From Dokdonia sp. Dokd-P16 (GTDB lineage Bacteria; Bacteroidota; Bacteroidia; Flavobacteriales; Flavobacteriaceae), in assembly GCF_003095655.1 (NCBI RefSeq), contig NZ_CP029151.1, positions 1,797,001 to 1,861,000 of the forward strand: a stretch of DNA of 64,000 nucleotides, written 5' to 3'. The position numbers and the translations under genes were made by a program. The notes below the pieces were generated by a model. That model worked only from the letters and a program-made list of their open reading frames with translations. It ran no database searches and was not told the origin of the DNA. Shown in pieces: positions 1 to 64,000 of this stretch. The stretch's first letter is position 1; the number at the start of each line of letters is the position of its first letter.

Positions 1-1892
1 GGTATGCTCAAGAAGGTAAGGTTAAAGTTGCAGGAGAAAAATTTGAGGAATTTGCATACGTAAATGCACGTGATTTATACTCAAGAGTTGCAAATAGAGG
101 GTTTACCTCTCCAGAAGTTTTTTCAAAGCTAGGAGACTCTTATTACTTTACAGCAGACTATGCAGATGCAGTGCAATGGTATGAGAAGTTAGTTACTACA
201 GGAGAAGAAGTATCTCCTGAATATTATTTTAGATATGCACAGTCGCTTAAGAGTATTAAGAAATACGATAAAGCAGATAAAATGATGGCTGTATTCGTAC
301 AAATGAGCGGGACAGATACTCGAGGGGAAATGTTTGAGAAAGAACGTGATTACCTTAAGGAAATAGAAGCACAGTCTGGACGTTATGCTATAGAGCAAGT
401 TAATTTTAATACAGAGTTACAAGATTTTAGTCCAAGTTTCCTTGGTGAAAGAGTTGTGATTTCTTCAAACAGAAAGAGCAGTACTGGTGACTACATTCAT
501 GATTGGAATAATCAGCCTTTCTTAGATCTATATGTAGTAGATAATGCAAAAAGCGATAATCCATCTATTGAAAAATTTTCAAAAAATATAAATACTCCAT
601 ATCATGAGAGTAGCTCTGTCTTTACAGAAAGTGGAGATGAGATGTATTTTACACGTAACAATTACAGTAAAAAAACAAAGCTCAAAAGAGATGAAGCAGG
701 AACTACGAAATTAAAGTTGTACCATAGCTATAAGCGAGGTGGTGTATGGAGTATTCCAGAAGAGCTTCCTTTTAATAGTGATGAATACTCTACGGCGCAT
801 CCTGCATTGAGTCCTGATGGTACGATATTGTACTTTGCATCAGATATGCCAGGTACAAAAGGATTAAGTGATATATGGATGTCTACTATAAACGAAGATG
901 GCACTTATGGAACACCTATAAATCTAGGAAGCGAGATTAACACAGAAGGAAGAGAAACCTTTCCATTTGTGAGTAGCGACAACAAATTGTTTTATGCCAC
1001 AGATGGCCACGTAGGTCTTGGAGGATTGGATGTGTTTGTTACTCAATTAAGTGATGATGGTAAAGTAGGAGCTTCATATAATGTAGGAAAGCCTGTTAAT
1101 AGTAGTGCAGACGATTTTGGACTTATTTTAAGCGAGTCTAGAGGAACTGGATATTTTTCTTCTAATCGTGCATCTGGTCTAGGTAACGATGATATTTATA
1201 GCTTTACAAGAGATAGAAAGATTTTGACTAATTGCGCTCAAAACATCGTAGGTACTACTAGAGATGTAAAGACAGATGAGATACTTCCGCAAACTACAGT
1301 GACATTAAGAGATAAGGTAAACCAAGTTGTAGCAACGGTAACAAGTGATGATCTAGGAAAATTTACTTTTAGTGATGTAAATTGTAGTGAAACTTATGTA
1401 GTGCGAGGTGCAAAGGATACTTATGAGCCACACGAAGTTATTTTAACTACAAGTAGTGATGTAGGTGGTATTATAAATCGTGATGTTTATTTGAAGCCTG
1501 GAGCTCAACTTGTTATAGGAGGAGATCTTACTAATATACTAGAACTTAATCCAATTTATTTTGACTTTGATAAATCAAACATACGCCCAGATGCTGCTCT
1601 TGAACTAGAAAAGGTGATTGCGGTAATGCAACAGTATCCTACGTTAAAAATTGACGTTAGGTCACATACAGATAGTCGTGCCCCAGATGCTTACAACATG
1701 AAGCTCTCTCAACGTAGAAATGTATCTACAATACGCTATATTGTGCAGCAAGGCGGTATAGATGCTTCTAGGCTTACAGGTCGTGGCTATGGTGAAACGC
1801 AGCTTACAAATGCTTGTGCAAATGGCATAGAATGCTCAGAAGAAGAGCACCAGCTTAATAGAAGGTCAGAATTTATTATAATGGCAAAGTAA
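1..1892 (+). CDS. PorE-like OmpA-family envelope protein (5' truncated by window edge)
   Basis: The open frame runs in from the window edge (first full codon at base 3), so the N-terminus is missing and about 629 residues are visible. Domain order is TPR-like helices, then WD40/PD40-like propeller repeats (motifs such as LSPDGTILYFASD and SSNRASGLGNDDIYSF), then a carboxypeptidase-type regulatory domain, then a C-terminal OmpA peptidoglycan-binding domain (YFDFDKSNIRP and the RSHTDSR and LSQRR segments). This order is that of PorE-type proteins linked to the type IX secretion system, and of the OmpA proteins paired with PorP/SprF-like proteins. It probably sits in the periplasm or outer membrane and holds peptidoglycan. 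The missing upstream gene would be expected to be PorP/SprF-like (inference). A shared terminator follows. Confidence 0.85.
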   Translation, partial: YAQEGKVKVAGEKFEEFAYVNARDLYSRVANRGFTSPEVFSKLGDSYYFTADYADAVQWYEKLVTTGEEVSPEYYFRYAQSLKSIKKYDKADKMMAVFVQMSGTDTRGEMFEKERDYLKEIEAQSGRYAIEQVNFNTELQDFSPSFLGERVVISSNRKSSTGDYIHDWNNQPFLDLYVVDNAKSDNPSIEKFSKNINTPYHESSSVFTESGDEMYFTRNNYSKKTKLKRDEAGTTKLKLYHSYKRGGVWSIPEELPFNSDEYSTAHPALSPDGTILYFASDMPGTKGLSDIWMSTINEDGTYGTPINLGSEINTEGRETFPFVSSDNKLFYATDGHVGLGGLDVFVTQLSDDGKVGASYNVGKPVNSSADDFGLILSESRGTGYFSSNRASGLGNDDIYSFTRDRKILTNCAQNIVGTTRDVKTDEILPQTTVTLRDKVNQVVATVTSDDLGKFTFSDVNCSETYVVRGAKDTYEPHEVILTTSSDVGGIINRDVYLKPGAQLVIGGDLTNILELNPIYFDFDKSNIRPDAALELEKVIAVMQQYPTLKIDVRSHTDSRAPDAYNMKLSQRRNVSTIRYIVQQGGIDASRLTGRGYGETQLTNACANGIECSEEEHQLNRRSEFIIMAK

Positions 1893-1910
1893 AACCCATT
1901 TATAACTTAT

Positions 1911-1947
1911 AAAAAAACCTCGCTCATATACTGAGCGAGGTTTTTTT
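1911..1947. terminator. Bidirectional rho-independent terminator
   Basis: Stem CCTCGCTCA / TGAGCGAGG (1918-1926 with 1932-1940), five-base loop, seven A on the left and seven T on the right, so it works on both strands. It lies between the convergent OmpA-family gene and the amidohydrolase gene. Confidence 0.9.
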
Positions 1948-2013
1948 ATGGGTAATGTTGAGCTTCTTAAACCATTGAGGAAATGAGCGTCAATTGATAT
2001 TACTTGGGTTTCT

Positions 2014-3291
2014 TTACTGCTTATATACAATACCGTTCTTCATGACAAATGAAACACGCTCTGTCGTTGTGATGTCTTGCGTAGGGTCATTATCTGTTGC
2101 AACAATGTCTGCAAGATATCCAGCAGCAATTACCCCTAACTTACCTTCCATATCTAATAGCTTTCCATTTGTGATGGTAGCAGATTGGATAGCGAACATA
2201 GGTGACCATCCATATTCAGTCATGTAGCGAAATTCCTTTGCATTCTCTCCGTGAGGAAATACGCCTGCATCTGTTCCAAAAGCGATGTTTACTCCAGATT
2301 GTGCAACCATGGTAAATGTCTTTTTAAGTGTAGCATCTACTTTTTCAATCTTAGGAATAATAATGTCTGGATAGTAGCCTTTTACTTTTGCTTTCTCTGC
2401 AACATATTTTCCTGCAGATAGCGTAGGGACAAGGTAGGTGCCATGTTGTTTCATGAGTTTTACGGTTTCTTCATCCATAAAGGAGCCGTGTTCTATAGTC
2501 TGTACACCTGCTTTAATAGCGCGTTCCATTCCCTCTTTTCCGTGAGCATGCGCAGCGACGTGCATTCCGTATTCTTTGGCGGTGCGCACAATCTCATCTA
2601 CCTCCTCTTGGCGAAACTGTGGGTTGTCTCCATTCTTACTGACACTGAGTACGCCGCCAGTTGCGGTAATCTTTATAAGATCAGCGCCATTTTTATAGCG
2701 TTGTCTTACTGCTTTTCTAGCATCGTCTACACTATTAATAACCCCTTCAGCCGGACCAGGATCTCCCATATTCACCTTTTTAAAGCCATTTGTAGGATCT
2801 GCATGACCTCCAGTGGTTCCTATAGCCTTTTCGGCAGTAAAGATGCGTGGACCTCTCGTGGTGCCGTTATTTATAGCATTTCTTAGAGATACATTTACAC
2901 CACTTCCTCCTAGATCTCGTACAGTAGTAAATCCTGCCATGAGTGTTCTCTCTGCAATTTCGGCAGCAGTAAAGGCTACATCTGCCTCATTTTTAGTAAA
3001 GGTTTCCAAATATTTCTTTGGATTGGTCTCACTTTCGACGTGCACGTGCATATCTATAAAGCCAGGCATTACTGTCTTTGACTTAAGATCAATAATGGTC
3101 TGGCCACTTTTCGCGGAAGCGTAACCTTTCTCAACTTTTATAATGCTATTGCCTAAAATGGTTACCGTTTGTTCGGTTAAAACTTTTCCATTATTAGTAT
3201 CAATCAGTTTCCCGCAATGGAGAAGCGTTTCTTGACCCGATAGCATAAAACTTGTAAATACGACAAGTAGTAGAGAGAGGTGGTATTTCAT
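2014..3291 (-). CDS. Secreted metal-dependent amidohydrolase (imidazolonepropionase/prolidase-like)
   Basis: 425 aa with an N-terminal signal peptide (about residues 1-19). Amidohydrolase-superfamily metal ligands are visible: HVHV after MPGFIDM, a lysine in LIKITATGG that could be carboxylated, HAHG, EHGSF and the aspartate in FGTDAG. This layout is that of the Xaa-Pro dipeptidase/imidazolonepropionase-like group, whose known members hydrolyse dipeptides such as Xaa-Arg or Xaa-Pro. The exact substrate cannot be read from sequence. The ATG lies 3 bp after the stop of the upstream DegT aminotransferase gene, so they are probably co-transcribed. A variant of the TTTCGCGAAA palindrome with one changed base lies inside the gene near 3110. 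Confidence 0.85.
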   Translation of the reverse strand: MKYHLSLLLVVFTSFMLSGQETLLHCGKLIDTNNGKVLTEQTVTILGNSIIKVEKGYASAKSGQTIIDLKSKTVMPGFIDMHVHVESETNPKKYLETFTKNEADVAFTAAEIAERTLMAGFTTVRDLGGSGVNVSLRNAINNGTTRGPRIFTAEKAIGTTGGHADPTNGFKKVNMGDPGPAEGVINSVDDARKAVRQRYKNGADLIKITATGGVLSVSKNGDNPQFRQEEVDEIVRTAKEYGMHVAAHAHGKEGMERAIKAGVQTIEHGSFMDEETVKLMKQHGTYLVPTLSAGKYVAEKAKVKGYYPDIIIPKIEKVDATLKKTFTMVAQSGVNIAFGTDAGVFPHGENAKEFRYMTEYGWSPMFAIQSATITNGKLLDMEGKLGVIAAGYLADIVATDNDPTQDITTTERVSFVMKNGIVYKQ

Positions 3292-3294
3292 AGC

Positions 3295-4428
3295 TTATTT
3301 ATTTACAAAATCAATAATAGTTTTAGTTATAAATGCGATTTGATCATCCTCTAGTTCTGTGTGCATAGGTAAAGAGATACAATCCTTTACAATAGCATTA
3401 GTCACTGGGAAGTCTGCCTCATTATAGCGAGTATCTTTATACGCCTTCTGGCTGTGTAGTGGTATTGGGTAGTACACTCCACAAGGAATACCATTTTCAT
3501 TAAGATGTTTTACTAGCGTATCGCGATCTGTATCTTTCACTCGAAGTGTGTACTGGTGAAAGACGTGGCAATCACAGCTGTCACATATAAATGGAGTTAT
3601 AATTTTAGGCTCATTTGTAAAAGCGGCAGTGTACTTACGTGCAGCATCCCTTCTAGCCTTGTTGTAACTGTCTAAATGAGGTAATTTTGCTCTAAGTACC
3701 GCAGCTTGTATGGAGTCTAGCCTACTATTAACACCTACTACGTCGTGGTGATAACGTTCATACATACCATGGTTTACTATTCCTCTAATGGTGTGAGCTA
3801 GCTCATCATCATTTGTAAAAATAGCACCACCATCACCGTAGCATCCTAGATTTTTAGATGGAAAGAAAGACGTTGTACCTACGTGTCCTATACCACCAGT
3901 TTTGACTTTCTGTCCGTCACGGCCAGTAAATGTAGAACCTATTCCTTGTGCGTTATCTTCTATTACGTAAAGATTGTGCTCCTTAGCAAGATTCATAATG
4001 GCATCCATATTTGCTGCCATTCCAAAAAGATGCACAGGTACAATTGCTTTAGTTTTTGGAGTAATTGCCTTTTTTATGGCTTCAATATCGATGTTAAAGT
4101 TTACGGGGTCAACATCTACTAGCACCGGTGTAAGCTTTAAAAGCGCAATAACTTCTACGGTAGCGGCAAATGTAAAATCTGCAGTGATTACTTCGTCACC
4201 TTGCTCTAGACCTAGACCCATCATAGCAATTTGTAAAGCGTCTGTGCCGTTTGCACAAGGAATAACATTTTTTACTCCTAGGTATTCCTCTAGTTCTTTT
4301 TGAAAGGCGTGTACTTCTGGTCCGTTTACAAAAGCGGTATTTTCAATCACCTCCATGATTGAGCTATCAACTCGTTCTTTGATCTGTGCATATTGACCTT
4401 TAAGGTCGACCATTTGAATTTTTTTCAT
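3295..4428 (-). CDS. DegT/DnrJ/EryC1/StrS-family sugar aminotransferase
   Basis: PLP-dependent aminotransferase of the nucleotide-sugar type, which aminates keto-sugars for cell-surface glycans. The start chosen is ATG at 4428 (protein begins MKKIQMVDLKGQY), giving 377 aa. An in-frame codon 36 bp further upstream would add an atypical cysteine- and histidine-containing extension. The PLP lysine is Lys192 in SFFPSKNLG. VIEDNAQGIG carries the conserved aspartate, and the substrate-end motif GVYYPIPLH is present. No sugar dehydratase or glycosyltransferase lies beside it, so the final sugar is unknown. It is followed at 3 bp by the amidohydrolase gene. The gene to its right, waaA, is divergent. 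Confidence 0.88.
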   Translation of the reverse strand: MKKIQMVDLKGQYAQIKERVDSSIMEVIENTAFVNGPEVHAFQKELEEYLGVKNVIPCANGTDALQIAMMGLGLEQGDEVITADFTFAATVEVIALLKLTPVLVDVDPVNFNIDIEAIKKAITPKTKAIVPVHLFGMAANMDAIMNLAKEHNLYVIEDNAQGIGSTFTGRDGQKVKTGGIGHVGTTSFFPSKNLGCYGDGGAIFTNDDELAHTIRGIVNHGMYERYHHDVVGVNSRLDSIQAAVLRAKLPHLDSYNKARRDAARKYTAAFTNEPKIITPFICDSCDCHVFHQYTLRVKDTDRDTLVKHLNENGIPCGVYYPIPLHSQKAYKDTRYNEADFPVTNAIVKDCISLPMHTELEDDQIAFITKTIIDFVNK

Positions 4429-4565
4429 CGTATAGTGGGAGGGAAGCAAGTGGCAACCCTGCAAGTGTAGTTATAAATAAATGTGTTTTTTCACACGAAA
4501 CGAAATTACAAAAACTACAACCGCTTAACAATCTATTTATAGAACAAAGCACTATTTTTGAAACC

Positions 4566-5798
4566 ATGCATAAATTGTATTCTCTTTTAATCAGGCTTAT
4601 TCAAGCGCTAATTCCAGTAGCTGGTTTTTTTAATGCAAAGCTTAAGAAGTCGATAGTAGGACGTAAGCACACCTTGAAAATCCTTAAACGAGAAATCATA
4701 GCTGGCAAGCCTACTATCTGGATGCATGCAGCCTCTTTAGGAGAATACGAGCAAGGAGTACCTGTTCTTGAGGAGTTAAAAAAGAAGTATCCAGAGCACC
4801 AGATGGTAATTAGCTTTTTCTCGCCTTCTGGTTATGAGATCAAAAAGAATAACGCTTTCGCGAAAGCTACCGTTTACCTGCCATTTGACACCCCAAAAAA
4901 TGTTTCTAGGTTTTTAGATATAGTATCTCCAGAGATGGTGTTTCTTGTGAAATATGAATTCTGGCCGAACTATTTAAGCGAACTCAAACGCCGAAGGATT
5001 CGCACTTTTTTAATTTCAGGGGTATTTAGGGAAAGTCAGCCATTTTTTAAACCTTATGGAAAGTGGATGACAGCATCTCTCAAAAGTTTTGAGCACTTTT
5101 TTTTGCAAAACGAAGATTCGGCAACTGTATTACAGAAGTTGGGATTTGAAAATTTTAGCGTAAGTGGAGATACCAGATATGATAGAGTGAGTCATCAAAT
5201 CGAAATGGACAACACCTTAGATTTTGTCCATACTTTTAAGAATGACAAAACATGTGTAGTGTGTGGCAGTACTTGGGCAGAAGATGATGCTGTGATTGTA
5301 AATTATATCAATAGGAATGAAGGCGCAGCAAAATTTATCATAGCACCGCATGAAATTAAGCCTGAGAAAATTGCACTGCTAGCCTCAAGTATTAAGGGCA
5401 GAGTAATGCTATACTCTCAAATGAGTGCAGCGTCACTGGCGTCTTGCGATGTATTGATTATAGATACTATAGGTCTTCTTACTAAAATATATAGCTATGC
5501 AGATATTGCTTACGTGGGTGGAGCGATGGGAACTACAGGACTGCATAATATTCTTGAGCCAGCAACCTTTGGTGTACCCATAATTACTGGAGGGAATTTT
5601 GATAAGTTTCCCGAGGCAAAAAAACTACAGCAACTCGCAGGACTTTATGCCGTAACTAATCAGGCCGAATTTGATGAGCGTCTATCCAAATTAATCTTAG
5701 ATGAAAAATTTAGAGCGCAAACAGGGATGATTGCGGGACACTTTATTAATAGTAATACGGGTGCCACAAAAGCGATTGTTGACTACTTAAGTAATTAG
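4566..5798 (+). CDS. waaA: 3-deoxy-D-manno-octulosonic acid (Kdo) transferase
   Basis: 410 aa, standard length for WaaA/KdtA. It transfers Kdo from CMP-Kdo to lipid A precursor at the inner face of the cytoplasmic membrane. Residues 1-22 form a membrane anchor. Glu60 in MHAASLGE is the expected catalytic base, and the GT30 motifs ISFFSPSGYE and YVGGAMGTTGLHNILEPA are present. The gene carries a TTTCGCGAAA palindrome (4856-4865) that is translated as AFAKA, apparently tolerated within the N-terminal domain. It is divergent from the DegT aminotransferase and is followed by a convergent DUF2461 gene. Confidence 0.93.
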   Translation: MHKLYSLLIRLIQALIPVAGFFNAKLKKSIVGRKHTLKILKREIIAGKPTIWMHAASLGEYEQGVPVLEELKKKYPEHQMVISFFSPSGYEIKKNNAFAKATVYLPFDTPKNVSRFLDIVSPEMVFLVKYEFWPNYLSELKRRRIRTFLISGVFRESQPFFKPYGKWMTASLKSFEHFFLQNEDSATVLQKLGFENFSVSGDTRYDRVSHQIEMDNTLDFVHTFKNDKTCVVCGSTWAEDDAVIVNYINRNEGAAKFIIAPHEIKPEKIALLASSIKGRVMLYSQMSAASLASCDVLIIDTIGLLTKIYSYADIAYVGGAMGTTGLHNILEPATFGVPIITGGNFDKFPEAKKLQQLAGLYAVTNQAEFDERLSKLILDEKFRAQTGMIAGHFINSNTGATKAIVDYLSN

Positions 5799-5823
5799 CT
5801 TGCTCAAGACTAAAGGACGGTTT

Positions 5824-6483
5824 CTAAGTTACTATAGATACAGCCTCTCTTAAGTATCTTCTAAAGGAGAGCATCTCTTTATAGACTGTTATAATTCTTT
5901 TTTCAAAATCATCTGCTAGTACTTGTTCTTGTGAGAGTGTCACTTCTACTGCAAACGTTTTGTTTCTTAATAAATCTATGTGTGGGTGATCTTTAGAAAA
6001 TCCTTTTGGAGCTGTTTTAAGTTTATCGTCTTCCCACAAACCGCCAAATGTTTTTACAAAACTAGGTTTGTTTATAATAGCTTTTAACTCCTCACCATTA
6101 TAATCTATGGCTTCGCGTATACTTTGTAAAATTTCTTTTTTAGGCCTCCAAAAACCTCCTGCTAGTAAATTCTGACTGAGACCTATTTCAATATAAAAAT
6201 CTCCTTGTTTTGTTTTCTGGTCGAGTCCTGCACCTATGTGATCTTTGTAAATAGGTTTGTTAGGATGAAACATCAAATTGTTATTGATGCGATTAATTGC
6301 TTTTTTGCCTGGGGTGTCAAAATACTCAGTATCAAATTGGGCGAGTTTGTCATTTAAGTGATTAAGCCATTTGATGTGATTATCTCGTACATGATGATAC
6401 TCATTTCTATGAGCATCCATCCACTCTTTTGTGTTGTTCTGTTGTAGTCGTTCTAAGAAATTGTAAGTGTCTCTAAAATTCAT
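5824..6483 (-). CDS. DUF2461 family protein
   Basis: 219 aa with the features of the DUF2461/TIGR02453 family: N-terminal FLERLQQNNTKEWMDAHR, central RINNNLMFHPNKPIYKDHIG, and C-terminal FSKDHPHIDLLRNKTFAV. Members are widespread soluble proteins of unknown function. There is no signal peptide or membrane segment. It stands alone on this strand, convergent with waaA. I cannot assign a reaction. Confidence 0.85.
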   Translation of the reverse strand: MNFRDTYNFLERLQQNNTKEWMDAHRNEYHHVRDNHIKWLNHLNDKLAQFDTEYFDTPGKKAINRINNNLMFHPNKPIYKDHIGAGLDQKTKQGDFYIEIGLSQNLLAGGFWRPKKEILQSIREAIDYNGEELKAIINKPSFVKTFGGLWEDDKLKTAPKGFSKDHPHIDLLRNKTFAVEVTLSQEQVLADDFEKRIITVYKEMLSFRRYLREAVSIVT

Positions 6484-6623
6484 GAAAATAAAATTAACAG
6501 TTTTTATCTATAAATGAGCTAGATATTCAAAAGTTAACGAATGGTTTGGAAAACCTTGGTTATAAATTGTGCTTTACGGCATTATTACTAAGATACATTT
6601 GTGCTCTAAACAACCATCAAATT

Positions 6624-6845
6624 ATGAAAACAAGAAATATTACAATTATCGCACTATTAATTGCATCATTTACAATAGCAAGCTGCAGAGAGACTGAGGT
6701 AAAAGAAACTACAGTTGTAAAAGAAGTTCAGGTAGAAACTGAAAGAGAAAGTGAAGGCATCTTAGAAAGAGCAGCAAAGAAGGTAGATAATAAAGTAAAC
6801 GAAGAAATTAACGAAGAGATAGAAAAAATAGGAGACGACAACTAA
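6624..6845 (+). CDS. Small lipoprotein, charged
   Basis: 73 aa when started at ATG 6624. The longer in-frame start at 6546 gives a poor leader, while from 6624 a classic lipoprotein signal appears (positive start, hydrophobic core, lipobox ASC). After the cysteine come Arg-Glu and then an alternating Lys/Glu-rich tail likely to be helical or disordered. It is first of three consecutive small lipoprotein genes on this strand. The function is unknown. The shared C-(R/K)-E start with its neighbours suggests common sorting (inference). Confidence 0.7.
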   Translation: MKTRNITIIALLIASFTIASCRETEVKETTVVKEVQVETERESEGILERAAKKVDNKVNEEINEEIEKIGDDN

Positions 6846-6895
6846 AAGTCGCTCACGTTCGTATATCATTTAATTAACTATTTAATTTATTCAAA

Positions 6896-7123
6896 ATGAA
6901 AAGAATTTTTTTAAGTCTAACACTTGTAGCTCTTTTAGGAACGTCATTTACCCTTACTTCTTGTAGAGAGAATAAAACTGTGGAAGTATCTACAGATAAT
7001 GATGATGTAGAAGATGCAATGGATGATGTAGAAGACGCTATGGATGATGCTGGAGATGCTATAGGAGAAGGTGTTGACGAGATCAAAGAGAATACAGGAA
7101 CTGGCGGCACAGACGATAATTAA
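6896..7123 (+). CDS. Small acidic lipoprotein
   Basis: 75 aa. The lipoprotein signal ends in TSC followed by RE. The mature part is very acidic and contains a short tandem repeat (DVEDAMDD repeated, then DAGDAIGEG), so it is probably disordered or an amphipathic helix. Located 50 bp after the previous lipoprotein gene. An antisense open frame across it is an artefact of the repetitive codons. Function unknown. Confidence 0.75.
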   Translation: MKRIFLSLTLVALLGTSFTLTSCRENKTVEVSTDNDDVEDAMDDVEDAMDDAGDAIGEGVDEIKENTGTGGTDDN

Positions 7124-7163
7124 GTCTAGTAACCACTTGTTTTAACAACCAAAATTTAAAATT

Positions 7164-7403
7164 ATGAAATCATTAAAAATAGGAGCTTTAGCTCTTGGTA
7201 TTCTTGCAGTATCATTTACATCTTGTAAAGAAAAGAAAACTGAGGCCGAAGTTATTATAGAAGAAGCAAAGGCTAATGGTGAAGTAACTAAGGAAAAAGA
7301 TACTGACGATGGCTACAAATTAAAGGTAGAAGGCGTAGATGGTTCTGAAACTAAGGTAAAAGTAGATGAAGACGGAGAAGTAAAAGTAAAAACTGATAAC
7401 TAG
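7164..7403 (+). CDS. Small lipoprotein with Lys/Glu/Asp-rich tail
   Basis: 79 aa, lipobox FTSC followed by KE. The mature part is built of charged short beta-like repeats (YKLKVEGVDGSE, TKVKVDEDGE, VKVKTDN). It is third of the small-lipoprotein run and ends just before a strong shared terminator. No recognised domain. An envelope role is inferred only from the lipid anchor. Confidence 0.75.
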   Translation: MKSLKIGALALGILAVSFTSCKEKKTEAEVIIEEAKANGEVTKEKDTDDGYKLKVEGVDGSETKVKVDEDGEVKVKTDN

Positions 7404-7421
7404 TAATCAAGTTTGTATTGT

Positions 7422-7460
7422 AAAAAGGTCGATAGCTCATTGAGTTATCGACCTTTTTTT
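7422..7460. terminator. Bidirectional rho-independent terminator
   Basis: GGTCGATAGCT pairs with AGTTATCGACC (7427-7437 with 7443-7453, one G-U pair) with A-run left and T-run right. It serves the lipoprotein genes on + and the XRE/S24 regulator gene on -, whose stop overlaps the T-run. Confidence 0.88.
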
Positions 7461-8229
7461 ATGCTTTAAATTGTGTCATTTGTGCTTTGAGATCGAGCAT
7501 GGATTGCTGGAGTTCCTTAAGTAAACTATTGCTACTTCCTTCGTCAAGATTAAAAGTGAGCTTACTATTAACCTGCCATATTTCTTGAATGTCACTTATC
7601 GCTACTTCGTAAGGCACATACTCTTCATTTATAGATATTAATAAGACCTTTTTTGAATCTGGCAATTTCTGCAATTTCTTAACGACTACCGCGTCTTGTA
7701 AGACAATGACATACACTTTATTGTCACTAGCGTAGTCTAAGCTCTCCACTCCTTTAGCAAGTACCCAATCTTCTGGTCTAAAACTAGGCATCATACTGTC
7801 GCCTTCTATTTGAAAACCTCTATAAGTAGCATTGCGATACTGCGGGATAGGAAAATCAAAGGCAGGTAGTTTTTGATACCATTCTACATCTGCAATATTA
7901 TTAGGATATCCAGCAGCTGCTTTTTGATTTACCAGCACCATGTTTTCATTATCATCTTTATCGACTACAACAACCTTAGGACTTACATCACTTTTGTCTG
8001 TATTGAGATGTTTTTGCTTGCTATAGCCATAAATCCATAATGGATTGATATTAAAGAGTCTCAATAGCTCAGTAATAACTTGTCCAGATAGTTTTGTTCT
8101 ACCACGTTCTATATCTGCCGTGCTATTTTTTATTCCTAATTTATCTGCAAATTCTGCTTGTGTGAAGTCGTGATCTTCTCGTACTTCTTTAAATCTGCGT
8201 ATTTCTGAAGGTAAATCGTTTATGCCCAT
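7459..8229 (-). CDS. XRE-family repressor with S24 (LexA/CI-like) peptidase domain
   Basis: 256 aa. An N-terminal helix-turn-helix of Cro/CI type (about residues 8-62, DFTQAEFADKLGI) is followed by a linker and an S24 peptidase-like domain with Ser145 in GDSMMPSF and Lys184/Lys185 in VVVKKL, the Ser-Lys dyad spacing seen in LexA/UmuD-type proteins. An Ala106-Gly107 bond in KAAAGYP is placed like the self-cleavage site of this family, so DNA damage or another signal could inactivate it. The C-terminus has a short coiled coil. There are no phage genes nearby, so it looks like a chromosomal stress regulator. A perfect-arm inverted repeat sits just upstream (8249-8263) and may be its own operator. 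Confidence 0.88.
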   Translation of the reverse strand: MGINDLPSEIRRFKEVREDHDFTQAEFADKLGIKNSTADIERGRTKLSGQVITELLRLFNINPLWIYGYSKQKHLNTDKSDVSPKVVVVDKDDNENMVLVNQKAAAGYPNNIADVEWYQKLPAFDFPIPQYRNATYRGFQIEGDSMMPSFRPEDWVLAKGVESLDYASDNKVYVIVLQDAVVVKKLQKLPDSKKVLLISINEEYVPYEVAISDIQEIWQVNSKLTFNLDEGSSNSLLKELQQSMLDLKAQMTQFKA

Positions 8230-8248
8230 AGGGTAAATGTATGAAAAT

Positions 8249-8263
8249 TAGGAATAATTCCTA
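8249..8263. promoter_or_regulatory. Candidate operator of the XRE/S24 repressor
   Basis: TAGGAAT-A-ATTCCTA: two perfect 7-bp arms around one central base, 20 bp upstream of the repressor start codon. Position and symmetry fit autoregulation by a dimeric HTH protein; binding is inferred. Confidence 0.45.
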
Positions 8264-8467
8264 CCATAAATTGTTTTATTAATTTTTTTAGAAATATTCA
8301 AGAAATGCATTCCAAATCAAGATTTATCTTAAATCGTTAAGATTTTGACGTAATACCTAAGAAATTTGCATTTTGTCGATAATCACTCTAGATATTAAAT
8401 ATTTTATGTTATGAGAATGTGAAATTATGTTAAATTCGCGCATCTAATTATCCAAACAAATTCAATT

Positions 8468-8893
8468 ATGAAAAGATTTATTTTAAATGTTGCTGCTTTA
8501 GCATTAATCGTAGGAGCTGTTTCTTGTAGAGAAATGGAAGAGAAAGCAAATGAAGCTGGAAATGCTGTTGAAAACGCTGCAAATTCAACTGGTGATGCTC
8601 TTAATGACGCAGGAAATTCTGTGAAAGATGCTGCTGGTGAAGCTGCTGATGCTGCTGGAAATGCTGCAAGCGAAGCAGGAAATGCTATCGAAAATGCTGC
8701 CGATGCAACTATGGAAGGTGCAAAGGATGCTGCAAACGCAACTGGTGATGCTGTTAAGGATGCTGCAAATGCAACAAAAGACGCTGCAAACAATGCTGTA
8801 AATGCAACTAAAGATGCTGCAAACAACGCTGCAAATGCAACTAAAGATGCTGCAACTAAAGCTGGTGATGCTGTAAAAAAAGCAGTAAACTAA
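8468..8893 (+). CDS. Alanine-rich repeat lipoprotein (LEA/apolipoprotein-like)
   Basis: 141 aa. The signal peptide ends in a lipobox (AVSC) followed by RE, as in the two nearest + strand lipoproteins. The whole mature part is Ala/Asp/Asn/Lys repeats of about 11 residues (for example NATKDAANNA and VKDAANATKD), predicted to be one long amphipathic helix like late-embryogenesis-abundant proteins. Such helices are associated with desiccation, cold or membrane stress in known LEA proteins; the role here is inference. The gene has its own strong terminator and lies behind a 238-bp intergenic region that also holds the divergent XRE promoter, so the two may be co-regulated. Confidence 0.8.
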   Translation: MKRFILNVAALALIVGAVSCREMEEKANEAGNAVENAANSTGDALNDAGNSVKDAAGEAADAAGNAASEAGNAIENAADATMEGAKDAANATGDAVKDAANATKDAANNAVNATKDAANNAANATKDAATKAGDAVKKAVN

Positions 8894-8950
8894 TTTATAT
8901 ATAGTTTACAAAAATTATAATGTATAAAAACATTGTAATTTTTAGACAAT

Positions 8951-8978
8951 AAAAAACCAGCCCTAGGGCTGGTTTTTT
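8951..8978. terminator. Bidirectional terminator, perfect 28-bp palindrome
   Basis: Six A, then CCAGCCC, TA centre region, GGGCTGG, six T: perfectly symmetric. It separates the alanine-rich lipoprotein gene from the convergent fabD. Confidence 0.92.
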
Positions 8979-8998
8979 TATGGATATATGTTTGTAAT

Positions 8999-9883
8999 TT
9001 ATTCTGGAAGCGCTGCGCTGCTTGCCGTCACATCTCTATTTATTTTTCTTACAAGACCTTGTAATACTTTACCTGGTCCTACTTCAACAAATTCTGTAGC
9101 ACCATCTGCTACCATTTGTTGTATAGTTTGTGTCCACCTTACAGGGGCAGTAAGCTGTGCGATAAGGTTTTTTTGAATCTCGCTAGCACTTGTAACAGCA
9201 CTAGCAGTTACATTTTGATAAATAGGGCATACTGGGTTTTTAAAAACTGTATTCTCTATCGCTGCGGCTAGTTCTTCACGAGCTGGCTCCATCATAGGAG
9301 AATGAAAAGCACCACCTACAGGTAGTACTAGAGCACGGCGTGCACCTTTTTCCTTCATAGCCTCGCAAGCTTTGTTAATCGCCTCTACCTCACCAGAAAT
9401 AACAAGCTGGCCAGGGCAATTATAGTTTGCTGCCACAACAACACCAGCAATTTCATTACAAACTTCTTCTACAATGTGATCTTCAAGACCTAAAACGGCC
9501 GCCATAGTAGAAGGTTGTAATTCACATGCCTTTTGCATAGCCTGAGCACGCTTACTTACAAGTTTAAGACCGTCTTCAAAATCTAGCGCACCACTTGCAA
9601 CGAGTGCAGAGAATTCTCCAAGAGAGTGACCAGCAACCATAGAAGGTTCAAAATCTGTCATCACTGTTTTAAGTGCTATAGAATGAATGAATATGGCAGG
9701 CTGAGTAACTTGAGTTTGCTTCAAATCTTCTGCAGATCCTTCAAACATTACGTCTGTAATATTAAAACCTAATACATCATTTGCCTTTAAAAAGAGACTT
9801 TGTGCAAGAGGGTACTTTTCAAAAATATCTAGACCCATTCCTGAGAATTGGGCTCCTTGTCCTGGAAATATATATGCTTTCAT
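8999..9883 (-). CDS. fabD: Malonyl-CoA:ACP transacylase
   Basis: 294 aa, typical FabD length. It loads malonate onto acyl carrier protein for fatty-acid elongation in the cytoplasm. The N-terminal FPGQGAQ motif, nucleophile Ser87 in GHSLGE and catalytic His194 in GGAFHSP are all present. It is not beside other fab genes in this window. The shared terminator with the alanine-rich lipoprotein lies downstream. An intergenic 20-bp palindrome lies 58 bp upstream of its start codon. Confidence 0.95.
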   Translation of the reverse strand: MKAYIFPGQGAQFSGMGLDIFEKYPLAQSLFLKANDVLGFNITDVMFEGSAEDLKQTQVTQPAIFIHSIALKTVMTDFEPSMVAGHSLGEFSALVASGALDFEDGLKLVSKRAQAMQKACELQPSTMAAVLGLEDHIVEEVCNEIAGVVVAANYNCPGQLVISGEVEAINKACEAMKEKGARRALVLPVGGAFHSPMMEPAREELAAAIENTVFKNPVCPIYQNVTASAVTSASEIQKNLIAQLTAPVRWTQTIQQMVADGATEFVEVGPGKVLQGLVRKINRDVTASSAALPE

Positions 9884-9941
9884 AATTAAGAATTCATTAG
9901 TTGGCGTAAAAATACAAAACCTAGAAGATACCTGTTGTTAT

Positions 9942-9961
9942 TACGCTTTCGCGAAAGCGTA
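9942..9961. repeat. TTTCGCGAAA-family palindrome, 20 bp perfect copy
   Basis: TACGCTTTCGCGAAAGCGTA, perfectly palindromic, between fabD and the isochorismatase-like gene. One of 17 copies of the core in the window. Confidence 0.95.
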
Positions 9962-10020
9962 CTAGATTAAATTTAAAAGTTCAAAAATACAATAACTATT
10001 GTATTGATATAAGCAGGGTA

Positions 10021-10587
10021 TTATAGAATCTCTAAAAGACTAGCGGTGTCAATGACTGTAGTAAATTCTTTATGTAAGCTCGCTAGTGCCGTCTGGTGGA
10101 TAAGCTCAGAAGGATATATTTTTCCATCTATTCCTTTTCTATCAAAAGTTGCTGTAGCGTCAGAAACTAGGTATGTTTCAAACCCATAATTACCAGCCAT
10201 ACGTGTTGTGGTAGAGATACAGTGATTTGTGGTAAGACCTACAATTACTAGTTGTTTGATGTGCTGGGCGTCTAGTTGTGCTTTGAGATCTGTATCTATA
10301 AAGGCACTATTTACGTGCTTTATAATGAGAGGTTCATTAGGTTGAGGTACGAGATCATCTAGCATTTGAAAACCAGGTTGTGATTCATGAAGTGGTGATA
10401 GTGGATCTCGAGAGCTATGAATGCTATGAAATATAGGTAGACCTAATGAGCGCCACATTGTAAGTAATTCTAATGCTTTTTCTTCTGCATTGGGATTGTT
10501 ACGATTGCCTCCCCAGTGGGATTCTTCAGAAAATCCTTTCTGTAAATCTATTAATAGTAAGGCAGTCTTTTTGTCTCGAAGTTTCAT
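10021..10587 (-). CDS. Isochorismatase-like cysteine hydrolase
   Basis: 188 aa. The fold motifs are ALLLIDLQKGF (catalytic Asp), IIKHVNSAF (Lys) and a cysteine in LTTNHCISTT, so it belongs to the isochorismatase-like/nicotinamidase superfamily. The substrate is not determined. Relatives hydrolyse amide or enol-ether bonds in compounds such as nicotinamide, ureidoacrylate or isochorismate. It lies 20 bp downstream of folA in the same direction and probably forms an operon with it and the 2TM protein gene. Confidence 0.88.
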   Translation of the reverse strand: MKLRDKKTALLLIDLQKGFSEESHWGGNRNNPNAEEKALELLTMWRSLGLPIFHSIHSSRDPLSPLHESQPGFQMLDDLVPQPNEPLIIKHVNSAFIDTDLKAQLDAQHIKQLVIVGLTTNHCISTTTRMAGNYGFETYLVSDATATFDRKGIDGKIYPSELIHQTALASLHKEFTTVIDTASLLEIL

Positions 10588-10607
10588 GATGTACTATTTA
10601 ATGAGGA

Positions 10608-11090
10608 TTACAGCTTTTTCCAGCTTTCAAAAGTAAATCCATTTTTATGTCTATCATCTACGTCGTGAAAAACACTACTTACTAACTCCCATTGATTTGT
10701 GTCAATCTCTGGAAAAAAAGCATCTGCTTCAAATTCATTATGAACGCGTGTGAGTTCTATGTGTGTGGCGTAGTCCATCCCTAATTTGTAAATCTCACCA
10801 CCACCTATAATATAAGTATGAGCTTCGTCCCTGCTGTAAGCTAGTGCATCTTCAAGAGAATGCACTACTATAGCATTTTCTGCCTTATAATTTACGTCAC
10901 GAGTAATCACTATGTGTGTGCGATTAGGTAACGGTTTAGGGAAAGATTCCCACGTTTTACGTCCCATTATAATGTGGTGACCAGTGGTTAATTGCTTAAA
11001 ATGTTTGAAATCGTCTGGCAAATGCCAAGGGATGTTACCATCTTTTCCTAAAGCATTATTTTCTGCAGCTGCAGCAATCATTGTTATCAT
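10608..11090 (-). CDS. folA: Dihydrofolate reductase
   Basis: 160 aa, standard DHFR length. It reduces dihydrofolate to tetrahydrofolate with NADPH. Visible motifs are NNALGKDGNIPWHLPDDFKHFK with the catalytic acid Asp in LPDD, IIMGRKTWES for NADPH binding, and YIIGGGEIY. The start codon overlaps the stop of the preceding 2TM gene as ATGA. The thymidylate synthase gene, which produces the dihydrofolate substrate, is 5.7 kb away on the same strand but separated by other units. Confidence 0.95.
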   Translation of the reverse strand: MITMIAAAAENNALGKDGNIPWHLPDDFKHFKQLTTGHHIIMGRKTWESFPKPLPNRTHIVITRDVNYKAENAIVVHSLEDALAYSRDEAHTYIIGGGEIYKLGMDYATHIELTRVHNEFEADAFFPEIDTNQWELVSSVFHDVDDRHKNGFTFESWKKL

Positions 11091-11533
11091 AGGAGCGTAT
11101 TCTGGTTGTCTAGTGGTAAGGAAGGATTCCTCATTACTGGACTTTTTTTTTCTGGTAATGGATGTGATAAAGCTACATTTTCTTCCAGCTCTGCTATACG
11201 TACTTTCTGTTTGGCAACAAGTCTATCGAGGTGCTTTTGCTCCCACTCTTTATTCATAAACTTGCTCATGAGCAATACATTTATAAGGTGAATGAGGAAA
11301 AAGAACGTCCATATAAGTATTGCCCACACAAACCATGGCCTTTGGAATGGTTTAAATTCTTCACCTACATGAAGTACTTGGTTAATAACAATAAGTAAGA
11401 TTGCGCCAGCAAGAAAAGTAACAAAGTGTCTATAAAGGTTCTTCTTTTGACGCACGCGTGCTTGCGCGTTTTCAATAAGTTCTTTTTGAACAGGGTCAAT
11501 AGAAGTAGTAGTTTTCTTTGAAAATAGTGACAT
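11087..11533 (-). CDS. 2TM-domain membrane protein
   Basis: 148 aa. Two membrane helices (about 37-55 and 68-90) sit within the pattern of the 2TM domain family: RQKKNLYRHFVTF before the first helix, PWFVWAILIWTFFFLIHLI in the second, then a charged helix KFMNKEWEQKHLDRL. A disordered proline-rich tail follows. The family is common in Bacteroidetes and sometimes fused to LytTR or histidine kinases; its own function is unknown. Translationally coupled to folA by a 4-bp overlap. Confidence 0.8.
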   Translation of the reverse strand: MSLFSKKTTTSIDPVQKELIENAQARVRQKKNLYRHFVTFLAGAILLIVINQVLHVGEEFKPFQRPWFVWAILIWTFFFLIHLINVLLMSKFMNKEWEQKHLDRLVAKQKVRIAELEENVALSHPLPEKKSPVMRNPSLPLDNQNTLL

Positions 11534-11596
11534 AAAATGCGACCTTTAGATGGTTATATAAAATTAGCCTTTTTGAGCGTCAATCGTAAATAGCTT

Positions 11597-12667
11597 ATGA
11601 AAAATTTTGCAAAACTCTTTCCTATTTTAAAACAGTACACCTATCTCAATACTGCAGCATCGGGCTTATTATCACTGCCTGTGATGGAGTGGCGTCAAGA
11701 GCATGATCTCGATTTTCTTATACAAGGTAGTATACTTAAAGAGAATCAAGCAAAAGTACTCACAGGCGTACGAGAAAAGGTAGGTAAGCTTTTTTCTTGT
11801 AAAGCAAAAAGAGTAGCACTTGTGCCTAATTTTTCTTACGGATTCAACACGCTTATAGATGGGATAACAACGCATAAAAAAGTACTTCTTTTAGAAGGAG
11901 ATTACCCTTCGGTAAACTGGCCTTTTGAGAGTCGCGACTTTGACTTGAGTTATATAAAAATTACGGGAACTGTTGAGGAGGAGATAGCAACCGCTTTCGC
12001 GAAAGCGCAACCAGATATATTTGCCTTTTCTATGGTGCAGTGGTTATCTGGTATAAAAATCAATCATGAGTTCTTGAAAGAGTTAAAGTCAAAATATCCC
12101 GACACCTTGTTTTTTGCAGATGCTACGCAATATCTAGGCACCGAAATATTTGATTTTGATAATTCTGCATTTGATGTGATAGGAGGAAGTACTTACAAGT
12201 GGATGAATGCTGGATATGGTAATGCATTATTTTTATTTAAAGAGTCTGTAGCAGAGCGTGTAGCTCCTAGAACTACAGGTTTCAATTCTATACAAGGAAA
12301 ATATAAGCCTCAAGAAGGTAGTTTTTTAGGAAGGTTTGAGCCAGGTCATCAAGACACGCTCAATTACGGGAGTCTAGGTGTCGCCATTGATGTTATACGA
12401 CAGCTAGGTGTGAAAACCATAGATGAAAAAGTAAAAACTATAAACGCTAAAGCAAAAGAAGCCTTTGCCGAGAGAGGACTTATTTCAAAAGAAATTATAG
12501 ACCGAGTAGATCATGGTTCATTTTTTAATATCAAGGGAAATGACCAGCTTGTCGCACGATTAAGGAATGAAGGAATAATAACAATTGCACGAGGTGAAGG
12601 TGTGCGGGTAGGATTTCATTATTTTAATACAGAAGAAGATCTCAATAAATTGCTAGTTCTTGTGTAG
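11597..12667 (+). CDS. Class V aminotransferase-fold PLP enzyme
   Basis: 356 aa, related to cysteine desulfurase/kynureninase-type fold I enzymes. The PLP lysine is Lys201 in GGSTYKWMNAGYG, and the preceding FADATQYLG carries the cofactor-binding Asp. It lacks the desulfurase loop cysteine pattern that I can recognise. A TTTCGCGAAA palindrome (11995-12004) is translated as AFAKA near residue 134. The gene stands alone on + between units on -. About 2 kb away are egtD and egtB, and the ergothioneine lyase EgtE has this fold, so a lyase role is a possibility but weakly supported. Confidence 0.8.
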   Translation: MKNFAKLFPILKQYTYLNTAASGLLSLPVMEWRQEHDLDFLIQGSILKENQAKVLTGVREKVGKLFSCKAKRVALVPNFSYGFNTLIDGITTHKKVLLLEGDYPSVNWPFESRDFDLSYIKITGTVEEEIATAFAKAQPDIFAFSMVQWLSGIKINHEFLKELKSKYPDTLFFADATQYLGTEIFDFDNSAFDVIGGSTYKWMNAGYGNALFLFKESVAERVAPRTTGFNSIQGKYKPQEGSFLGRFEPGHQDTLNYGSLGVAIDVIRQLGVKTIDEKVKTINAKAKEAFAERGLISKEIIDRVDHGSFFNIKGNDQLVARLRNEGIITIARGEGVRVGFHYFNTEEDLNKLLVLV

Positions 12668-12895
12668 CATCAAATAAGGGTTGCGTGTAGAGTTTACGAT
12701 TAATAAAGTACTAAGTTTGTGATGTTCGATAAACAATTACGACACTTTTAGGAAGTGCAAACGTTTTCGCTTTGTGGCTTTTTAATTTTAAAGCTCCCAA
12801 TATTGTTATATCGTAAAAATAAGGTTAAACTATTGATATGATGTTTTTTAAGTAAATATCCTGCTATATTTGGGTGTATTTTTAAACCTCTTATT

Positions 12896-13189
12896 ATGGC
12901 AGTCACAAAAAAATTTTTAAAAACAAAACCTGTTTGTAAAGTTACATTTGCAATACCTGCAGCACACGCAAGTACTGTAGCTGTTGCTGGTGATTTTAAT
13001 AACTGGGACACATCTACATCTCTCAAGAAATTAAAGAATGGAACTTTTAAAGGAACTTTTGATATTCCTACAGAGAGCTCTTACGAGTTTCGTTATGTAG
13101 TAGATGGTGAGTGGGTAAATGAAGCAGAAGCAGATCGTTTTCAGTATAATGCTTATGCCGCTACAGAAAATAGTGTTCTTGAATTATAA
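12896..13189 (+). CDS. Isoamylase-type early-set (CBM48/AMPK glycogen-binding-like) protein
   Basis: 97 aa, no signal peptide. The core VAVAGDFNNWDT ... FKGTFDIPTESSYEFRYVVDGEWVNEAEADRF is the carbohydrate-binding E-set fold found at the N-terminus of glycogen branching enzymes and in AMPK beta subunits. Here it is a free-standing domain, as commonly seen in Flavobacteria. It may bind glycogen or glucan in the cytoplasm, or act as a regulatory module. No catalytic part is present. A strong terminator follows. Confidence 0.85.
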   Translation: MAVTKKFLKTKPVCKVTFAIPAAHASTVAVAGDFNNWDTSTSLKKLKNGTFKGTFDIPTESSYEFRYVVDGEWVNEAEADRFQYNAYAATENSVLEL

Positions 13190-13196
13190 TATATAG

Positions 13197-13229
13197 AAAA
13201 AGCCATTTCTTATTAAGAAATGGCTTTTT
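13197..13229. terminator. Bidirectional rho-independent terminator
   Basis: AGCCATTTCTTA / TTAAGAAATGGCT with flanking A-run and T-run, between the E-set gene and the convergent DUF427 gene. Confidence 0.88.
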
Positions 13230-13252
13230 GTGTATTGTTTCGACAAGTCGTT

Positions 13253-13534
13253 TTAATCAACTACTTGTATCCCTCGCCAGAAAGCAACGTGGTTTTTAAT
13301 TCCTTTTGCTAGTTCGCTCACTTCTGGATAAAACCAAGCGGCGTCTTTATTTTCTTTTCCATCTACGGTAACAGTATAGTAAGAAGCGACACCTTTCCAT
13401 GGGCAGGTGCTCTGCAGTTCACTTGATGTAAAAAACTCTTTCTTTATAGCATCATGAGGAAAGTAGTGATTGTTTTCAATTACAACGGTATCATTACTTT
13501 CTGCTATTACTTGATCATTCCAAATTGCTTTCAT
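13253..13534 (-). CDS. DUF427 domain protein
   Basis: 93 aa, a single DUF427 domain: MKAIWNDQVIAESNDTVVIENNHYFP ... STCPWKGVASYYTV ... AAWFYPEV. The invariant cysteine in CPWKG is present. The family is cytoplasmic and of unknown function. It is oriented with egtD and egtB and lies 50 bp downstream of egtD, so it may be the last gene of that unit. Confidence 0.87.
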   Translation of the reverse strand: MKAIWNDQVIAESNDTVVIENNHYFPHDAIKKEFFTSSELQSTCPWKGVASYYTVTVDGKENKDAAWFYPEVSELAKGIKNHVAFWRGIQVVD

Positions 13535-13584
13535 AATAATTTTTTTTAAAATTTGAGAAGTTGCTTCTGTACTTATTGAACTAT

Positions 13585-14550
13585 TTATTTTTTCTTGAAT
13601 AAGTAGTTTTTATAATAAGCTTTGCTGTCTGAAAATTCATTGACTATCTCAAGTCCAGATTCACTAGCTAGCCACTCTACAATGTTATCATCATATTTCT
13701 GACTAATCTCCGTATGTATGGTTTCCCATGCGGTAAAATCTACTTTAAGGTCTAGCGATTTTATAGTAACAGACTGGTCTTTTGTACTTACAAGATAACT
13801 TTTGGCAGTGCCTGTTTCTGGGTCATAAACTTCCCAGTGTTTAAAATTATCAGGATTAAAATCTGCATCCATTTCATTATTAATACGGTGCAGTAAGTTT
13901 TTATTAAACGCCTCGGTAACCCCTTCAGGGTCATTATAAGCGTCAAGTATAGTCTGCGGATTTTTCTTTTGATCAAATCCCATATAAAGCAAATCTCCTG
14001 GGGTCATTGCATTCTGGATATTTGTAAGGAAATCTATAGCCTGTGGGTGTAGTAGGTTTCCTATATTTGAACCTAGTACCATAATTACCTTCTTGCGTTC
14101 ATTGTAACCAGCAACATCTTCAAGGACTTCAAAATAGGTTCCTTGCTGAGGTTTTATGACAATATCTGGTATTTCTCTTTCTACACTTTCTTTAAGACCG
14201 TCTAGTACATTCTGACTAATATCTATAGGTAGATATGCAAAGGTGTCTCCTCGTTCTATTAAGTGCTTTAAAAGGACTTTAGTTTTCTTGCCATCTCCAG
14301 CGCCCAGTTCTATAAGGTCAAAACCTTCGTTGTCTGTAAAGGCTTTTGAAATCGCTTCCTTATGCGTTTCAAAAATTTCAAACTCACAGTTTGTGAGGTA
14401 ATAGGTAGGCATTGCCATAATATCTTGAAAAAGCTTATCGCCTTTTTTGTCATAGATATATTTTGAAGAAAGGAACTTTGGGAAGGAGGTGAGTCCTTCT
14501 GTTACTTCTTGACTAAATGCAGATGTGATGGTAGTAGTTTTGGTCGTCAT
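13585..14550 (-). CDS. egtD: L-histidine N-alpha-methyltransferase (EgtD-like)
   Basis: 321 aa, standard EgtD length. It trimethylates histidine to hercynine with SAM, the first step of ergothioneine synthesis. The family motifs YIYDKKGDKLFQDIMAMPTYYLTNCE and the SAM-binding ELGAGDGKKT are present, followed by VMVLGSNIGNL-like segment and a C-terminal MTase fold. It is 39 bp downstream of egtB and the two are surely co-transcribed. It links this locus to the SAM supply genes further right only by pathway. Confidence 0.92.
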   Translation of the reverse strand: MTTKTTTITSAFSQEVTEGLTSFPKFLSSKYIYDKKGDKLFQDIMAMPTYYLTNCEFEIFETHKEAISKAFTDNEGFDLIELGAGDGKKTKVLLKHLIERGDTFAYLPIDISQNVLDGLKESVEREIPDIVIKPQQGTYFEVLEDVAGYNERKKVIMVLGSNIGNLLHPQAIDFLTNIQNAMTPGDLLYMGFDQKKNPQTILDAYNDPEGVTEAFNKNLLHRINNEMDADFNPDNFKHWEVYDPETGTAKSYLVSTKDQSVTIKSLDLKVDFTAWETIHTEISQKYDDNIVEWLASESGLEIVNEFSDSKAYYKNYLFKKK

Positions 14551-14589
14551 AGACGTTTATGTCGTGAGTTTTAATAAATACTTTCAATA

Positions 14590-15756
14590 TTATTTGGCTA
14601 GGCGTAAGCCTGTAAATTGCCAGCGTAATCCGGTCTGAAAGAAATTGCGATAGGTATGTCTTGTATGTTTAGATGGCGTGGCTACAGAGCCACCTCTCAA
14701 GACTTTTTGATTAACCATGAACTTCCCGTTATATTCCCCTAGTGATCCTTCTTCTTTAGTGTAGCCAGGGTAAGGTAAGTATGAGCTTTCTGTCCATTCC
14801 CATCGATCACCCCAGTCTAGTTGGGAGCTAGCGACCTCCCATTCAAATTCTGTAGGTAACCTCATTCCTTTCCATTGTGCAAAAGCAAATGCTTCGTAAT
14901 AGGAGATATGAACAAGTGTGTCATCTGGATTAATTTTTTGTAATCCATTATTGAGCGTGTATTGGTGCCATTGATCATCTACTAGATGCCAGTACATGGG
15001 AGCAGTTATCTCGTGAGTATTTACCCAGTCCCAGCCTTCGGCATGCCATAAGAGTGTTTCTTGATAACCTCCAGCTTCAATAAATGCTATCCACTCATCA
15101 TTAGTTACTAGTTTGTTTGATATTTCATAATCGTGCAAGTATACTTTGTGACGGCCTAATTCATTGTCGTAGCAAAACTCTTTTCCTGTGTGACCTATTT
15201 CATAAACTCCTTCTCTAATAGAGATGAAGCTTGGTTGTGTTCCTTTTTCGCTTTCGCGAAAGCGTAATTCTCCTCCGTAAATAGGCGTAAGGGGATTGTT
15301 ACCTAAAATGTATTTAATATCTGTGACAAGTAATTCTTGATGCTGTTTCTCGTGGTGTATGCCAATAGTGAGTAGCTTTTTTACCGTGGGTGTAATTTCT
15401 TCCTCAAGAAGCTCTTGGAGTGCTTGAGTGACGTATTTACGGTATGCATATACTTGGTCTACTGTTGGTCTTGATAGGTTGCCGCGATCTGTGCGCACGA
15501 CTCTTTTTCCTACGCTCTCATAGTAGCTATTAAATACGAATGCAAAGTCTTCACTAAAAAGAGTGTATCCCTGCTTATGATGCTTGAGAATAAATTCTTC
15601 AAAAAACCAAGTTGTATGGCCTAGGTGCCACTTTGGGGGAGAGACGTGTGCAATGGGTTGCACTACGTAATCCTCAATTTCTAGTGGTTTACAGATGTTC
15701 TCTGTGTGTGCTCGAGTTTCATTAAAGAATTCGACAAGGTTTTCTATAGCAATCAT
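14590..15756 (-). CDS. egtB: Ergothioneine-type sulfoxide synthase (EgtB-like)
   Basis: 388 aa. An N-terminal DinB-like four-helix domain contains the iron ligands (His in LGHTTWFFEEF and the two in HHEKQHQELL). The C-terminal formylglycine-enzyme/sulfatase-modifying fold ends with the family signature RGGSVATPSKHTRHTYRNFF and FTGLRLAK. It joins hercynine to a thiol using O2 and Fe(II). No egtA or egtC is nearby, so cysteine rather than gamma-glutamylcysteine may be the thiol donor (inference). A palindrome (15252-15261) is translated as RFRES. A TAGGAGTAATTCCTTA site resembling the XRE operator lies about 130 bp upstream. Confidence 0.9.
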   Translation of the reverse strand: MIAIENLVEFFNETRAHTENICKPLEIEDYVVQPIAHVSPPKWHLGHTTWFFEEFILKHHKQGYTLFSEDFAFVFNSYYESVGKRVVRTDRGNLSRPTVDQVYAYRKYVTQALQELLEEEITPTVKKLLTIGIHHEKQHQELLVTDIKYILGNNPLTPIYGGELRFRESEKGTQPSFISIREGVYEIGHTGKEFCYDNELGRHKVYLHDYEISNKLVTNDEWIAFIEAGGYQETLLWHAEGWDWVNTHEITAPMYWHLVDDQWHQYTLNNGLQKINPDDTLVHISYYEAFAFAQWKGMRLPTEFEWEVASSQLDWGDRWEWTESSYLPYPGYTKEEGSLGEYNGKFMVNQKVLRGGSVATPSKHTRHTYRNFFQTGLRWQFTGLRLAK

Positions 15757-15927
15757 ATATATGACTTTTATGAGTCATATAAATTTACGGGTTTTTACCA
15801 TGCCGTGCTTGTGAGAAGCCCATGACAGAAGGAATAACGTAATAAATGTTTGTTAAATGAGCAAGATGAGATACTCAAACGGAAAAAATAGGAGTAATTC
15901 CTTATAATAGCTAAGTGTGTAAGAAAT

Positions 15928-16389
15928 CTAATTCTTATCGTCTTCTGTAGCCATAATACCTTCGTTTACAACAACAGTAAATGCTGTAGCAAATAGTGCA
16001 TTTCTGGGTTTGTCTTTGTGCATCGCTCCTTTAAAACGCGGTAGTTTTGATAAAACCTTGAGTGTCTCTTTTTCTATAGAATTATAAGGTGTGCGTGCAG
16101 ATAGTTGGTCGTAAGTGCCGTCCTCTAAAATCCTGAATTGCACAAAAACTCTGTGGTTACCTTTAGGTAGAAGCGACTCAAATTGTTTAAAATCAAAATT
16201 ATCTGTAATAAGAGCTTCTACACTGTTACGGAAACATTCCTTGAGAAAGTTAGCATTTGCTCCCTTGCATCCAGGATATCTAGGTGGAGTGTCTACTATA
16301 GTAAATGAAATGTCTTTTTTAGTTTGTGCATGAACGCTTTGTGAAAAAAATGTACATACACAAACTAAGCTTAATAGGAGGTAACGCAT
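15928..16389 (-). CDS. Secreted TonB-C-terminal-like protein
   Basis: 153 aa with a signal peptide (cleavage after VHAQ). The mature part opens with PPRYPGCKG and a second cysteine in KECF, the pattern that precedes TonB C-terminal-like domains in many flavobacterial proteins, then HRVFVQFRILEDG and a C-terminal beta strand. It has no membrane anchor, so it is not a true TonB energiser. It is a diverged paralogue of the gene immediately upstream, one base away. Role unknown, probably periplasmic. Confidence 0.7.
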   Translation of the reverse strand: MRYLLLSLVCVCTFFSQSVHAQTKKDISFTIVDTPPRYPGCKGANANFLKECFRNSVEALITDNFDFKQFESLLPKGNHRVFVQFRILEDGTYDQLSARTPYNSIEKETLKVLSKLPRFKGAMHKDKPRNALFATAFTVVVNEGIMATEDDKN

Positions 16390-16390
16390 A

Positions 16391-16801
16391 TTAAAATGTA
16401 AATGGAAGTTTGAGCTTACTCTCCTTAGGAGTTCCTCCTATATTTCCAGGTTTTAATTGTGGGATAGTCATAATTGCTGTTTTTACAGCCTTTTGCATTC
16501 CAGGAGTGCCACCAGTAACATTTTTTACTACTGGCTTTCCTTCTTTATTAATTACCATGTCTACTACAACACGTGCACCTTTTTGGTAATCACTTGGAAA
16601 CTTCATGTTGCGTACAACGTGAGTTGCTAGTTTTTGCCTTAAGCAGTTGTTTTTGTCATTTATAGATCCAGTACAACCAGGCCACGTAGGAGGGACTTCA
16701 TCAAGTCTCAGTGTGGTAGACTTTTTCATGTAAACTCCTTCTTGAGCATTCATAGTTGTGATTCCAGCTACAAGTGCGAGTACAAATAATAATTTTTTCA
16801 T
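16391..16801 (-). CDS. Secreted TonB-C-terminal-like protein
   Basis: 136 aa with a signal peptide ending NAQ. It has PPTWPGCTG and NNCL, then ARVVVDMVINKEGKPVVKNVTGGTP, the TonB C-terminal-like fold. It resembles its downstream neighbour in layout and cysteine pair, so the two arose by duplication. It starts 20 bp after thyA and is probably the second gene of a thyA unit. No membrane anchor is present; a periplasmic role is inferred. Confidence 0.72.
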   Translation of the reverse strand: MKKLLFVLALVAGITTMNAQEGVYMKKSTTLRLDEVPPTWPGCTGSINDKNNCLRQKLATHVVRNMKFPSDYQKGARVVVDMVINKEGKPVVKNVTGGTPGMQKAVKTAIMTIPQLKPGNIGGTPKESKLKLPFTF

Positions 16802-16821
16802 TAGGTAGGTTAATTTGGGGG

Positions 16822-17646
16822 TTAAATAGCCACTGCTCCTTTAATATGTGGATGCGGATTATAGTTTTCTAAAGTAAAGTCATCAAAAGTGAAGCCAAAG
16901 ATATCTTTTACGTCAGGGTTAATTTTTAATGTAGGCAAAGTACGGAATTCTCTTGAGAGTTGAAGCTCAACTTGTTCCATGTGGTTTGAGTAGATATGAG
17001 CATCTCCAAAGGTGTGTATAAACTCTCCAGCTTCATAACCACAAACCTGAGCCATCATCATTGTAAAGAGCGCATAACTTGCGATATTAAATGGAACTCC
17101 TAAAAATATGTCTGCACTGCGTTGATATAACTGGCAGCTTAACTTGCCATCTGCAACATAAAACTGGAAGAAAGCGTGACATGGTGGAAGCGCGGCTTTA
17201 CCATTTGCAACATTCTCTGAGAAAGATGCCGAGGTGTCTGGCATCACAGAGGGATTCCATGCGCTCACGAGCATTCTACGACTATTAGGGTTTGTTTTGA
17301 GTGTTTCTACAATATCTTTTATTTGGTCAATCTCATCACCATTCCAGTTGCGCCATTGGTATCCGTAAACAGGTCCAAGATCGCCATTCTCATCGGCCCA
17401 CTCATTCCAGATGCGCACACCATTTTCTTGTAAATATTCAATGTTTGTGTCTCCCTGTAAGAACCATAACAGTTCGTATACAATAGATTTAAGGTGCAAT
17501 TTTTTAGTTGTCACCATTGGGAATCCTTCAGAGAGGTCAAATCGCATTTGATAACCAAAAACGCTCTTTGTTCCTGTACCTGTGCGGTCACCTTTTTGAT
17601 TTCCGTTTTCTAGTACATGTTTGATGAGGTCGTGATATTGTTTCAT
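16822..17646 (-). CDS. thyA: Thymidylate synthase
   Basis: 274 aa, normal ThyA length. It converts dUMP and methylene-tetrahydrofolate to dTMP and dihydrofolate. Seen are [13 protein letters not shown] (phosphate binding), the nucleophile Cys156 in [30 protein letters not shown] and the C-terminal [10 protein letters not shown]. It is first in its unit, followed by two small secreted proteins with no obvious metabolic link. Confidence 0.96.
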
Positions 17647-17750
17647 AAATGGGATATAATGTTCTTTGTAAAGTAAGAAGAGCTAGTCGGGTAGGAGTAG
17701 TCTGTTTGTGTCTGATTCTAGTGAATATTACAGTACAAATATAACAATAA

Positions 17751-17782
17751 AAAGGCCCTCCCAATTGTATTGAGAAAGCCTT
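17751..17782 (-). terminator. Rho-independent terminator (minus strand)
   Basis: On the minus strand AAGGCTTTCTCAA pairs with TTGGGAGGGCCTT (13 pairs including G-U) and is followed by a T-rich tract. It ends the transcript of the carboxypeptidase-D-like gene. Confidence 0.75.
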
Positions 17783-17810
17783 AGTAAATTTTAAGCCTAT
17801 AAAATGTAAG

Positions 17811-19091
17811 TTATTTGCCTCCTAGAGAAGCACGATAATTATCATCTTTTTCTAGGTTACGTTTTATTTTTTTTATGGCTGCTTCTATAGATCTTTCAGG
17901 TTCTATGACGTTGTATTCTCCCCAAAATTCTGGATCTCCAAAGCCTAGGTTTTCATCTGCCATGATTATCGATGGAGATATCTCTCCACTCTTATTAAAA
18001 GCATTTGCAGTAGTTACCTTCCAGTCTGTTACTGCCATCTCGCAAGAGAGTGTATAAATTGATTTAAAAAGACGTCGTCGCTTTTTTACCTCAAAAGATA
18101 AATTTGCTTTCCCATAGCCGTAATACCATTTTCCATTTTTCTCACGATAATCTACTTCATAAGAGATGTCTCTAGCTTTTACTCGAACGCCATTGGGTTT
18201 ACTTTTTACAAACATTTTGTTTACCTCAATTTCGTTTGTAAGATCTAGTGTAAATGTTGCTTTTTGCAATGCTAGCGATGTAGAACTTACATAAAGTTGG
18301 CCGGCATATAAAGGTCCTACAATGTTAGGTTTTGGCTCAAATCCCACTACTAGTACATCTTTACCGTTGAGCTCTGTAGGAGTTTCAAAGCTAAAATTAT
18401 AAGCATTCAAGGTTTCTGGTGTAAAGATGTATTCCGGATACTTCATTACATCTACGTATAAGGTGCTAAAAGGCCCTCCTTGCAGTTTTAAAGCGATAGT
18501 ATCAAGCTTAGCGTAATCTGTGCTTTTTCTTGATTTAAGTAAGCGTATTTGGTCTTCCTTGTTGCTTATGTATCCTTCCTTTTGGATAGAGACAACTGCC
18601 TCGGCTAGCGATGCATTTTTGTTTCTTTTCTTGATAGTCTCTCGATAGAATGCCGTCATCTTGAGCGGTTCACCTATGTAGTTTTCTCTCTTTTTATTAA
18701 AGACTTTTTTCACAAGTTCTTTGGCAGATTTGTAACCAACAACCTGCACCTCGCTTAGGTCAACGCTCTTTGGAGATAGGCGTATGTCAATATCATTATC
18801 AATATCTGCAATATCTTGTATGCTGTTTTTATATCCTAAGGCTTCAATAAGTAAAGATGGCTTAGTGGTGGTCTCTATTATCTTCAAAGCAAAATCCCCC
18901 TCGGTATTTGAGATGGTACTTATGTTTGTACCTACTAGCGTGATGGTTGCTCCGCTAATAGCTTGCCTGGTTTCGCGGTCATTTATAGATCCGGTAATGG
19001 TCGTGGTGGCAGTTTGAGCCAAGATGAGTAATGGGAAAAGCATGAGCATACTCGCCCAAGTAAATTTGGTAACATTGTAAATAGTTTTCAT
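17811..19091 (-). CDS. Secreted carboxypeptidase-D-like regulatory domain protein
   Basis: Start ATG at 19091 (MKTIYNVTKF) gives 426 aa with a signal peptide ending ILAQ; the longer in-frame start adds a non-signal stretch. Residues about 28-110 form a carboxypeptidase regulatory-like beta-sandwich (TGSINDRETRQAISGATITLVGT). The segment VDLSEVQVVGY resembles the plug start of SusC-like proteins. The rest is a beta-rich body typical of a flavobacterial family with YRETIKKRN and YVSSTSLALQKA. It lacks a complete TonB receptor barrel. Probably a periplasmic or outer-membrane-associated protein of unknown substrate. Confidence 0.75.
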   Translation of the reverse strand: MKTIYNVTKFTWASMLMLFPLLILAQTATTTITGSINDRETRQAISGATITLVGTNISTISNTEGDFALKIIETTTKPSLLIEALGYKNSIQDIADIDNDIDIRLSPKSVDLSEVQVVGYKSAKELVKKVFNKKRENYIGEPLKMTAFYRETIKKRNKNASLAEAVVSIQKEGYISNKEDQIRLLKSRKSTDYAKLDTIALKLQGGPFSTLYVDVMKYPEYIFTPETLNAYNFSFETPTELNGKDVLVVGFEPKPNIVGPLYAGQLYVSSTSLALQKATFTLDLTNEIEVNKMFVKSKPNGVRVKARDISYEVDYREKNGKWYYGYGKANLSFEVKKRRRLFKSIYTLSCEMAVTDWKVTTANAFNKSGEISPSIIMADENLGFGDPEFWGEYNVIEPERSIEAAIKKIKRNLEKDDNYRASLGGK

Positions 19092-19232
19092 AGCAGTGAG
19101 TTTTAGTAAATTCTCAAGAAGTCTTTTTAACACTATAAGTTAGTATATTTTCATGGCATATTTAAAATCCCGCTGTTAATTTATTAAAACTAAGAGGCTA
19201 AGATTTTAAGAAAAAGGCACAATGAATAGGTG

Positions 19233-19248
19233 CGCTTTCGCGAAAGCG
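19233..19248. repeat. TTTCGCGAAA-family palindrome
   Basis: CGCTTTCGCGAAAGCG, 16-bp perfect palindrome, in the intergenic region between the carboxypeptidase-D-like gene and the nucleoside transporter gene. Confidence 0.95.
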
Positions 19249-19301
19249 GACTTATACAGTCGAAAAGAAAATGAATTATTTACACTAATGGATGTGGTTT
19301 C

Positions 19302-20702
19302 TTAACCAATAATCATCCCTGCAATAGTAGCCGAAATTAATGAAGCGATAGACCCTCCGATAAGCGCTTTTAATCCGAAACGAGACAGCTGCGTGCGCTG
19401 TCCAGGAGCTAGAGATCCAATACCGCCTATCTGTATACCTATAGAGGCAAAATTTGCAAAACCACAAAGCATATAAGTCGCCATAATGATAGACTTCTCA
19501 TTGTTGAGGTGAATTGCATTTGCAGTATTCTTAAGTTCTGCGAGCTGGATATAACCTACAAACTCGCTGGCTGCTAGTTTGATCCCGAGTAGTTGTCCCA
19601 TCATTGTGGTGTCTTCACTTGCAACTCCTATAAGCCACATTAAAGGGGCAAAGATGGTTCCTAAGATGGCCTCAAGTGAAAGTTTAGGGTATGTAGAGTT
19701 TGCTGCAACCCAATCATTTATTGTGGTCACTTCGCCTATCCAACCTAAGATACCGTTTGCCATTGCTATAAAAGCTACAAAGACTAAAAGCATAGCACCT
19801 ACGTTTACGGCAAGTCTAAGACCTTCTGTAGTACCATTTGCGATAGCGTCAAGAACGTTTGCTCCTATTTTATCATTAGATACACTCACGTCTGTGTTTA
19901 CCTCTTCGGTTTGAGGATATAATATTTTTGATATTACAATTGCACCAGGTGCAGCCATGACAGAGGCAGCAAGCAAGTGCTTTGCAAATATGAGGCGTAA
20001 AGCTTCATCTTCACCGCCAAGGAATCCTATGTATGCCGCAAGTACAGCTCCTGCTACAGTTGCCATGCCGCCTATCATAACAAGCAGAATTTCTGACTTG
20101 TTCATTTTTTCTAGGTATGCTTTAATTAAAAGTGGTGCCTCAGTTTGCCCTAAGAAGATGTTACCAGCAACACTCAAACTCTCTGCTCCAGAGATGCCTA
20201 ATAATTTAGATAATAACCATCCAAAAGCTTTTACCACTTTTTGTATTACTCCAAAGTAATACATGACAGAGGTAAGAGCAGAGAAAAATATGATGGTAGG
20301 TAATACTTGAAAAGCAAATATGTACCCAAAGGTAGAGGTGTCACTTACCAGCCCTTGAAACAGGAAGTCACTACCAGCAAGCGTAAAGTTTAATATAGCA
20401 ACAAAGATTCCTCCAATGAAGTCAAAAATCTTTTCTATAAAAGCAACCTTAAGTACTCCTACGGCAATAACAAGTTGGAATGCGAGGCCTACGGCTACCG
20501 TTTTCCAGTTTATTGCTTTGCGATTACTACTAAATAAAAAAGCAATTAGTATAAGAGAGCACATCCCTAATACACCACGTCCAAAGCTTTCAAGAGAAAA
20601 TCCTTGAGAAGGAACCACATCCATAATGGCTTGAGGTGCCTCTTGCGCAAATGCGGTAAATGAACTTAATAATACCAATAGGGTAAGTAGTAATTTGCGC
20701 AT
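19302..20702 (-). CDS. Concentrative nucleoside transporter (CNT/NupC family)
   Basis: 466 aa integral membrane protein with many hydrophobic helices. The CNT core is visible: GVLKVAFIEKIFDFIGG, LFSALTSVMYYFGV, SVAGNIFLGQTEAPLLI (the conserved G-x-TE motif for nucleoside/cation), and FANFASIGIQIGGIGSLAP near the end. It has an N-terminal signal-like extension (AFAQEAPQ) as common in Bacteroidetes homologues. It imports nucleosides with Na+ or H+. The bifunctional nuclease gene lies 12 bp upstream in the same direction. Confidence 0.92.
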   Translation of the reverse strand: MRKLLLTLLVLLSSFTAFAQEAPQAIMDVVPSQGFSLESFGRGVLGMCSLILIAFLFSSNRKAINWKTVAVGLAFQLVIAVGVLKVAFIEKIFDFIGGIFVAILNFTLAGSDFLFQGLVSDTSTFGYIFAFQVLPTIIFFSALTSVMYYFGVIQKVVKAFGWLLSKLLGISGAESLSVAGNIFLGQTEAPLLIKAYLEKMNKSEILLVMIGGMATVAGAVLAAYIGFLGGEDEALRLIFAKHLLAASVMAAPGAIVISKILYPQTEEVNTDVSVSNDKIGANVLDAIANGTTEGLRLAVNVGAMLLVFVAFIAMANGILGWIGEVTTINDWVAANSTYPKLSLEAILGTIFAPLMWLIGVASEDTTMMGQLLGIKLAASEFVGYIQLAELKNTANAIHLNNEKSIIMATYMLCGFANFASIGIQIGGIGSLAPGQRTQLSRFGLKALIGGSIASLISATIAGMIIG

Positions 20703-20714
20703 ATAATAAGTAAG

Positions 20715-21329
20715 TTAGTTGCGTTTTGAGATTTCATCTCTTAACTGGGCAGCAGTTTCATAGTCTTCACTATGTACCGCTTGATCAAGTTTATTGTGTA
20801 AGTCTTGAAGTGACAATTTGTTATAATCACTATCGCTAGAAGATGTCTCGTCTTCTAGTAAGATTTCATCCATTAGGATTTCGTCATCTTCTGTAAACTC
20901 TTCAGGGTTTGTGTTTCCTTTTAAGAAAATGCCTGCTTTGTCTAGAATGTTTTTATAAGTAAAAATAGGCGCTTGGAAACGTAAGGCTAGTGATATAGCA
21001 TCACTAGTACGCGCGTCTATTATTTCTTCAATGTTATCACGCTCGCAAATAATGCTAGAGTAAAAAACGCCATCAACAAGTTTATGAATAATCACTTGTT
21101 TAATAACCACATCAAAGCGATCTGCAAAGTTTTTAAACAGGTCGTGCGTAAGAGGACGAGGTGGTTTGATTTCTTTTTCTAAAGCGATTGCAATAGATTG
21201 TGCCTCAAAGGCTCCTATAACTATAGGTAATTTACGCTCTCCTCCTTGCTCAGTGAGAATCAAAGCATATGCTCCATTCTGAGTCTGGCTGTAGGATATT
21301 CCTTTTATATTTAAACGCACTAAGCTCAT
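20715..21329 (-). CDS. Bifunctional nuclease (BFN/DUF151) with C-terminal UVR motif
   Basis: 204 aa from ATG at 21329 (MSLVRLNIKGISYSQ); a TTG 9 bp upstream is an alternative. The BFN domain covers about residues 1-140 (GAYALILTEQGGERKLPIVIGAFEAQSIA and ARTSDAISLALRF). A UvrB/UvrC-type motif closes the protein (LHNKLDQAVHSEDYETAAQLRDEI). Known BFN proteins show RNase/DNase activity, and the UVR motif may mediate protein contact. It forms a unit with the CNT transporter 12 bp downstream, which fits nucleic-acid salvage (inference). Confidence 0.85.
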   Translation of the reverse strand: MSLVRLNIKGISYSQTQNGAYALILTEQGGERKLPIVIGAFEAQSIAIALEKEIKPPRPLTHDLFKNFADRFDVVIKQVIIHKLVDGVFYSSIICERDNIEEIIDARTSDAISLALRFQAPIFTYKNILDKAGIFLKGNTNPEEFTEDDEILMDEILLEDETSSSDSDYNKLSLQDLHNKLDQAVHSEDYETAAQLRDEISKRN

Positions 21330-21441
21330 AAGTTGCAAAAATAGGAAAAAGGCTGCATAAGTAAAGAAGTTTATCTGTCTAGAGTTGGACTCTTAGAAAT
21401 AGTAGCTATCTATCAGATTTACAGTATGAAAAGGGTTAAAT

Positions 21442-21478
21442 AAAAATGAGCTTAAAAAAATATTTAAGCTCATTTTTT
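21442..21478. terminator. Bidirectional rho-independent terminator
   Basis: ATGAGCTTAAA pairs with TTTAAGCTCAT (21446-21456 with 21463-21473), A-run and T-run on the flanks. It ends the etfB-etfA transcript on the minus strand. Confidence 0.85.
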
Positions 21479-21496
21479 ATTTTATAGAGTCGTTAT

Positions 21497-22459
21497 CTAG
21501 CTATTTGCAGCTTTAAACGCTCTTAATTTTTCGTTAAGTTCTGGGACAACTTCAAAAGCATCTCCTACGATTCCATAATCTGCTGCTTTAAAGAAAGGAG
21601 CTTCTGGGTCGTTGTTGATTACTACTTTTACTTTAGAAGAGTTAATCCCAGCAAGGTGCTGTATCGCTCCAGAGATTCCTATTGCGATATACAGGTTAGA
21701 CGCTACTGGCTTACCAGTTTGTCCTACGTGCTCACCGTGAGGTCTCCATCCTAAATCTGACACAGGCTTAGAACAAGCTGTTGCTGCTCCAAGAATATCT
21801 GCCATTTCTTCTATCATCCCCCAGTTTTCTGGTCCTTTAAGTCCGCGACCTGCTGATACTACAACCTCTGCATCTGCAATAGACACTTTATCTGTTGCTT
21901 TATCTACAGATTGTACTTCTACACCAAAATCTCCGAGCTCTGGAGAAAAGTCTTCTGTTGCAGCGGCTCCAGAAGCTTCTTTAAGGCCATAAGCGTTTTG
22001 CCCAAGTCCTACTATTTTAATTTCAGTAGAGATTTCTGTGTGGCTAAAAGCCTTGTTTGTAAAAGCAGTACGCTTTACAGTAAATGGAGAAGCACTTTCT
22101 GGAAGTGATACTACATTTGATGCGTATCCTGCCTCTAGCGCTACTGCTAGAAGAGGTGCAAGATACTTAGCATTTGCGCTCTGTGTAAGTACTACTACTT
22201 GAGCACCTTCTGCCTTTGCAGCAGCTGCGATTCCTTTTGCATAAGCTGCAGCATTAAATGCATCTAGCTTTGCGTCTTTTATGTTAAGAACTTTATCTAC
22301 TCCGTAAGTTCCTAATGGTGCAGTATCTCCACCATTTACGGCAACTGCAGTTACAGATGTTCCCATCATATCTGCAATTCCTTTTGCATAAGAAGCAACT
22401 TCTAAAGAAGCTTTCTTAAACACTCCGTTTTCTGATTCTGTATATACTAAAACTGACAT
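21497..22459 (-). CDS. etfA: Electron transfer flavoprotein alpha subunit
   Basis: 320 aa from ATG at 22459 ([12 protein letters not shown]); an upstream in-frame start adds a hydrophobic stretch not found in the family. The C-terminal FAD domain is clear: [54 protein letters not shown], and [10 protein letters not shown]. With EtfB it carries electrons from acyl-CoA and other dehydrogenases to the quinone pool. It follows etfB by 89 bp. Confidence 0.95.
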
Positions 22460-22548
22460 ATTTATAAGAATTTCCAAAGAGAAGAACACGAGGTTCCACT
22501 ATTCGGGATTATTATTAGATTAACAAGTTGCCTTTATAAAAGGGTAAC

Positions 22549-23289
22549 TTAGATAGCTTTTGCTTCGTTGTGTAACAGGTCGATTAACTCGTCTACTGTT
22601 TCTACAAGTTTAACAGCCCCTTTAGGTGCAGGCTTTTCAAAAGAAACAGCATTTGTTTCGGTTCCAGCTCCAGAAGGTTCTACTACGCTTAATGGTTTTT
22701 TACGAGCCATCATAATTCCTCTCATGTTAGGAATTCGTAGGTCGCTTTCTTCTACAAGACCTTTTTGACCTCCTATTACTAGAGGAAGCGAAGTCTTTAC
22801 AGTTTCTTTTCCGCCATCTATTTCTCTAGTAGCAGTAGCTGTTGTCCCGTCTACATCTAGTGAGATACATGTGTTTACAAAGTTTGCTCCTGTAAGTCCA
22901 GCAAGCATTCCAGGTACCATACCACCATTGTAATCAATAGACTCACGACCAGCAATTACTAGATCATACCCTCCATCTTGAACAACTTTTGCAAGTTCCT
23001 TTGCTACTTGAAAACCATCTTTTGCTTCCACATTCACACGGATGGCAGTATCTGCTCCTATTGCAAGCGCTTTACGAAGTGTAGGTTCTGTTTCTGGTCC
23101 TCCTACGTTTATCACGTCTACAGAGGCTCCTTGTTTTTCTTTAAACCACATAGCACGTGTCAATCCAAACTCATCGTTTGGGTTGATTACAAATTGAACA
23201 CCGTTAGTATCAAATTTTGTATCTCCGTCTGTGAAGTTAATTTTTGATGTCGTATCAGGTACGTGACTGATGCACACTAATATTTTCAT
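22549..23289 (-). CDS. etfB: Electron transfer flavoprotein beta subunit
   Basis: 246 aa. N-terminal MKILVCISHVPDTTSKI, central GRESIDYNGGMVPGMLAG and C-terminal PNMRGIMMARKKPL are EtfB family signatures. It forms the heterodimer with EtfA and binds AMP in the bacterial type. It is divergent from pdhB, sharing a 250-bp intergenic region that carries a 20-bp TTTCGCGAAA palindrome 24 bp upstream of the start. Confidence 0.95.
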   Translation of the reverse strand: MKILVCISHVPDTTSKINFTDGDTKFDTNGVQFVINPNDEFGLTRAMWFKEKQGASVDVINVGGPETEPTLRKALAIGADTAIRVNVEAKDGFQVAKELAKVVQDGGYDLVIAGRESIDYNGGMVPGMLAGLTGANFVNTCISLDVDGTTATATREIDGGKETVKTSLPLVIGGQKGLVEESDLRIPNMRGIMMARKKPLSVVEPSGAGTETNAVSFEKPAPKGAVKLVETVDELIDLLHNEAKAI

Positions 23290-23312
23290 AGAATTTATAT
23301 TTTATATAAAGG

Positions 23313-23332
23313 TACGCTTTCGCGAAAGCGTA
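23313..23332. repeat. TTTCGCGAAA-family palindrome, 20 bp perfect copy
   Basis: TACGCTTTCGCGAAAGCGTA, identical to the copy at 9942-9961, in the etfB/pdhB divergent promoter region. Confidence 0.95.
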
Positions 23333-23540
23333 ATCCTAAACTATTTCGTTTTCGTAACAAAAATAACACAAAAAAGTATAATTTACTGTGCGTGCATAGT
23401 AAAATTTTACAAAAATGTAATTTATTGAGGTTTTGGAAATGCTTATTTTTGTGCTTGTTAAAAGAATACAATATTAATAAGGTAATTTTCAATGTTATGA
23501 GAAGCCTTAATTAAATTTCCGCCAGAGCGGTTTATATACT

Positions 23541-24518
23541 ATGAGAACAATCCAGTTTAGAGAAGCCATTTGTGAGGCAATGAGCGAAGAAATGCGCCGT
23601 GATGAATCTGTTTATTTAATGGGTGAAGAGGTAGCAGAATATAATGGAGCTTATAAAGCGTCAAAAGGAATGCTAGACGAGTTTGGAGCAGATAGAGTAA
23701 TTGATACTCCTATTGCAGAGCTTGGTTTTGGAGGAATAGGTGTGGGTAGTACAATGACAGGATTACGTCCTATTATTGAGTACATGACTTTTAACTTCTC
23801 ACTGGTAGGTATTGATCAGATTATAAATAACGCTGCCAAAATTAGACAGATGTCTGGTGGTCAGTTTCCTTGTCCTATTGTTTTTCGTGGTCCTACAGGA
23901 TCTGCAGGACAGTTAGGTGCAACACACTCTCAAGCCTTTGAAAACTGGTTTGCAAATACGCCAGGTCTTAAAGTAGTAGTGCCTTCTAATCCTTATGATG
24001 CAAAAGGACTTCTAAAAGCAGCAATACGTGATAACGATCCTGTGATTTTTATGGAATCGGAGCAAATGTATGGTGATAAAGGAGAAGTGCCTGATGGAGA
24101 ATATGTATTGCCAATAGGTGTTGCAGATATTAAGCGTGAAGGAACAGATGTAACTATCGTTTCTTTTGGAAAGATTATTAAGGAAGCTTACAAAGCGGCA
24201 GACCAACTTGCAGAGGAAGGAATTTCTTGTGAGATTATTGATTTACGTACGGTAAGACCTTTAGATAAAGAAGCTATTTTTGAGTCTGTAAGAAAAACAA
24301 ACAGACTTGTGATTCTTGAAGAGGCTTGGCCTTTTGGAAACGTTTCAACAGAAATTACATACCAAGTACAAGCGCATTGTTTTGATCACCTAGATGCTCC
24401 TATACAACGCATAAATACAGCAGATACACCTGCACCATACTCACCAGTATTACTTAAAGAGTGGTTGCCTAACAGTGACGATGTAGTAAATGCAGTTAAA
24501 AAGGTGATGTATAAATAA
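23541..24518 (+). CDS. pdhB: Pyruvate dehydrogenase E1 component beta subunit
   Basis: 325 aa. Transketolase-like pyrimidine-binding domain (MRTIQFREAICEAMSEEMRRD, GEEVAEYNGAYKASKG, PIAELGFGGIGVG) and C-terminal transketolase domain (ISCEIIDLRTVRPLD). It is the E1 beta chain that with E1 alpha decarboxylates pyruvate using thiamine diphosphate. The alpha, E2 and E3 genes are not in the window, so a separate locus must supply them. A TATTTTTG element at 23444-23451 matches the flavobacterial -7 box about 90 bp upstream, although the nearest TTG is only 16 bp before it. Confidence 0.93.
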   Translation: MRTIQFREAICEAMSEEMRRDESVYLMGEEVAEYNGAYKASKGMLDEFGADRVIDTPIAELGFGGIGVGSTMTGLRPIIEYMTFNFSLVGIDQIINNAAKIRQMSGGQFPCPIVFRGPTGSAGQLGATHSQAFENWFANTPGLKVVVPSNPYDAKGLLKAAIRDNDPVIFMESEQMYGDKGEVPDGEYVLPIGVADIKREGTDVTIVSFGKIIKEAYKAADQLAEEGISCEIIDLRTVRPLDKEAIFESVRKTNRLVILEEAWPFGNVSTEITYQVQAHCFDHLDAPIQRINTADTPAPYSPVLLKEWLPNSDDVVNAVKKVMYK

Positions 24519-24521
24519 TAT

Positions 24522-24534
24522 TTTCGCGAAAGCG
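24522..24534. repeat. TTTCGCGAAA-family palindrome, half-extended copy
   Basis: TTTCGCGAAAGCG with only the right arm extended, directly after pdhB and before its terminator. Confidence 0.9.
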
Positions 24535-24545
24535 GAACCATATTT

Positions 24546-24576
24546 AATCCCTTTCTTAACCGGAAGGGATTTTTTA
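24546..24576 (+). terminator. Rho-independent terminator of pdhB
   Basis: AATCCCTT pairs with AAGGGATT (24546-24553 with 24564-24571), followed by TTTT. Confidence 0.82.
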
Positions 24577-24691
24577 ATTTATTATAATCTTAAGTAAGGT
24601 TGTGATAGATATGATGTCAAATGCTTGATGTAGCACCATTATAAACCGATGATGTCCCCAATTTATAGGCTATCTTCATAGATTATTTATT

Positions 24692-27235
24692 ATGAAATAT
24701 AATTTTTTACTCATTATTGCTAGCGTGCTCTGCGCTGCAAATTTATTTGGTCAAACCAAAGTGAGTGGTGAGATTTTTGACGCAGATGGTAATGGTCTGC
24801 CTTTTGTAAATGTCATATTTGTTGGGTCTAATGAGGGGACGATAACTAATGAAGACGGGCGTTTTTACCTAGAATCTGACCAGACATGGGGTCAAGTGCG
24901 ATTTTCTTTTATAGGCTTTTCAAATAAGGTGATAGACCTAAGTGAGAAGGTAAATTATGAGATGAAAGTGACGCTAGAGGAAGAGGCAGGAGCGCTAGAC
25001 GAGGTAGTCATATTTACAGGAAAAACAGACAAGAAAAACAACCCAGCGGTAGATATACTTCGTAAAATATGGGCAAATAAACGCCAGAACGGATTACGAC
25101 AGTACAAGCAGTATGCTTATGATAAGTATGAAAAGCTAGAGTTTGATCTTAACACTATTGATAGTTCGCTTATTAACAGCCGCATTTTTAGAGGGATGGA
25201 GTTCATCTTTGAGCAAACAGACACAAGCCGTATTACTGGAAAAACCTACCTACCTATTTTTGTAAATGAGGCATTCTCAAAAGTATATGGTGATAATGAA
25301 ATTAATAAAGAAAAAGAGATTCTAGAGGGGAATAAAAACAGTGGTTTTAGTGAGAATCAAACGATTATAGGTTTTGTAAAAAGTCTGTATAGTGATTATG
25401 ACATCTATGATAACTATTTACAGTTTTTTGACAAGAGTTTTACAAGTCCAATTTCTCGTACAGGTATCCAAACCTATAACTACGTACTTGCAGATAGTGC
25501 TTACATCAATAATAAGTGGTGTTACAATATTATTTACTACCCTAGACGTAAAAACGAACTGACCTTTAAAGGAGATTTCTGGGTGAATGACTCTACATGG
25601 GCCATTAAGGAAATCAATATGCAGCTTTCTAAAAGTGCAAATGTAAACTGGGTAAAAGAGATTTATATGGAGCAAGAATTTGATATCGTAAATGATAGCA
25701 CCTTCTTACTTTCAAGAGATTATTTCTTATCTGATTTCGCTTTGCGCGAAAAGGAGGAATCTAGAGGTATGTACGGTAAGCGCACTACATTGTACGATAA
25801 TCATAACTTTGACAATAAGCTAGAAAAGGACTTTTACGACAGACAAGTGTATAACTATGATAAAGATGTTTTTAATCGTAGTGATGAGTTCTGGCAAGAA
25901 AATAGAAAAGAGGCACTTAGTAAAGATGAGCTAGGAGTTTATAAGATGCTTGACACCTTAAAAACGGTAAAGAAATTTAAAAACCTTTATAATCTAGGTT
26001 CCATTCTTGCATCTGGATACTATGAAATCCCAAGTTTAAACTTTGATTACGGGCCTATATTTTCAACCTTTGGATTTAACGAGGTAGAAGGATTACGTGT
26101 GCGCACAGGAGGAAGAACATATTTCTCACAGAATGATCCATGGAGATTAGAAGGATTTTTAGCATACGGATTTAAGGATAAAAAAGGAAAATTTGGGGTT
26201 TCAGGAAAATGGCTGCTAGATAAAAAAAGCAGGTTTATTGTTTCTGGTGGTTATAGACAAGACGTGGAGCAAATAGGAGCAAGTCTTACGACATCTAGAG
26301 ATGTGCTAGGAAGAAATCTAGCATCATCCTCACTAGTAAATACTGCGACCAATGATAAACTCACCTCTATCAAGCTAGCAAATATCGCAGCCGAGGTAGA
26401 GATTGTGCGCAACCTTCAAGTGAGAGCCGACTTCTCTTTGAGAACGTTAGAGTCGGCTTCAGAAACCTTTAGCCTTGATTATTTTACAGATGCTACGCAA
26501 ACCACTACCACAGGTGAGTTAAAACAAGCAGAAGTGGTCCTTACCACTATCTGGGAGCCAGGAAAGAAAACTTCAGGTTTTGGAGTAGAGCGTAGAGTAA
26601 CTAATGAATGGTTTCCTAGTTTTTATGCAAGTTACACACGTGGCCTAGAAGGAACACTTGATAGTGACTTTGCTTATGATAAAGTGCAATTTTCTGCAAA
26701 GAAGGCAATCCGTATTGGAGGTCTAGGTACATTAACAGCCTCTACAGAAATAGGTAAAACATTTGATGAGGTGCCACTAGCGCTATTAAGTCCAGTACCA
26801 GGTAACCAGTCGTTATTTTCAATCTTTAATACCTTTAGCCAGCTTAACTTTTATGAGTTTACTACAGATGAGTATGCCTCACTACAGCTAGAACACAATT
26901 TTGGAGGGCGTATTTTTAATCGTATTCCATTACTTAAAAATTTGAATTTACGTGAGATTGTAAGCGTGCGTGGGGTGATAGGTAATATCTCTCAAAGGAA
27001 TATTGACTTAAACCGTCCAGCATTTGAGAGTTTACTTTTTGAAGAAGGACAACCTATTACTGCAATTACTCCGAGCATGATAGCTCCATCTGTAGAGCCT
27101 TATTATGAGTATAGCGTAGGAGTAGGTAATATATTTAAAGTGTTCCGTATTGACCTTAACTTCAGAGGAAATTATAATTCTGTTCCAGATGCGAGGAAAA
27201 TAGGAGTAACCGGTAGTTTTGGGTTTTATTTTTAA
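24692..27235 (+). CDS. DUF5686/carboxypeptidase-regulatory-like outer-membrane protein
   Basis: 847 aa with signal peptide (cleavage near FGQ). Residues about 22-105 form a carboxypeptidase-D-like domain (GEIFDADGNGLPFVNVIFVGSNEGTITNEDGRF), followed by the DUF5686 region with NPAVDILRKIWANKRQNGL and YDKYEKLEFDL, and a long C-terminal beta-rich part ending in aromatic FGFYF, as in outer-membrane barrels. The family is common in Bacteroidetes and its function is unknown. It stands alone and ends 61 bp before the CRISPR array. Confidence 0.87.
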   Translation: MKYNFLLIIASVLCAANLFGQTKVSGEIFDADGNGLPFVNVIFVGSNEGTITNEDGRFYLESDQTWGQVRFSFIGFSNKVIDLSEKVNYEMKVTLEEEAGALDEVVIFTGKTDKKNNPAVDILRKIWANKRQNGLRQYKQYAYDKYEKLEFDLNTIDSSLINSRIFRGMEFIFEQTDTSRITGKTYLPIFVNEAFSKVYGDNEINKEKEILEGNKNSGFSENQTIIGFVKSLYSDYDIYDNYLQFFDKSFTSPISRTGIQTYNYVLADSAYINNKWCYNIIYYPRRKNELTFKGDFWVNDSTWAIKEINMQLSKSANVNWVKEIYMEQEFDIVNDSTFLLSRDYFLSDFALREKEESRGMYGKRTTLYDNHNFDNKLEKDFYDRQVYNYDKDVFNRSDEFWQENRKEALSKDELGVYKMLDTLKTVKKFKNLYNLGSILASGYYEIPSLNFDYGPIFSTFGFNEVEGLRVRTGGRTYFSQNDPWRLEGFLAYGFKDKKGKFGVSGKWLLDKKSRFIVSGGYRQDVEQIGASLTTSRDVLGRNLASSSLVNTATNDKLTSIKLANIAAEVEIVRNLQVRADFSLRTLESASETFSLDYFTDATQTTTTGELKQAEVVLTTIWEPGKKTSGFGVERRVTNEWFPSFYASYTRGLEGTLDSDFAYDKVQFSAKKAIRIGGLGTLTASTEIGKTFDEVPLALLSPVPGNQSLFSIFNTFSQLNFYEFTTDEYASLQLEHNFGGRIFNRIPLLKNLNLREIVSVRGVIGNISQRNIDLNRPAFESLLFEEGQPITAITPSMIAPSVEPYYEYSVGVGNIFKVFRIDLNFRGNYNSVPDARKIGVTGSFGFYF

Positions 27236-27296
27236 GGAGATTTTTACGCTTTTGCGAAAATGTACTATCCTTTTTATGATGTAGCCTCAAACCATT

Positions 27297-27956
27297 TAGG
27301 CTAATTGCTTTCAGAATTATATCTTTAGATAGGTAATCACAGTCTAAGAGAGAAGAACAAAAAGTAACCCTATGTTGTGAATTGCTTTCAGAATTATATC
27401 TTTAGATAGGTAATCACAGTGCCAGAGTATGAGCATTTGATTGATAGTTTGTTGTGAATTGCTTTCAGAATTATATCTTTAGATAGGTAATCACAGTAGC
27501 ATTAGGACTTAAATCAATAGCTTTCTGTTGTGAATTGCTTTCAGAATTATATCTTTAGATAGGTAATCACAGTTTTAGTGTTGTTTTTAAAAAAGCTTTA
27601 TCCGTTGTGAATTGCTTTCAGAATTATATCTTTAGATAGGTAATCACAGTCGCACACTTGCCCAAAATGCTCGCATACTGTTGTGAATTGCTTTCAGAAT
27701 TATATCTTTAGATAGGTAATCACAGTTACATCTAATCGTCATTGTGTGGCTTGTTGTTGTGAATTGCTTTCAGAATTATATCTTTAGATAGGTAATCACA
27801 GTCGTGAGTTATCAAGGCTGCCGCAATGGCTTGTTGTGAATTGCTTTCAGAATTATATCTTTAGATAGCTAATCACAGTAAGAATGATTAATATGTGCGA
27901 GATGAAAGAGTTGTGAATTGCTTTCAGAATTATATCTTTAGATAGGTAATCACAGT
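27297..27956 (+). CRISPR. Type II-C CRISPR array, 9 repeats and 8 spacers
   Basis: Repeats are 47 bp, starting GTTGTGAATTGCTTTC and ending GGTAATCACAGT. They start at 27297, 27374, 27451, 27527, 27604, 27680, 27756, 27833 and 27910. Spacers are 29 or 30 bp. Repeat 1 is degenerate in its first 6 bases and repeat 8 has G to C at 27869. The + strand is the crRNA strand: the tracrRNA anti-repeat at 33937-33960 is complementary to it and a + strand terminator follows the array. Each intact repeat contains TTG at positions 2-4 and TATCTTTA at 24-31 with 19 bp between, a close match to the Bacteroidetes promoter, so each spacer may be transcribed from its own repeat. Confidence 0.98.
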
Positions 27957-27990
27957 ATACCCGCTATAAAAAGCTGGTATACTGTTTTTT
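27954..27990 (+). terminator. Terminator of the CRISPR array
   Basis: AGTATACC pairs with GGTATACT (27954-27961 with 27976-27983), with inner GCT/AGC pairs and a T6 run at 27985-27990. The first three bases of the stem are the last three of repeat 9. Confidence 0.8.
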
Positions 27991-28031
27991 ACGTCTATGT
28001 ATAGCATTAAAAAAATGGAGGTTTAACTTGA

Positions 28032-28051
28032 GCCTTTAACTAGTTAAAGGC
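28032..28051. repeat. 20-bp perfect palindrome between array and cas2
   Basis: GCCTTTAACTAGTTAAAGGC. No T-run follows on either strand, so it is not a clear terminator. It lies 14 bp downstream of the cas2 stop and could be a protein site or an mRNA 3' stem. Confidence 0.6.
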
Positions 28052-28064
28052 GAGATTGTTATTT

Positions 28065-28409
28065 CTAAAAGAGTTCTAATTGCTGGCTAGGAGTTTCTGG
28101 TGCAACTTCTTTTTGACCATGAAAGAGCTCCATCATCCCAAACTGTTTATCTGTAATCTGCATGATGCAGATTTTTCCTTTTTTAGGTAAATTATTCTTA
28201 GTGCGTCGTATATGTACACTTGCGTTTTCTCTACTCGCACAAAACCGCATATAAATACTGTATTGAAACATGGCAAACCCATCATTAAGAAGCTCTTTTC
28301 TAAATCGAGCAGCCACTTTTTTCTCAGTCCGCGTTTCTGTAGGTAAATCAAAAAATACAAGTACCCACATAGATCGATATTGATTAAGCCGTGTAAAATT
28401 GTTTGACAT
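28065..28409 (-). CDS. cas2: CRISPR-associated endonuclease Cas2
   Basis: 114 aa. Ferredoxin-like fold start MWVLVFFDLPTETRTEKK carries the conserved Asp after the first strand. FRKELLNDGFAMFQYSIYMRFC and GKICIMQITDKQFG follow as in type II Cas2 proteins. It forms the adaptation complex with Cas1 that inserts new spacers. It is last in the cas9-cas1-cas2 operon, 9 bp after cas1, and its stop lies about 110 bp from the array. Confidence 0.95.
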   Translation of the reverse strand: MSNNFTRLNQYRSMWVLVFFDLPTETRTEKKVAARFRKELLNDGFAMFQYSIYMRFCASRENASVHIRRTKNNLPKKGKICIMQITDKQFGMMELFHGQKEVAPETPSQQLELF

Positions 28410-28418
28410 TGAGCGATG

Positions 28419-29330
28419 TTAGCGTCTGCTTAAGGCATATTCTGGATATAGCACTTTACGGTTAGTGCCCGCAAAACAATCATATAAGCTACTCGTTGTT
28501 CTACTTACGGCATTCATAAGTGGAGACCATGACCCATCTATATATACATCTAGCGCGGGAATTAATAGTAGTTCTGACTTTAACTTGGTATTGAGTTCGT
28601 TCAAGTCGCAACCACTTTCTACTAGTTCATAGACTACGGCATCCACATAAATACGGTACGGTTCCATAATATCATCTGCAAGACAAAATGCATTATACTT
28701 GTTGCGATGGAAGATGCCCACAGACGGCAACATCCCACTACTCACTAAAGCTCTCGCGACAATAGCTCTCAGTATGGCATATCCATAATTAAGAAGATTA
28801 TTAGGAGCTACTCCTTTTTGATTACGGCTAAAACCTTCTACCTCGCTAAATAGCTGTTGAAAATAATAGGCAGCTGCATACGCCTCATGATTATCTGCAT
28901 CTCCACTTTTTACGGCAGTACTCCAGTTGCGTAGTTTGAGACCATTATTGCCTCTAGCTTCAGGGTGTAAGGCTTGATTGTAAATTTTGGCAGCAACAGT
29001 TTGTTGCCAAAAATTCTTTTTAAGAGGTAAGCTAGCATTAAGCTGGTGACGCATGCGTTCTGTTTGCAACGTATGACCCACCAACGGTTGTAAAAAACCA
29101 CAAGGTAAATGTTGGGCATCACAGGTAATGAGGGCGGTTTTATTTTGTACTAGCTTCATGAGTAAGCCATTAGTGATAGTTATCTGTGAGTTCTCTAATA
29201 CTACGTAACCTAAGTCCTCTATGGGAATCGTTTTCTGTTCTCTATCTTCATCAGGAAAAGAAACCACCAGTTGGTCATTTTTTGTGCTGAGGTAAGCTGG
29301 ATTACCGAAGAATAGAGTTTTTTTTATCAT
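28419..29330 (-). CDS. cas1: CRISPR-associated endonuclease Cas1 (type II)
   Basis: 303 aa, the usual length for type II Cas1. N-terminal beta domain (KKTLFFGNPAYLSTKNDQLVV, IPIEDLGYVVLEN) and C-terminal helical domain with LLNYGYAILRAIVARALVSSGMLPSVGIFHRN and ADDIMEPYR, where the metal-binding Glu/His/Asp residues of the integrase lie. The start overlaps the cas9 stop by 4 bp (ATGA), so translation is coupled. No csn2 or cas4 is present, which makes this subtype II-C. Confidence 0.96.
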   Translation of the reverse strand: MIKKTLFFGNPAYLSTKNDQLVVSFPDEDREQKTIPIEDLGYVVLENSQITITNGLLMKLVQNKTALITCDAQHLPCGFLQPLVGHTLQTERMRHQLNASLPLKKNFWQQTVAAKIYNQALHPEARGNNGLKLRNWSTAVKSGDADNHEAYAAAYYFQQLFSEVEGFSRNQKGVAPNNLLNYGYAILRAIVARALVSSGMLPSVGIFHRNKYNAFCLADDIMEPYRIYVDAVVYELVESGCDLNELNTKLKSELLLIPALDVYIDGSWSPLMNAVSRTTSSLYDCFAGTNRKVLYPEYALSRR

Positions 29331-32300
29331 ATTCCTACTTTTGCAACATTACCTAATCTATCTATGTTTAATTTTATAAAACGTTCTTTTATGGAATTGC
29401 CATTTAAGCTTGCCGTTTTAGTATCAAATGAACCAGTAGTTTTTTTCTTTTTCTCATCATATTTCAAATCTACTTCTTTTGGACAAATAGATGTTGCTAA
29501 CGTGTTTGGCGTGAAATAACAAGTAACTCCAGAGAAATCATTTACATTATAAACTTGTTTCAGTTGCTCAATATTTAAATTCTCAAAATCTATATCTTCT
29601 AAATTTTCTAATTCTTCATTCGTAGGTATATAGACCAAATCTAAGGGAGATAGACAATCCACAAAATCAACAATGGTTTCCTTTCCTTTTATAATAATTA
29701 CATTTTTTATGGGAACATTTGTTCTTTCCTTTATAGGTAAAATTGTGTTATTTTTTTGATGTAAAATAACTTCATTTAAAGGCACTGTTTCGTAATATTT
29801 GGAATCTCCATTTTTATAGATATTAAAAAATAAGTTTGGTGCTCCTTGCGCATATTTTTTATCGTTTATACCTTTTGAGCCAAGTGCAAATCTTCCACTA
29901 CCTTTTTCAAAAATTCTTACTTTATAAATAGGTTTGTGATTCTTTCCATTATTAAAAGTCTTGATACTTTTATTCATTTCTTCAATACCGTCTTGAGTAA
30001 ATGCTATTTCGGTATTATAAACTACATTTCCGTTTTTATCTAATTCTTCAAACTTTTTTTGTGTTAGATAGTTACGTAATATTTTTTGAATACCTGTATC
30101 TGTTATTTTTTCAATCTTTTTTAAAGAAAAACTTTTGTCTAATTCTTTTCTTGTAGCTGTTGTAAATTTTCCATTTTCTATTTTAACCCAAGGTAAATGA
30201 ACCAAACCTGAAATTGTTTCTTCGTGAAGTGGCTTTCTAATAGAACGGTTTTGTCCTTTTATTTGCGCCCGTAACTTCTTTATTGGTTTTCCATTTTTAT
30301 TTAGATTAACATTTCCGTATTCATTTTTATAAGACCAAAATTTATTATTAGCCTTTTTCATCACCCTATTATTCTTCTTAAAACTAACAATTGTCTTTTC
30401 AAGTGATGTTTTCGCGGCAGCGGTAAAACCTTCCCACGGTTTATGATACTCTTTTGCTACAGTTCTTGTCTTTCCTTTATTATCTGTAATTGTTTTTGTC
30501 GCTCTAAGTTTATTTACAAGCTTATGATTTTTGCGCGATGTATTTAAGGAAGTAACGTAATTAATGTGGTCTCTCGTGGTACAAGCAATTACAAGTGCAT
30601 CAAGCGCATGATGCCTGTGGTCAATCCTCTTTTTGCTAAAATTGCGTTCTAACTCTTTAGGAACTTGTATCCTAAAAGCGTTAATCTTCTCGTCCCAATA
30701 TCCAAAATCTTGACTTTTAGTAAGCTCGTTTAAACGCTTAAATCTAGGTGCTATAATCTCATTCCATTTATCGTTAAGTCCCCAATCATTTTTGAGTTTA
30801 GCCGTTATTGCACCATTTACTGGGATTAAGTTTTTAGATGTTGCTTCGAGCTCACCATCTTCGCGTACGATATTGCTCAGTAGTCCTTTTATTACTTTAC
30901 TTATGTAGCGACTATCATTAAGCTGGCGATTAATGAATCCCTCTGGAATATCTTCACTAAGTAATAGCTCTAGTTTGGTTTTGTTTTTTCTAAAATATGT
31001 TTGACAGTGCTTTTCGTAATTTTCTATGGTAAATAACTGCACTGTATTTCCATGGCCTATATCAACTAAAGATCCCCCACGTTCTTTCAAAAATTCATAA
31101 GCAGTTTTATTGTCTTTTTCTTCGTTTACAGCGCTCTCACAAATGATTTTATTATTCATCGAGTTGTCAAAATAGCGAGACTGTGGTATAACATGCTCAA
31201 TTTGGTATGCTGTAGAAAACAACTTTGTAAGTGGAATGATTTTACCAGTATATGGCGAAATATACCCTTGCTCTAACCATAATTTATACTTTATAATTTC
31301 TCCTTTTGTAGGTTTATTATTCTTCCTTATTTTTTCAATACTATTATCGACCTCCTTAAGACTAGAAAAGAGTCCATCTTCATAAATCTTTAAGATCTCT
31401 TGATGGCTGGGTGAATATGGTCTAATATCATCTGTCACACTTGGGTCAGATTTCAATTCTTCAAGAATTGCCTTAATACGTTCATTTGTATTTTCTCTTT
31501 CAGTATTTGATTTTGAAATCCGTTCTCTGGTTTTCTTATCATTTTTCATCTCCCGACCTAGCTCAACATGTATTTCGTCAAAAAGTGGTTTGTATTGTTT
31601 CTTCCCGTTTATAATTTCTTCTTCTCCATAGGTTGTCCATATATCTCGTACAACTCGTAACGTTTCTAGAATTACCTTTTCTACAATAGGATTACGGAGA
31701 CTGTGTTGCTTAAAACTTGTGAGATATGTATCTATATCTTGAGGTTGTTTCCATTGTAAAACATCGCCTATCTCAGAATGTCTATTGTAGACCGCATAGC
31801 AAGCTTGATAAGTGTTAAGTCCCTTTAGAGGGTTTTCTTTATTCTTCTCTTTTGCAAAAGATTTTAGAAGTCTCATAGGTACATCATCATCTGCTATAGC
31901 TTCTATTTTTTCAACATTGTAATCAACTGCATTTAAGCGAGAAGCAATGCTATCTATTCTTTCTTGCACTTCTGTAGTAATGTTAGATATATTCCAATGG
32001 TTACCCATTCGCATTAATGGCAGTAATTTCTTTATAGCTTTTTCGGAATAGGCACCATACGAACTTTCAAAAGGAGGGAAGCGCTTAAAGTTTTCGATAA
32101 AGCCGTCAATGGATAAACTATTCTTCTCTGCAAAAGTGTGGAGTGCCTTTTCATAATCCTTTTTATCAGTAACAGAATAAATAAGGTGCCATAAGCTTTG
32201 GAGCATATCGCTGGTTAGAAAAGAGTCAACATTTACACCATTTATTTTTGATAACCTATTTGCAATTTGCGCGCGTGTATCATTACAAGGATATTTTTTA

Positions 32301-33838
32301 TCTTCAGGAAAGTTCCAATGATGCGTTGTTTCTTTGAGCTTAAAATGAGATAGAAACTGCTTTTGATTGATTTCCTTGCTGTTGTTTAGTTTTTCAAAAA
32401 GTGATGTATAATCATCGTCATTTGATAAAAACTGAGTAGTTACTTCTTCATCCTTTAAAGGCATTCCTTCTTTATCACCAGCTTTTTCATAAATTTTTAA
32501 ATTATGGATAAACTGCCATAATCTGAATTCTTGAAAAATAGGGTTTGATTTGGGAATACATTTTAACGATTGTTTTTTTAGCTCTTCTCCTTTTTTATAA
32601 AAACGTACTTCGTAAGGACAATCAGAAATAGAAGATTTTTTACTTTTTAATGGTCTTTGATAAAAAATAATATCTTCTACAAATAAATGTTTGAAGTCTT
32701 TGGCAAGTAATAGATTTTGATGCGCTTCATTTCTAGGATATAGCTCTTCAATGCAATTTTTAAGACTTTCATCAGTAAATAAATCTTGATGTATTTCAAT
32801 TTGCTTATCAAGTATTTTCTGTAATTCGTCTTTATAATACTTTCTTTCAATGGTTTTTACTAGTTTACCACGGATTTTCTGAGTTGGGTTATTAAGTAGT
32901 GTATCAAATATATAAGAGCCTATACCGTAAGTTTGATTTTTGTCATTGTAGACGTCGACTTCATTTTGAGTTTTCTCCTTTATAGCGAGCCAGTCTTCCT
33001 CGGAATTAACTTTCTTGTAACTTCGTTTTAAACTCCCATCTTTTCTCGTGGTAGTTGTGACAATAAATTCTCTGGTTTTGTCTAGCCAATCTTCTTTTTT
33101 TGTTATTTGGCTATCATACTCCCATCCATTCTCAAAAGTTATATCATATAAAATATTTCCTTTTACCTTTTGCCCAGAATCAATAACACTTGACACCTTA
33201 AGTGCTTCAAACTTCTTATTTTTATCTGCTTCTTCTTCTCCTCGAAGTTGATAATACCCACGTTTTTGATTAAAGTTTAAAAGAATCCAAGCTAGTTCTT
33301 CTTTTGTTATTTTTTGTGTGAGTGCTTTTTTACGTAAATAATATATCGTCCAATCATAAGGAACCTTTGTTTCTTCTCCATTTTCCCTTGCATAAAATAA
33401 GGTTGGATTTTTAAAGCGAAATTCTTCAATCATTTCGTTAAAAGAATCTTGAAAAACAAAGTGGAATTCACCATTGTCGTCTATCCTATAAGGCAACTTA
33501 ACCTCAGTGTCAGGTTTAAATTGACCGACCTTTTTATCAAAGTCGATACTTTCGCTGTAATGTTGTGGAAGAAAATTTAGAACATTGAGGACTCTATGTA
33601 ATCGTTCTCGACGGAGATTATCTCTTTGATATAATCTTCTTTTAGAACGATAACCAGTTCTATCTGCCGTTTGAGATATGGTTTGTCCAGAATCAAATTT
33701 CCCCAATTCGGCTGCATCCATGGGGATTATTCTACTTCCTATACCAGTTATACCGCCTTTTTTATTTTTAAAATCTAAATTTATCTGTGCCCATCCAATC
33801 GAGTTAGTTCCCAAATCCAATCCTAATATTCTTTTCAT
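29327..33838 (-). CDS. cas9: Type II-C Cas9 RNA-guided endonuclease
   Basis: 1503 aa from ATG at 33838 (MKRILGLDLGTNSIGWA). The longer open frame from 33958 would read back through the tracrRNA anti-repeat and is rejected. All nuclease motifs are intact: RuvC-I Asp8, RuvC-II Glu759 in HVELGRE, HNH His882 in IEHVIPQS, and RuvC-III His1077 and Asp1080 in HHALDA. An arginine-rich bridge helix follows RuvC-I (RTGYRSKRRLYQRDNLRRERLHRVL). It is at the large end for II-C, as is usual in Bacteroidetes. It cuts DNA with a crRNA:tracrRNA guide and is also needed for spacer choice. First gene of the cas9-cas1-cas2 operon. The PAM cannot be read from sequence. Confidence 0.97.
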   Translation of the reverse strand: MKRILGLDLGTNSIGWAQINLDFKNKKGGITGIGSRIIPMDAAELGKFDSGQTISQTADRTGYRSKRRLYQRDNLRRERLHRVLNVLNFLPQHYSESIDFDKKVGQFKPDTEVKLPYRIDDNGEFHFVFQDSFNEMIEEFRFKNPTLFYARENGEETKVPYDWTIYYLRKKALTQKITKEELAWILLNFNQKRGYYQLRGEEEADKNKKFEALKVSSVIDSGQKVKGNILYDITFENGWEYDSQITKKEDWLDKTREFIVTTTTRKDGSLKRSYKKVNSEEDWLAIKEKTQNEVDVYNDKNQTYGIGSYIFDTLLNNPTQKIRGKLVKTIERKYYKDELQKILDKQIEIHQDLFTDESLKNCIEELYPRNEAHQNLLLAKDFKHLFVEDIIFYQRPLKSKKSSISDCPYEVRFYKKGEELKKQSLKCIPKSNPIFQEFRLWQFIHNLKIYEKAGDKEGMPLKDEEVTTQFLSNDDDYTSLFEKLNNSKEINQKQFLSHFKLKETTHHWNFPEDKKYPCNDTRAQIANRLSKINGVNVDSFLTSDMLQSLWHLIYSVTDKKDYEKALHTFAEKNSLSIDGFIENFKRFPPFESSYGAYSEKAIKKLLPLMRMGNHWNISNITTEVQERIDSIASRLNAVDYNVEKIEAIADDDVPMRLLKSFAKEKNKENPLKGLNTYQACYAVYNRHSEIGDVLQWKQPQDIDTYLTSFKQHSLRNPIVEKVILETLRVVRDIWTTYGEEEIINGKKQYKPLFDEIHVELGREMKNDKKTRERISKSNTERENTNERIKAILEELKSDPSVTDDIRPYSPSHQEILKIYEDGLFSSLKEVDNSIEKIRKNNKPTKGEIIKYKLWLEQGYISPYTGKIIPLTKLFSTAYQIEHVIPQSRYFDNSMNNKIICESAVNEEKDNKTAYEFLKERGGSLVDIGHGNTVQLFTIENYEKHCQTYFRKNKTKLELLLSEDIPEGFINRQLNDSRYISKVIKGLLSNIVREDGELEATSKNLIPVNGAITAKLKNDWGLNDKWNEIIAPRFKRLNELTKSQDFGYWDEKINAFRIQVPKELERNFSKKRIDHRHHALDALVIACTTRDHINYVTSLNTSRKNHKLVNKLRATKTITDNKGKTRTVAKEYHKPWEGFTAAAKTSLEKTIVSFKKNNRVMKKANNKFWSYKNEYGNVNLNKNGKPIKKLRAQIKGQNRSIRKPLHEETISGLVHLPWVKIENGKFTTATRKELDKSFSLKKIEKITDTGIQKILRNYLTQKKFEELDKNGNVVYNTEIAFTQDGIEEMNKSIKTFNNGKNHKPIYKVRIFEKGSGRFALGSKGINDKKYAQGAPNLFFNIYKNGDSKYYETVPLNEVILHQKNNTILPIKERTNVPIKNVIIIKGKETIVDFVDCLSPLDLVYIPTNEELENLEDIDFENLNIEQLKQVYNVNDFSGVTCYFTPNTLATSICPKEVDLKYDEKKKKTTGSFDTKTASLNGNSIKERFIKLNIDRLGNVAKVGI

Positions 33839-33930
33839 AGTACCTGTCTTGTAAGAAATTTTTATAAAGCTATTAAAAAGAAATTCACGAAGTGTGCGGT
33901 TTCCCGTAAGGGAGATTAAAAAAAGTTTGT

Positions 33931-34024
33931 TATCTTTATAATTTTGAAAGCAATTCACAATAAGGATTATTCCGTTGTGAAAACATTGAAGGTGGTACTT
34001 TAATTAGTATCACCTTTCTTTTTT
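33931..34024 (+). ncRNA. tracrRNA of the type II-C system
   Basis: Plus-strand RNA between cas9 and ppa. The anti-repeat at 33937-33960 matches the reverse complement of repeat positions 3-26 in 23 of 24 bases. It is followed by a small GGA-TTAT-TCC nexus hairpin (33964-33973), a linker, and an 11-bp terminator stem (33989-33999 with 34006-34016) with a T-run to 34024. The 5' end is uncertain: TATCTTTA at 33931-33938 may be a -7 box, which would start the RNA near GAAAGCAATTCACAA, just the part that pairs with a mature crRNA. No matching TTG was found upstream. The remaining gap to ppa holds a TAACTTTG -7-like box at 34034-34041 and nothing else that I recognise. Confidence 0.88.
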
Positions 34025-34245
34025 GAAGATTTATAACTTTGAAAATTAAACACCTAACCTAATCTTAACGCATCAATATTTGGCTAAATCGCTATTTCAG
34101 CGTATTTTTGCACGCCTTAAGAAATATGTTTTAAAGTAAATGGTTGTTATGCAGCTGTTTAATAAAGTGTAAGCTTAAGAAATTGTGAATTAATTGACAC
34201 ATCTCTCATGTATTTAAATACATGAGATTTGAAATATAATATATT

Positions 34246-34773
34246 ATGACAGCAGATAAAGTAACAACATTTGACGTATTAGTAGAGATTCCTAAGGGGA
34301 GCCGTAACAAGTATGAGTACGATTTTAAATTAAAGAGAATGCGTTACGATCGTATGATTTTCTCTTCTATGATGTACCCAGCAGATTATGGTTTTATTCC
34401 AGAAACTCTTGCGCTAGATGGTGATCCTCTTGATGTACTAGTATTAGTTACAGAGCCTACTTTTCCTGGTTGTGTAATCGAAGTAAAGCCTATTGGAGTA
34501 TTTCACATGGCAGATGAGAAAGGACCAGATGAAAAAGTAATCTGTGTGCCTGTAAGTGATCCTTCGGCTAGTAAGCTTACAGATCTTTCTGACTGTAACC
34601 CACACTTAATAAAAGAAATCGAGCACTTCTTCCAGGTATACAAAGACCTTGAAGAGAAAAAAGTAGATGTAGGTGGATGGGGAGATGTTCATGAAGCAAA
34701 AGCTATTATCCAAAAATGTATCGAACGTTACGAAGAATCTGATGTTCCTGTAGAAGAAGTTACTATCAAATAG
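34246..34773 (+). CDS. ppa: Soluble inorganic pyrophosphatase (family I)
   Basis: 175 aa, normal family I length. It hydrolyses pyrophosphate in the cytoplasm. Visible are VEIPKGSRNKYEYD, YPADYGFIPETLALDGDPLDVLVL (the metal-binding Asp cluster) and the C-terminal helix with EIEHFFQVYKDLE. The next gene is a membrane pyrophosphatase, so this genome pairs heat-releasing and energy-conserving PPi hydrolysis. It has its own terminator, so the two are separately terminated. Confidence 0.95.
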   Translation: MTADKVTTFDVLVEIPKGSRNKYEYDFKLKRMRYDRMIFSSMMYPADYGFIPETLALDGDPLDVLVLVTEPTFPGCVIEVKPIGVFHMADEKGPDEKVICVPVSDPSASKLTDLSDCNPHLIKEIEHFFQVYKDLEEKKVDVGGWGDVHEAKAIIQKCIERYEESDVPVEEVTIK

Positions 34774-34800
34774 ATACTTTTTTATAGTATAGAATAGTCA

Positions 34801-34830
34801 AAAAAAGCAGCCTTTATGGCTGCTTTTTTT
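34801..34830. terminator. Rho-independent terminator after ppa
   Basis: GCAGCC pairs with GGCTGC (34807-34812 with 34818-34823), A-run before and T-run after. Confidence 0.88.
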
Positions 34831-34914
34831 GTTCTATCTTATTCCCTACATTAGTAGTTGTTAAATATTTTAAGGATTTATTTAAGAATCCCTTATAAAA
34901 ACACCTAATAATAT

Positions 34915-37341
34915 ATGGAATCAATAATGATTTATGTGCCTATCGCACTAGCATTACTCGGGTTGATCTACATGCTCGTAAAAAAATCTTGGGTAATGAA
35001 ACAAGACGCCGGAGACGGTAAGATGAAAGAGATTTCTGATCACATCTATGAAGGAGCGCTAGCTTTTTTAAATGCAGAGTATAAACTACTTACTATTTTT
35101 GTAATTATTGTAAGTGTCTTACTTGCAATTGTATCTTTTGTAGTACCCACTACACACTGGCTCATTGTAATCGCATTTATATGCGGTGCTGTTTTTTCTG
35201 CTTTTGCAGGAAATATAGGAATGAAAATAGCCACCAAAACAAATGTGCGTACTACGCAAGCTGCAAGAACCAGTCTGCCTAACGCTCTTAAAATCTCCTT
35301 TGGTGGAGGTACGGTGATGGGATTAGGAGTTGCGGGACTGGCAGTATTAGGTCTTACGGCTTTCTTTATCTTTTTCTTTCACTTCTTTATGGGAGGTGTT
35401 TGGACTAATACAATGGATATGACAGTAGTTCTTGAAACGCTAGCAGGTTTTTCACTGGGAGCAGAGTCCATCGCTTTATTTGCCCGTGTAGGAGGAGGTA
35501 TTTATACCAAAGCAGCAGACGTCGGTGCAGATCTTGTAGGTAAAGTGGAAGCAGGAATCCCTGAAGATGATCCGCGTAATCCAGCGACTATCGCAGATAA
35601 TGTGGGAGATAACGTAGGAGATGTTGCTGGTATGGGAGCAGATTTATTTGGTTCTTATGTAGCTACTGTGCTTGCAGCAATGGTTCTTGGGAACTATGTG
35701 ATAAAAGATATGGGAGGAAGCATCACCGATGCTTTTGGAGGAATAGGGCCTATTTTATTACCTATGGCAATTGCAGGTGTAGGAATTATCATTTCTATCA
35801 TAGGTACCATGCTCGTAAAAATTAAAACTAACGATGCAAAAGAGTCCGAGGTGATGGGCGCACTTAATATAGGGAATTGGACTTCTATAGTATTAGTTGC
35901 TATCGCTTGTTTCGCACTTTGTAAGTGGATGCTTCCAGAAACTATGCAAATGGAATTCTTTGGAGAAGGGTTACAAGAAATATCTTCTATGCGTGTTTTT
36001 TATGCAACCATCGTAGGATTAGTCGTAGGAGCGGTAATATCATCTGTGACGGAGTACTATACGGGCTTAGGTAAGTCACCTATTCTTAAAATTGTACAAC
36101 AATCTAGCACAGGAGCTGGAACAAATATCATTGCAGGTCTTGCAACGGGTATGATTTCTACGTTCCCATCCGTGCTGTTATTTGCAGGTGCCATTTGGGC
36201 ATCATATGCTTTTGCGGGATTTTATGGTGTAGCTCTAGCAGCTTCTGCCATGATGGCAACAACGGCAATGCAACTAGCAATAGATGCTTTTGGCCCTATA
36301 TCTGATAATGCTGGAGGGATTGCAGAGATGAGTGAGCAAGAGCCTATCGTACGTGAGCGAACAGATATTTTAGATTCTGTAGGTAACACTACAGCAGCAA
36401 CAGGAAAAGGTTTTGCTATAGCATCTGCGGCGCTTACATCACTTGCTTTATTTGCAGCTTATGTAACGTTTACAGATATAGATGGTATTAATATTTTTAA
36501 GGCGCCTGTTCTCGCGATGTTATTTGTGGGTGGTATGGTGCCCGTAGTATTTTCTGCGCTTGCGATGAATGCTGTAGGTAAAGCTGCTATGGAAATGGTG
36601 GAGGAAGTGCGCAGGCAGTTTAGAGATATTCCGGGCATCATGGAAGGCACTGGTAAGCCAGAGTACGATAAATGTGTTGCTATTTCTACCAAAGCTTCTT
36701 TAAAAGAAATGATGCTTCCTGGAGTACTTACTATAGGTTTTCCATTAGTAATAGCTTTTCTACCTATGCTATTTGGCATGGAGCATAAAGCAATCGCAGA
36801 GATGTTAGGCGGTTATATGGCTGGAGTAACTGTAAGCGGTGTGCTATGGGCAATCTTTCAGAATAACGCTGGAGGCGCATGGGATAATGCAAAAAAATCT
36901 TTTGAAGCAGGAGTCGAAATTAATGGTGAGATGACGTATAAAGGTTCAGATGCGCATAAGGCTGCGGTAACTGGTGATACAGTCGGAGATCCATTTAAAG
37001 ACACCTCTGGACCTTCTATGAATATATTAATAAAATTAACCTGCCTCATAGGTTTAGTAATTGCGCCTATTTTAGGTGGTCATAGTGAAGATGGGCTTGC
37101 TATTACTACTCAAGATGGAGCCGTTGTTGAGATTACTCAAGATGGTCGTATAGAAGAATCTAGAGAGGTACAAAAAGAAGTACGCTTCTCCATAGCCGAA
37201 CAAAATGGACAATTTGTAGGAACAGTCACCACTATTACAGATGATAATGGGGATGTAACTACAGAGGTAAAAGAATTTACGGGTACAGAAGCTCAGGTTA
37301 AACAGCAAATGGATGATTATGAAAAGGAAATAAGAAACTAA
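34915..37341 (+). CDS. hppA: Membrane-bound ion-pumping pyrophosphatase
   Basis: 808 aa with about 15-16 membrane helices. It couples PPi hydrolysis to pumping of Na+ and/or H+. The substrate-binding motif DVGADLVGKVEAGIPEDDPRNPATIADNVGDNVGD is intact, as is the later GDTVGDPFKDTSGPSMNI. GNTTAATGKG has Ala where K+-independent enzymes have Lys, which places it in the K+-dependent group (many of which pump Na+). After about residue 722 the protein carries an unusual hydrophilic tail of some 86 residues with short acidic repeats (TTQDGAVVEITQDG, EVRFSIAEQNGQFVGTVTTI). The ion cannot be fixed from sequence alone. Confidence 0.93.
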   Translation: MESIMIYVPIALALLGLIYMLVKKSWVMKQDAGDGKMKEISDHIYEGALAFLNAEYKLLTIFVIIVSVLLAIVSFVVPTTHWLIVIAFICGAVFSAFAGNIGMKIATKTNVRTTQAARTSLPNALKISFGGGTVMGLGVAGLAVLGLTAFFIFFFHFFMGGVWTNTMDMTVVLETLAGFSLGAESIALFARVGGGIYTKAADVGADLVGKVEAGIPEDDPRNPATIADNVGDNVGDVAGMGADLFGSYVATVLAAMVLGNYVIKDMGGSITDAFGGIGPILLPMAIAGVGIIISIIGTMLVKIKTNDAKESEVMGALNIGNWTSIVLVAIACFALCKWMLPETMQMEFFGEGLQEISSMRVFYATIVGLVVGAVISSVTEYYTGLGKSPILKIVQQSSTGAGTNIIAGLATGMISTFPSVLLFAGAIWASYAFAGFYGVALAASAMMATTAMQLAIDAFGPISDNAGGIAEMSEQEPIVRERTDILDSVGNTTAATGKGFAIASAALTSLALFAAYVTFTDIDGINIFKAPVLAMLFVGGMVPVVFSALAMNAVGKAAMEMVEEVRRQFRDIPGIMEGTGKPEYDKCVAISTKASLKEMMLPGVLTIGFPLVIAFLPMLFGMEHKAIAEMLGGYMAGVTVSGVLWAIFQNNAGGAWDNAKKSFEAGVEINGEMTYKGSDAHKAAVTGDTVGDPFKDTSGPSMNILIKLTCLIGLVIAPILGGHSEDGLAITTQDGAVVEITQDGRIEESREVQKEVRFSIAEQNGQFVGTVTTITDDNGDVTTEVKEFTGTEAQVKQQMDDYEKEIRN

Positions 37342-37361
37342 CATTCAAATAATTAAAAACT

Positions 37362-37390
37362 AAAGCGAGCCAATTAGGCTCGCTTTTTTT
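37362..37390 (+). terminator. Rho-independent terminator of hppA
   Basis: AAAGCGAGCC pairs with GGCTCGCTTT (37362-37371 with 37377-37386), loop AATTA, T-run. Confidence 0.9.
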
Positions 37391-37508
37391 TATAACTAAT
37401 TGGTATGGAGGTATAATAGTGTGTGTAATATAATTTCTTAACAAACCTTTATTGTCATATTAATATACTTTAACCTTCATCTCAGGTATTTTTATAAAAA
37501 ACAAGATT

Positions 37509-38039
37509 ATGATATTACCTAAGACTAAAGTGCCTTCACTAGAAGTGCCTTTAATAAATGATACAAACTGGAAATTAAGTGAGCAAAATGCAGAAAACTT
37601 CACGCTCATTATTTTTTATAGAGGATTGCATTGCCCCGTGTGTAAAGCGCAGCTTGAGGATCTAGCGTCACAATTAGATAAATTTACGGAGCGTGGAATT
37701 AATGTAATTGCTATAAGTGGTGATACAGAAAAGCGTGCAAAAATCGCTGGGAATGATTGGGACATTCCATCACTGCCTATTGGATATAACTTATCACTAG
37801 AAAAAGCTAGAGAGTACGGATTGTATATTTCTAAAGCAATTTCAGATAAAGAACCAGATTACTTTACAGAGCCTGGGTTATTTTTGATCAAGCCAGACGG
37901 TACACTTTTCTTCTCATCAGTGCAGTCTATGCCATTTGCAAGACCGCAATTTGATGATCTTTTAGGAGGAATTGATTTCATTATGAAAAAAGATTATCCT
38001 GCAAGAGGAGAGGTAAAAGATATTACAGCAGCAAAGTAA
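37509..38039 (+). CDS. Peroxiredoxin-like (AhpC/TSA) family protein
   Basis: 176 aa, thioredoxin fold: FTLIIFYRGLHCPVCKAQLEDLASQLDKFTERGINVIAISGDT. It has a CPVC (CxxC) active site in place of the single peroxidatic Cys in PxxxTxxC of classic peroxiredoxins, so a thiol reductase-like or atypical peroxiredoxin activity is likely. The C-terminal part has FLIKPDGTLFFSSVQSMPFARP as in this subfamily. Cytoplasmic, single gene with its own terminator. Confidence 0.85.
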   Translation: MILPKTKVPSLEVPLINDTNWKLSEQNAENFTLIIFYRGLHCPVCKAQLEDLASQLDKFTERGINVIAISGDTEKRAKIAGNDWDIPSLPIGYNLSLEKAREYGLYISKAISDKEPDYFTEPGLFLIKPDGTLFFSSVQSMPFARPQFDDLLGGIDFIMKKDYPARGEVKDITAAK

Positions 38040-38059
38040 AATCCATACCTAAAATATTA

Positions 38060-38092
38060 AAAGGCGTACCATCTTATGTGTACGCCTTTTTT
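38060..38092 (+). terminator. Rho-independent terminator
   Basis: AAGGCGTAC pairs with GTACGCCTT (38061-38069 with 38080-38088), followed by a T-run. Confidence 0.88.
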
Positions 38093-38106
38093 GTGAACTG
38101 TTTAGT

Positions 38107-38162
38107 TTACGCTTTCAGTGTGCTGAAGTTTATGCTGAGCCTGCCGAAGTACGAAAGCGTAA
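38107..38162. repeat. Palindrome half-sites split by a 36-bp insert
   Basis: TTACGCTTTC (38107-38116) and GAAAGCGTAA (38153-38162) are the two halves of the common palindrome arm, separated by 36 bp that include GTGCTGAAGTTTATGCTGAG. A diverged copy lies at 46044-46097. Confidence 0.7.
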
Positions 38163-38183
38163 TTTCATAAAAAACCACAAACT

Positions 38184-39191
38184 ATGTTTTTTTCATCAAA
38201 GTCTGATCCCATACAGATAGACGGATACCAATCTTACGGATCTTCAAATCACTTGTATTTAATAGGTAGAGCGCTTGAGCATGAGGGAGTAGACCTCAAG
38301 AAGACCAGTTTTCTTTCTGCATTTAAAAATGCTTACAAACAGTTTGCTAGTGATGAGTTACGACATACAAAGTTAAAGGTGACTTTACCAGATAATAGAT
38401 CATTTTATACTATTACAGACGCCGAAGGGTATTTTAAAATTGACGAACAAGTTGAAGGACTGGGAGCTCTAGCAAATGATGAAGGCTGGTTGCAAATGGT
38501 GTTAAGTTTTGATGATGTCCAAAAGGGAATTACTGTGCTAGGAGAGAACAGATTTCCTATAGAGATGCTTATTCCTGCAGAGACAGCTTCTTATGGGGTG
38601 ATAAGCGATATAGATGACACTATCTTACACACTGGTGTTGCCTCTTTATTAAAATGGAGGGTAATTATAAATACGTTTTTTAAAAATGTAGGGAAGCGCA
38701 CTTCGCTGGAGGGAGCACCAGAACTCTATAGAAAATTACATAGAGGGAAGTCTGGTGAAGATGCAAACCCGATGTTTTACGTGAGTAACAGTCCATGGAA
38801 TTTATATAGTTATCTCGAGTCCTTTGTGAGGAATCAAAAATTTCCCAAAGGCCCAATATTATTAAGAGACTTACGTGGTCCTTTTGAAAAAACACAAAAA
38901 CCAGAAAAGCCTCACAAACAACATGAGATTAGAAATATATTAAACACTTATCCTAATCTTAAGTTTGTTCTTATAGGAGATAGTGGAGAGCATGATGTAG
39001 ATATTTATCTAGAAGTAGCAAGGGAATATCCAGAGCAAATAATAGCCGTGTATTTGCGTAGTGTAAAGCACAAGAAAAAGGTGCTTAGAGTAAAAAGTGT
39101 TTTGAGTCAGTATGAGACTACTCCTGCAGTACTAGTAGAAAAAAGCTCCTTTGCAGAGGAGCATGCAAGGTCCATAGGACTTATAAAGTGA
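38184..39191 (+). CDS. App1-family phosphatidate phosphatase-like protein (DUF2183)
   Basis: 335 aa. The C-terminal HAD-like catalytic region has SDIDDTILHTG (the DxDxT nucleophile motif), FYVSNSPWNLYSYLESF, and LIGDSGEHDVDIYLEV. The N-terminal part is a beta-rich domain (LKVTLPDNRSFYTITDAEGYFKIDEQ). Yeast App1 is a Mg2+-dependent phosphatidate phosphatase; the bacterial substrate is unproven. No signal peptide, so cytoplasmic. It is a single gene, convergent with a lipoprotein gene, with a shared terminator. Confidence 0.87.
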   Translation: MFFSSKSDPIQIDGYQSYGSSNHLYLIGRALEHEGVDLKKTSFLSAFKNAYKQFASDELRHTKLKVTLPDNRSFYTITDAEGYFKIDEQVEGLGALANDEGWLQMVLSFDDVQKGITVLGENRFPIEMLIPAETASYGVISDIDDTILHTGVASLLKWRVIINTFFKNVGKRTSLEGAPELYRKLHRGKSGEDANPMFYVSNSPWNLYSYLESFVRNQKFPKGPILLRDLRGPFEKTQKPEKPHKQHEIRNILNTYPNLKFVLIGDSGEHDVDIYLEVAREYPEQIIAVYLRSVKHKKKVLRVKSVLSQYETTPAVLVEKSSFAEEHARSIGLIK

Positions 39192-39195
39192 TACA

Positions 39196-39233
39196 AAAAA
39201 AATCGGCTACTTTATGTAAAGCAGCCGATTTTA
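39196..39233. terminator. Bidirectional rho-independent terminator
   Basis: AATCGGCT pairs with AGCCGATT (39201-39208 with 39223-39230), with an inner CTTTA/TAAAG stem. It lies between convergent genes. Confidence 0.82.
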
Positions 39234-39253
39234 ATATGTTAAGAACAAATTAC

Positions 39254-39766
39254 CTATTGTCTTGTAAAACGTAATTCCTCATTAGTTGTAGTTGTTCTGT
39301 TGCCTTCTACATCAACATCTGTGAACTCAATTCTTAATTGGCTGTTGTTGAATACAGTAACGTCTCCAGTTTTACCATCCATAATTATTGTCTGGTCATC
39401 ATCATTTACTGAATAACTACCACTGTTAGACTCTGTAATGATTTGTGAGTCTGTAGTTTCATTATTGTCAAATTGAGTCGTTGTCTCAACGCGGTATTGA
39501 TAGCTTCTCGTAAAAGTTCCATTAGCATTAAACACTATGTTTGATGATCCAAATGTATCACCTACTTTAGTTATAGTAGTAGTTGCTGTACCTCCCGTTA
39601 CTACTTCTTCTATAACTTCTTCACTCACAGAAAAGTTTAGGTTATATGTTCCTTCAAGAAGTGCTGGTGTTAGTGTAGGTTCTGCTGGACCACCATCATC
39701 ATCATTACCACAAGAAATAGCCATTATAGAAATAGCAAGGATTAAAATAAATTTAAGATTTTTCAT
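39254..39766 (-). CDS. Lipocalin-like lipoprotein
   Basis: 170 aa from ATG at 39766 (MKNLKFILIL); a longer frame adds 9 residues before the signal. The lipobox MAISC is followed by GNDDDGG, acidic residues close to the cysteine of the kind seen in Bacteroidetes surface-export signals. The mature part has LLEGTYNLNFSV, NIVFNANGTFTRSYQY, GSYSVNDDDQTIIM and LRIEFTDVD, the strand pattern of the lipocalin-like domain in flavobacterial proteins. Ligand unknown; surface location is inference. Confidence 0.72.
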   Translation of the reverse strand: MKNLKFILILAISIMAISCGNDDDGGPAEPTLTPALLEGTYNLNFSVSEEVIEEVVTGGTATTTITKVGDTFGSSNIVFNANGTFTRSYQYRVETTTQFDNNETTDSQIITESNSGSYSVNDDDQTIIMDGKTGDVTVFNNSQLRIEFTDVDVEGNRTTTTNEELRFTRQ

Positions 39767-39899
39767 AATATTTGTTAGTTTTTGAAGGCGCAAAACTAGA
39801 CTATTTAATTCAATTAGAAAAGCATTTTGTAGATGTAAAGAAATACATTTACTCTGTGTAAATAACTGAAATTAAGCGAGTAGTAGTGTTGTTTTAACT

Positions 39900-40514
39900 C
39901 TAGAAAAGGCCGTTTAACTCAGCATCTATTCTATTAATAATATCTCCTAAGTCTTCAGGGTTATCTACAAAGTTAATATCATCTACATCTATAATGAGAA
40001 GCTTTCCTTTTTTATAACCATGTATCCAGGCTTCATAACGCTCATTAAGACGACTTAAATAGTCAATAGAGATAGAATTTTCATAATCTCTACCTCTCTT
40101 ATGTATTTGTGATACGAGGTTAGGAATAGAGCTACGTAGATAAATCATAAGATCTGGTGCATCTACCACACTTTCCATTAGATCAAAAAGAGACTTGTAG
40201 TTGTTGTAATCACGATTAGTAAGAAGACCCATCGCATGAAGGTTAGGAGCAAAGATGAATGCATCTTCATAAATAGTACGATCTTGGATAATCGTTTTGT
40301 CACTATCTTTTATGTCTAGCAATTGTCTAAAACGGCTATTTAAAAAGTAAATCTGAAGATTGAAAGACCAGCGTTCCATCTCATTATAAAAATCATCTAG
40401 ATATGGATTATCCACTACATCTTCATATTGCGGAGTCCATTTAAAATGTTTAGATAAAAGTTTAGTTAAGGTAGTTTTACCTGCTCCGATGTTACCGGCA
40501 ATTGCAATGTGCAT
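39900..40514 (-). CDS. Deoxynucleoside kinase
   Basis: 204 aa. P-loop GNIGAGKT at residues 7-14, then WSFNLQIYFLNSRF and the catalytic QDRTIYED, and RGRDYENSISIDYLSRLNERYEAW for the lid. It phosphorylates deoxynucleosides (deoxyadenosine/deoxyguanosine kinase-type) for dNTP salvage, and pairs functionally with the CNT transporter and nuclease elsewhere in the window. It follows the upstream propeller-like gene with a 1-bp gap, so they are co-transcribed. Confidence 0.92.
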   Translation of the reverse strand: MHIAIAGNIGAGKTTLTKLLSKHFKWTPQYEDVVDNPYLDDFYNEMERWSFNLQIYFLNSRFRQLLDIKDSDKTIIQDRTIYEDAFIFAPNLHAMGLLTNRDYNNYKSLFDLMESVVDAPDLMIYLRSSIPNLVSQIHKRGRDYENSISIDYLSRLNERYEAWIHGYKKGKLLIIDVDDINFVDNPEDLGDIINRIDAELNGLF

Positions 40515-40515
40515 G

Positions 40516-41304
40516 TTAAGGTTTTTTAGGAAATTTTAGTCGGAAAGCAGCTAACTTTTGACCGGTGTAAAGATACAGGATTTCGCCATTCAACGAAAGT
40601 TGTTTTATGGTAAAATCTGGAGTTTTCAGTGCTATGAATTCATTAGATTCTTTTGACTTATAGTATAATTTACCCTGTGAGAATAAGATAAGAGCGCCGT
40701 CACTTTGGGAAATGAGTGTAATGTCATTAAAGTCTTTTTTACTTAAAAAACTTCCATAGTTATTATAATGAAATAACCCAGTTTCATTTACTACCCATGC
40801 AAAATTATAATTAGTTGCTACCGTTATAGCGTTCACTGGCATAGGTGGAAATTGTGTGGTTATTTGATTTGTATTCCAGTCAAAAATCTCAAGTTGTTGC
40901 AGGTCTGTATTAAATACCCATAAACGTCTATCACCATTTGTGGTAACATGACTTATGTTTCTAAAATCATCTATGGTAGAAAAATTTATACGAGTAATCT
41001 CACTCAATGTATTGTCTAGTATTACTGCGGTATTTGTAGCTTCATAAAACACACTTATTTTAAGCGGATTAAGAATGTCTACCGAAGTGATAGCACCTAG
41101 CTGTAGTGCTGTAAATTGATAACCTTCATTAACATCATCTTTATATAAAACATCATTTTTGATGTGGTACAGCGCATTGAAAGCATCAATACCTATAAAA
41201 ATATCTGCCTCGATTGTCACCTCATTAATCTTTTCTAAGGTGTAACTCTGGCTAGCTGCCGTGATGGTGGCAAGTAAAAGTAATATGTTAATCAGTTTAT
41301 GCAT
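40516..41304 (-). CDS. Secreted beta-propeller-like protein, unknown function
   Basis: 262 aa with a signal peptide (MHKLINILLLLATITAASQ). The mature part consists of repeated four-strand units with patterns like RRLWVFNTDLQQLEIFDWNTN, YNFAWVVNETGLFHYNNYG and GALILFSQGKLYYKS, as in small propeller proteins. No catalytic residues are recognised. Co-transcribed with the deoxynucleoside kinase gene 1 bp downstream, a conserved-looking but unexplained pairing. Periplasmic by signal peptide. Confidence 0.7.
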   Translation of the reverse strand: MHKLINILLLLATITAASQSYTLEKINEVTIEADIFIGIDAFNALYHIKNDVLYKDDVNEGYQFTALQLGAITSVDILNPLKISVFYEATNTAVILDNTLSEITRINFSTIDDFRNISHVTTNGDRRLWVFNTDLQQLEIFDWNTNQITTQFPPMPVNAITVATNYNFAWVVNETGLFHYNNYGSFLSKKDFNDITLISQSDGALILFSQGKLYYKSKESNEFIALKTPDFTIKQLSLNGEILYLYTGQKLAAFRLKFPKKP

Positions 41305-41354
41305 TAACGAGCAAAGTACAAAAATCTAGCCGTTATAGTTAATACCTTTGTAAG

Positions 41355-41744
41355 GTGAAAAAAGAGATTGAAAATAGAGAAGATGTATATACACTTGTAA
41401 CCACTTTTTATGGTCGCATACGTAGTGATGTTTATTTGGGACCTATTTTTAATAAACACATTACAGATTGGCCACACCACTTTGAGCATCTTACAGATTT
41501 TTGGGAAGGCAATTTATTCTTTAAAAAAATTTTTACGGGAAGACCTTTACAAACGCACAAACGTGTAGATAGGGATGAAGGCTACACTATAAATGAGCAA
41601 CACTTTGGTGTATGGCTTAATCACTGGGTACAAACGGTAGATGAGCTATATGAGGGCGAACTGGCAGAGATGGCAAAGTTTAGAGCTCGTAAGATTGGCA
41701 CCTTTTTTCTAGTAAATATGTTTCAAGCAAAGCCTTCACACTAG
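41355..41744 (+). CDS. Group III truncated haemoglobin
   Basis: 129 aa with a GTG start. VYTLVTTFYGRIRSDVYLGPIFN is the family N-terminus (helix B/C region), followed by HFEHLTDFWEGNLFF, the heme-binding histidine region THKRVD and HFGVWLNHWVQTVDEL. It binds O2/NO/peroxide in the cytoplasm; physiological role unproven. A TACCTTTG box at 41343-41350, only 5 bp from the start codon, fits the flavobacterial -7 box, so the mRNA might be leaderless, but no good TTG lies upstream. Convergent with the response-regulator gene, overlapping it by 4 bp at the 3' ends. Confidence 0.88.
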   Translation: MKKEIENREDVYTLVTTFYGRIRSDVYLGPIFNKHITDWPHHFEHLTDFWEGNLFFKKIFTGRPLQTHKRVDRDEGYTINEQHFGVWLNHWVQTVDELYEGELAEMAKFRARKIGTFFLVNMFQAKPSH

Positions 41745-42424
41745 CAGATGAGCTTATATCCGTATCCACGTACGTTTACGATTTCTATAGTAGGGTCGTC
41801 CTTTAGTTTTTTTCTAAGTTTTGATATAAAGACGTCCATGCTTCTTGCAGAAAAGAAATCATCATCACCCCATAATTTTTTAAGAATAAGTGATCGGTCT
41901 AGAACGGCATTGCGATTTTTATGAAGATGAAATAGTAAATGAGCCTCCCTGTGGGTTAACTTTTGTACGCTTTCGCGAAAGCGTAATTCTTGCCTTGTGA
42001 AATCGAAAATATAACTACCGATGGTTATAGCCTCAGCCTTTTGTTGCAATGTTTTACGTTGTAGTAAATTCTGAATTCTTACAATAAGCTCTTCTACGCT
42101 GAAAGGTTTTTTGAGATAATCATTACCACCTATACTAAACCCCTCAACCACATCTGCCGTTTGAGACTTTGCAGTGAGAAATATTATAGGAATCTCATCA
42201 TCTTGTTCACGAACCTCCTTTGCCACAGTAAACCCATCCTTTTTAGGCATCATCACATCGAGCACTAAGATGTCAGGCTTTTTAAGTTGGTATTGATTTA
42301 TCGCTTGAACACCATCTGTGCAGAGTGTTACATTAAAGCCACGACTCTCCAGACTTTCTTTTACAATGAGTCCTAGTGCTGGCTCATCTTCTGCGAGTAA
42401 GATATAAGGTTTATTTGTTGCCAT
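41741..42424 (-). CDS. OmpR-family response regulator
   Basis: 227 aa. Receiver domain 1-120 with Asp12/Asp13-type acidic pocket (LLAEDEP), phospho-acceptor Asp56 in LVLDVMMP and LKKPFSVEEL. The C-terminal winged helix has LTHREAHLLFHL and RSMDVFISKLRKKL ... GYGYKL. It is downstream of the sensor kinase gene and overlaps it by 14 bp, so it is a cognate pair. A palindrome at 41971-41980 is translated as RFRES between the two domains. Likely targets are the divergent GLPGLI genes, which carry three phased GTTAAC boxes upstream. Confidence 0.93.
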   Translation of the reverse strand: MATNKPYILLAEDEPALGLIVKESLESRGFNVTLCTDGVQAINQYQLKKPDILVLDVMMPKKDGFTVAKEVREQDDEIPIIFLTAKSQTADVVEGFSIGGNDYLKKPFSVEELIVRIQNLLQRKTLQQKAEAITIGSYIFDFTRQELRFRESVQKLTHREAHLLFHLHKNRNAVLDRSLILKKLWGDDDFFSARSMDVFISKLRKKLKDDPTIEIVNVRGYGYKLIC

Positions 42425-44072
42425 CTGGAATTGTAATTTTAAATGAAGTTTGTGGAACAGTAGACACCTCTATGGAGCCATTGTGTTTTTCAATAATAGT
42501 TTTGGTGTAGTATAGTCCTATCCCAAAACCTTTTACATCATGTGTATTTCCTTTGGGTACACGGTAAAACTTTTCAAATAATTGAGATGCTTGATCCTTT
42601 GTAAGTGCTTTTCCTGTATCTGTAATTGACAAGTGGATGTTACTATTTGTATTACTTATTGCTATGGTTACTGGTGGTTTACCGTATTTAGTGGCATTAT
42701 CTACTAGATTATCAATAGCATTTTCTAGATGAAAAACATCTACCGTAGCCCATATGGAAGATGTTGAACTTTTAAGTGTTATAGGAATGTCAGGTGCAAT
42801 TTCTTTATATTTTTTAATCAAATGTTCAAGCACTTCCACTAGGTTGCAACGCTCTTTTTTCAACGATAAATCTTCTTTATCTAGTGTTGCGGTGTCTAGA
42901 ATGCGTTCCACCATGGTATTAAGTTTACCTAGCTGTGTGGTAGACATGGCAAGGTATTTCTCTGTTTTTTCTTTGTCGTTTTCTTTGTTAAAATGCTGTA
43001 TGCCTTCAATAGCTGCGCTTATGGTGGCTATAGGTGTTTTAAACTCGTGGGTGATATTGCTTATAAAATCATTTTTAATCTCGGCGAGTTGTTTTTGTTC
43101 TCGTATAATTTTGAGTAGATAGAGAAGGCTAGCAATTACTGCTATGATTAGAATAAACGAAAGTACTATGCCTGCCAGATTACGTTTTAAGATGATGGTG
43201 GTAATGTCATTAAAGCCTAGAGAGAGTATACTTTCTGCTGGGAGTAATTTTGAATTTGCAACTACATTAAAATCATAGGTAGGGCTGAGGTTTTTGGGAA
43301 CCCCTGAAATGGGGCGTGAGATGGTGTCTCCCTTTGGGCTATATGTAAGACTATGCGCAGCGCGATCTATTCCTAATGTCAGTAATTGCTGTTTTACAAG
43401 TGTATCTAATTTTTTTATGTCAATGGTGTCATCGTTAAATGATATAACTATTTTAGAGGTAAGTGTTTCTAGAGCGTTTTTTCTATCGCGCAACTTTAAT
43501 TCTCCAGAGGCTAGTGTGTCATACCTCGCGACACTATCTGTTTTAAGGCGTTGCTTTGTAAAGAATCGCTGCAACATATTACTGTTGTTTTTTAAAGTGT
43601 CTTTATTTGAGCTTCCATTAATGACAAATGTTGAGGTGTTTGCGCTATTTGATTCAAAGTGCTTGGTAAGTGCCTGTTGCTGCTGGCTTTGTATTATAGA
43701 ATCTATTTTTTCTGGATGAGCCCCTTCTATCGTAAGAAGACCTAAGCTGTCCAGATTATTTTCTATCTGTATATGTTCAATGCTCAGAACGCTGGTATCC
43801 GTTTTCTTTCTTAGAAAATCTTTAAAGCTCTCAGATTCAAGATAATCCCCTGAGCCTTCTTCGTACTTTGAGAAAATACCTATGGTGTTTTGTGCAGCTA
43901 GTTCCTCATAATATTGGTCTACCGCTAGATCAAGGCCTATTTGCACATCACGCACAAGCTGTACTTTTCCAGCCTCATAGTTTTTGTAATTCCAATACAA
44001 TTGGATGGCTAGCGTAAGCGTGATTACGGTAACAATAAAATAGATGATATAAGAGTACCTCTTGTCTTTCAT
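42411..44072 (-). CDS. Membrane sensor histidine kinase
   Basis: 553 aa. Two membrane helices (about 8-27 and 299-321) enclose a periplasmic sensor of about 270 residues with no recognised fold. The cytoplasmic part has DHp domain His342 in SNITHEFKTPIATI and an ATPase domain with N box LENAIDNLVDNATKYG and G boxes (DTGKALTKDQ, GFGIGLYYTKTI). The partner is the response regulator just downstream. It is divergent from two GLPGLI genes and a receptor-like gene, so an envelope or metal-related signal is possible (inference). Confidence 0.92.
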   Translation of the reverse strand: MKDKRYSYIIYFIVTVITLTLAIQLYWNYKNYEAGKVQLVRDVQIGLDLAVDQYYEELAAQNTIGIFSKYEEGSGDYLESESFKDFLRKKTDTSVLSIEHIQIENNLDSLGLLTIEGAHPEKIDSIIQSQQQQALTKHFESNSANTSTFVINGSSNKDTLKNNSNMLQRFFTKQRLKTDSVARYDTLASGELKLRDRKNALETLTSKIVISFNDDTIDIKKLDTLVKQQLLTLGIDRAAHSLTYSPKGDTISRPISGVPKNLSPTYDFNVVANSKLLPAESILSLGFNDITTIILKRNLAGIVLSFILIIAVIASLLYLLKIIREQKQLAEIKNDFISNITHEFKTPIATISAAIEGIQHFNKENDKEKTEKYLAMSTTQLGKLNTMVERILDTATLDKEDLSLKKERCNLVEVLEHLIKKYKEIAPDIPITLKSSTSSIWATVDVFHLENAIDNLVDNATKYGKPPVTIAISNTNSNIHLSITDTGKALTKDQASQLFEKFYRVPKGNTHDVKGFGIGLYYTKTIIEKHNGSIEVSTVPQTSFKITIPDGNK

Positions 44073-44111
44073 GTCTCAAAGATGCTTTATAAGGAGTTCT
44101 TAAACAAATCG

Positions 44112-44137
44112 GTTAACACTCGTTAACGGTAGTTAAC
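44112..44137. promoter_or_regulatory. Three GTTAAC boxes at 10-bp spacing (putative response-regulator site)
   Basis: GTTAAC occurs at 44112-44117, 44122-44127 and 44132-44137, exactly one helical turn apart, in the divergent region between the kinase gene and the first GLPGLI gene. OmpR-type regulators bind tandem sites of this spacing; binding is inferred. Confidence 0.6.
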
Positions 44138-44206
44138 GTTGGTACCTTATTTATTTTCAGATATTTGAACCATCAATAAATCATATCAATCAAAAAACAT
44201 TCAATT

Positions 44207-45046
44207 ATGAAATCACTTATTATTACTATACTGGTTACTGTTTTTGCTTTCGCGAAAGCGTACTCACAACAACTCTCAGGAATAGCAACTTATCAATCAC
44301 AACGATCTTTTGACTTTAAAATGAATAATGATAAGAACAATGGAATGAGCACCGAAATACAAAAGCAATTACAAGCTCAGATGAGAAAACAGTTTCAAAA
44401 AGAATATACACTTGCCTTTGTAGGCGCAGAATCTACTTACCAACAAGAAGAAAGTCTCGCTGCTCCTGCGCCATCTACTAATGGGATTACAGTCTCAATT
44501 TCTGGAGCCAAAGGCATCACATATCACAATACAACGGAGCAAAAATTATTAAAGGAAAGTGAGATTATGGGGAAGGAGTTTTTAGTGAACGACTCGCTAC
44601 CTAAATTGAAATGGGTGCTTGAAAAAGAAATTAAAAACATAGGAGTATACACTTGTTTTAAAGCTACCATCTCAGAAGAATATGAGCAGCCATCTTTTAA
44701 TGAAGAGACAGGAGAGGAGGAAGAATCTGTTACAAAGACGAGAACAATCACCGCATGGTACACGCTAGATATACCTGTAAATCATGGTCCAGATGAGTAC
44801 TGGGGATTACCTGGCTTAATACTAGAAGTGAGTGATGGTAAATTCTCACTTATGTGTACAAAAGTAGTTTTGAACCCAAAAAAGGGAGTGCAAATAGTAC
44901 TGCCAGAAAAAGGTAAAGAGGTTACCCAAGATGAATTTAATAAGATTCAAGAAGAAAAAATGGATGAAATGATGGAACGTCACGGAGGTGAAAGAGGTAA
45001 AAATGGAAGTCGCGTGTTTACAACCACAGAAATCATACGCAACTAG
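44207..45046 (+). CDS. GLPGLI-family secreted protein
   Basis: 279 aa. The signal peptide includes AFAKAYSQQ, where the palindrome TTTCGCGAAA (44248-44257) encodes part of the signal. The mature protein begins LSGIATYQSQ and holds the family signature YWGLPGLILEVSDG near residue 205. GLPGLI proteins are Bacteroidetes-specific, in the periplasm or outer membrane, and of unproven function, often beside TonB receptors. First of two tandem paralogues and probably controlled by the divergent two-component system. Confidence 0.88.
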   Translation: MKSLIITILVTVFAFAKAYSQQLSGIATYQSQRSFDFKMNNDKNNGMSTEIQKQLQAQMRKQFQKEYTLAFVGAESTYQQEESLAAPAPSTNGITVSISGAKGITYHNTTEQKLLKESEIMGKEFLVNDSLPKLKWVLEKEIKNIGVYTCFKATISEEYEQPSFNEETGEEEESVTKTRTITAWYTLDIPVNHGPDEYWGLPGLILEVSDGKFSLMCTKVVLNPKKGVQIVLPEKGKEVTQDEFNKIQEEKMDEMMERHGGERGKNGSRVFTTTEIIRN

Positions 45047-45128
45047 AGTTCTTAAAATTTTCTTAAAATTTGAATACCCGTCAAACTATGAGCTTCTTTA
45101 AAAGTCTAAAGTATAAATAATTAGAAAT

Positions 45129-46037
45129 ATGACTCTTAAAATATCCCAGTGGTTGTGTATTGTATTTGTGACACTTACAATAAGTACAGCCGTTCAAGCA
45201 CAGAAAATAGAAGGTGTTGCAACTTACCAAACCAAAACTACGATAGATATGTCACGCTTTAATCGTGGTGGACAGCAACTGTCAGAAGCTCGTAAAAAAG
45301 AGATTGCAGAGCGCATGAAAAGCTTTTTGGAAAAGGAATATACACTGAGCTTTAATAAAGACGAGTCTTACTATAAGGAAGAAGAACAACTTCAATCGCC
45401 TGGACAAGGTGGAGGTGGACGTGGTTTTGGTGGAGGTTTTACACAAGGAGGTATATACTCTAACCGTGCATCAAATGATTACGCTCGTGAAAATGATATG
45501 ATGGGTAAGATTTTCTTAGTAAAAGACACCTTAAACAATTTAAACTGGGAGCTCGTAAAAGAGAGTAAAGTAATAGGGCAATATCCAGTATTTAAGGCGG
45601 TAGCGACTAGAAATATCGAGCAGAACATGTGGAGCCGCATGGGAAGAGGAGCGAGACAAGGACAGAGAGATCGTGAGAAAAAAGAAGATATTACTGCTAC
45701 TGCTAGTACAAAAAGCGACATTGAATTAGCAGAAGAGGAACCTAAGTCAGAAACTATAGTTGCTTGGTACACACCTATGATCCCTGCGAGTCACGGACCA
45801 GATGAGTTTGGTGGTTTACCAGGACTCATTTTAGAGCTTAGCACAAACAATACGACTATCCTTTGTACAAAAGTGGTACTTAATCCTAAGGAGCCTATTG
45901 CTATCGAGCCGCCCGTAAAAGGTAAAAAAGTGAGTAGAGAGGAATACCAAGCCATCGTTGAAGAAAAAGCCAAAGAAATGGCAGAACGTTTTGGCGGAGG
46001 TAATAGAAGAGGGCAGCATGGAGGAAGACGTTTTTAA
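45129..46037 (+). CDS. GLPGLI-family secreted protein
   Basis: 302 aa, signal peptide ending VQAQ, start of mature IEGVATYQTK as in the upstream paralogue, signature FGGLPGLILELSTNN. It has a Gly-rich loop (GQGGGGRGFGGGF, residues about 96-108), an arginine/glycine-rich insertion and a basic Gly/Arg C-terminus, absent from the first copy. It is 82 bp downstream of the first GLPGLI gene and 138 bp upstream of the receptor-like gene, so the three form a module. Confidence 0.88.
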   Translation: MTLKISQWLCIVFVTLTISTAVQAQKIEGVATYQTKTTIDMSRFNRGGQQLSEARKKEIAERMKSFLEKEYTLSFNKDESYYKEEEQLQSPGQGGGGRGFGGGFTQGGIYSNRASNDYARENDMMGKIFLVKDTLNNLNWELVKESKVIGQYPVFKAVATRNIEQNMWSRMGRGARQGQRDREKKEDITATASTKSDIELAEEEPKSETIVAWYTPMIPASHGPDEFGGLPGLILELSTNNTTILCTKVVLNPKEPIAIEPPVKGKKVSREEYQAIVEEKAKEMAERFGGGNRRGQHGGRRF

Positions 46038-46043
46038 ACTAAG

Positions 46044-46097
46044 TAAGCGTTCAGTTTGTTGAAGTTTATACGGAGCTTATCAAAAAATGAAAGCGAG
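46044..46097. repeat. Diverged copy of the split palindrome repeat
   Basis: Similar in order to 38107-38162: TAAGCGTTCAGT, TTGAAGTTTATA in the middle and GAAAGCGAG at the end, with many substitutions. It lies just after a gene, like the other copy. Confidence 0.5.
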
Positions 46098-46175
46098 CAA
46101 ACAATAACATCAATCAATATAATAATCATACCTAATATCTCTTGATAACAGGTGTGACTAATCCAACCAATCCAA

Positions 46176-48941
46176 ATGATACTAAAAAAAATAATTTTGG
46201 TAATGCTTCTCGCATTACCCTTGACGCTCTTTGCCCAGTCTATAACGCTTAGAGGCGTCGTAAAAGATTCAATAGGGTCTCCACTTGAATTAGCAAACAT
46301 CATCGCTACAAATAAAGCCGAAGGGACACTTGAATCTTATGGGATAACCGATGCATCAGGACGCTACCGTCTTGATCTTACCACGGGAATTACCTATGAT
46401 ATTAAAGTAAGTTACTTAGGGTTGCAATCTGTAAATGAAGAAATAAACGTTGCTCAGGATGCTCAAGATATTACTAAAGATTTTACACTGAAGGAAGATC
46501 CTAATCAACTGGATAATGTGGAGTTAGTCTATGAAATGCCAGTTACCATTAAAGGTGATACCATTGTCTATAATACGGATAGTTTTACAAATGGAACAGA
46601 GCGAAAACTAGGCGATGTACTTAAAAAACTTCCAGGGATTGAAGTAAATGATGACGGCCAGATAGAGGTAGAAGGGAAGGTGGTTTCTAAAGTGATGATA
46701 GAAGGAAAAGATTTTTTTGATGGTGACTCTAAACTTGCCACCAAAAACATCCCTGCAGATGCACTTAAGAAGGTTGAGGTTCTTAAAAACTATAATGAGG
46801 TATCTCAAATGAGAGGTCTAGGTAATGATCAAGATAATGTGGCGATTAATATTAAGCTTAAGGAAGGAAAAACAAATTTCTGGTTTGGAGATCTTACAGC
46901 AGGAGCTGGTGATGGAGAGAAATTTAGATATTTAGGAAAAGCAAAGCTATTTTATTACAGCCCTAAGGGAAGTATCAATATCATAACAGATTTCAATAAT
47001 ACTGGAGAGGTTCCATTTACATTTAGAGACTACTTTAATTTTACCGGAGGTTTTAGAAATTTTAATCAGCGAGGAGGGACTTCTTTTAATGTAAGTGATA
47101 GCGGATTAGGATTCCTTACCACACAGAACAATCGAGCAAACGAAATTGAAACGGGTTTTGCAGCGGCCAACTTCACTTATACAATAAATCCAAAATGGGA
47201 TATAAGCGGTCTTGCGTTACTTTCAGATAACAAGACAAACTTTGTAAATAACTCACTAAATACATTTATAAACCAAGGATTTACACAAGGTTTCAACGAG
47301 AGTACAGATCAGCGTAACCAGTTAGGTATGGCAAAAATGAGTTCTGTATATAAGCCTAATGCAAACTTACAGTTTGATTATGATGTGCTCGTAAAAAAGT
47401 CTAAGCAAACAGAATTTTCAGACGGTACTAGTATCGTAACACGCGATGGTGCTGTACAAGAGGATGTGGTAGATCAAGACAAGGAGAATGAGCCATTTTC
47501 TATCAATCAAAATGTAAATCTATATTACACACTTGATGAGAACAACATATTCTCAGGAACTATCCAGCATCTATATCAAGATGAAGATCCGTTTTATAAC
47601 GCTACGCTTTCTCAGGAGCCATTTACCGCTCCTGACCCAGCAGATATGACAAATGAAATAAGCGCTATCGATTTTATGCTTGGCGCAAATGGTCTTTTTG
47701 ATATCAACCAAAATAAAAATATTAAAACCAATAAGCTGGATGCAAAATTAGATTACTACTACATTCTTAATAAAAAGAGCAACATTAATATAACTGCTGG
47801 AACAACCTTAAGTCGCCAAGACTTTAATTCTAACTTATTTCAAATATTAGAAACCGGAACAGTAGATGATCTTACCGAGACACTGGATGGTACTATCATA
47901 GGTAATGATGTTGCATTTAACTTTAGTGATGTGTTTGTAGGACTTCACTATAAACTTAAAACGGGAATTTTTACAATTACTCCGGGATTAACATTGCACA
48001 ATTATACAACAAAGAGTGAGCAACTAGGCACAACAACAGAAGATAGTGATGTGAGACTACTGCCAGACTTATTTACGGTATTAGATTTTTCTCAAGGAAA
48101 AAGCTTACGTGTAAATTACCAAATGACTGCTCAGTATACAGACGTAAATAATTTTGCCGAAGGCTTATTGTTTAATAACTACAACAGTTTGTATCGTGGT
48201 AATAGAGAGATAGAAAATGCTATCTATCACAATGCAAGTATCAATTACTTTAGCTTTAGCATGTTCAACTTTACGAGTCTCTTTGGAGGAGTAAATTATT
48301 CTCGCAGAGTAGATCCTATCAAGACTTCTGGGTCCTTTGTAGGGATAAACCAAGTAGCTAGTCCAGTAAACAACACAAACTTTGCAGATGAGACATTAAG
48401 TGCAAATGCACGTTTCTCAAAACGTTTTAAGAAGTGGAAACTTAACGTGAGTGCAAGTGGAAGCTACAGTGACCTTAATAACATTATTAATGGTGAGGAT
48501 AGAAATACAAAAAACTTAACGCAGAATTATACAACGAGCGCAGAGACTAACTTCAAAGAAGCGCCAAATTTTGAAATTGGCTACAACTTTACAAGCACAA
48601 ACTCTGATAATGGTGTGACAGATAGAACATTCTTTACAAACAGACCTTTTGCAAATGCAGAGTGGAATTTAGGTAAAGGATTTACAATAGGTGCAGACTG
48701 GAGTTTGTATAATTATGATGATAATGATGATAGTACAGAGATAGATAACATGTACTCTTTTCTAGAAGCAAACTTGTATTACCAGAAACCAGATAGTCAG
48801 TGGGAGTTCCGTATACAGGCTACAAATCTCTTGAATGTTGATACCATTTCAAGTAACAATGTAAATGATTTTACAATCTCAAATACAGAGTATTTTGTGC
48901 AGCCCAGAATCGCAATGTTTACGGTGAAGTATAATTTATAA
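46176..48941 (+). CDS. TonB-dependent-receptor-like outer-membrane protein with carboxypeptidase-like N-domain
   Basis: 921 aa, signal peptide ending FAQ. Residues about 22-105 form a carboxypeptidase-D-like sandwich (LRGVVKDSIGSPLELANIIATN ... YLGLQSVNEEINV). A plug-like domain follows (NTDSFTNGTERKLGDVLKKLPGIEVND, VMIEGKDFFDGD), then a long barrel (about 250-921) ending with the aromatic FTVKYNL. The layout matches the outer-membrane beta-barrel proteins of Bacteroidetes related to SusC-type receptors, without a TonB box that I can identify. Third gene of the GLPGLI module; the substrate is unknown, though GLPGLI neighbourhoods may relate to metal uptake (inference). Confidence 0.85.
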   Translation: MILKKIILVMLLALPLTLFAQSITLRGVVKDSIGSPLELANIIATNKAEGTLESYGITDASGRYRLDLTTGITYDIKVSYLGLQSVNEEINVAQDAQDITKDFTLKEDPNQLDNVELVYEMPVTIKGDTIVYNTDSFTNGTERKLGDVLKKLPGIEVNDDGQIEVEGKVVSKVMIEGKDFFDGDSKLATKNIPADALKKVEVLKNYNEVSQMRGLGNDQDNVAINIKLKEGKTNFWFGDLTAGAGDGEKFRYLGKAKLFYYSPKGSINIITDFNNTGEVPFTFRDYFNFTGGFRNFNQRGGTSFNVSDSGLGFLTTQNNRANEIETGFAAANFTYTINPKWDISGLALLSDNKTNFVNNSLNTFINQGFTQGFNESTDQRNQLGMAKMSSVYKPNANLQFDYDVLVKKSKQTEFSDGTSIVTRDGAVQEDVVDQDKENEPFSINQNVNLYYTLDENNIFSGTIQHLYQDEDPFYNATLSQEPFTAPDPADMTNEISAIDFMLGANGLFDINQNKNIKTNKLDAKLDYYYILNKKSNINITAGTTLSRQDFNSNLFQILETGTVDDLTETLDGTIIGNDVAFNFSDVFVGLHYKLKTGIFTITPGLTLHNYTTKSEQLGTTTEDSDVRLLPDLFTVLDFSQGKSLRVNYQMTAQYTDVNNFAEGLLFNNYNSLYRGNREIENAIYHNASINYFSFSMFNFTSLFGGVNYSRRVDPIKTSGSFVGINQVASPVNNTNFADETLSANARFSKRFKKWKLNVSASGSYSDLNNIINGEDRNTKNLTQNYTTSAETNFKEAPNFEIGYNFTSTNSDNGVTDRTFFTNRPFANAEWNLGKGFTIGADWSLYNYDDNDDSTEIDNMYSFLEANLYYQKPDSQWEFRIQATNLLNVDTISSNNVNDFTISNTEYFVQPRIAMFTVKYNL

Positions 48942-49002
48942 CGAGTATGCTAAGGCTTGTGGCTATCTAGCTCGTTAAAAGTCTTTTAAATTGAAGGATT
49001 AA

Positions 49003-49019
49003 GCTTTCGCGAAAGCGTA
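49003..49019. repeat. TTTCGCGAAA-family palindrome
   Basis: GCTTTCGCGAAAGC (49003-49016) with GTA following, 20 bp before the CIA30 gene. Confidence 0.93.
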
Positions 49020-49038
49020 ACTTTATAAAAAAAAAGCT

Positions 49039-49581
49039 ATGAAATATCTCTTAGCCCTATTAATTACAACAGCTATGATTACCTCTCCTTTGTCTTTTAA
49101 TTTTGGAACCTCTTGTGATAATTGTGACGACTGGTTCGTCGTTCTGGACGGTGTTATGGGAGGATTATCTACAGGAGAGGTGGAGCAATCTGCAGAAAGT
49201 ATCATCTTTCGCGGAAGCGTAAGTCTTGAGAATAATGGAGGTTTCGCATCCTTAAGAACTCCGTATCAATCTTATGACTTATCGCGATATACCGCAGTAA
49301 CTGTTCGATACAAATCTACAGGGCAAGACTTTGCACTTACGCTCAATAAGTACAAAAGATTCTGGAGACCGAATTATAAAATCAATTTACCGATAACGGA
49401 AGGTGAGTGGAAAACTGTCACTTACAATCTTTCAGATTTTGGAACATATAGACTTGGTGAACCTTTGGAAGGTCACCCAGACAAAGATGATCTAGCATCA
49501 ATCATTCGCCTCGGACTGATCTCAAACACAAAAGCTGCTACAGATTTTGAGATTGAAGTAGATAAAATCGTATTCGAGTAA
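49039..49581 (+). CDS. CIA30-family (complex I intermediate-associated protein 30-like) protein
   Basis: 180 aa with a likely signal peptide (MKYLLALLITTAMITSPLSF). The galactose-binding-like sandwich is clear: WFVVLDGVMGGLSTGEV, IIFRGSVSLENNGGFASLRTPY, GEWKTVTYNLSDFG, and IIRLGLISNTKAATDFEIEVDKIVF. The mitochondrial homologue is an assembly factor for complex I; in bacteria the role is unknown. The gene also contains a variant palindrome (CTTTCGCGGAAGCG near 49205). Followed by two copies of a 39-bp repeat. Confidence 0.88.
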   Translation: MKYLLALLITTAMITSPLSFNFGTSCDNCDDWFVVLDGVMGGLSTGEVEQSAESIIFRGSVSLENNGGFASLRTPYQSYDLSRYTAVTVRYKSTGQDFALTLNKYKRFWRPNYKINLPITEGEWKTVTYNLSDFGTYRLGEPLEGHPDKDDLASIIRLGLISNTKAATDFEIEVDKIVFE

Positions 49582-49590
49582 TTAAACATC

Positions 49591-49699
49591 TGTCATTTCG
49601 AGCCTGTCGAGAAATCACATAACAGTAAGAAAGCCTCAGTAATTATAATCGAGTGGCAGTTGTCATTTCGAGCCTATCGAGAAATCGCATAACAGTGAG
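49591..49699. repeat. Two direct copies of a 39-bp hairpin-forming repeat
   Basis: Copies at 49591-49629 and 49661-49699 differ at 3 bases. Each begins TGTCATTTCGAGCCT and can fold ATTTCGA/TCGAGAAAT. Such GTCATTTCGA elements are common intergenic repeats in Bacteroidetes. Confidence 0.85.
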
Positions 49700-49753
49700 C
49701 ACATATGAGTGATAATAAAACGACCTACGTCCCTAATGTTATAATGTACAACA

Positions 49754-49785
49754 CAAAAAAAGGGAGCCGCTAGGCTCCCTTTTTT
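49754..49785. terminator. Bidirectional rho-independent terminator
   Basis: AGGGAGCC pairs with GGCTCCCT (49761-49768 with 49773-49780), A-run and T-run on the flanks. It ends metK on the minus strand. Confidence 0.9.
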
Positions 49786-49802
49786 AAACATATATAAGTC
49801 AA

Positions 49803-51056
49803 TTATAGGTTGAAAGCTTCTTTTACTTTCTCTACATAATCAAGTTTTTCCCAAGTAAATAATTCTACTTCGATATCCTTTTCTTTACCGTCAAAGCTCT
49901 TGAAGATTTTTGTAACTACTTCGTTTGTGCGTCCCATGTGTCCGTAAGCAGCAGTCTCGCTATACATAGGAGAACGTAGCTTTAACCTGCTTTCAATAGC
50001 AGCTGGTCTCATGTCAAATAGTGCAGTAACTTTTTTTGCAATCTCACCATCAGATAAGTTTACTTTAGAAGTACCGTATGTGTCTACAAAGATTCCCATA
50101 GGCTCTACAACACCAATAGCATAAGAAACTTGCACAAGAATCTCATCTGCAACTCCTGCAGCAACGAGGTTTTTTGCAATATGACGTGTTGCATAGGCAG
50201 CAGAGCGATCTACTTTTGATGGATCTTTTCCAGAAAAAGCACCACCTCCGTGAGCTCCTTTACCACCATAAGTATCTACAATAATCTTACGACCTGTAAG
50301 ACCAGTATCTCCGTGAGGTCCACCTATTACAAACTTCCCAGTTGGGTTAATGTGATACTTAATATCATCATTAAAAAGGTTTGCAATATTTTCTGGTAAT
50401 AAACCTACTACGCGAGGTATTAAAATATCTTGAATATCTCCACGTATGCGACCTAGCATTGCCTCGTCTTCATCAAAATCATCATGCTGTGTAGAAACTA
50501 CAATAGCGTCAATACGTTGAGGTACGTTTTCATCACTATATTCTATAGTCACCTGCGCTTTTGCGTCTGGGCGTAAATAAGTAATCTCGTCATCTTCACG
50601 ACGTAGGTTACCTAGTTCAATAAGTAATTTATGAGAAAGCTCAAGTGCCAGTGGCATAAAGTTTTCTGTCTCCTTAGTAGCGTAGCCAAACATCATTCCT
50701 TGATCTCCTGCTCCTTGCTCTTCCTTAGTATCGCGATCTACACCACGATTAATATCGTCAGACTGCTCGTGTATGGCAGATAATACACCACAAGAGTTTC
50801 CGTCAAACATGTATTCACCTTTCGTATAACCTATTTTATTAATGGTCTCACGAGCGATTTTTTGAACATCTAAGTAAGCACTAGATCTCACTTCACCAGC
50901 AAGTACTACTTGTCCAGTGGTAACTAGGGTTTCGCAAGCAACTTTAGATTGGGGATCAAAAGCGAGGAAATTATCAATAAGCGCATCAGAAATCTGATCT
51001 GCAACTTTATCTGGGTGTCCTTCAGAAACAGATTCTGAGGTAAATAAATAAGCCAT
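49803..51056 (-). CDS. metK: S-adenosylmethionine synthetase
   Basis: 417 aa, slightly longer than the typical 385-400. It makes SAM from methionine and ATP. Conserved segments are [45 protein letters not shown], and [21 protein letters not shown]. Its mRNA leader (about 130 nt after a TAccTTTG promoter) contains a SAM-II-like aptamer, which suggests feedback control by its product. Divergent from the SAM-I-controlled methionine operon. Confidence 0.96.
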
Positions 51057-51079
51057 TTTTTAATTTTTTGTCAAGAAGT

Positions 51080-51088
51080 AGATTTGAC
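51080..51088 (-). promoter_or_regulatory. Anti-aptamer segment in metK leader
   Basis: GTCAAATCT on the minus strand is perfectly complementary to AGATTTGAC (51170-51178) in the aptamer loop. It could switch between pairing the aptamer and pairing TTGAC just before the start codon (51069-51073 region). Confidence 0.4.
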
Positions 51089-51133
51089 GTGTGCTGGGTA
51101 GAAACATAACATAAGAAACGTTAAAGTCTTATG

Positions 51134-51184
51134 TTTGATTTTAGCCATTTTTTAATGAGGTTGCAAGCAGTCAAATCTGTCCTC
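51134..51184 (-). ncRNA. SAM-II-like (metA-type) riboswitch aptamer in the metK leader
   Basis: On the minus strand the order is GAGG, loop AGATTTGACTGCTTGCAA, CCTC (P1 51181-51184 with 51157-51160), then ATTAAAAAATGGCTAAAATC. The loop GATTTGACTGCTTGCAA and the tail with GGCTAAAA match the SAM-II consensus as I know it, and GATTT can pair with AAATC to make the pseudoknot. It starts about 5-6 nt after the expected transcription start of metK. Rfam class was not checked. Confidence 0.7.
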
Positions 51185-51196
51185 GTAATTATGCCA

Positions 51197-51228
51197 CAAA
51201 GGTAAAGAAACTTTAATAATATAAACAA
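51197..51228 (-). promoter_or_regulatory. metK promoter (Bacteroidetes type)
   Basis: On the minus strand TTG (51226-51228), 21 bp, then TACCTTTG (51197-51204), an exact TAnnTTTG -7 box. Transcription should start near 51190, just before the SAM-II-like aptamer. Confidence 0.7.
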
Positions 51229-51464
51229 TCCATTATCCTACCAATTTAGTAGGGTTATGTTATTGTTTTGTGAAAATTGAGATGGCAAATTTAAACGTCT
51301 CACTATCTCAATTAGAATATTATACTGTAAAAATTATTAAGACTGAATATTTTACTGAAAGAATGATTTTTATAAAACTTTTTAGAAAAATATTCTAAAA
51401 AGTTTGCTTTTGTACAATTGTTTTTACAATATTTGTGCTCACAAAGTTCAATGACAGTTCAGAT

Positions 51465-51478
51465 TTTCGCGAAAGCGG
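51465..51478. repeat. TTTCGCGAAA-family palindrome
   Basis: TTTCGCGAAAGCGG, upstream of the SAM-I riboswitch. It carries only the right-hand extension. Confidence 0.9.
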
Positions 51479-51495
51479 AATAATGAACAGAATAA

Positions 51496-51617
51496 ATGTT
51501 ATCAAGAAAGGCTGAGGGAATGACCCTATGAAGCCTTAGCAACCCTTTCATTTAGAAAGAAGGTGCTACATTCTACCCAAGAATCGCTCATTACCGAAAC
51601 TTGAGGATAGATAACAT
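51496..51617 (+). ncRNA. SAM-I riboswitch (S-box leader) of the methionine operon
   Basis: P1 is ATGTTATC/GATAACAT (51496-51503 with 51610-51617). The conserved core is intact: GAAAGGCTGAGGGA, GACCCTATGAAGCCT, AGCAACC and AAGGTGCTACATTC. S-box RNAs bind SAM and turn off methionine genes. It lies 180 bp upstream of metY. Confidence 0.95.
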
Positions 51618-51619
51618 CG

Positions 51620-51654
51620 AGCAAGTACCTCACGGGTATGTGCTTATGTTTTTT
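51620..51654 (+). terminator. Attenuator terminator after the SAM-I aptamer
   Basis: Hairpin 51620-51643 (AGCAAGTACC with GGGTATGTGCT, one mismatch) followed by T-rich TTATGTTTTTTC. It fits a transcription-terminating expression platform. Confidence 0.65.
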
Positions 51655-51796
51655 CTTATAATATTTTTCTTTAAACATTTCCTCGACCTTGAGATAAGGG
51701 TTCGTATTGGAAATATTTGGCTTTTGTTTTTAATCCGTTCACACGAAGTGAATCGCTAAAATTAATCCTAGTAGTACTGGGACAAAAAAGAGAAAA

Positions 51797-53089
51797 ATGA
51801 GTACACAAAAATTGGCAACCAAAGCGTTGCACGCAGGACACGATTATGCAGCAAATGGAGGAACTCGAGCGGTGCCTATCTACCAGAGCACGGCTTATGT
51901 TTTTAAAGATGCAGACCATGCAGCAAACCTATTTAACCTGTCTGAGCCAGGTTTTATTTACACACGTCTCAATAACCCTACAAATGACGTGCTGGAAAAA
52001 CGCCTTACAGAGATAGAGGGCGGACTAGCAGCCGTCGTGACCGCCTCAGGAACTGCGGCAATTAACACTACATTACTTACGTTACTAAAGCAGGGAGATC
52101 ACATTGTAGCTTCTAGTAGTCTTTACGGAGGCACATGGAATCTTCTGAGTGTGACATTACCACGTTTTGGGATTACAACCACTTTTGTAGATCCTTCAGA
52201 TCCTCAAAATTTTGAGAAGGCAGCCCAAGAAAATACGAGAGCTTTCTTTGTAGAGTCATTAGGTAATCCTAAGCTTGACGTATTAGATTTAAAAGGTATT
52301 TCCGCTTTCGCGAAAGCGCACAAAGTCCCTTTCATTGTAGATAACACCGTAGCAACACCAGCGCTACTCAACCCTATCGAGCACGGTGCAGATATCGTGA
52401 TTCACTCACTTACAAAGTATATAAACGGTAACGGTACCGCACTAGGCGGAGTTATTATAGATGCAGGTAAATTTGATTGGAGTAATGGTAAGTTCCCAGA
52501 ATTTACAGAGCCTTCCGCAGGATATCATGGCTTAGTTTACTGGGATGTGATTAAGGAAGCATCGTTTATTGCAAAAGTGCGTATAGAAGGATTGCGTGAT
52601 CATGGTGCCGCTTTGAGTCCATTTAATGCATTCCAAATCTTACAAGGTCTAGAAACACTAGAACTTAGGTTACAGAAACATTCAAAAAATGCCCTTGAAC
52701 TTGCAGAGTGGTTGCAAACTCGTGATGAGGTGGCATGGGTAAATTATCCAGGTCTTGCTTCTAGTAAGTACAACGACCTTGCAAAACAATATTTGCCTAA
52801 AGGACAGAGCGGAATTGTGACCTTTGGTGTAAAAGGAGGTTTTGAGAGTGCAAAAACAATCTCAAATGAAACTAAACTTTTCTCACTGCTAGCAAATATA
52901 GGAGATAGTAAATCGCTTATAATTCACCCTGCAAGTACAACCCATCAACAGCTTAGTGATGAGGATCAAGTAAGCACAGGCGTGACTAAAGATTTAATAC
53001 GTCTTTCTGTAGGTCTTGAGGATATAGCAGATTTAAAAGAAGATCTCGTGGCAGCATTTGCGCGAGTAGATAAAAACGTCTTAGTGTAA
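51797..53089 (+). CDS. metY: O-acetylhomoserine sulfhydrylase (MetY-like)
   Basis: 430 aa, the MetY length. It makes homocysteine from O-acetylhomoserine and sulfide with PLP. N-terminus TKALHAGHDYAANGGTRAVPIYQSTAYVF, PLP Lys in VIHSLTKYINGNG, and C-terminal IIHPASTTHQQLS are all family signatures. A palindrome (52306-52315) is translated as AFAKA. It is the first gene under the SAM-I riboswitch and is followed by a strong terminator-like hairpin before metX, so its level may exceed the rest. Confidence 0.93.
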   Translation: MSTQKLATKALHAGHDYAANGGTRAVPIYQSTAYVFKDADHAANLFNLSEPGFIYTRLNNPTNDVLEKRLTEIEGGLAAVVTASGTAAINTTLLTLLKQGDHIVASSSLYGGTWNLLSVTLPRFGITTTFVDPSDPQNFEKAAQENTRAFFVESLGNPKLDVLDLKGISAFAKAHKVPFIVDNTVATPALLNPIEHGADIVIHSLTKYINGNGTALGGVIIDAGKFDWSNGKFPEFTEPSAGYHGLVYWDVIKEASFIAKVRIEGLRDHGAALSPFNAFQILQGLETLELRLQKHSKNALELAEWLQTRDEVAWVNYPGLASSKYNDLAKQYLPKGQSGIVTFGVKGGFESAKTISNETKLFSLLANIGDSKSLIIHPASTTHQQLSDEDQVSTGVTKDLIRLSVGLEDIADLKEDLVAAFARVDKNVLV

Positions 53090-53115
53090 TTAATCTTAGT
53101 TAATTAATTAGTGCG

Positions 53116-53148
53116 GGAGTCCCCTGTTCATAGGGACTCCCTTTTTTA
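53116..53148 (+). terminator. Rho-independent terminator between metY and metX
   Basis: GGGAGTCCC pairs with GGGACTCCC (53116-53124 with 53134-53142) followed by T6. The downstream genes follow in 15 bp, so it probably lets some transcription through. Confidence 0.85.
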
Positions 53149-53163
53149 ATCTACAGATAGGCT

Positions 53164-54141
53164 ATGCTTTCACACATTGATTTACAAGATTTTAAAACAT
53201 ACTCGGGATACACTTGTCATTTACATGTTACGTATCAATTGTTTGGTGAGCCATTAGGTACAGCGCCTGTCGTGCTCGTAAATCATGCGCTTACGGGAAA
53301 CTCTTCTATAACTGGAGAAAACGGTTGGTGGAGTGATTTGATTGGTAGAAATAAAGCGATTGATACAAGTTGCTATACCATACTTGCGATGGATATTCCT
53401 GGGAATGGTTATGATAATAATCAAAATCATCTAGTGCTTAATTATAAAGCATTTACTAATAGCGATATTGCAAAGGTTCAAATTACATTACTTGAGCATT
53501 TAAATATTAAAAAACTCTTTGCCATAATAGGAGGTTCGCTTGGTGGTCAGATTGCTTGGGAACTTGCAACACAAAGACCTAATCTAGCAGAGCACCTTAT
53601 CCCAATAGCAACGGACTGGAAAGCGACCGACTGGGTCATTGCACAATGCCACATTCAAGATAGTTTATTGAATCATTCTCAGAGACCTATCTATGATGCA
53701 CGCATTCATGCGATGACTTTTTATCGCACGCCTGCCTCTTTTAAAGAAAAATTTAATCGCACCAAAAAAGAAGATTCACTATATAATATTCAAAGTTGGC
53801 TAGATCATCACGGCAAGCGATTGTCAGAACGATTTTCTATTGCTTCTTATAAATTAATGAATCAATTATTGCTTGCGGCAGATATTACAAAGGGTAAACA
53901 AAGCTTCAATGAAGCAGTGAGCCAACTTACAGCAAAAGTGCACCTTGTCGCAATAGATACCGACGGACTTTTTCTAGCAGATGAGATATATGATACACAC
54001 CTTGCGCTGCAAGAAGCGGGAATTACGTCTAGCTATCATGAGATAAATTCCATCCACGGTCACGATGCCTTTTTAATTGAATACGAGCAGCTCGCTGCTA
54101 TCGTACAACCTATTTTTCAAAAACAGTTATGTCACAAATAA
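53164..54141 (+). CDS. metX: Homoserine O-acetyltransferase-like alpha/beta hydrolase
   Basis: 325 aa, shorter than most MetX proteins (about 370). HALTGNSS, GWWSDLIGRNKAIDTSCYTILAMDIPGNGYDN, nucleophile elbow GGSLGGQ and late HGHDAFL (catalytic His) match the MetX pattern. Acetylation of homoserine would feed MetY and is in line with its operon. It overlaps the homoserine dehydrogenase gene by 13 bp. Confidence 0.85.
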   Translation: MLSHIDLQDFKTYSGYTCHLHVTYQLFGEPLGTAPVVLVNHALTGNSSITGENGWWSDLIGRNKAIDTSCYTILAMDIPGNGYDNNQNHLVLNYKAFTNSDIAKVQITLLEHLNIKKLFAIIGGSLGGQIAWELATQRPNLAEHLIPIATDWKATDWVIAQCHIQDSLLNHSQRPIYDARIHAMTFYRTPASFKEKFNRTKKEDSLYNIQSWLDHHGKRLSERFSIASYKLMNQLLLAADITKGKQSFNEAVSQLTAKVHLVAIDTDGLFLADEIYDTHLALQEAGITSSYHEINSIHGHDAFLIEYEQLAAIVQPIFQKQLCHK

Positions 54142-55217
54142 ATATAGTAATCTTTGGGATCGGTAATGTGGGGAGCACGCTTATCACACAGATCACAGAT
54201 TTTAATAAAAAAACAACAAATAGAAAGCTCAACATTTTTTGTATAGCAAATTCTAAGTTGGCGCTATTTAAAGATAACGTCACTTCTGGCTGGAGTTCTA
54301 ATTTTGAGACCGCAGCGCAGCCGTATACGCTTGAAGATATTTACGCTTTCGCGAAAAAGTTAAAGGAGCAAAAAAGTCATGAGCATGAGCAAGAACAAGA
54401 ATTTGTAGCAGTAGATGTAACGGCTAGCGCAACCTTTGCAAATAATTACATAGACCTCGTGGAACATGGTTTTCATATTGTTACAGCAAACAAAGTTGCA
54501 AACACACTGTCATACGATTTCTATAAAAAGTTGAGAGCTTCGCTTACACTTAATAAGAAGAAATTTGGTTACGAAACAAACGTTGGAGCCGGATTACCAA
54601 TTATAGAAACCATTAAAAACCTCTATGAAAGTGGAGAAGAGATCCATAAGATACGAGGAGTCTTTTCTGGATCATTAAGTTACTTGTTCAATAATTTTTC
54701 TAAGGAAGATAAAGACTTTTCAGACATATTATTAGAAGCAGACGCACTTGGACTTACTGAGCCAGACGCAAGAGAAGACCTTTCGGGGAAAGATGTTGCT
54801 CGCAAGTTATTAATACTAAGTAGAGAGATAGGCCTTGCAAAGGAGTTTGGAGATGTAAAAATCCAATCTTTAGTGCCTAAGGAACTTAATGGAAAAACTA
54901 CTTTATCACAGTTTCGCGAAAGCGTAAAAACACTTGACACCATTTTTACAGAGAGTAAAAGGAACCTTGCAAACAATGAGGTGCTACGTCACGTGGGAGA
55001 ACTCAATGTCAAAACGCAAGAACTCGAGGTAAAACTAGTACAAGAATCTAAGTTTACAGCACTAGGTCAAACGCAAGGAGCAGATGCTGTTTTTGAGATT
55101 TATACCGCTTCATATGGTGATCAGCCGCTTGTGATTCAAGGCGCGGGAGCTGGTAAAGCAGTAACGGCAAGAGGTGTTTTAAGCGATATAATTAAGATAA
55201 CGCAAAGCCTCAATTAA
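54129..55217 (+). CDS. hom: Homoserine dehydrogenase
   Basis: 362 aa. The NAD(P) fold opens with NIVIFGIGNVGSTL, then VDVTASATFANNY, HIVTANKVANTLSYD, and YETNVGAGLPIIETIKNL with IRGVFSGSLSYLFN, the C-terminal domain of the ThrA/Hom family. It reduces aspartate semialdehyde to homoserine. It is a single-function enzyme; an aspartokinase part is absent. Two palindromes are translated inside it (AFAKK at 54347-54356 and QFRES at 54912-54921). Its stop overlaps the next gene as TAATG. Confidence 0.92.
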   Translation: MSQINIVIFGIGNVGSTLITQITDFNKKTTNRKLNIFCIANSKLALFKDNVTSGWSSNFETAAQPYTLEDIYAFAKKLKEQKSHEHEQEQEFVAVDVTASATFANNYIDLVEHGFHIVTANKVANTLSYDFYKKLRASLTLNKKKFGYETNVGAGLPIIETIKNLYESGEEIHKIRGVFSGSLSYLFNNFSKEDKDFSDILLEADALGLTEPDAREDLSGKDVARKLLILSREIGLAKEFGDVKIQSLVPKELNGKTTLSQFRESVKTLDTIFTESKRNLANNEVLRHVGELNVKTQELEVKLVQESKFTALGQTQGADAVFEIYTASYGDQPLVIQGAGAGKAVTARGVLSDIIKITQSLN

Positions 55218-56389
55218 TGAGCAAGCATCACCCAGAAACACTTGCCATACGCACGCAGCTTGAGCGCTCTGTGCATCAAGAGCATGCCGCGCCGGTATAT
55301 CTCACTTCGAGTTTTGTGTTTGATAGCGCCGAAGAAATGAGAGCCTCTTTTGCCGAAGAAAAAAAGCGCAACATCTACAGCCGTTACACAAACCCTAACT
55401 GTGCAGAGCTGGTGGAAAAAATCTGTTTGCTAGAAGGCGCAGAGCAAGGCGTGACTTTTGCAACTGGGATGAGTGCTATCTTTAGCACGTTTGCCGCCTT
55501 ACTTGATAGTGGTGATCATATACTTTCGGCGAGAGCGATTTTTGGGAATACGCACACATTATTTACAAAACACCTACCTAAATGGGGAATCACTCATACC
55601 TACTTTGATATTACTGAGCTAGACGAAATCTCCTCAAAAATAAAGCCTAACACAAAAATCATATATGTAGAGTCTCCTACAAATCCGGCTACAGAAATTG
55701 CAGACTTAGAACGTCTGGGAGCGCTTGCGCAAAAGCATAATCTCATATTTATAGTAGATAATTGTTTTGCAACACCGTATCTACAGCAGCCTATACACTA
55801 TGGAGCCGACCTTGTAATACATTCTGCAACAAAATTACTGGATGGTCAGGGACGCACCATGGGAGGAATCACCGTGGGAAGTGCGCAATTAGTAGATACA
55901 ATATATCGATTTGCAAGGGCAACGGGACCTGCATTATCTCCATTTAATGCGTGGACAATTTCAAAAAGTCTTGAGACACTAGCGGTACGCGTGGAGCGTC
56001 ATTGTGACAATGCTCACGAGCTCGCTATGTCCCTCGAATCTCACGGTAAAGTCAAGCAGGTGCGCTACCCATTTTTGCCATCGCATCCGCAGTATGAACT
56101 TGCTCAAAAGCAAATGAAAGCTGGTGGAAATATTGTCACCATTGAGATACACGGAGGTTTAGAAAAAGGACGTGACTTTCTGGATGCTATCACAATGTGT
56201 TCCCTCACGGCAAATCTGGGAGACACTAGAACAATCGTAAGTCATCCTGCAAGTACAACTCATGGAAAATTGTCAAAAGACGAGCGTGAAGCCGTAGGAA
56301 TCACAGATGGATTAATCCGTATTTCTGTGGGTCTAGAACATATTGAAGATATTAAAAGTGACATTTTTCAAGCTCTTAATCAATTATGA
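55217..56389 (+). CDS. metZ: Cys/Met-metabolism PLP enzyme (MetZ-like sulfhydrylase)
   Basis: 390 aa. Cystathionine gamma-synthase/O-succinylhomoserine sulfhydrylase type: TLAIRTQLERSVHQEHAAPVYLTSSFVF, YSRYTNPNCAELVEKICLLEGAE, PLP Lys in VIHSATKLLDGQG and IVSHPASTTHGKLS. It sits in the same operon as metY, so two homocysteine-forming enzymes may be present, one perhaps with a different acyl group or sulfur donor. Starts one base inside the hom stop. Confidence 0.87.
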   Translation: MSKHHPETLAIRTQLERSVHQEHAAPVYLTSSFVFDSAEEMRASFAEEKKRNIYSRYTNPNCAELVEKICLLEGAEQGVTFATGMSAIFSTFAALLDSGDHILSARAIFGNTHTLFTKHLPKWGITHTYFDITELDEISSKIKPNTKIIYVESPTNPATEIADLERLGALAQKHNLIFIVDNCFATPYLQQPIHYGADLVIHSATKLLDGQGRTMGGITVGSAQLVDTIYRFARATGPALSPFNAWTISKSLETLAVRVERHCDNAHELAMSLESHGKVKQVRYPFLPSHPQYELAQKQMKAGGNIVTIEIHGGLEKGRDFLDAITMCSLTANLGDTRTIVSHPASTTHGKLSKDEREAVGITDGLIRISVGLEHIEDIKSDIFQALNQL

Positions 56390-57384
56390 AAAGCCAACTC
56401 ACATGCGCATTAGAAGAAAGAATCTTGGTTCTTGATGGAGCTATGGGAACTATGCTGCAAGCATATAACTTCTCTGAAGAAGATTTTAGAGGAGAGCGCT
56501 TTAAGGATTTTCACCTCTCTGTAAAAGGAAATAACGATATGCTGTCACTTACACAGCCTGCTGCGATTGCAGATGTGCATCGCAAGTATTTTGAAGCAGG
56601 AGCAGATATTGTGGAGACTAACACCTTCTCAAGTACCACCATCGCAATGGCAGATTATGAGATGGAGGAGTACGTGTATGATTTAAATTACGCTTCCGCG
56701 AAAATTGCTAAGGAAGTTGCTCAGTCTTTTACAGAAAAAGAACCGCACAAACCAAGATTTGTAGCAGGAAGTATAGGGCCTACAAACAAAACAGCAAGCA
56801 TGTCTCCAGATGTAAATGATCCAGGATTTCGTGCAGTGAGCTTTGAAGAACTCAGAGTAGCTTATAAACAACAAGTAGAAGCCTTACTAGACGGAGGTGT
56901 GGATATGTTGCTTGTAGAAACGGTGTTTGATACCCTTAATGCAAAAGCTTGTCTTTTTGCAATAGAGGAAGTAAAAGAAGAACGGAACTCAGACATACCA
57001 ATTATGGTGAGTGGTACGATTACAGATGCATCTGGACGCACGCTTTCTGGGCAAACGGCAGAAGCTTTTTTGATTTCTATCTCTCACATTCCACTACTTA
57101 GTGTTGGTTTTAATTGTGCGCTAGGAGCTTCTCAATTACAACCGCATCTAGAAGCAATAGCAAATGTTACTAGCTACGGGATTTCTGCTCATCCCAATGC
57201 TGGCTTGCCTAATGCCTTTGGTGAGTATGATGAAACACCAGAACAAATGGCGACGCAGATTAAAAAATATATCGACAAAGATCTTGTGAATATAGTGGGT
57301 GGTTGTTGTGGCACTACACCTGCTCACATTAAAGCTATTGCTCAACTTGTAAAAGGAGTGACTCCACGATCAATAACCTTATAA
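56386..57384 (+). CDS. Methionine synthase, N-terminal homocysteine-binding part (split MetH)
   Basis: 332 aa comprising only the homocysteine S-methyltransferase barrel. [13 protein letters not shown] begins it and the zinc ligands are Cys244 in GFNCA and Cys307/Cys308 in GGCCGTT. In most bacteria this is fused to the rest of MetH, while here the next gene supplies the pterin, cobalamin and activation domains. A variant palindrome with one altered base is near 56691. Overlaps metZ by 4 bp. Confidence 0.93.
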
Positions 57385-60113
57385 TGAATACTACACCCAG
57401 ATATATGCGCCTTTCAGGTTTAGAGCCACTAATAATTACTTCAGAAAGTAATTTTATAAATGTGGGTGAACGTACAAATGTGGCGGGTTCAAAGAAATTT
57501 TTGCGGCTTATAAAAGAAGAGAAATTTGACGAGGCACTATCTGTCGCTAGAGATCAAGTAGAAAATGGCGCTCAAATTATAGATATCAATATGGACGACG
57601 GCCTTATTGATGGAAAGGAGGCGATGGTTAGGTTTTTAAACCTAGTCATTGCAGAGCCAGACATCTCTCGTGTTCCTATAATGATAGACAGTTCAAAGTG
57701 GGAAATCATAGAAGCTGGTCTTCAAGTCGTACAAGGGAAGTGCGTAGTAAATTCTATAAGTCTTAAAGAGGGTGAGACGCAATTTATAGAGCAAGCAAAA
57801 AAAATAAAACGATACGGTGCTGCCGTAGTGGTTATGGCTTTTGATGAGGTGGGACAGGCAGATAATTATAAGCGTCGTATTGAGATTTCAAAACGTAGTT
57901 ACGAGATTTTGGTTAATGAAGTCAATTTCCTGCCAGAAGACATCATTTTTGATCTTAATATTTTTCCAGTGGCGACGGGAATGGACGAGCATAAACGCAA
58001 TGCGTTAGATTTTATAGAAGGCACGCGATGGGTAAGAGATAATTTACCTCATTGTTCTGTAAGTGGTGGGGTGAGTAATGTTTCTTTTAGTTTTAGAGGT
58101 AACAACGCAGTGCGCGAGGCAATGCATTCTGTGTTTTTATATCATGCGATAAAGGCCGGGATGAATATAGGTATTGTAAACCCTGCTATGCTGGAGATTT
58201 ACGATAACATTCCAGAAGATTTATTGGTGCGTGTAGAAGATGTAATTCTCAATAGAAGAGATGATGCAACAGAACGACTACTAGCATTTGCAGAAACTGT
58301 AGGTCAAAAAGAAATTACAGAAAAGGAGACGGAAGCCTGGAGAACAGAAGATATCCAAAGTCGTATCACCAGAGCACTTGTAAAAGGAATAGATGCCTAC
58401 ATTCTAGAAGATGTAGAAGAAGCCCGCTTATCTGTCGATGCTCCTATTAAAGTGATAGAAGGTCACTTAATGAGTGGGATGAACGTAGTAGGAGACTTGT
58501 TTGGAAGTGGGAAGATGTTTTTGCCTCAGGTGGTTAAATCGGCCAGGGTAATGAAGAAAGCCGTTGCCTACTTGTTACCTTTTATAGAGGAAGAGAAACT
58601 TAAAAATGGAACTTCTGGCAGTAATCAAAGTGCGGGTAAAATCCTCATGGCTACCGTAAAAGGTGATGTACATGACATAGGTAAGAATATTGTTTCTGTA
58701 GTGCTTGCTTGCAATAATTATGAGATTATCGACCTAGGTGTGATGGTCTCACCAGAAAAAATCATCCACACAGCCATTGCTGAAAATGTAGATGTAATAG
58801 GGCTTAGTGGTTTGATTACGCCTAGTCTTGATGAGATGGTATATCTAGCTAAAGAGTTGCAACGTCTAGATATTAAAATTCCAGTGTTAATAGGCGGTGC
58901 AACCACGAGCAAAGCACACACCGCTGTAAAAATTGATACTCATTATAACAATGCGGTGGTACACGTAAATGATGCAAGTAGAGCAGTAACTATTGTAGGT
59001 GATTTATTAAAGAAAGACTCAAGTATTCTTTTTAAAGATCAATTAAAAAATGAGTATGCACGCTTTCGCGAAAATTTTAACTCAAGACAACGCATTAAGG
59101 AATACGTGACGATTGAGCAGGCGAGAGCAAATAAATTAGAAATAACTTTTAAAGCCGAAGATATTGTCGCTCCAAAAGAACTAGGTGTACAAGTGATTGA
59201 ACATTTAGACCTGAAGAAACTGATGCCTTTTATAGATTGGAGTCCGTTTTTTAGAAGTTGGGATTTACATGGTAAGTATCCAGAAATTTTGACAGATGAG
59301 GTGGTGGGAACACAAGCCAGCGAACTATTTGCAGACGCACAACAAATGCTCCAGCAAATTATTGACGAGAAGTGGCTCACTGCAAAGGCAACTTTTGGGC
59401 TGTTTAAAGCAAACGCAAATAACCAAGATGATATTGTAATTCCCCCAACCCCCGAAGGGAGCTTTGAGCAAGATGATAAAAAGTCTCCTTTCGAAGCTGG
59501 AGGAGTCATTTTCCGAACGTTACGCCAGCAATCCAAAAAGGCAGCAGGAAAGCCAAATATTTCACTATCAGATTTTATAGCTCCGCTTGAAAGTGGTATT
59601 CAAGATTATATAGGCGCCTTTTGTGTTACGACAGGATTTGGAACAGCCGAAAAAGCAAAAGAGTTTGAAGAAGCCCTAGATGACTATAGTGCCATCATGA
59701 TTAAAGCACTTGCAGACAGACTCGCCGAAGCCTTTGCCGAGTGTTTACACAAGGAAGTGCGTACAACATACTGGGGATATGCTAACAAAGAAGCGCTAGC
59801 CAATACAGATCTAATTAAAGAAAAATACCAAGGAATACGTCCAGCGCCAGGTTATCCGGCTTGTCCAGATCACCTTGAGAAAGAGACTATTTGGAAGTTG
59901 CTTGGTGTGGAAGAGTCAATAGGTGTTTCACTTACCGAAAGTTTGGCAATGTGGCCTGCGGCAAGTGTAAGTGGTTATTATTTTGGGCATCCTGAGGCAA
60001 GGTATTTCGGGCTAGGAAAAATAAAAGAAGATCAAGTAAAGGACTATGCGAGCCGTAAAAATATTGCTTTCGCGAAAGCGGAAAAATGGCTCACCCCAAA
60101 TATAGCAGAGTAG
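57384..60113 (+). CDS. metH: Methionine synthase, pterin-, cobalamin- and activation-domain part (split MetH)
   Basis: 909 aa. Order: pterin-binding domain (about 15-280, [25 protein letters not shown]), cobalamin cap and binding domains with GDVHDIG whose His430 is the lower cobalt ligand, then the activation domain (about 570-909) with [15 protein letters not shown] and [20 protein letters not shown]. It works with the preceding short gene to remethylate homocysteine with methyl-cobalamin. Two palindromes lie in the gene (59064-59073 RFREN, 60068-60077 AFAKA). The start overlaps the previous stop by one base. Confidence 0.94.
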
Positions 60114-60116
60114 ATT

Positions 60117-61082
60117 ATGACAAAAGTAAGAGACCACATAGCAAAGGCAATAGAAGAGAAGAGAACCGATTTTTCATTTGAAATATTGCCGCCTCTTAAG
60201 GGCCAAAATATCAATACCATTTTTGATAACATAGATCCGCTTATGGAATTTAAGCCTCCTTTTATAGATGTAACCTACCATCGTGAGGAATACATTTATA
60301 AAGAGCGAGAAGATGGATTGCTAGAGAAAAAGGTGGTGCGAAAACGCCCAGGAACAGTGGGGATTTGTGCAGCAATCCAAAACCGCTATCAGGTAGATGC
60401 AGTGCCGCACGTACTTTGCGGAGGTTTTTCTAAAGAAGATACTGAGAATTTTTTGATAGATATGGATTTTCTAGGTATTGAAAACGTGATGGCTTTACGT
60501 GGTGATGCAGTTAAGAGTGAAACTTACTACAAGCCCAATAAAAATGGAAATATCTATGCACAAGACCTCGTAGAGCAAATTATAGACTTAAATAATGGCA
60601 CCTACCTAGATGAAGATTTGCAGAATAGCGCCAAAACAGATTTTTGCATAGGAGTAGCGGGTTATCCGGAAAAGCACCTAGAAGCTCCAAGTCTAGAAAG
60701 TGATATTCATTTTTTAAAGAAAAAGTTAGAAGCTGGGGCCTGTTATGTGGTAACTCAAATGTTTTTTGATAATCAGAAGTACTTTGACTTTGTAGATAAG
60801 TGTAGAGCCGCAGGTATTACAAAACCTATTATACCAGGTCTCAAGCCGCTGGCGACAAAGAAGCAACTCAATTTAATTCCGCAACGCTTTAGTGTAGATG
60901 TTCCAGATGCATTAGTGATGGAAGTTGTAAACGCAAAAGATGCTGCAGCCATTCGGCAAGTAGGGATAGAGTGGTGTATCCAGCAAAGTAAGGAGCTCAA
61001 AGCCGCAGGAGTCCCCGTGCTTCATTACTATTCTATGGGTAAAAGTGATAATATTAGACAGATAGCAGCGGCTGTTTTCTAA
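60117..61082 (+). CDS. metF: Methylenetetrahydrofolate reductase
   Basis: 321 aa. FSFEILPPLKGQNINTIFDNIDPLMEFKPPFIDVTYH (family N-terminus), HVLCGGFSKEDTENFL, NVMALRGDAV, GVAGYPEKH and VVTQMFFDNQKYFDF are all MetF features. It reduces methylene-THF to methyl-THF, the methyl donor for MetH, so it closes the operon well. 3 bp after metH. Convergent with a secreted protein gene. Confidence 0.95.
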   Translation: MTKVRDHIAKAIEEKRTDFSFEILPPLKGQNINTIFDNIDPLMEFKPPFIDVTYHREEYIYKEREDGLLEKKVVRKRPGTVGICAAIQNRYQVDAVPHVLCGGFSKEDTENFLIDMDFLGIENVMALRGDAVKSETYYKPNKNGNIYAQDLVEQIIDLNNGTYLDEDLQNSAKTDFCIGVAGYPEKHLEAPSLESDIHFLKKKLEAGACYVVTQMFFDNQKYFDFVDKCRAAGITKPIIPGLKPLATKKQLNLIPQRFSVDVPDALVMEVVNAKDAAAIRQVGIEWCIQQSKELKAAGVPVLHYYSMGKSDNIRQIAAAVF

Positions 61083-61104
61083 GTTATGGTGTTAAAAGTT
61101 GCCA

Positions 61105-61674
61105 TTAGTTTACAACAATAGTGGCAGTACAAGTGCTTGGACTTCCATCTAGCGTGATGGTAAACGCATCTGTTTGGTTTGTTATAGGAGTGCCAGAGGC
61201 AGCTAGTGTAATGGTATTCATTCCCAAATTAGGAAAGATGCCTGTAGCACTAAAGCTATAGCCATTGGTGGTATTTGTACTTATCATATAGGATGCTATA
61301 ACTTTAACAAGCACATCAATAGTGATGGTGTTAGTCGTGTTAAGAGAATTACCACTTGTGTAAGTACCATTTATAATGGTTGATGCACATTCTAGGGTGT
61401 TCTCACCACGTTCGGCAAGGCAGGTAGACCATGAAGTTCCCTTGTAGTATTGAAAACAATGATCATCACTATTATATATAAAGAGTCCAGCTGTAGGTGA
61501 GGCTATTGCGTCACGCTCTTGGGTGGTTAATGCAGGGAGTAGGACTCCTTTGTCTTTAGATACTATATCTAGCGCAGCAGATGGGTCTGGAGATGTGGTG
61601 TTAATGCCTATTTGAGTAAAGCTTATGGTAGACCATAACAATGATATGATGAATGTGAAGGTAGTTTTTGACAT
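61105..61674 (-). CDS. Secreted protein with GINTT..PDPSAALDI N-domain
   Basis: 189 aa, signal peptide ending SFTQ. N-terminal segment GINTTSPDPSAALDIVSKDKGVLLPALTTQERDAIASPTAGLFIYNSDDHCFQYYKGTSWSTC is a widespread Bacteroidetes surface/fibre-like motif. The rest is beta-rich with low complexity Thr/Asn/Ser. It is a shorter paralogue of the neighbouring gene 26 bp upstream, without its C-terminal domain. Function unknown. Confidence 0.72.
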   Translation of the reverse strand: MSKTTFTFIISLLWSTISFTQIGINTTSPDPSAALDIVSKDKGVLLPALTTQERDAIASPTAGLFIYNSDDHCFQYYKGTSWSTCLAERGENTLECASTIINGTYTSGNSLNTTNTITIDVLVKVIASYMISTNTTNGYSFSATGIFPNLGMNTITLAASGTPITNQTDAFTITLDGSPSTCTATIVVN

Positions 61675-61700
61675 GTTCTAAATTTTAGCAGACGGCATCA

Positions 61701-62840
61701 TTATCTAACGTATAGTTGTACCTCATTAACTGCAGTACCATTTGACGGAAGTCCACCATTCCAAGGATTTCTACTACCTATTGAATAAAACCAATTTCCA
61801 AAACCTACAGAGCCATCAAGGTATGTATTACCTCCAGACCCTTCCAGTCCTCCCCAACCATTTTGAGTCATATCAATACTAATCGGCACGTAACCAGCTA
61901 CGGGGCTTGTGCCAGGTCCACTTCGTGGATCAAAATCTTGTTTCCAGTGGTTTCTTAAATTGAATGTAGGATAGTAGATTCTAAACTCATAATCGCTATC
62001 ACTTTTAAGGTCATCTAGTCTACTCAAAATCGAGTATTTAGGAGTTGTGAGTCCTGGTAATAGAACATTGAACTCACTGGCTTGGGTGTCATTTAGCCAA
62101 TATCCTCCTGCAATATTATGATTAAAGACAAGAGTCCAGCCCCCACCGTCATTTGTCATATCACAGTAACAGTCGTATGGTGCCAGAGGCCCAGCGCCAT
62201 CTGTATCAATAGTGTAAATTCCATCAGCTGTTTCCCCTGCATTCAGATATTCTAAGCAATTCTTAAGTATGGAATCTGTAGTGACGTCTACAGTACATAA
62301 ATTGGAATTTCCAGCGAGGGATATTGTAAAAGTATCTGTTTGAGTAATAAGCGGTATGCCAACACCAGTTAGCGTAACACTTGTTAAACCTGCATTTGTA
62401 AATACTCCTGCTCCCGTAAAACTATAACCATTTACGGTATTTGTTGTAATCAAATAAGGGCCTACTACATTTACTAGGACATCTATGGTGATAGTGCCAT
62501 TACCAGCAAGAGGAACTCCTGTGGCAAAAGTTCCATTTGCTATTGGAGAAGTACAATCTAAGGAAGTGGTAGGGGCTTCGGCAAGGCAATCAGACCATCC
62601 AGTTGCTTTATAAAATTGAAAGCAAGTACTATCTGTATTATAAATAAATAATCCTTCTGCAGGTGAAACAATAGCATCCCTCTCTACGGCTGTCATTCTA
62701 GGTAGTAATAATCCACGATTAGAAGATGATATATCAAGAGCCGATGATGGATCTGGGTTTGTAGTATTTATACCAACTTGCGCATTAGAATAAGAGATAG
62801 ATAATGCAAAAAGGAATAAAAAAAAGAAATTTTTAAACAT
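61701..62840 (-). CDS. Secreted fibrinogen-like domain protein
   Basis: 379 aa with signal peptide (ending SNAQ). Residues about 20-190 match the shorter paralogue (QVGINTTNPDPSSALDI ... CFQFYKATGWSDC). The C-terminal part (about 193-379) has NAGETADGIYTIDTDGAGPLAPYDCYCDMTNDGGGWTLVFN, the opening of fibrinogen-related C-terminal domains, with WYFYSIGS-like aromatic segments later. Such domains bind sugars or proteins in animals. In this bacterium it may be a surface adhesin (inference). Probably co-transcribed with the short paralogue. Confidence 0.8.
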   Translation of the reverse strand: MFKNFFFLFLFALSISYSNAQVGINTTNPDPSSALDISSSNRGLLLPRMTAVERDAIVSPAEGLFIYNTDSTCFQFYKATGWSDCLAEAPTTSLDCTSPIANGTFATGVPLAGNGTITIDVLVNVVGPYLITTNTVNGYSFTGAGVFTNAGLTSVTLTGVGIPLITQTDTFTISLAGNSNLCTVDVTTDSILKNCLEYLNAGETADGIYTIDTDGAGPLAPYDCYCDMTNDGGGWTLVFNHNIAGGYWLNDTQASEFNVLLPGLTTPKYSILSRLDDLKSDSDYEFRIYYPTFNLRNHWKQDFDPRSGPGTSPVAGYVPISIDMTQNGWGGLEGSGGNTYLDGSVGFGNWFYSIGSRNPWNGGLPSNGTAVNEVQLYVR

Positions 62841-63095
62841 TTAATGAAGTTGAGGGATTTTTCTTTTATCAAAAATAAAGGTTCTTTATGTACTTGTAAT
62901 AAATAAGTTAGGGGAATTTTGTAAAATTTTTTCGGTGTGAATAGTGTATGATTTTTCGGTGTCGTTAAACATTTTAAAGCTCACGATGAGATAGAATTAT
63001 TTTAGAATTAATATTCAATACGTGTATGCCGGTATTTTTTAATTATAAATTATCCCTATTTCTAAGTAGAGTTTTTTAGTACTTTCGTTTTAGAT

Positions 63096-63521
63096 ATGCT
63101 TTCGCGAAAAACTAAATACGGCATTAAAGCCCTAACGTACATTGCCCGTGAACAACGGGAAGATGCTTTGGTGCAAATAGGCACCATTGCTGAAAGTGAA
63201 AATATCTCTCAAAAATTCCTTGAAAGCATTATGCTTACGCTTAAAAAAGCGGGCTTCGTATCCAGCCGAAAAGGTAAAGGTGGTGGATACCAACTGCGTC
63301 GTGAGCCTAAGGATATCAAAATGGTTGAGGTCATGAGAGTACTTGAAGGACCCGTTGCCATGCTGCCATGTGTATCTCTCAATTATTATGAACGTTGTGC
63401 AGATTGTAAAGATGAGGATGCATGTTCTGTTCATAGTTTAATGATACAAATAAGAGATAACACACTTCTTGTGTTAGAGAAGAATACGCTTGCAGACCTT
63501 GTAGCGGCTGCTAGTTCGTAG
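63096..63521 (+). CDS. Rrf2-family transcriptional regulator
   Basis: 141 aa. Winged helix MLSRKTKYGIKALTYIAREQ, SENISQKFLESIMLTLKKAGFVSSRKGKGGGYQL, followed by cysteines in MLPCVSLNYYERCADCKDEDAC that could hold an Fe-S cluster, as in CysR/CymR- or IscR-like regulators. It stands just upstream of a DUF2061 gene and cysH, so it likely controls sulfate assimilation or cysteine synthesis. Its start codon lies 4 bp before a TTTCGCGAAA palindrome, which therefore encodes residues 2-5. Confidence 0.9.
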   Translation: MLSRKTKYGIKALTYIAREQREDALVQIGTIAESENISQKFLESIMLTLKKAGFVSSRKGKGGGYQLRREPKDIKMVEVMRVLEGPVAMLPCVSLNYYERCADCKDEDACSVHSLMIQIRDNTLLVLEKNTLADLVAAASS

Positions 63522-63634
63522 TACTATTCACTCGCTTTTTTCTTTAAAACAACAATTATTCTTGTTAACCTAAGTTAATAATTTTACATTTGCCGATTAA
63601 CCCTAGTAATCCGATAGGAATAAATAATTCTGAA

Positions 63635-63898
63635 ATGATTATCGATTCGCTTGTTTTAAAACAATCAAAAAATACTTCTAAAGAGAAAACTCCTGCTTCG
63701 GCAGAAAAACCTATGCGCAGTATTGTGAAGTCCATAAGCTGGAGAGCAATAGGGACACTTGATACAATCGCTATTTCGTGGTTTGTAACTGGTACGCTAG
63801 CCTTAGCGTTGAGTATAGGGGCAGTAGAATTAGTATCAAAAATGGCGCTCTACTTTTTCCATGAGCGTGTTTGGAATTTAATAAAATGGGGAAAATAA
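63635..63898 (+). CDS. DUF2061 membrane protein
   Basis: 87 aa from ATG at 63635; a TTG at 63590 would add 15 residues. The DUF2061 domain is RSIVKSISWRAIGTLDTIAISWFVTGTLALALSIGAVELVSKMALYFFHERVWNLI, with two membrane helices. In other genomes this family is found with sulfate assimilation genes, and here the stop overlaps the cysH start as TAATG. Exact role unknown, perhaps in sulfate or sulfite handling at the membrane (inference). Confidence 0.85.
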   Translation: MIIDSLVLKQSKNTSKEKTPASAEKPMRSIVKSISWRAIGTLDTIAISWFVTGTLALALSIGAVELVSKMALYFFHERVWNLIKWGK

Positions 63899-64000
63899 TG
63901 AAGTTTACTCAAGAGCAAATAACACAATTTAATAGTGATTTAAAATCACAAAGCCCGTCAGATATTGTAAAATGGGCATTAGAACATGCTGAAAAACCTG
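63898..64000 (+). CDS. cysH: Phosphoadenosine/adenosine phosphosulfate reductase, N-terminal fragment (cut by window edge)
   Basis: The first 34 residues begin MKFTQEQITQFNSDLKSQ and contain SPSDIVKWALEHAEKP, the conserved N-terminus of CysH-type reductases. It starts one base before the end of DUF2061 and runs off the edge. Product reduces activated sulfate to sulfite. Confidence 0.72.
   Translation, partial: MKFTQEQITQFNSDLKSQSPSDIVKWALEHAEKP

Follow-up and report, generated by a model that had tools for sequence, protein, structure and literature searches.

The palindrome TTTCGCGAAA is abundant in three genera of Flavobacteriaceae and may label their own DNA

Abundance and distribution of the palindrome

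The ten-base palindrome TTTCGCGAAA is a real, genome-wide motif of Dokdonia sp. Dokd-P16, retained through selection or drive, and may label the DNA of these bacteria as their own for uptake or recombination. The genome holds 1074 copies, a mean density of one per 3.4 kb, compared with 10 copies of a reversed-letter control. Within the window (the whole stretch of 64 kb that was analysed), all 17 exact copies named in a first-pass annotation were recovered at the same starts, and the rarity by chance that it had assumed was borne out, as 0.04 copies were expected from 100 dinucleotide shuffles, of which the largest count was 1. Perfect palindromes extend to 16 bp around the cores at 11995, 15252, 19236 and 52306, and to 20 bp around those at 9947, 23318 and 41971. 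An equal frequency of shuffled palindromes had been proposed as grounds for dismissing the motif; in a 464-kb sample comprising the window and 20 stretches of 20 kb from the same genome, we instead found 132 copies of TTTCGCGAAA and 7 of the next-best palindrome, with a mean of 0.53 copies each for other ten-base palindromes with four G/C (320 palindromes in the set). The sites of the window and associated features are as follows, all without assigned strand (strand.):

4856..4865, motif core, 14-bp palindrome, in a Kdo-transferase-like gene (4566-5798); same in G006, G008, G016 and G003
9942..9961, intergenic motif, 20-bp perfect palindrome
11992..12007, motif, 16-bp palindrome, within gene 11597-12667; missing in G016 and G003
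15249..15264, motif, 16-bp palindrome, within an egtB-like gene (14590-15756)
19233..19248, intergenic motif, 16-bp palindrome
23313..23332, intergenic motif, 20-bp perfect palindrome
24522..24531, motif core directly past gene 23541-24518, single-sided GC flank
27250..27259, one-mismatch copy (TTTTGCGAAA), intact at the same position in G016
27260..33956, CRISPR-cas block (cas2, cas1, cas9), motif-free and unaligned to the regions from five relatives
41966..41985, motif, 20-bp perfect palindrome, within a response-regulator gene (41741-42424); one mismatch in G006, missing in G008, G016 and G003, present in G011
44248..44257, motif core close to the start of gene 44207-45046
49005..49014, intergenic motif core
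51465..51474, intergenic motif core, single-sided GC flank; within an indel of about 32 bases relative to G008 and G016, with a similar indel relative to G003
52303..52318, motif, 16-bp palindrome, within a Cys/Met-metabolism enzyme gene (51797-53089); also found at the same codons in g206, a motif-rich genus
54347..54356, motif core within a homoserine-dehydrogenase gene (54129-55217)
54912..54921, second motif core within the same homoserine-dehydrogenase gene
59064..59073, motif core in metH (57384-60113), translated RFRE
60068..60077, motif core toward the end of metH, translated AFAKA
63100..63109, motif core opening ORF 63096-63521

Counts in relatives, as called for by the first-pass annotation, ranged from 481 to 1195 in 17 other Dokdonia genomes. 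Among 397 genomes of Flavobacteriaceae, counts above 34 were confined to Dokdonia, Nonlabens and the genus g206, and no further genome exceeded 29 copies among 395 genomes of Bacteroidota. We did not see an over-represented word of their own in five motif-poor genera sampled at 80 kb each, where the listed 10-mers reached at most 5.5 copies; a Dokdonia sample of the same size contains 24 copies of TTTCGCGAAA, as well as 21 copies of another 10-mer, ACAGTAACAA, whose abundance most likely stems from a local repeat. Among the papers listed for the motif itself, iterated palindromes, flavobacterial uptake or palindromes, and Dokdonia palindromes, we found no description of TTTCGCGAAA.

Structure and placement of the element

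Upon comparison of sites, the motif proved to be the center of an element of about 50 bp, comprising a strict core bordered by GC on one or both sides and 5' flanks that are poor in C and rich in G/T, with TTACGCTTTCGCGAAAGCGTAA as its preferred extended form. The GC was missing on both sides in none of 303 sites sampled from Dokdonia, Nonlabens and g206, the relatives' sites being partly orthologous. Near-misses are scarce (31 one-mismatch versus 132 exact copies), with the exception of g206 (33 versus 32). Between -11 and -20 of the 5' flank, C accounts for 196 of 2600 bases (7.5%), compared with 16.5% farther out, and the C-poor stretch ends sharply at -20/-21; it also accompanies genic sites and sites in Nonlabens, g206 and phage contigs. 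The composition of the two flanks is symmetric out to 20 bases, yet they do not base-pair; from -6 to -40 their mirror complementarity was no higher than with shuffled partners. As a single strand, a 22-mer could form a hairpin of nine pairs.

Sites are about ninefold denser between genes than within them (1.54 versus 0.17 per kb). Genic sites occur in three reading frames, and intergenic densities are alike between tandem, convergent and divergent genes (1.76, 1.42 and 1.23 per kb). Close neighbours are avoided: pairs less than 1 kb apart are rare, and only 3 gaps are shorter than 500 bp, compared with 16 expected under uniform and 21 under intergenic-weighted placement, a value as low being reached in 0 of 500 simulations. 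A replication-linked site, one of the functions initially entertained, is unlikely given 20-kb counts of 1 to 8, a variance-to-mean ratio of 0.68, and no evident trend between origin and terminus.

The first-pass annotation had also noted that exact copies are absent from 25-41 kb, and none indeed lies between 24531 and 41971. Approximately six gaps of 17.4 kb are expected by chance at the genome-wide density, so that the gap by itself means little. Two of the three decayed forms reported there, which we place at 25742 and 27250, are each one mismatch away from the motif, but that at 38107 is merely a half site. The suggestion that this segment is younger or foreign holds for the CRISPR-cas block, which is site-free and unaligned in five relatives, but not for the remainder of 25-41 kb, which aligns with relatives and carries sites in G016 and G003. 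Window bases with an alignment in three or more of the five relatives carry 0.30 sites per kb; the 7967 bases aligned to no relative carry none, with about 2.4 expected in this small sample. Two related Nonlabens phages, which encode their own recombination genes, likewise contain neither exact nor one-mismatch copies across 71 kb, although TTTCGCGAAA is present in other phage contigs.

Conservation among relatives

Allowing for gaps, sites of the window are retained exactly more often than local control 10-mers: 15 of 16 in G006 (control 63%), 13 of 17 in G008 (31%), 11 of 15 in both G016 (14%, at about 77% identity) and G003 (16%), 7 of 10 in G011 (9%), and 4 of 4 in G012 (54%). Most of the compared sites differ through substitution and one, at 51465, through an indel. 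Sequence beside conserved sites is not diverged above average.

Two sites lie in metH. That at 59064 occurs in all 16 Dokdonia genomes having metH and is missing in five other genera, including g206. The position of the other, at 60068, is covered by the aligned metH of 14 Dokdonia genomes, 11 of which carry the motif there. Both sites differ from the other genera by base changes with length unchanged, and the protein differs, for instance at the second site (AFAKAEKWL in Dokdonia versus PLEEATKWL in G018). The direction of these changes is inferred.

A putative role in DNA uptake and its alternatives

We consider it possible, if short of probable, that the TTTCGCGAAA element works as a DNA uptake sequence, a self-label in natural transformation. 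The element would be recognised during uptake, such that labelled DNA of the same kind would preferentially enter and recombine; newly arisen copies would spread and lost copies would be restored by molecular drive. Copies would then build up to about one per few kilobases, mainly where harm is small, until fragments of useful length hold one copy. The recogniser would presumably be part of a DNA uptake or recombination machine, putatively the system by which Riemerella is transformed independently of pili, of which one surface-protein family is encoded in the Dokdonia sp. Dokd-P16 genome. Pilus-free competence is reported for Riemerella, and the DUF5689 family is among the genes described as essential for transformation of R. 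anatipestifer (PMC8459023, in the sections cited). Riemerella columbina prefers its own DNA in uptake; the sections of that study drawn on here do not identify a label, and list A/T-rich k-mers whose role they leave open (PMC7965970).

Like the DUS of Neisseriaceae and USS of Pasteurellaceae, as characterised in the portions cited, TTTCGCGAAA numbers around a thousand copies with a strict core and weaker flanks, is enriched between genes and is conserved in position (PMC2397512, PMC7811141). DUS and USS are also missing or infrequent in newly acquired DNA, as TTTCGCGAAA may be. It differs in being a perfect palindrome, in Bacteroidota, without a conserved type IV pilus ATPase, and in that its uptake preference is putative; known uptake sequences, in the account cited, are non-palindromic (PMC1939737), and they act with type IV pili. 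Furthermore, near-site sequence in Neisseria is more diverged, whereas the surroundings of TTTCGCGAAA are not above average. We count against uptake the palindromy, the missing PF00437, the undiverged flanks, the phage-borne copies, the near-misses of g206 and the indel at 51465. We did not find a receptor for TTTCGCGAAA. The pilus ATPase family PF00437 has no match above cut-off in this genome and is patchy among motif-rich genomes (8 of 22), and type IV pilus uptake was rejected on that ground. DUF5689 is present in 22 of 22 motif-rich and 20 of 22 motif-poor genomes; its presence in 42 of 44 is non-discriminating and was set aside as an explanation, and no DUF5689 feature private to the motif-rich genera appeared among the alignment columns listed for 20 proteins. 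Tentatively, and with some doubt, this would be the first uptake signal of Bacteroidota and the first that is a perfect palindrome, an element of about 50 bp read by a pilus-independent receptor, possibly a DUF5689 lipoprotein with an outer-membrane partner, and driven molecularly in three genera, also via resident phages.

The extended flanks led us to rate uptake and methylation lower, and a Chi-like signal higher. At such a signal, an end-processing nuclease of the AddAB/RecBCD type would switch from degradation to RecA loading, which would take place on the 15 G/T-rich bases 5' of the motif on either strand, to the benefit of host DNA and resident phages. Chi sits in G/T-rich DNA, and RecA favours such DNA. 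The density of one per 3.4 kb, the few near-misses, the G/T-rich 5' flank on both strands, and the motif's occurrence in some phage contigs, together with its absence from two phages with their own recombination genes, are consistent with this role. TTTCGCGAAA is longer than Chi and palindromic, however; the Chi words known to us have 5-8 bases and none is a palindrome, and we regard the role as unlikely, though a recombination or repair site, like a nucleoid one, keeps some plausibility among the functions initially considered. Equally doubtful is the binding site of a clade-specific nucleoid-organising or segregation protein, for which a symmetric complex of about 50 bp would be needed roughly once per few kilobases. 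Dyad symmetry, flanks symmetric in composition to 20 bases per side without pairing, and even spacing and spread all fit, and the palindromes of parS and Noc sites carry similar TTTC...GAAA arms, their half-site spacing being one base off that of TTTCGCGAAA. Yet the genome encodes a single chromosomal ParB and no additional Noc-like paralogue, and among 18 aligned ParB proteins (13 from motif-rich and 5 from motif-poor genomes; 20 regions fetched) a single column distinguishes the two groups, so that ParB/Noc was rejected for want of a fitting change. Phage contigs also bear the motif, and genic sites kept despite protein differences would require every one of a thousand sites to be strongly selected.

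Far less probable is that TTTCGCGAAA belongs with the highly iterated palindromes (HIP) and owes its creation or its use to a DNA methyltransferase modifying part of the word. HIP1 and the alternate cyanobacterial palindromes resemble TTTCGCGAAA in being palindromic, iterated genome-wide and clade-specific, and in the cited sections of a cyanobacterial study (PMC4390886) a matching methyltransferase was predicted for every HIP genome. We searched 44 genomes, some incomplete (22 motif-rich, and 22 motif-poor chosen by us), for four methyltransferase families; none of these occurred in all 22 motif-rich genomes, which disfavours the restriction or methylation role initially considered. PF00145 was found in 10, PF02086 in 13, and PF01555 above cut-off in 3, this genome being negative for all three; PF02384 was found in 20, including this one, but in neither G222 nor G009, the latter (93% complete, 700 copies) matching none of the four families. 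Moreover, one-off copies, common in many cyanobacteria according to those sections (PMC4390886), are few in Dokdonia, g206 being the exception among the motif-rich genera, and the 50-bp element exceeds the length of a methylase site. A mobile or structural element, whether an inserted palindromic repeat, terminator, regulatory operator or hairpin, is the least credible. The hairpin-forming 22-mer and the indel at 51465 speak for it, the latter being the one exception to the substitutions that led us to reject REP/REPIN or RPE-type insertion, since both metH sites differ without length change. Chance-level mirror complementarity of the flanks (-6 to -40) led us to reject hairpins or cruciforms; a terminator or promoter element was dismissed given the lack of gene-orientation preference and because, of the 9 sites between 44 and 64 kb, only 1 falls under a terminator-like call, itself within a gene. 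Nor does TTTCGCGAAA fit a LexA/SOS operator, those of Bacteroidetes being given as CTAA-N5-TTAG or GGA-N5-TCC in the section cited (PMC8565304).

Implications

A preference for own DNA was shown in one flavobacterium, its label not being identified in the sections cited (PMC7965970), and a thousand-copy word confined to three genera among the samples searched makes the question of uptake testable. Should the element have no part in uptake, about a thousand sites would still owe their symmetric 50-bp element to some protein, and changed proteins would be tolerated to retain it, which would be surprising in itself. As a putative uptake or recombination label, the element may mark resident versus incoming DNA in these marine bacteria.

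Abundance and taxonomic distribution

All 17 exact copies of the ten-base palindrome TTTCGCGAAA that the first-pass annotation had reported were found at its positions, with 0.04 copies expected in the window from dinucleotide shuffles, and allowing one mismatch adds five further copies. The extension of some copies beyond the core was likewise borne out, with flanks lengthening 11 of the 17 to perfect palindromes of 14-20 bp. The count it proposed for the complete genome yields 1074 copies in 3,623,447 bp (one contig), and only 10 of the word with its letters reversed. Among all 320 ten-base palindromes with four G/C, 464 kb of the same genome contain 132 copies of the motif, 7 of the next best and a mean of 0.53 of the others; the equal frequency of palindromes of like composition that the annotation had named as grounds for refutation was therefore not observed. 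A second repeated word, ACAGTAACAA, with 21 copies in 80 kb of this genome (falling in at least one of stretches L076, L080, L084 and L088, each 20 kb), is probably a local repeat.

The proposed count in relatives returned 481-1195 copies in all 17 other Dokdonia genomes; in other genera of the same family and order, the 21 genomes counted hold 0-8. Six of 397 family genomes are motif-rich and the remaining 391 have at most 34 copies, while the maximum in a phylum sample of 395 genomes, Dokd-P16 aside, is 29.

Motif-rich genomes of the family
Dokdonia sp. Dokd-P16
Second Dokdonia genome: 1107 copies
Three Nonlabens genomes (genus g26): 595-700 copies
One genome of a third genus (g206): 559 copies

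A 24-base form of the motif matched 105 stretches in an 84,980-species collection, and all 80 of those listed derive from Dokdonia, Nonlabens or 'Flavobacteria bacterium BBFL7'. When k-mers were counted with no word specified in advance, TTTCGCGAAA again ranked top in the g206 and Nonlabens samples, and no comparable word appears in the lists of five motif-poor genera (80 kb each).

Anatomy and placement of sites

Within the 464 kb, the 132 exact cores compare with 31 one-mismatch copies, 16 of which differ at the third base; in the g206 sample, one-mismatch and exact copies are equally common (33 and 32). At window position 54347 the third-base variant TTACGCGAAA is kept in three relatives (G008, G016 and G003), and because of this retention at one orthologous position may still be functional. 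GC adjoins 132/132 cores, on both sides at 107 and on one side at 25, the consensus being TTACGCTTTCGCGAAAGCGTAA, and none of 303 sites from this genome and samples of Dokdonia relatives, g206 and Nonlabens lacks GC on both sides. Read toward the core, the 5' flank on either side is C-poor and G/T-rich from about -6 to -20, with C in Dokd-P16 at 6.8% (-6 to -10), 6.8% (-11 to -15) and 8.2% (-16 to -20), rising to 13.8% at -21 to -25 and 16.5% beyond -30. This feature occurs equally at sites within and between genes, recurs in Nonlabens and phage contigs, is weaker in g206, and is not seen at 373 places with CGCG outside the motif (C 18.9%, G 19.2%). The C-poor flanks seem to mark how far a symmetric protein complex extends, or a requirement on strand composition. 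An extended hairpin was ruled out, since the two flanks show no complementarity beyond chance from -6 to -40.

Sixty of the 132 sites lie between genes, though simple ORF calls span 92% of bases, at a density of 1.54 per kb compared to 0.17 per kb within genes. The 72 genic sites use three frames, encoding mostly AFAK (35), FRES (19) and LSRK (18), and intergenic density is nearly independent of gene orientation. Among 111 gaps within samples, 3 were under 500 bp and 12 under 1000 bp (expected: 16.3 and 30.5 at random; 21.0 and 33.7 when weighted toward non-ORF DNA), with counts this low in 0 of 500 simulations; counts per 20 kb were also less variable than random (variance/mean 0.68). It is as if one copy per kilobase-scale stretch suffices. 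Mutation bias alone, as a source of copies, would not yield such even spacing.

Evolution of individual sites

Retention was scored on aligned sites around the window, with gaps counted as loss.

Exact cores kept, and control 10-mers near sites kept, in six relatives
G006: 15/16; 63%
G008: 13/17; 31%
G016: 11/15; 14%
G003: 11/15; 16%
G011: 7/10; 9%
G012: 4/4; 54%

In metH (57384-60113), site 59064 is present in 16/16 Dokdonia genomes having the gene (G004 and G017, without a metH match, are left out), while neither g206 nor four motif-poor genera have it; site 60068 occurs in 11 of the 14 Dokdonia genomes whose aligned sequence covers it. Both differ from other genera without length change, the encoded proteins differ, and outgroups suggest which way the change went. 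In G011 (L027/L030) and G015 (L028/L029), the metH match is split by in-frame extra sequence of about 60 and 385 bases, with open frames of 968 and 1061 codons. Site 51465 falls within a ~32-base indel relative to G008 and G016, and a similar one relative to G003, making insertion or deletion of a motif-bearing stretch possible there. At position 5927 the motif is found in G016 and G003, and the window differs at about ten of 22 bases, with no gap. This resembles young neisserial uptake sequences, described in passages of PMC2397512 as too diverged to arise by point mutation; in contrast to those passages, divergence in the flanks of conserved Dokdonia sites does not exceed the average.

Thirty-two Dokdonia sites have a homologous position in the g206 sample, and four of these rows share the motif, two being one position (site 52306 in a Cys/Met-metabolism enzyme gene, 51797-53089; 89-91% protein identity) seen from two Dokdonia genomes, a third lying in a second gene (about 64% identity), and the fourth dropped (32% identity, other frame). 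Conversely, 2/6 g206 sites placed in Dokdonia are shared, as is 1/23 between Dokdonia and Nonlabens (34% identity); motif-poor genera share 0/45, 0/4 and 0/4. Few-genera trees disagree, with the outer-membrane partner uniting the three motif-rich genera, the DUF5689 protein not doing so, and ParB unresolved. A common origin of the motif in Dokdonia, Nonlabens and g206 is plausible.

Phages and putatively acquired DNA

A 16-base form of the motif matched 41 stretches in viral contigs, several of which (G/C above 50%) look like chance or unrelated matches; other contigs carry sites in all three frames, at a density biased upward by selection through the motif itself. One contig encodes RFRES in its portal gene and AFAKA in its terminase gene, the terminase sharing 54.5% identity with its counterpart in Winogradskyella phage Peternella_1, which is annotated with Mu-like genes and has no motif copy. 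A second motif-bearing stretch includes an integrase gene. Two related phages isolated on Nonlabens (then Persicivirga), which we take to be lytic, have no annotated integrase and neither exact nor one-mismatch copies in 35.7 and 35.65 kb, where about six each would be expected at the density of the Nonlabens sample. In this small sample, the word seems to be acquired by chromosome-resident DNA but not by other phage DNA. The type II CRISPR-cas block (27260-33956; Cas9 of 1543 aa, Cas1, Cas2) lacks the palindrome, as first noticed, has no alignment with any of the regions retrieved from five relatives, and looks recently gained in Dokd-P16.

Candidate machinery and interpretation

A putative nucleoid or segregation site is unlikely, as individual selection on a thousand sites would need to be strong; ParB is single in Dokd-P16, and one alignment column separates motif-rich from motif-poor genera. 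We consider a putative Chi-like site similarly improbable, though G/T-rich flanks also suit a recombination-loading site. A HIP-like methylation site is very doubtful: none of four methyltransferase families covers all 22 motif-rich genomes searched, and G009 (Dokdonia, 700 copies, 93% complete) matches none. D12-type adenine methyltransferases match 12/18 Dokdonia genomes (two weakly) versus 2/22 motif-poor ones, and are absent from Dokd-P16. A mobile or structural element is the least probable of these, and what probability remains falls to something else.

Type IV pilus ATPases occur patchily. According to passages of PMC8459023, one R. anatipestifer protein essential for transformation belongs to DUF5689, with family-level matches in 22/22 motif-rich and 20/22 motif-poor genomes and an upstream gene of 850-974 codons at 18/20 loci inspected. 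Dokd-P16 may thus possess the surface portion of a pilus-free transformation system already known elsewhere; among the genomes examined, no link between this system and the motif was seen. The DUF5689 protein of one Dokdonia genome (G013:C1:934350 region, L324), 659 aa long, apparently has its C-terminal domain duplicated. The window also encodes a 921-aa protein (46176-48941) without an NCBIfam hit but with a carboxypeptidase-regulatory-like N-terminal domain; the outer-membrane protein linked to transformation in Riemerella is marked by a domain of this kind. Given the strict core, site-by-site conservation, protein differences, even spacing, intergenic location, confinement to a few lineages and absence from two phages, we tentatively favor the motif as a candidate DNA uptake signal, at somewhat less than an even chance. 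Its combined features are as expected from molecular drive, through which, in the passages concerned of PMC7811141, biased transformation spreads an uptake word.
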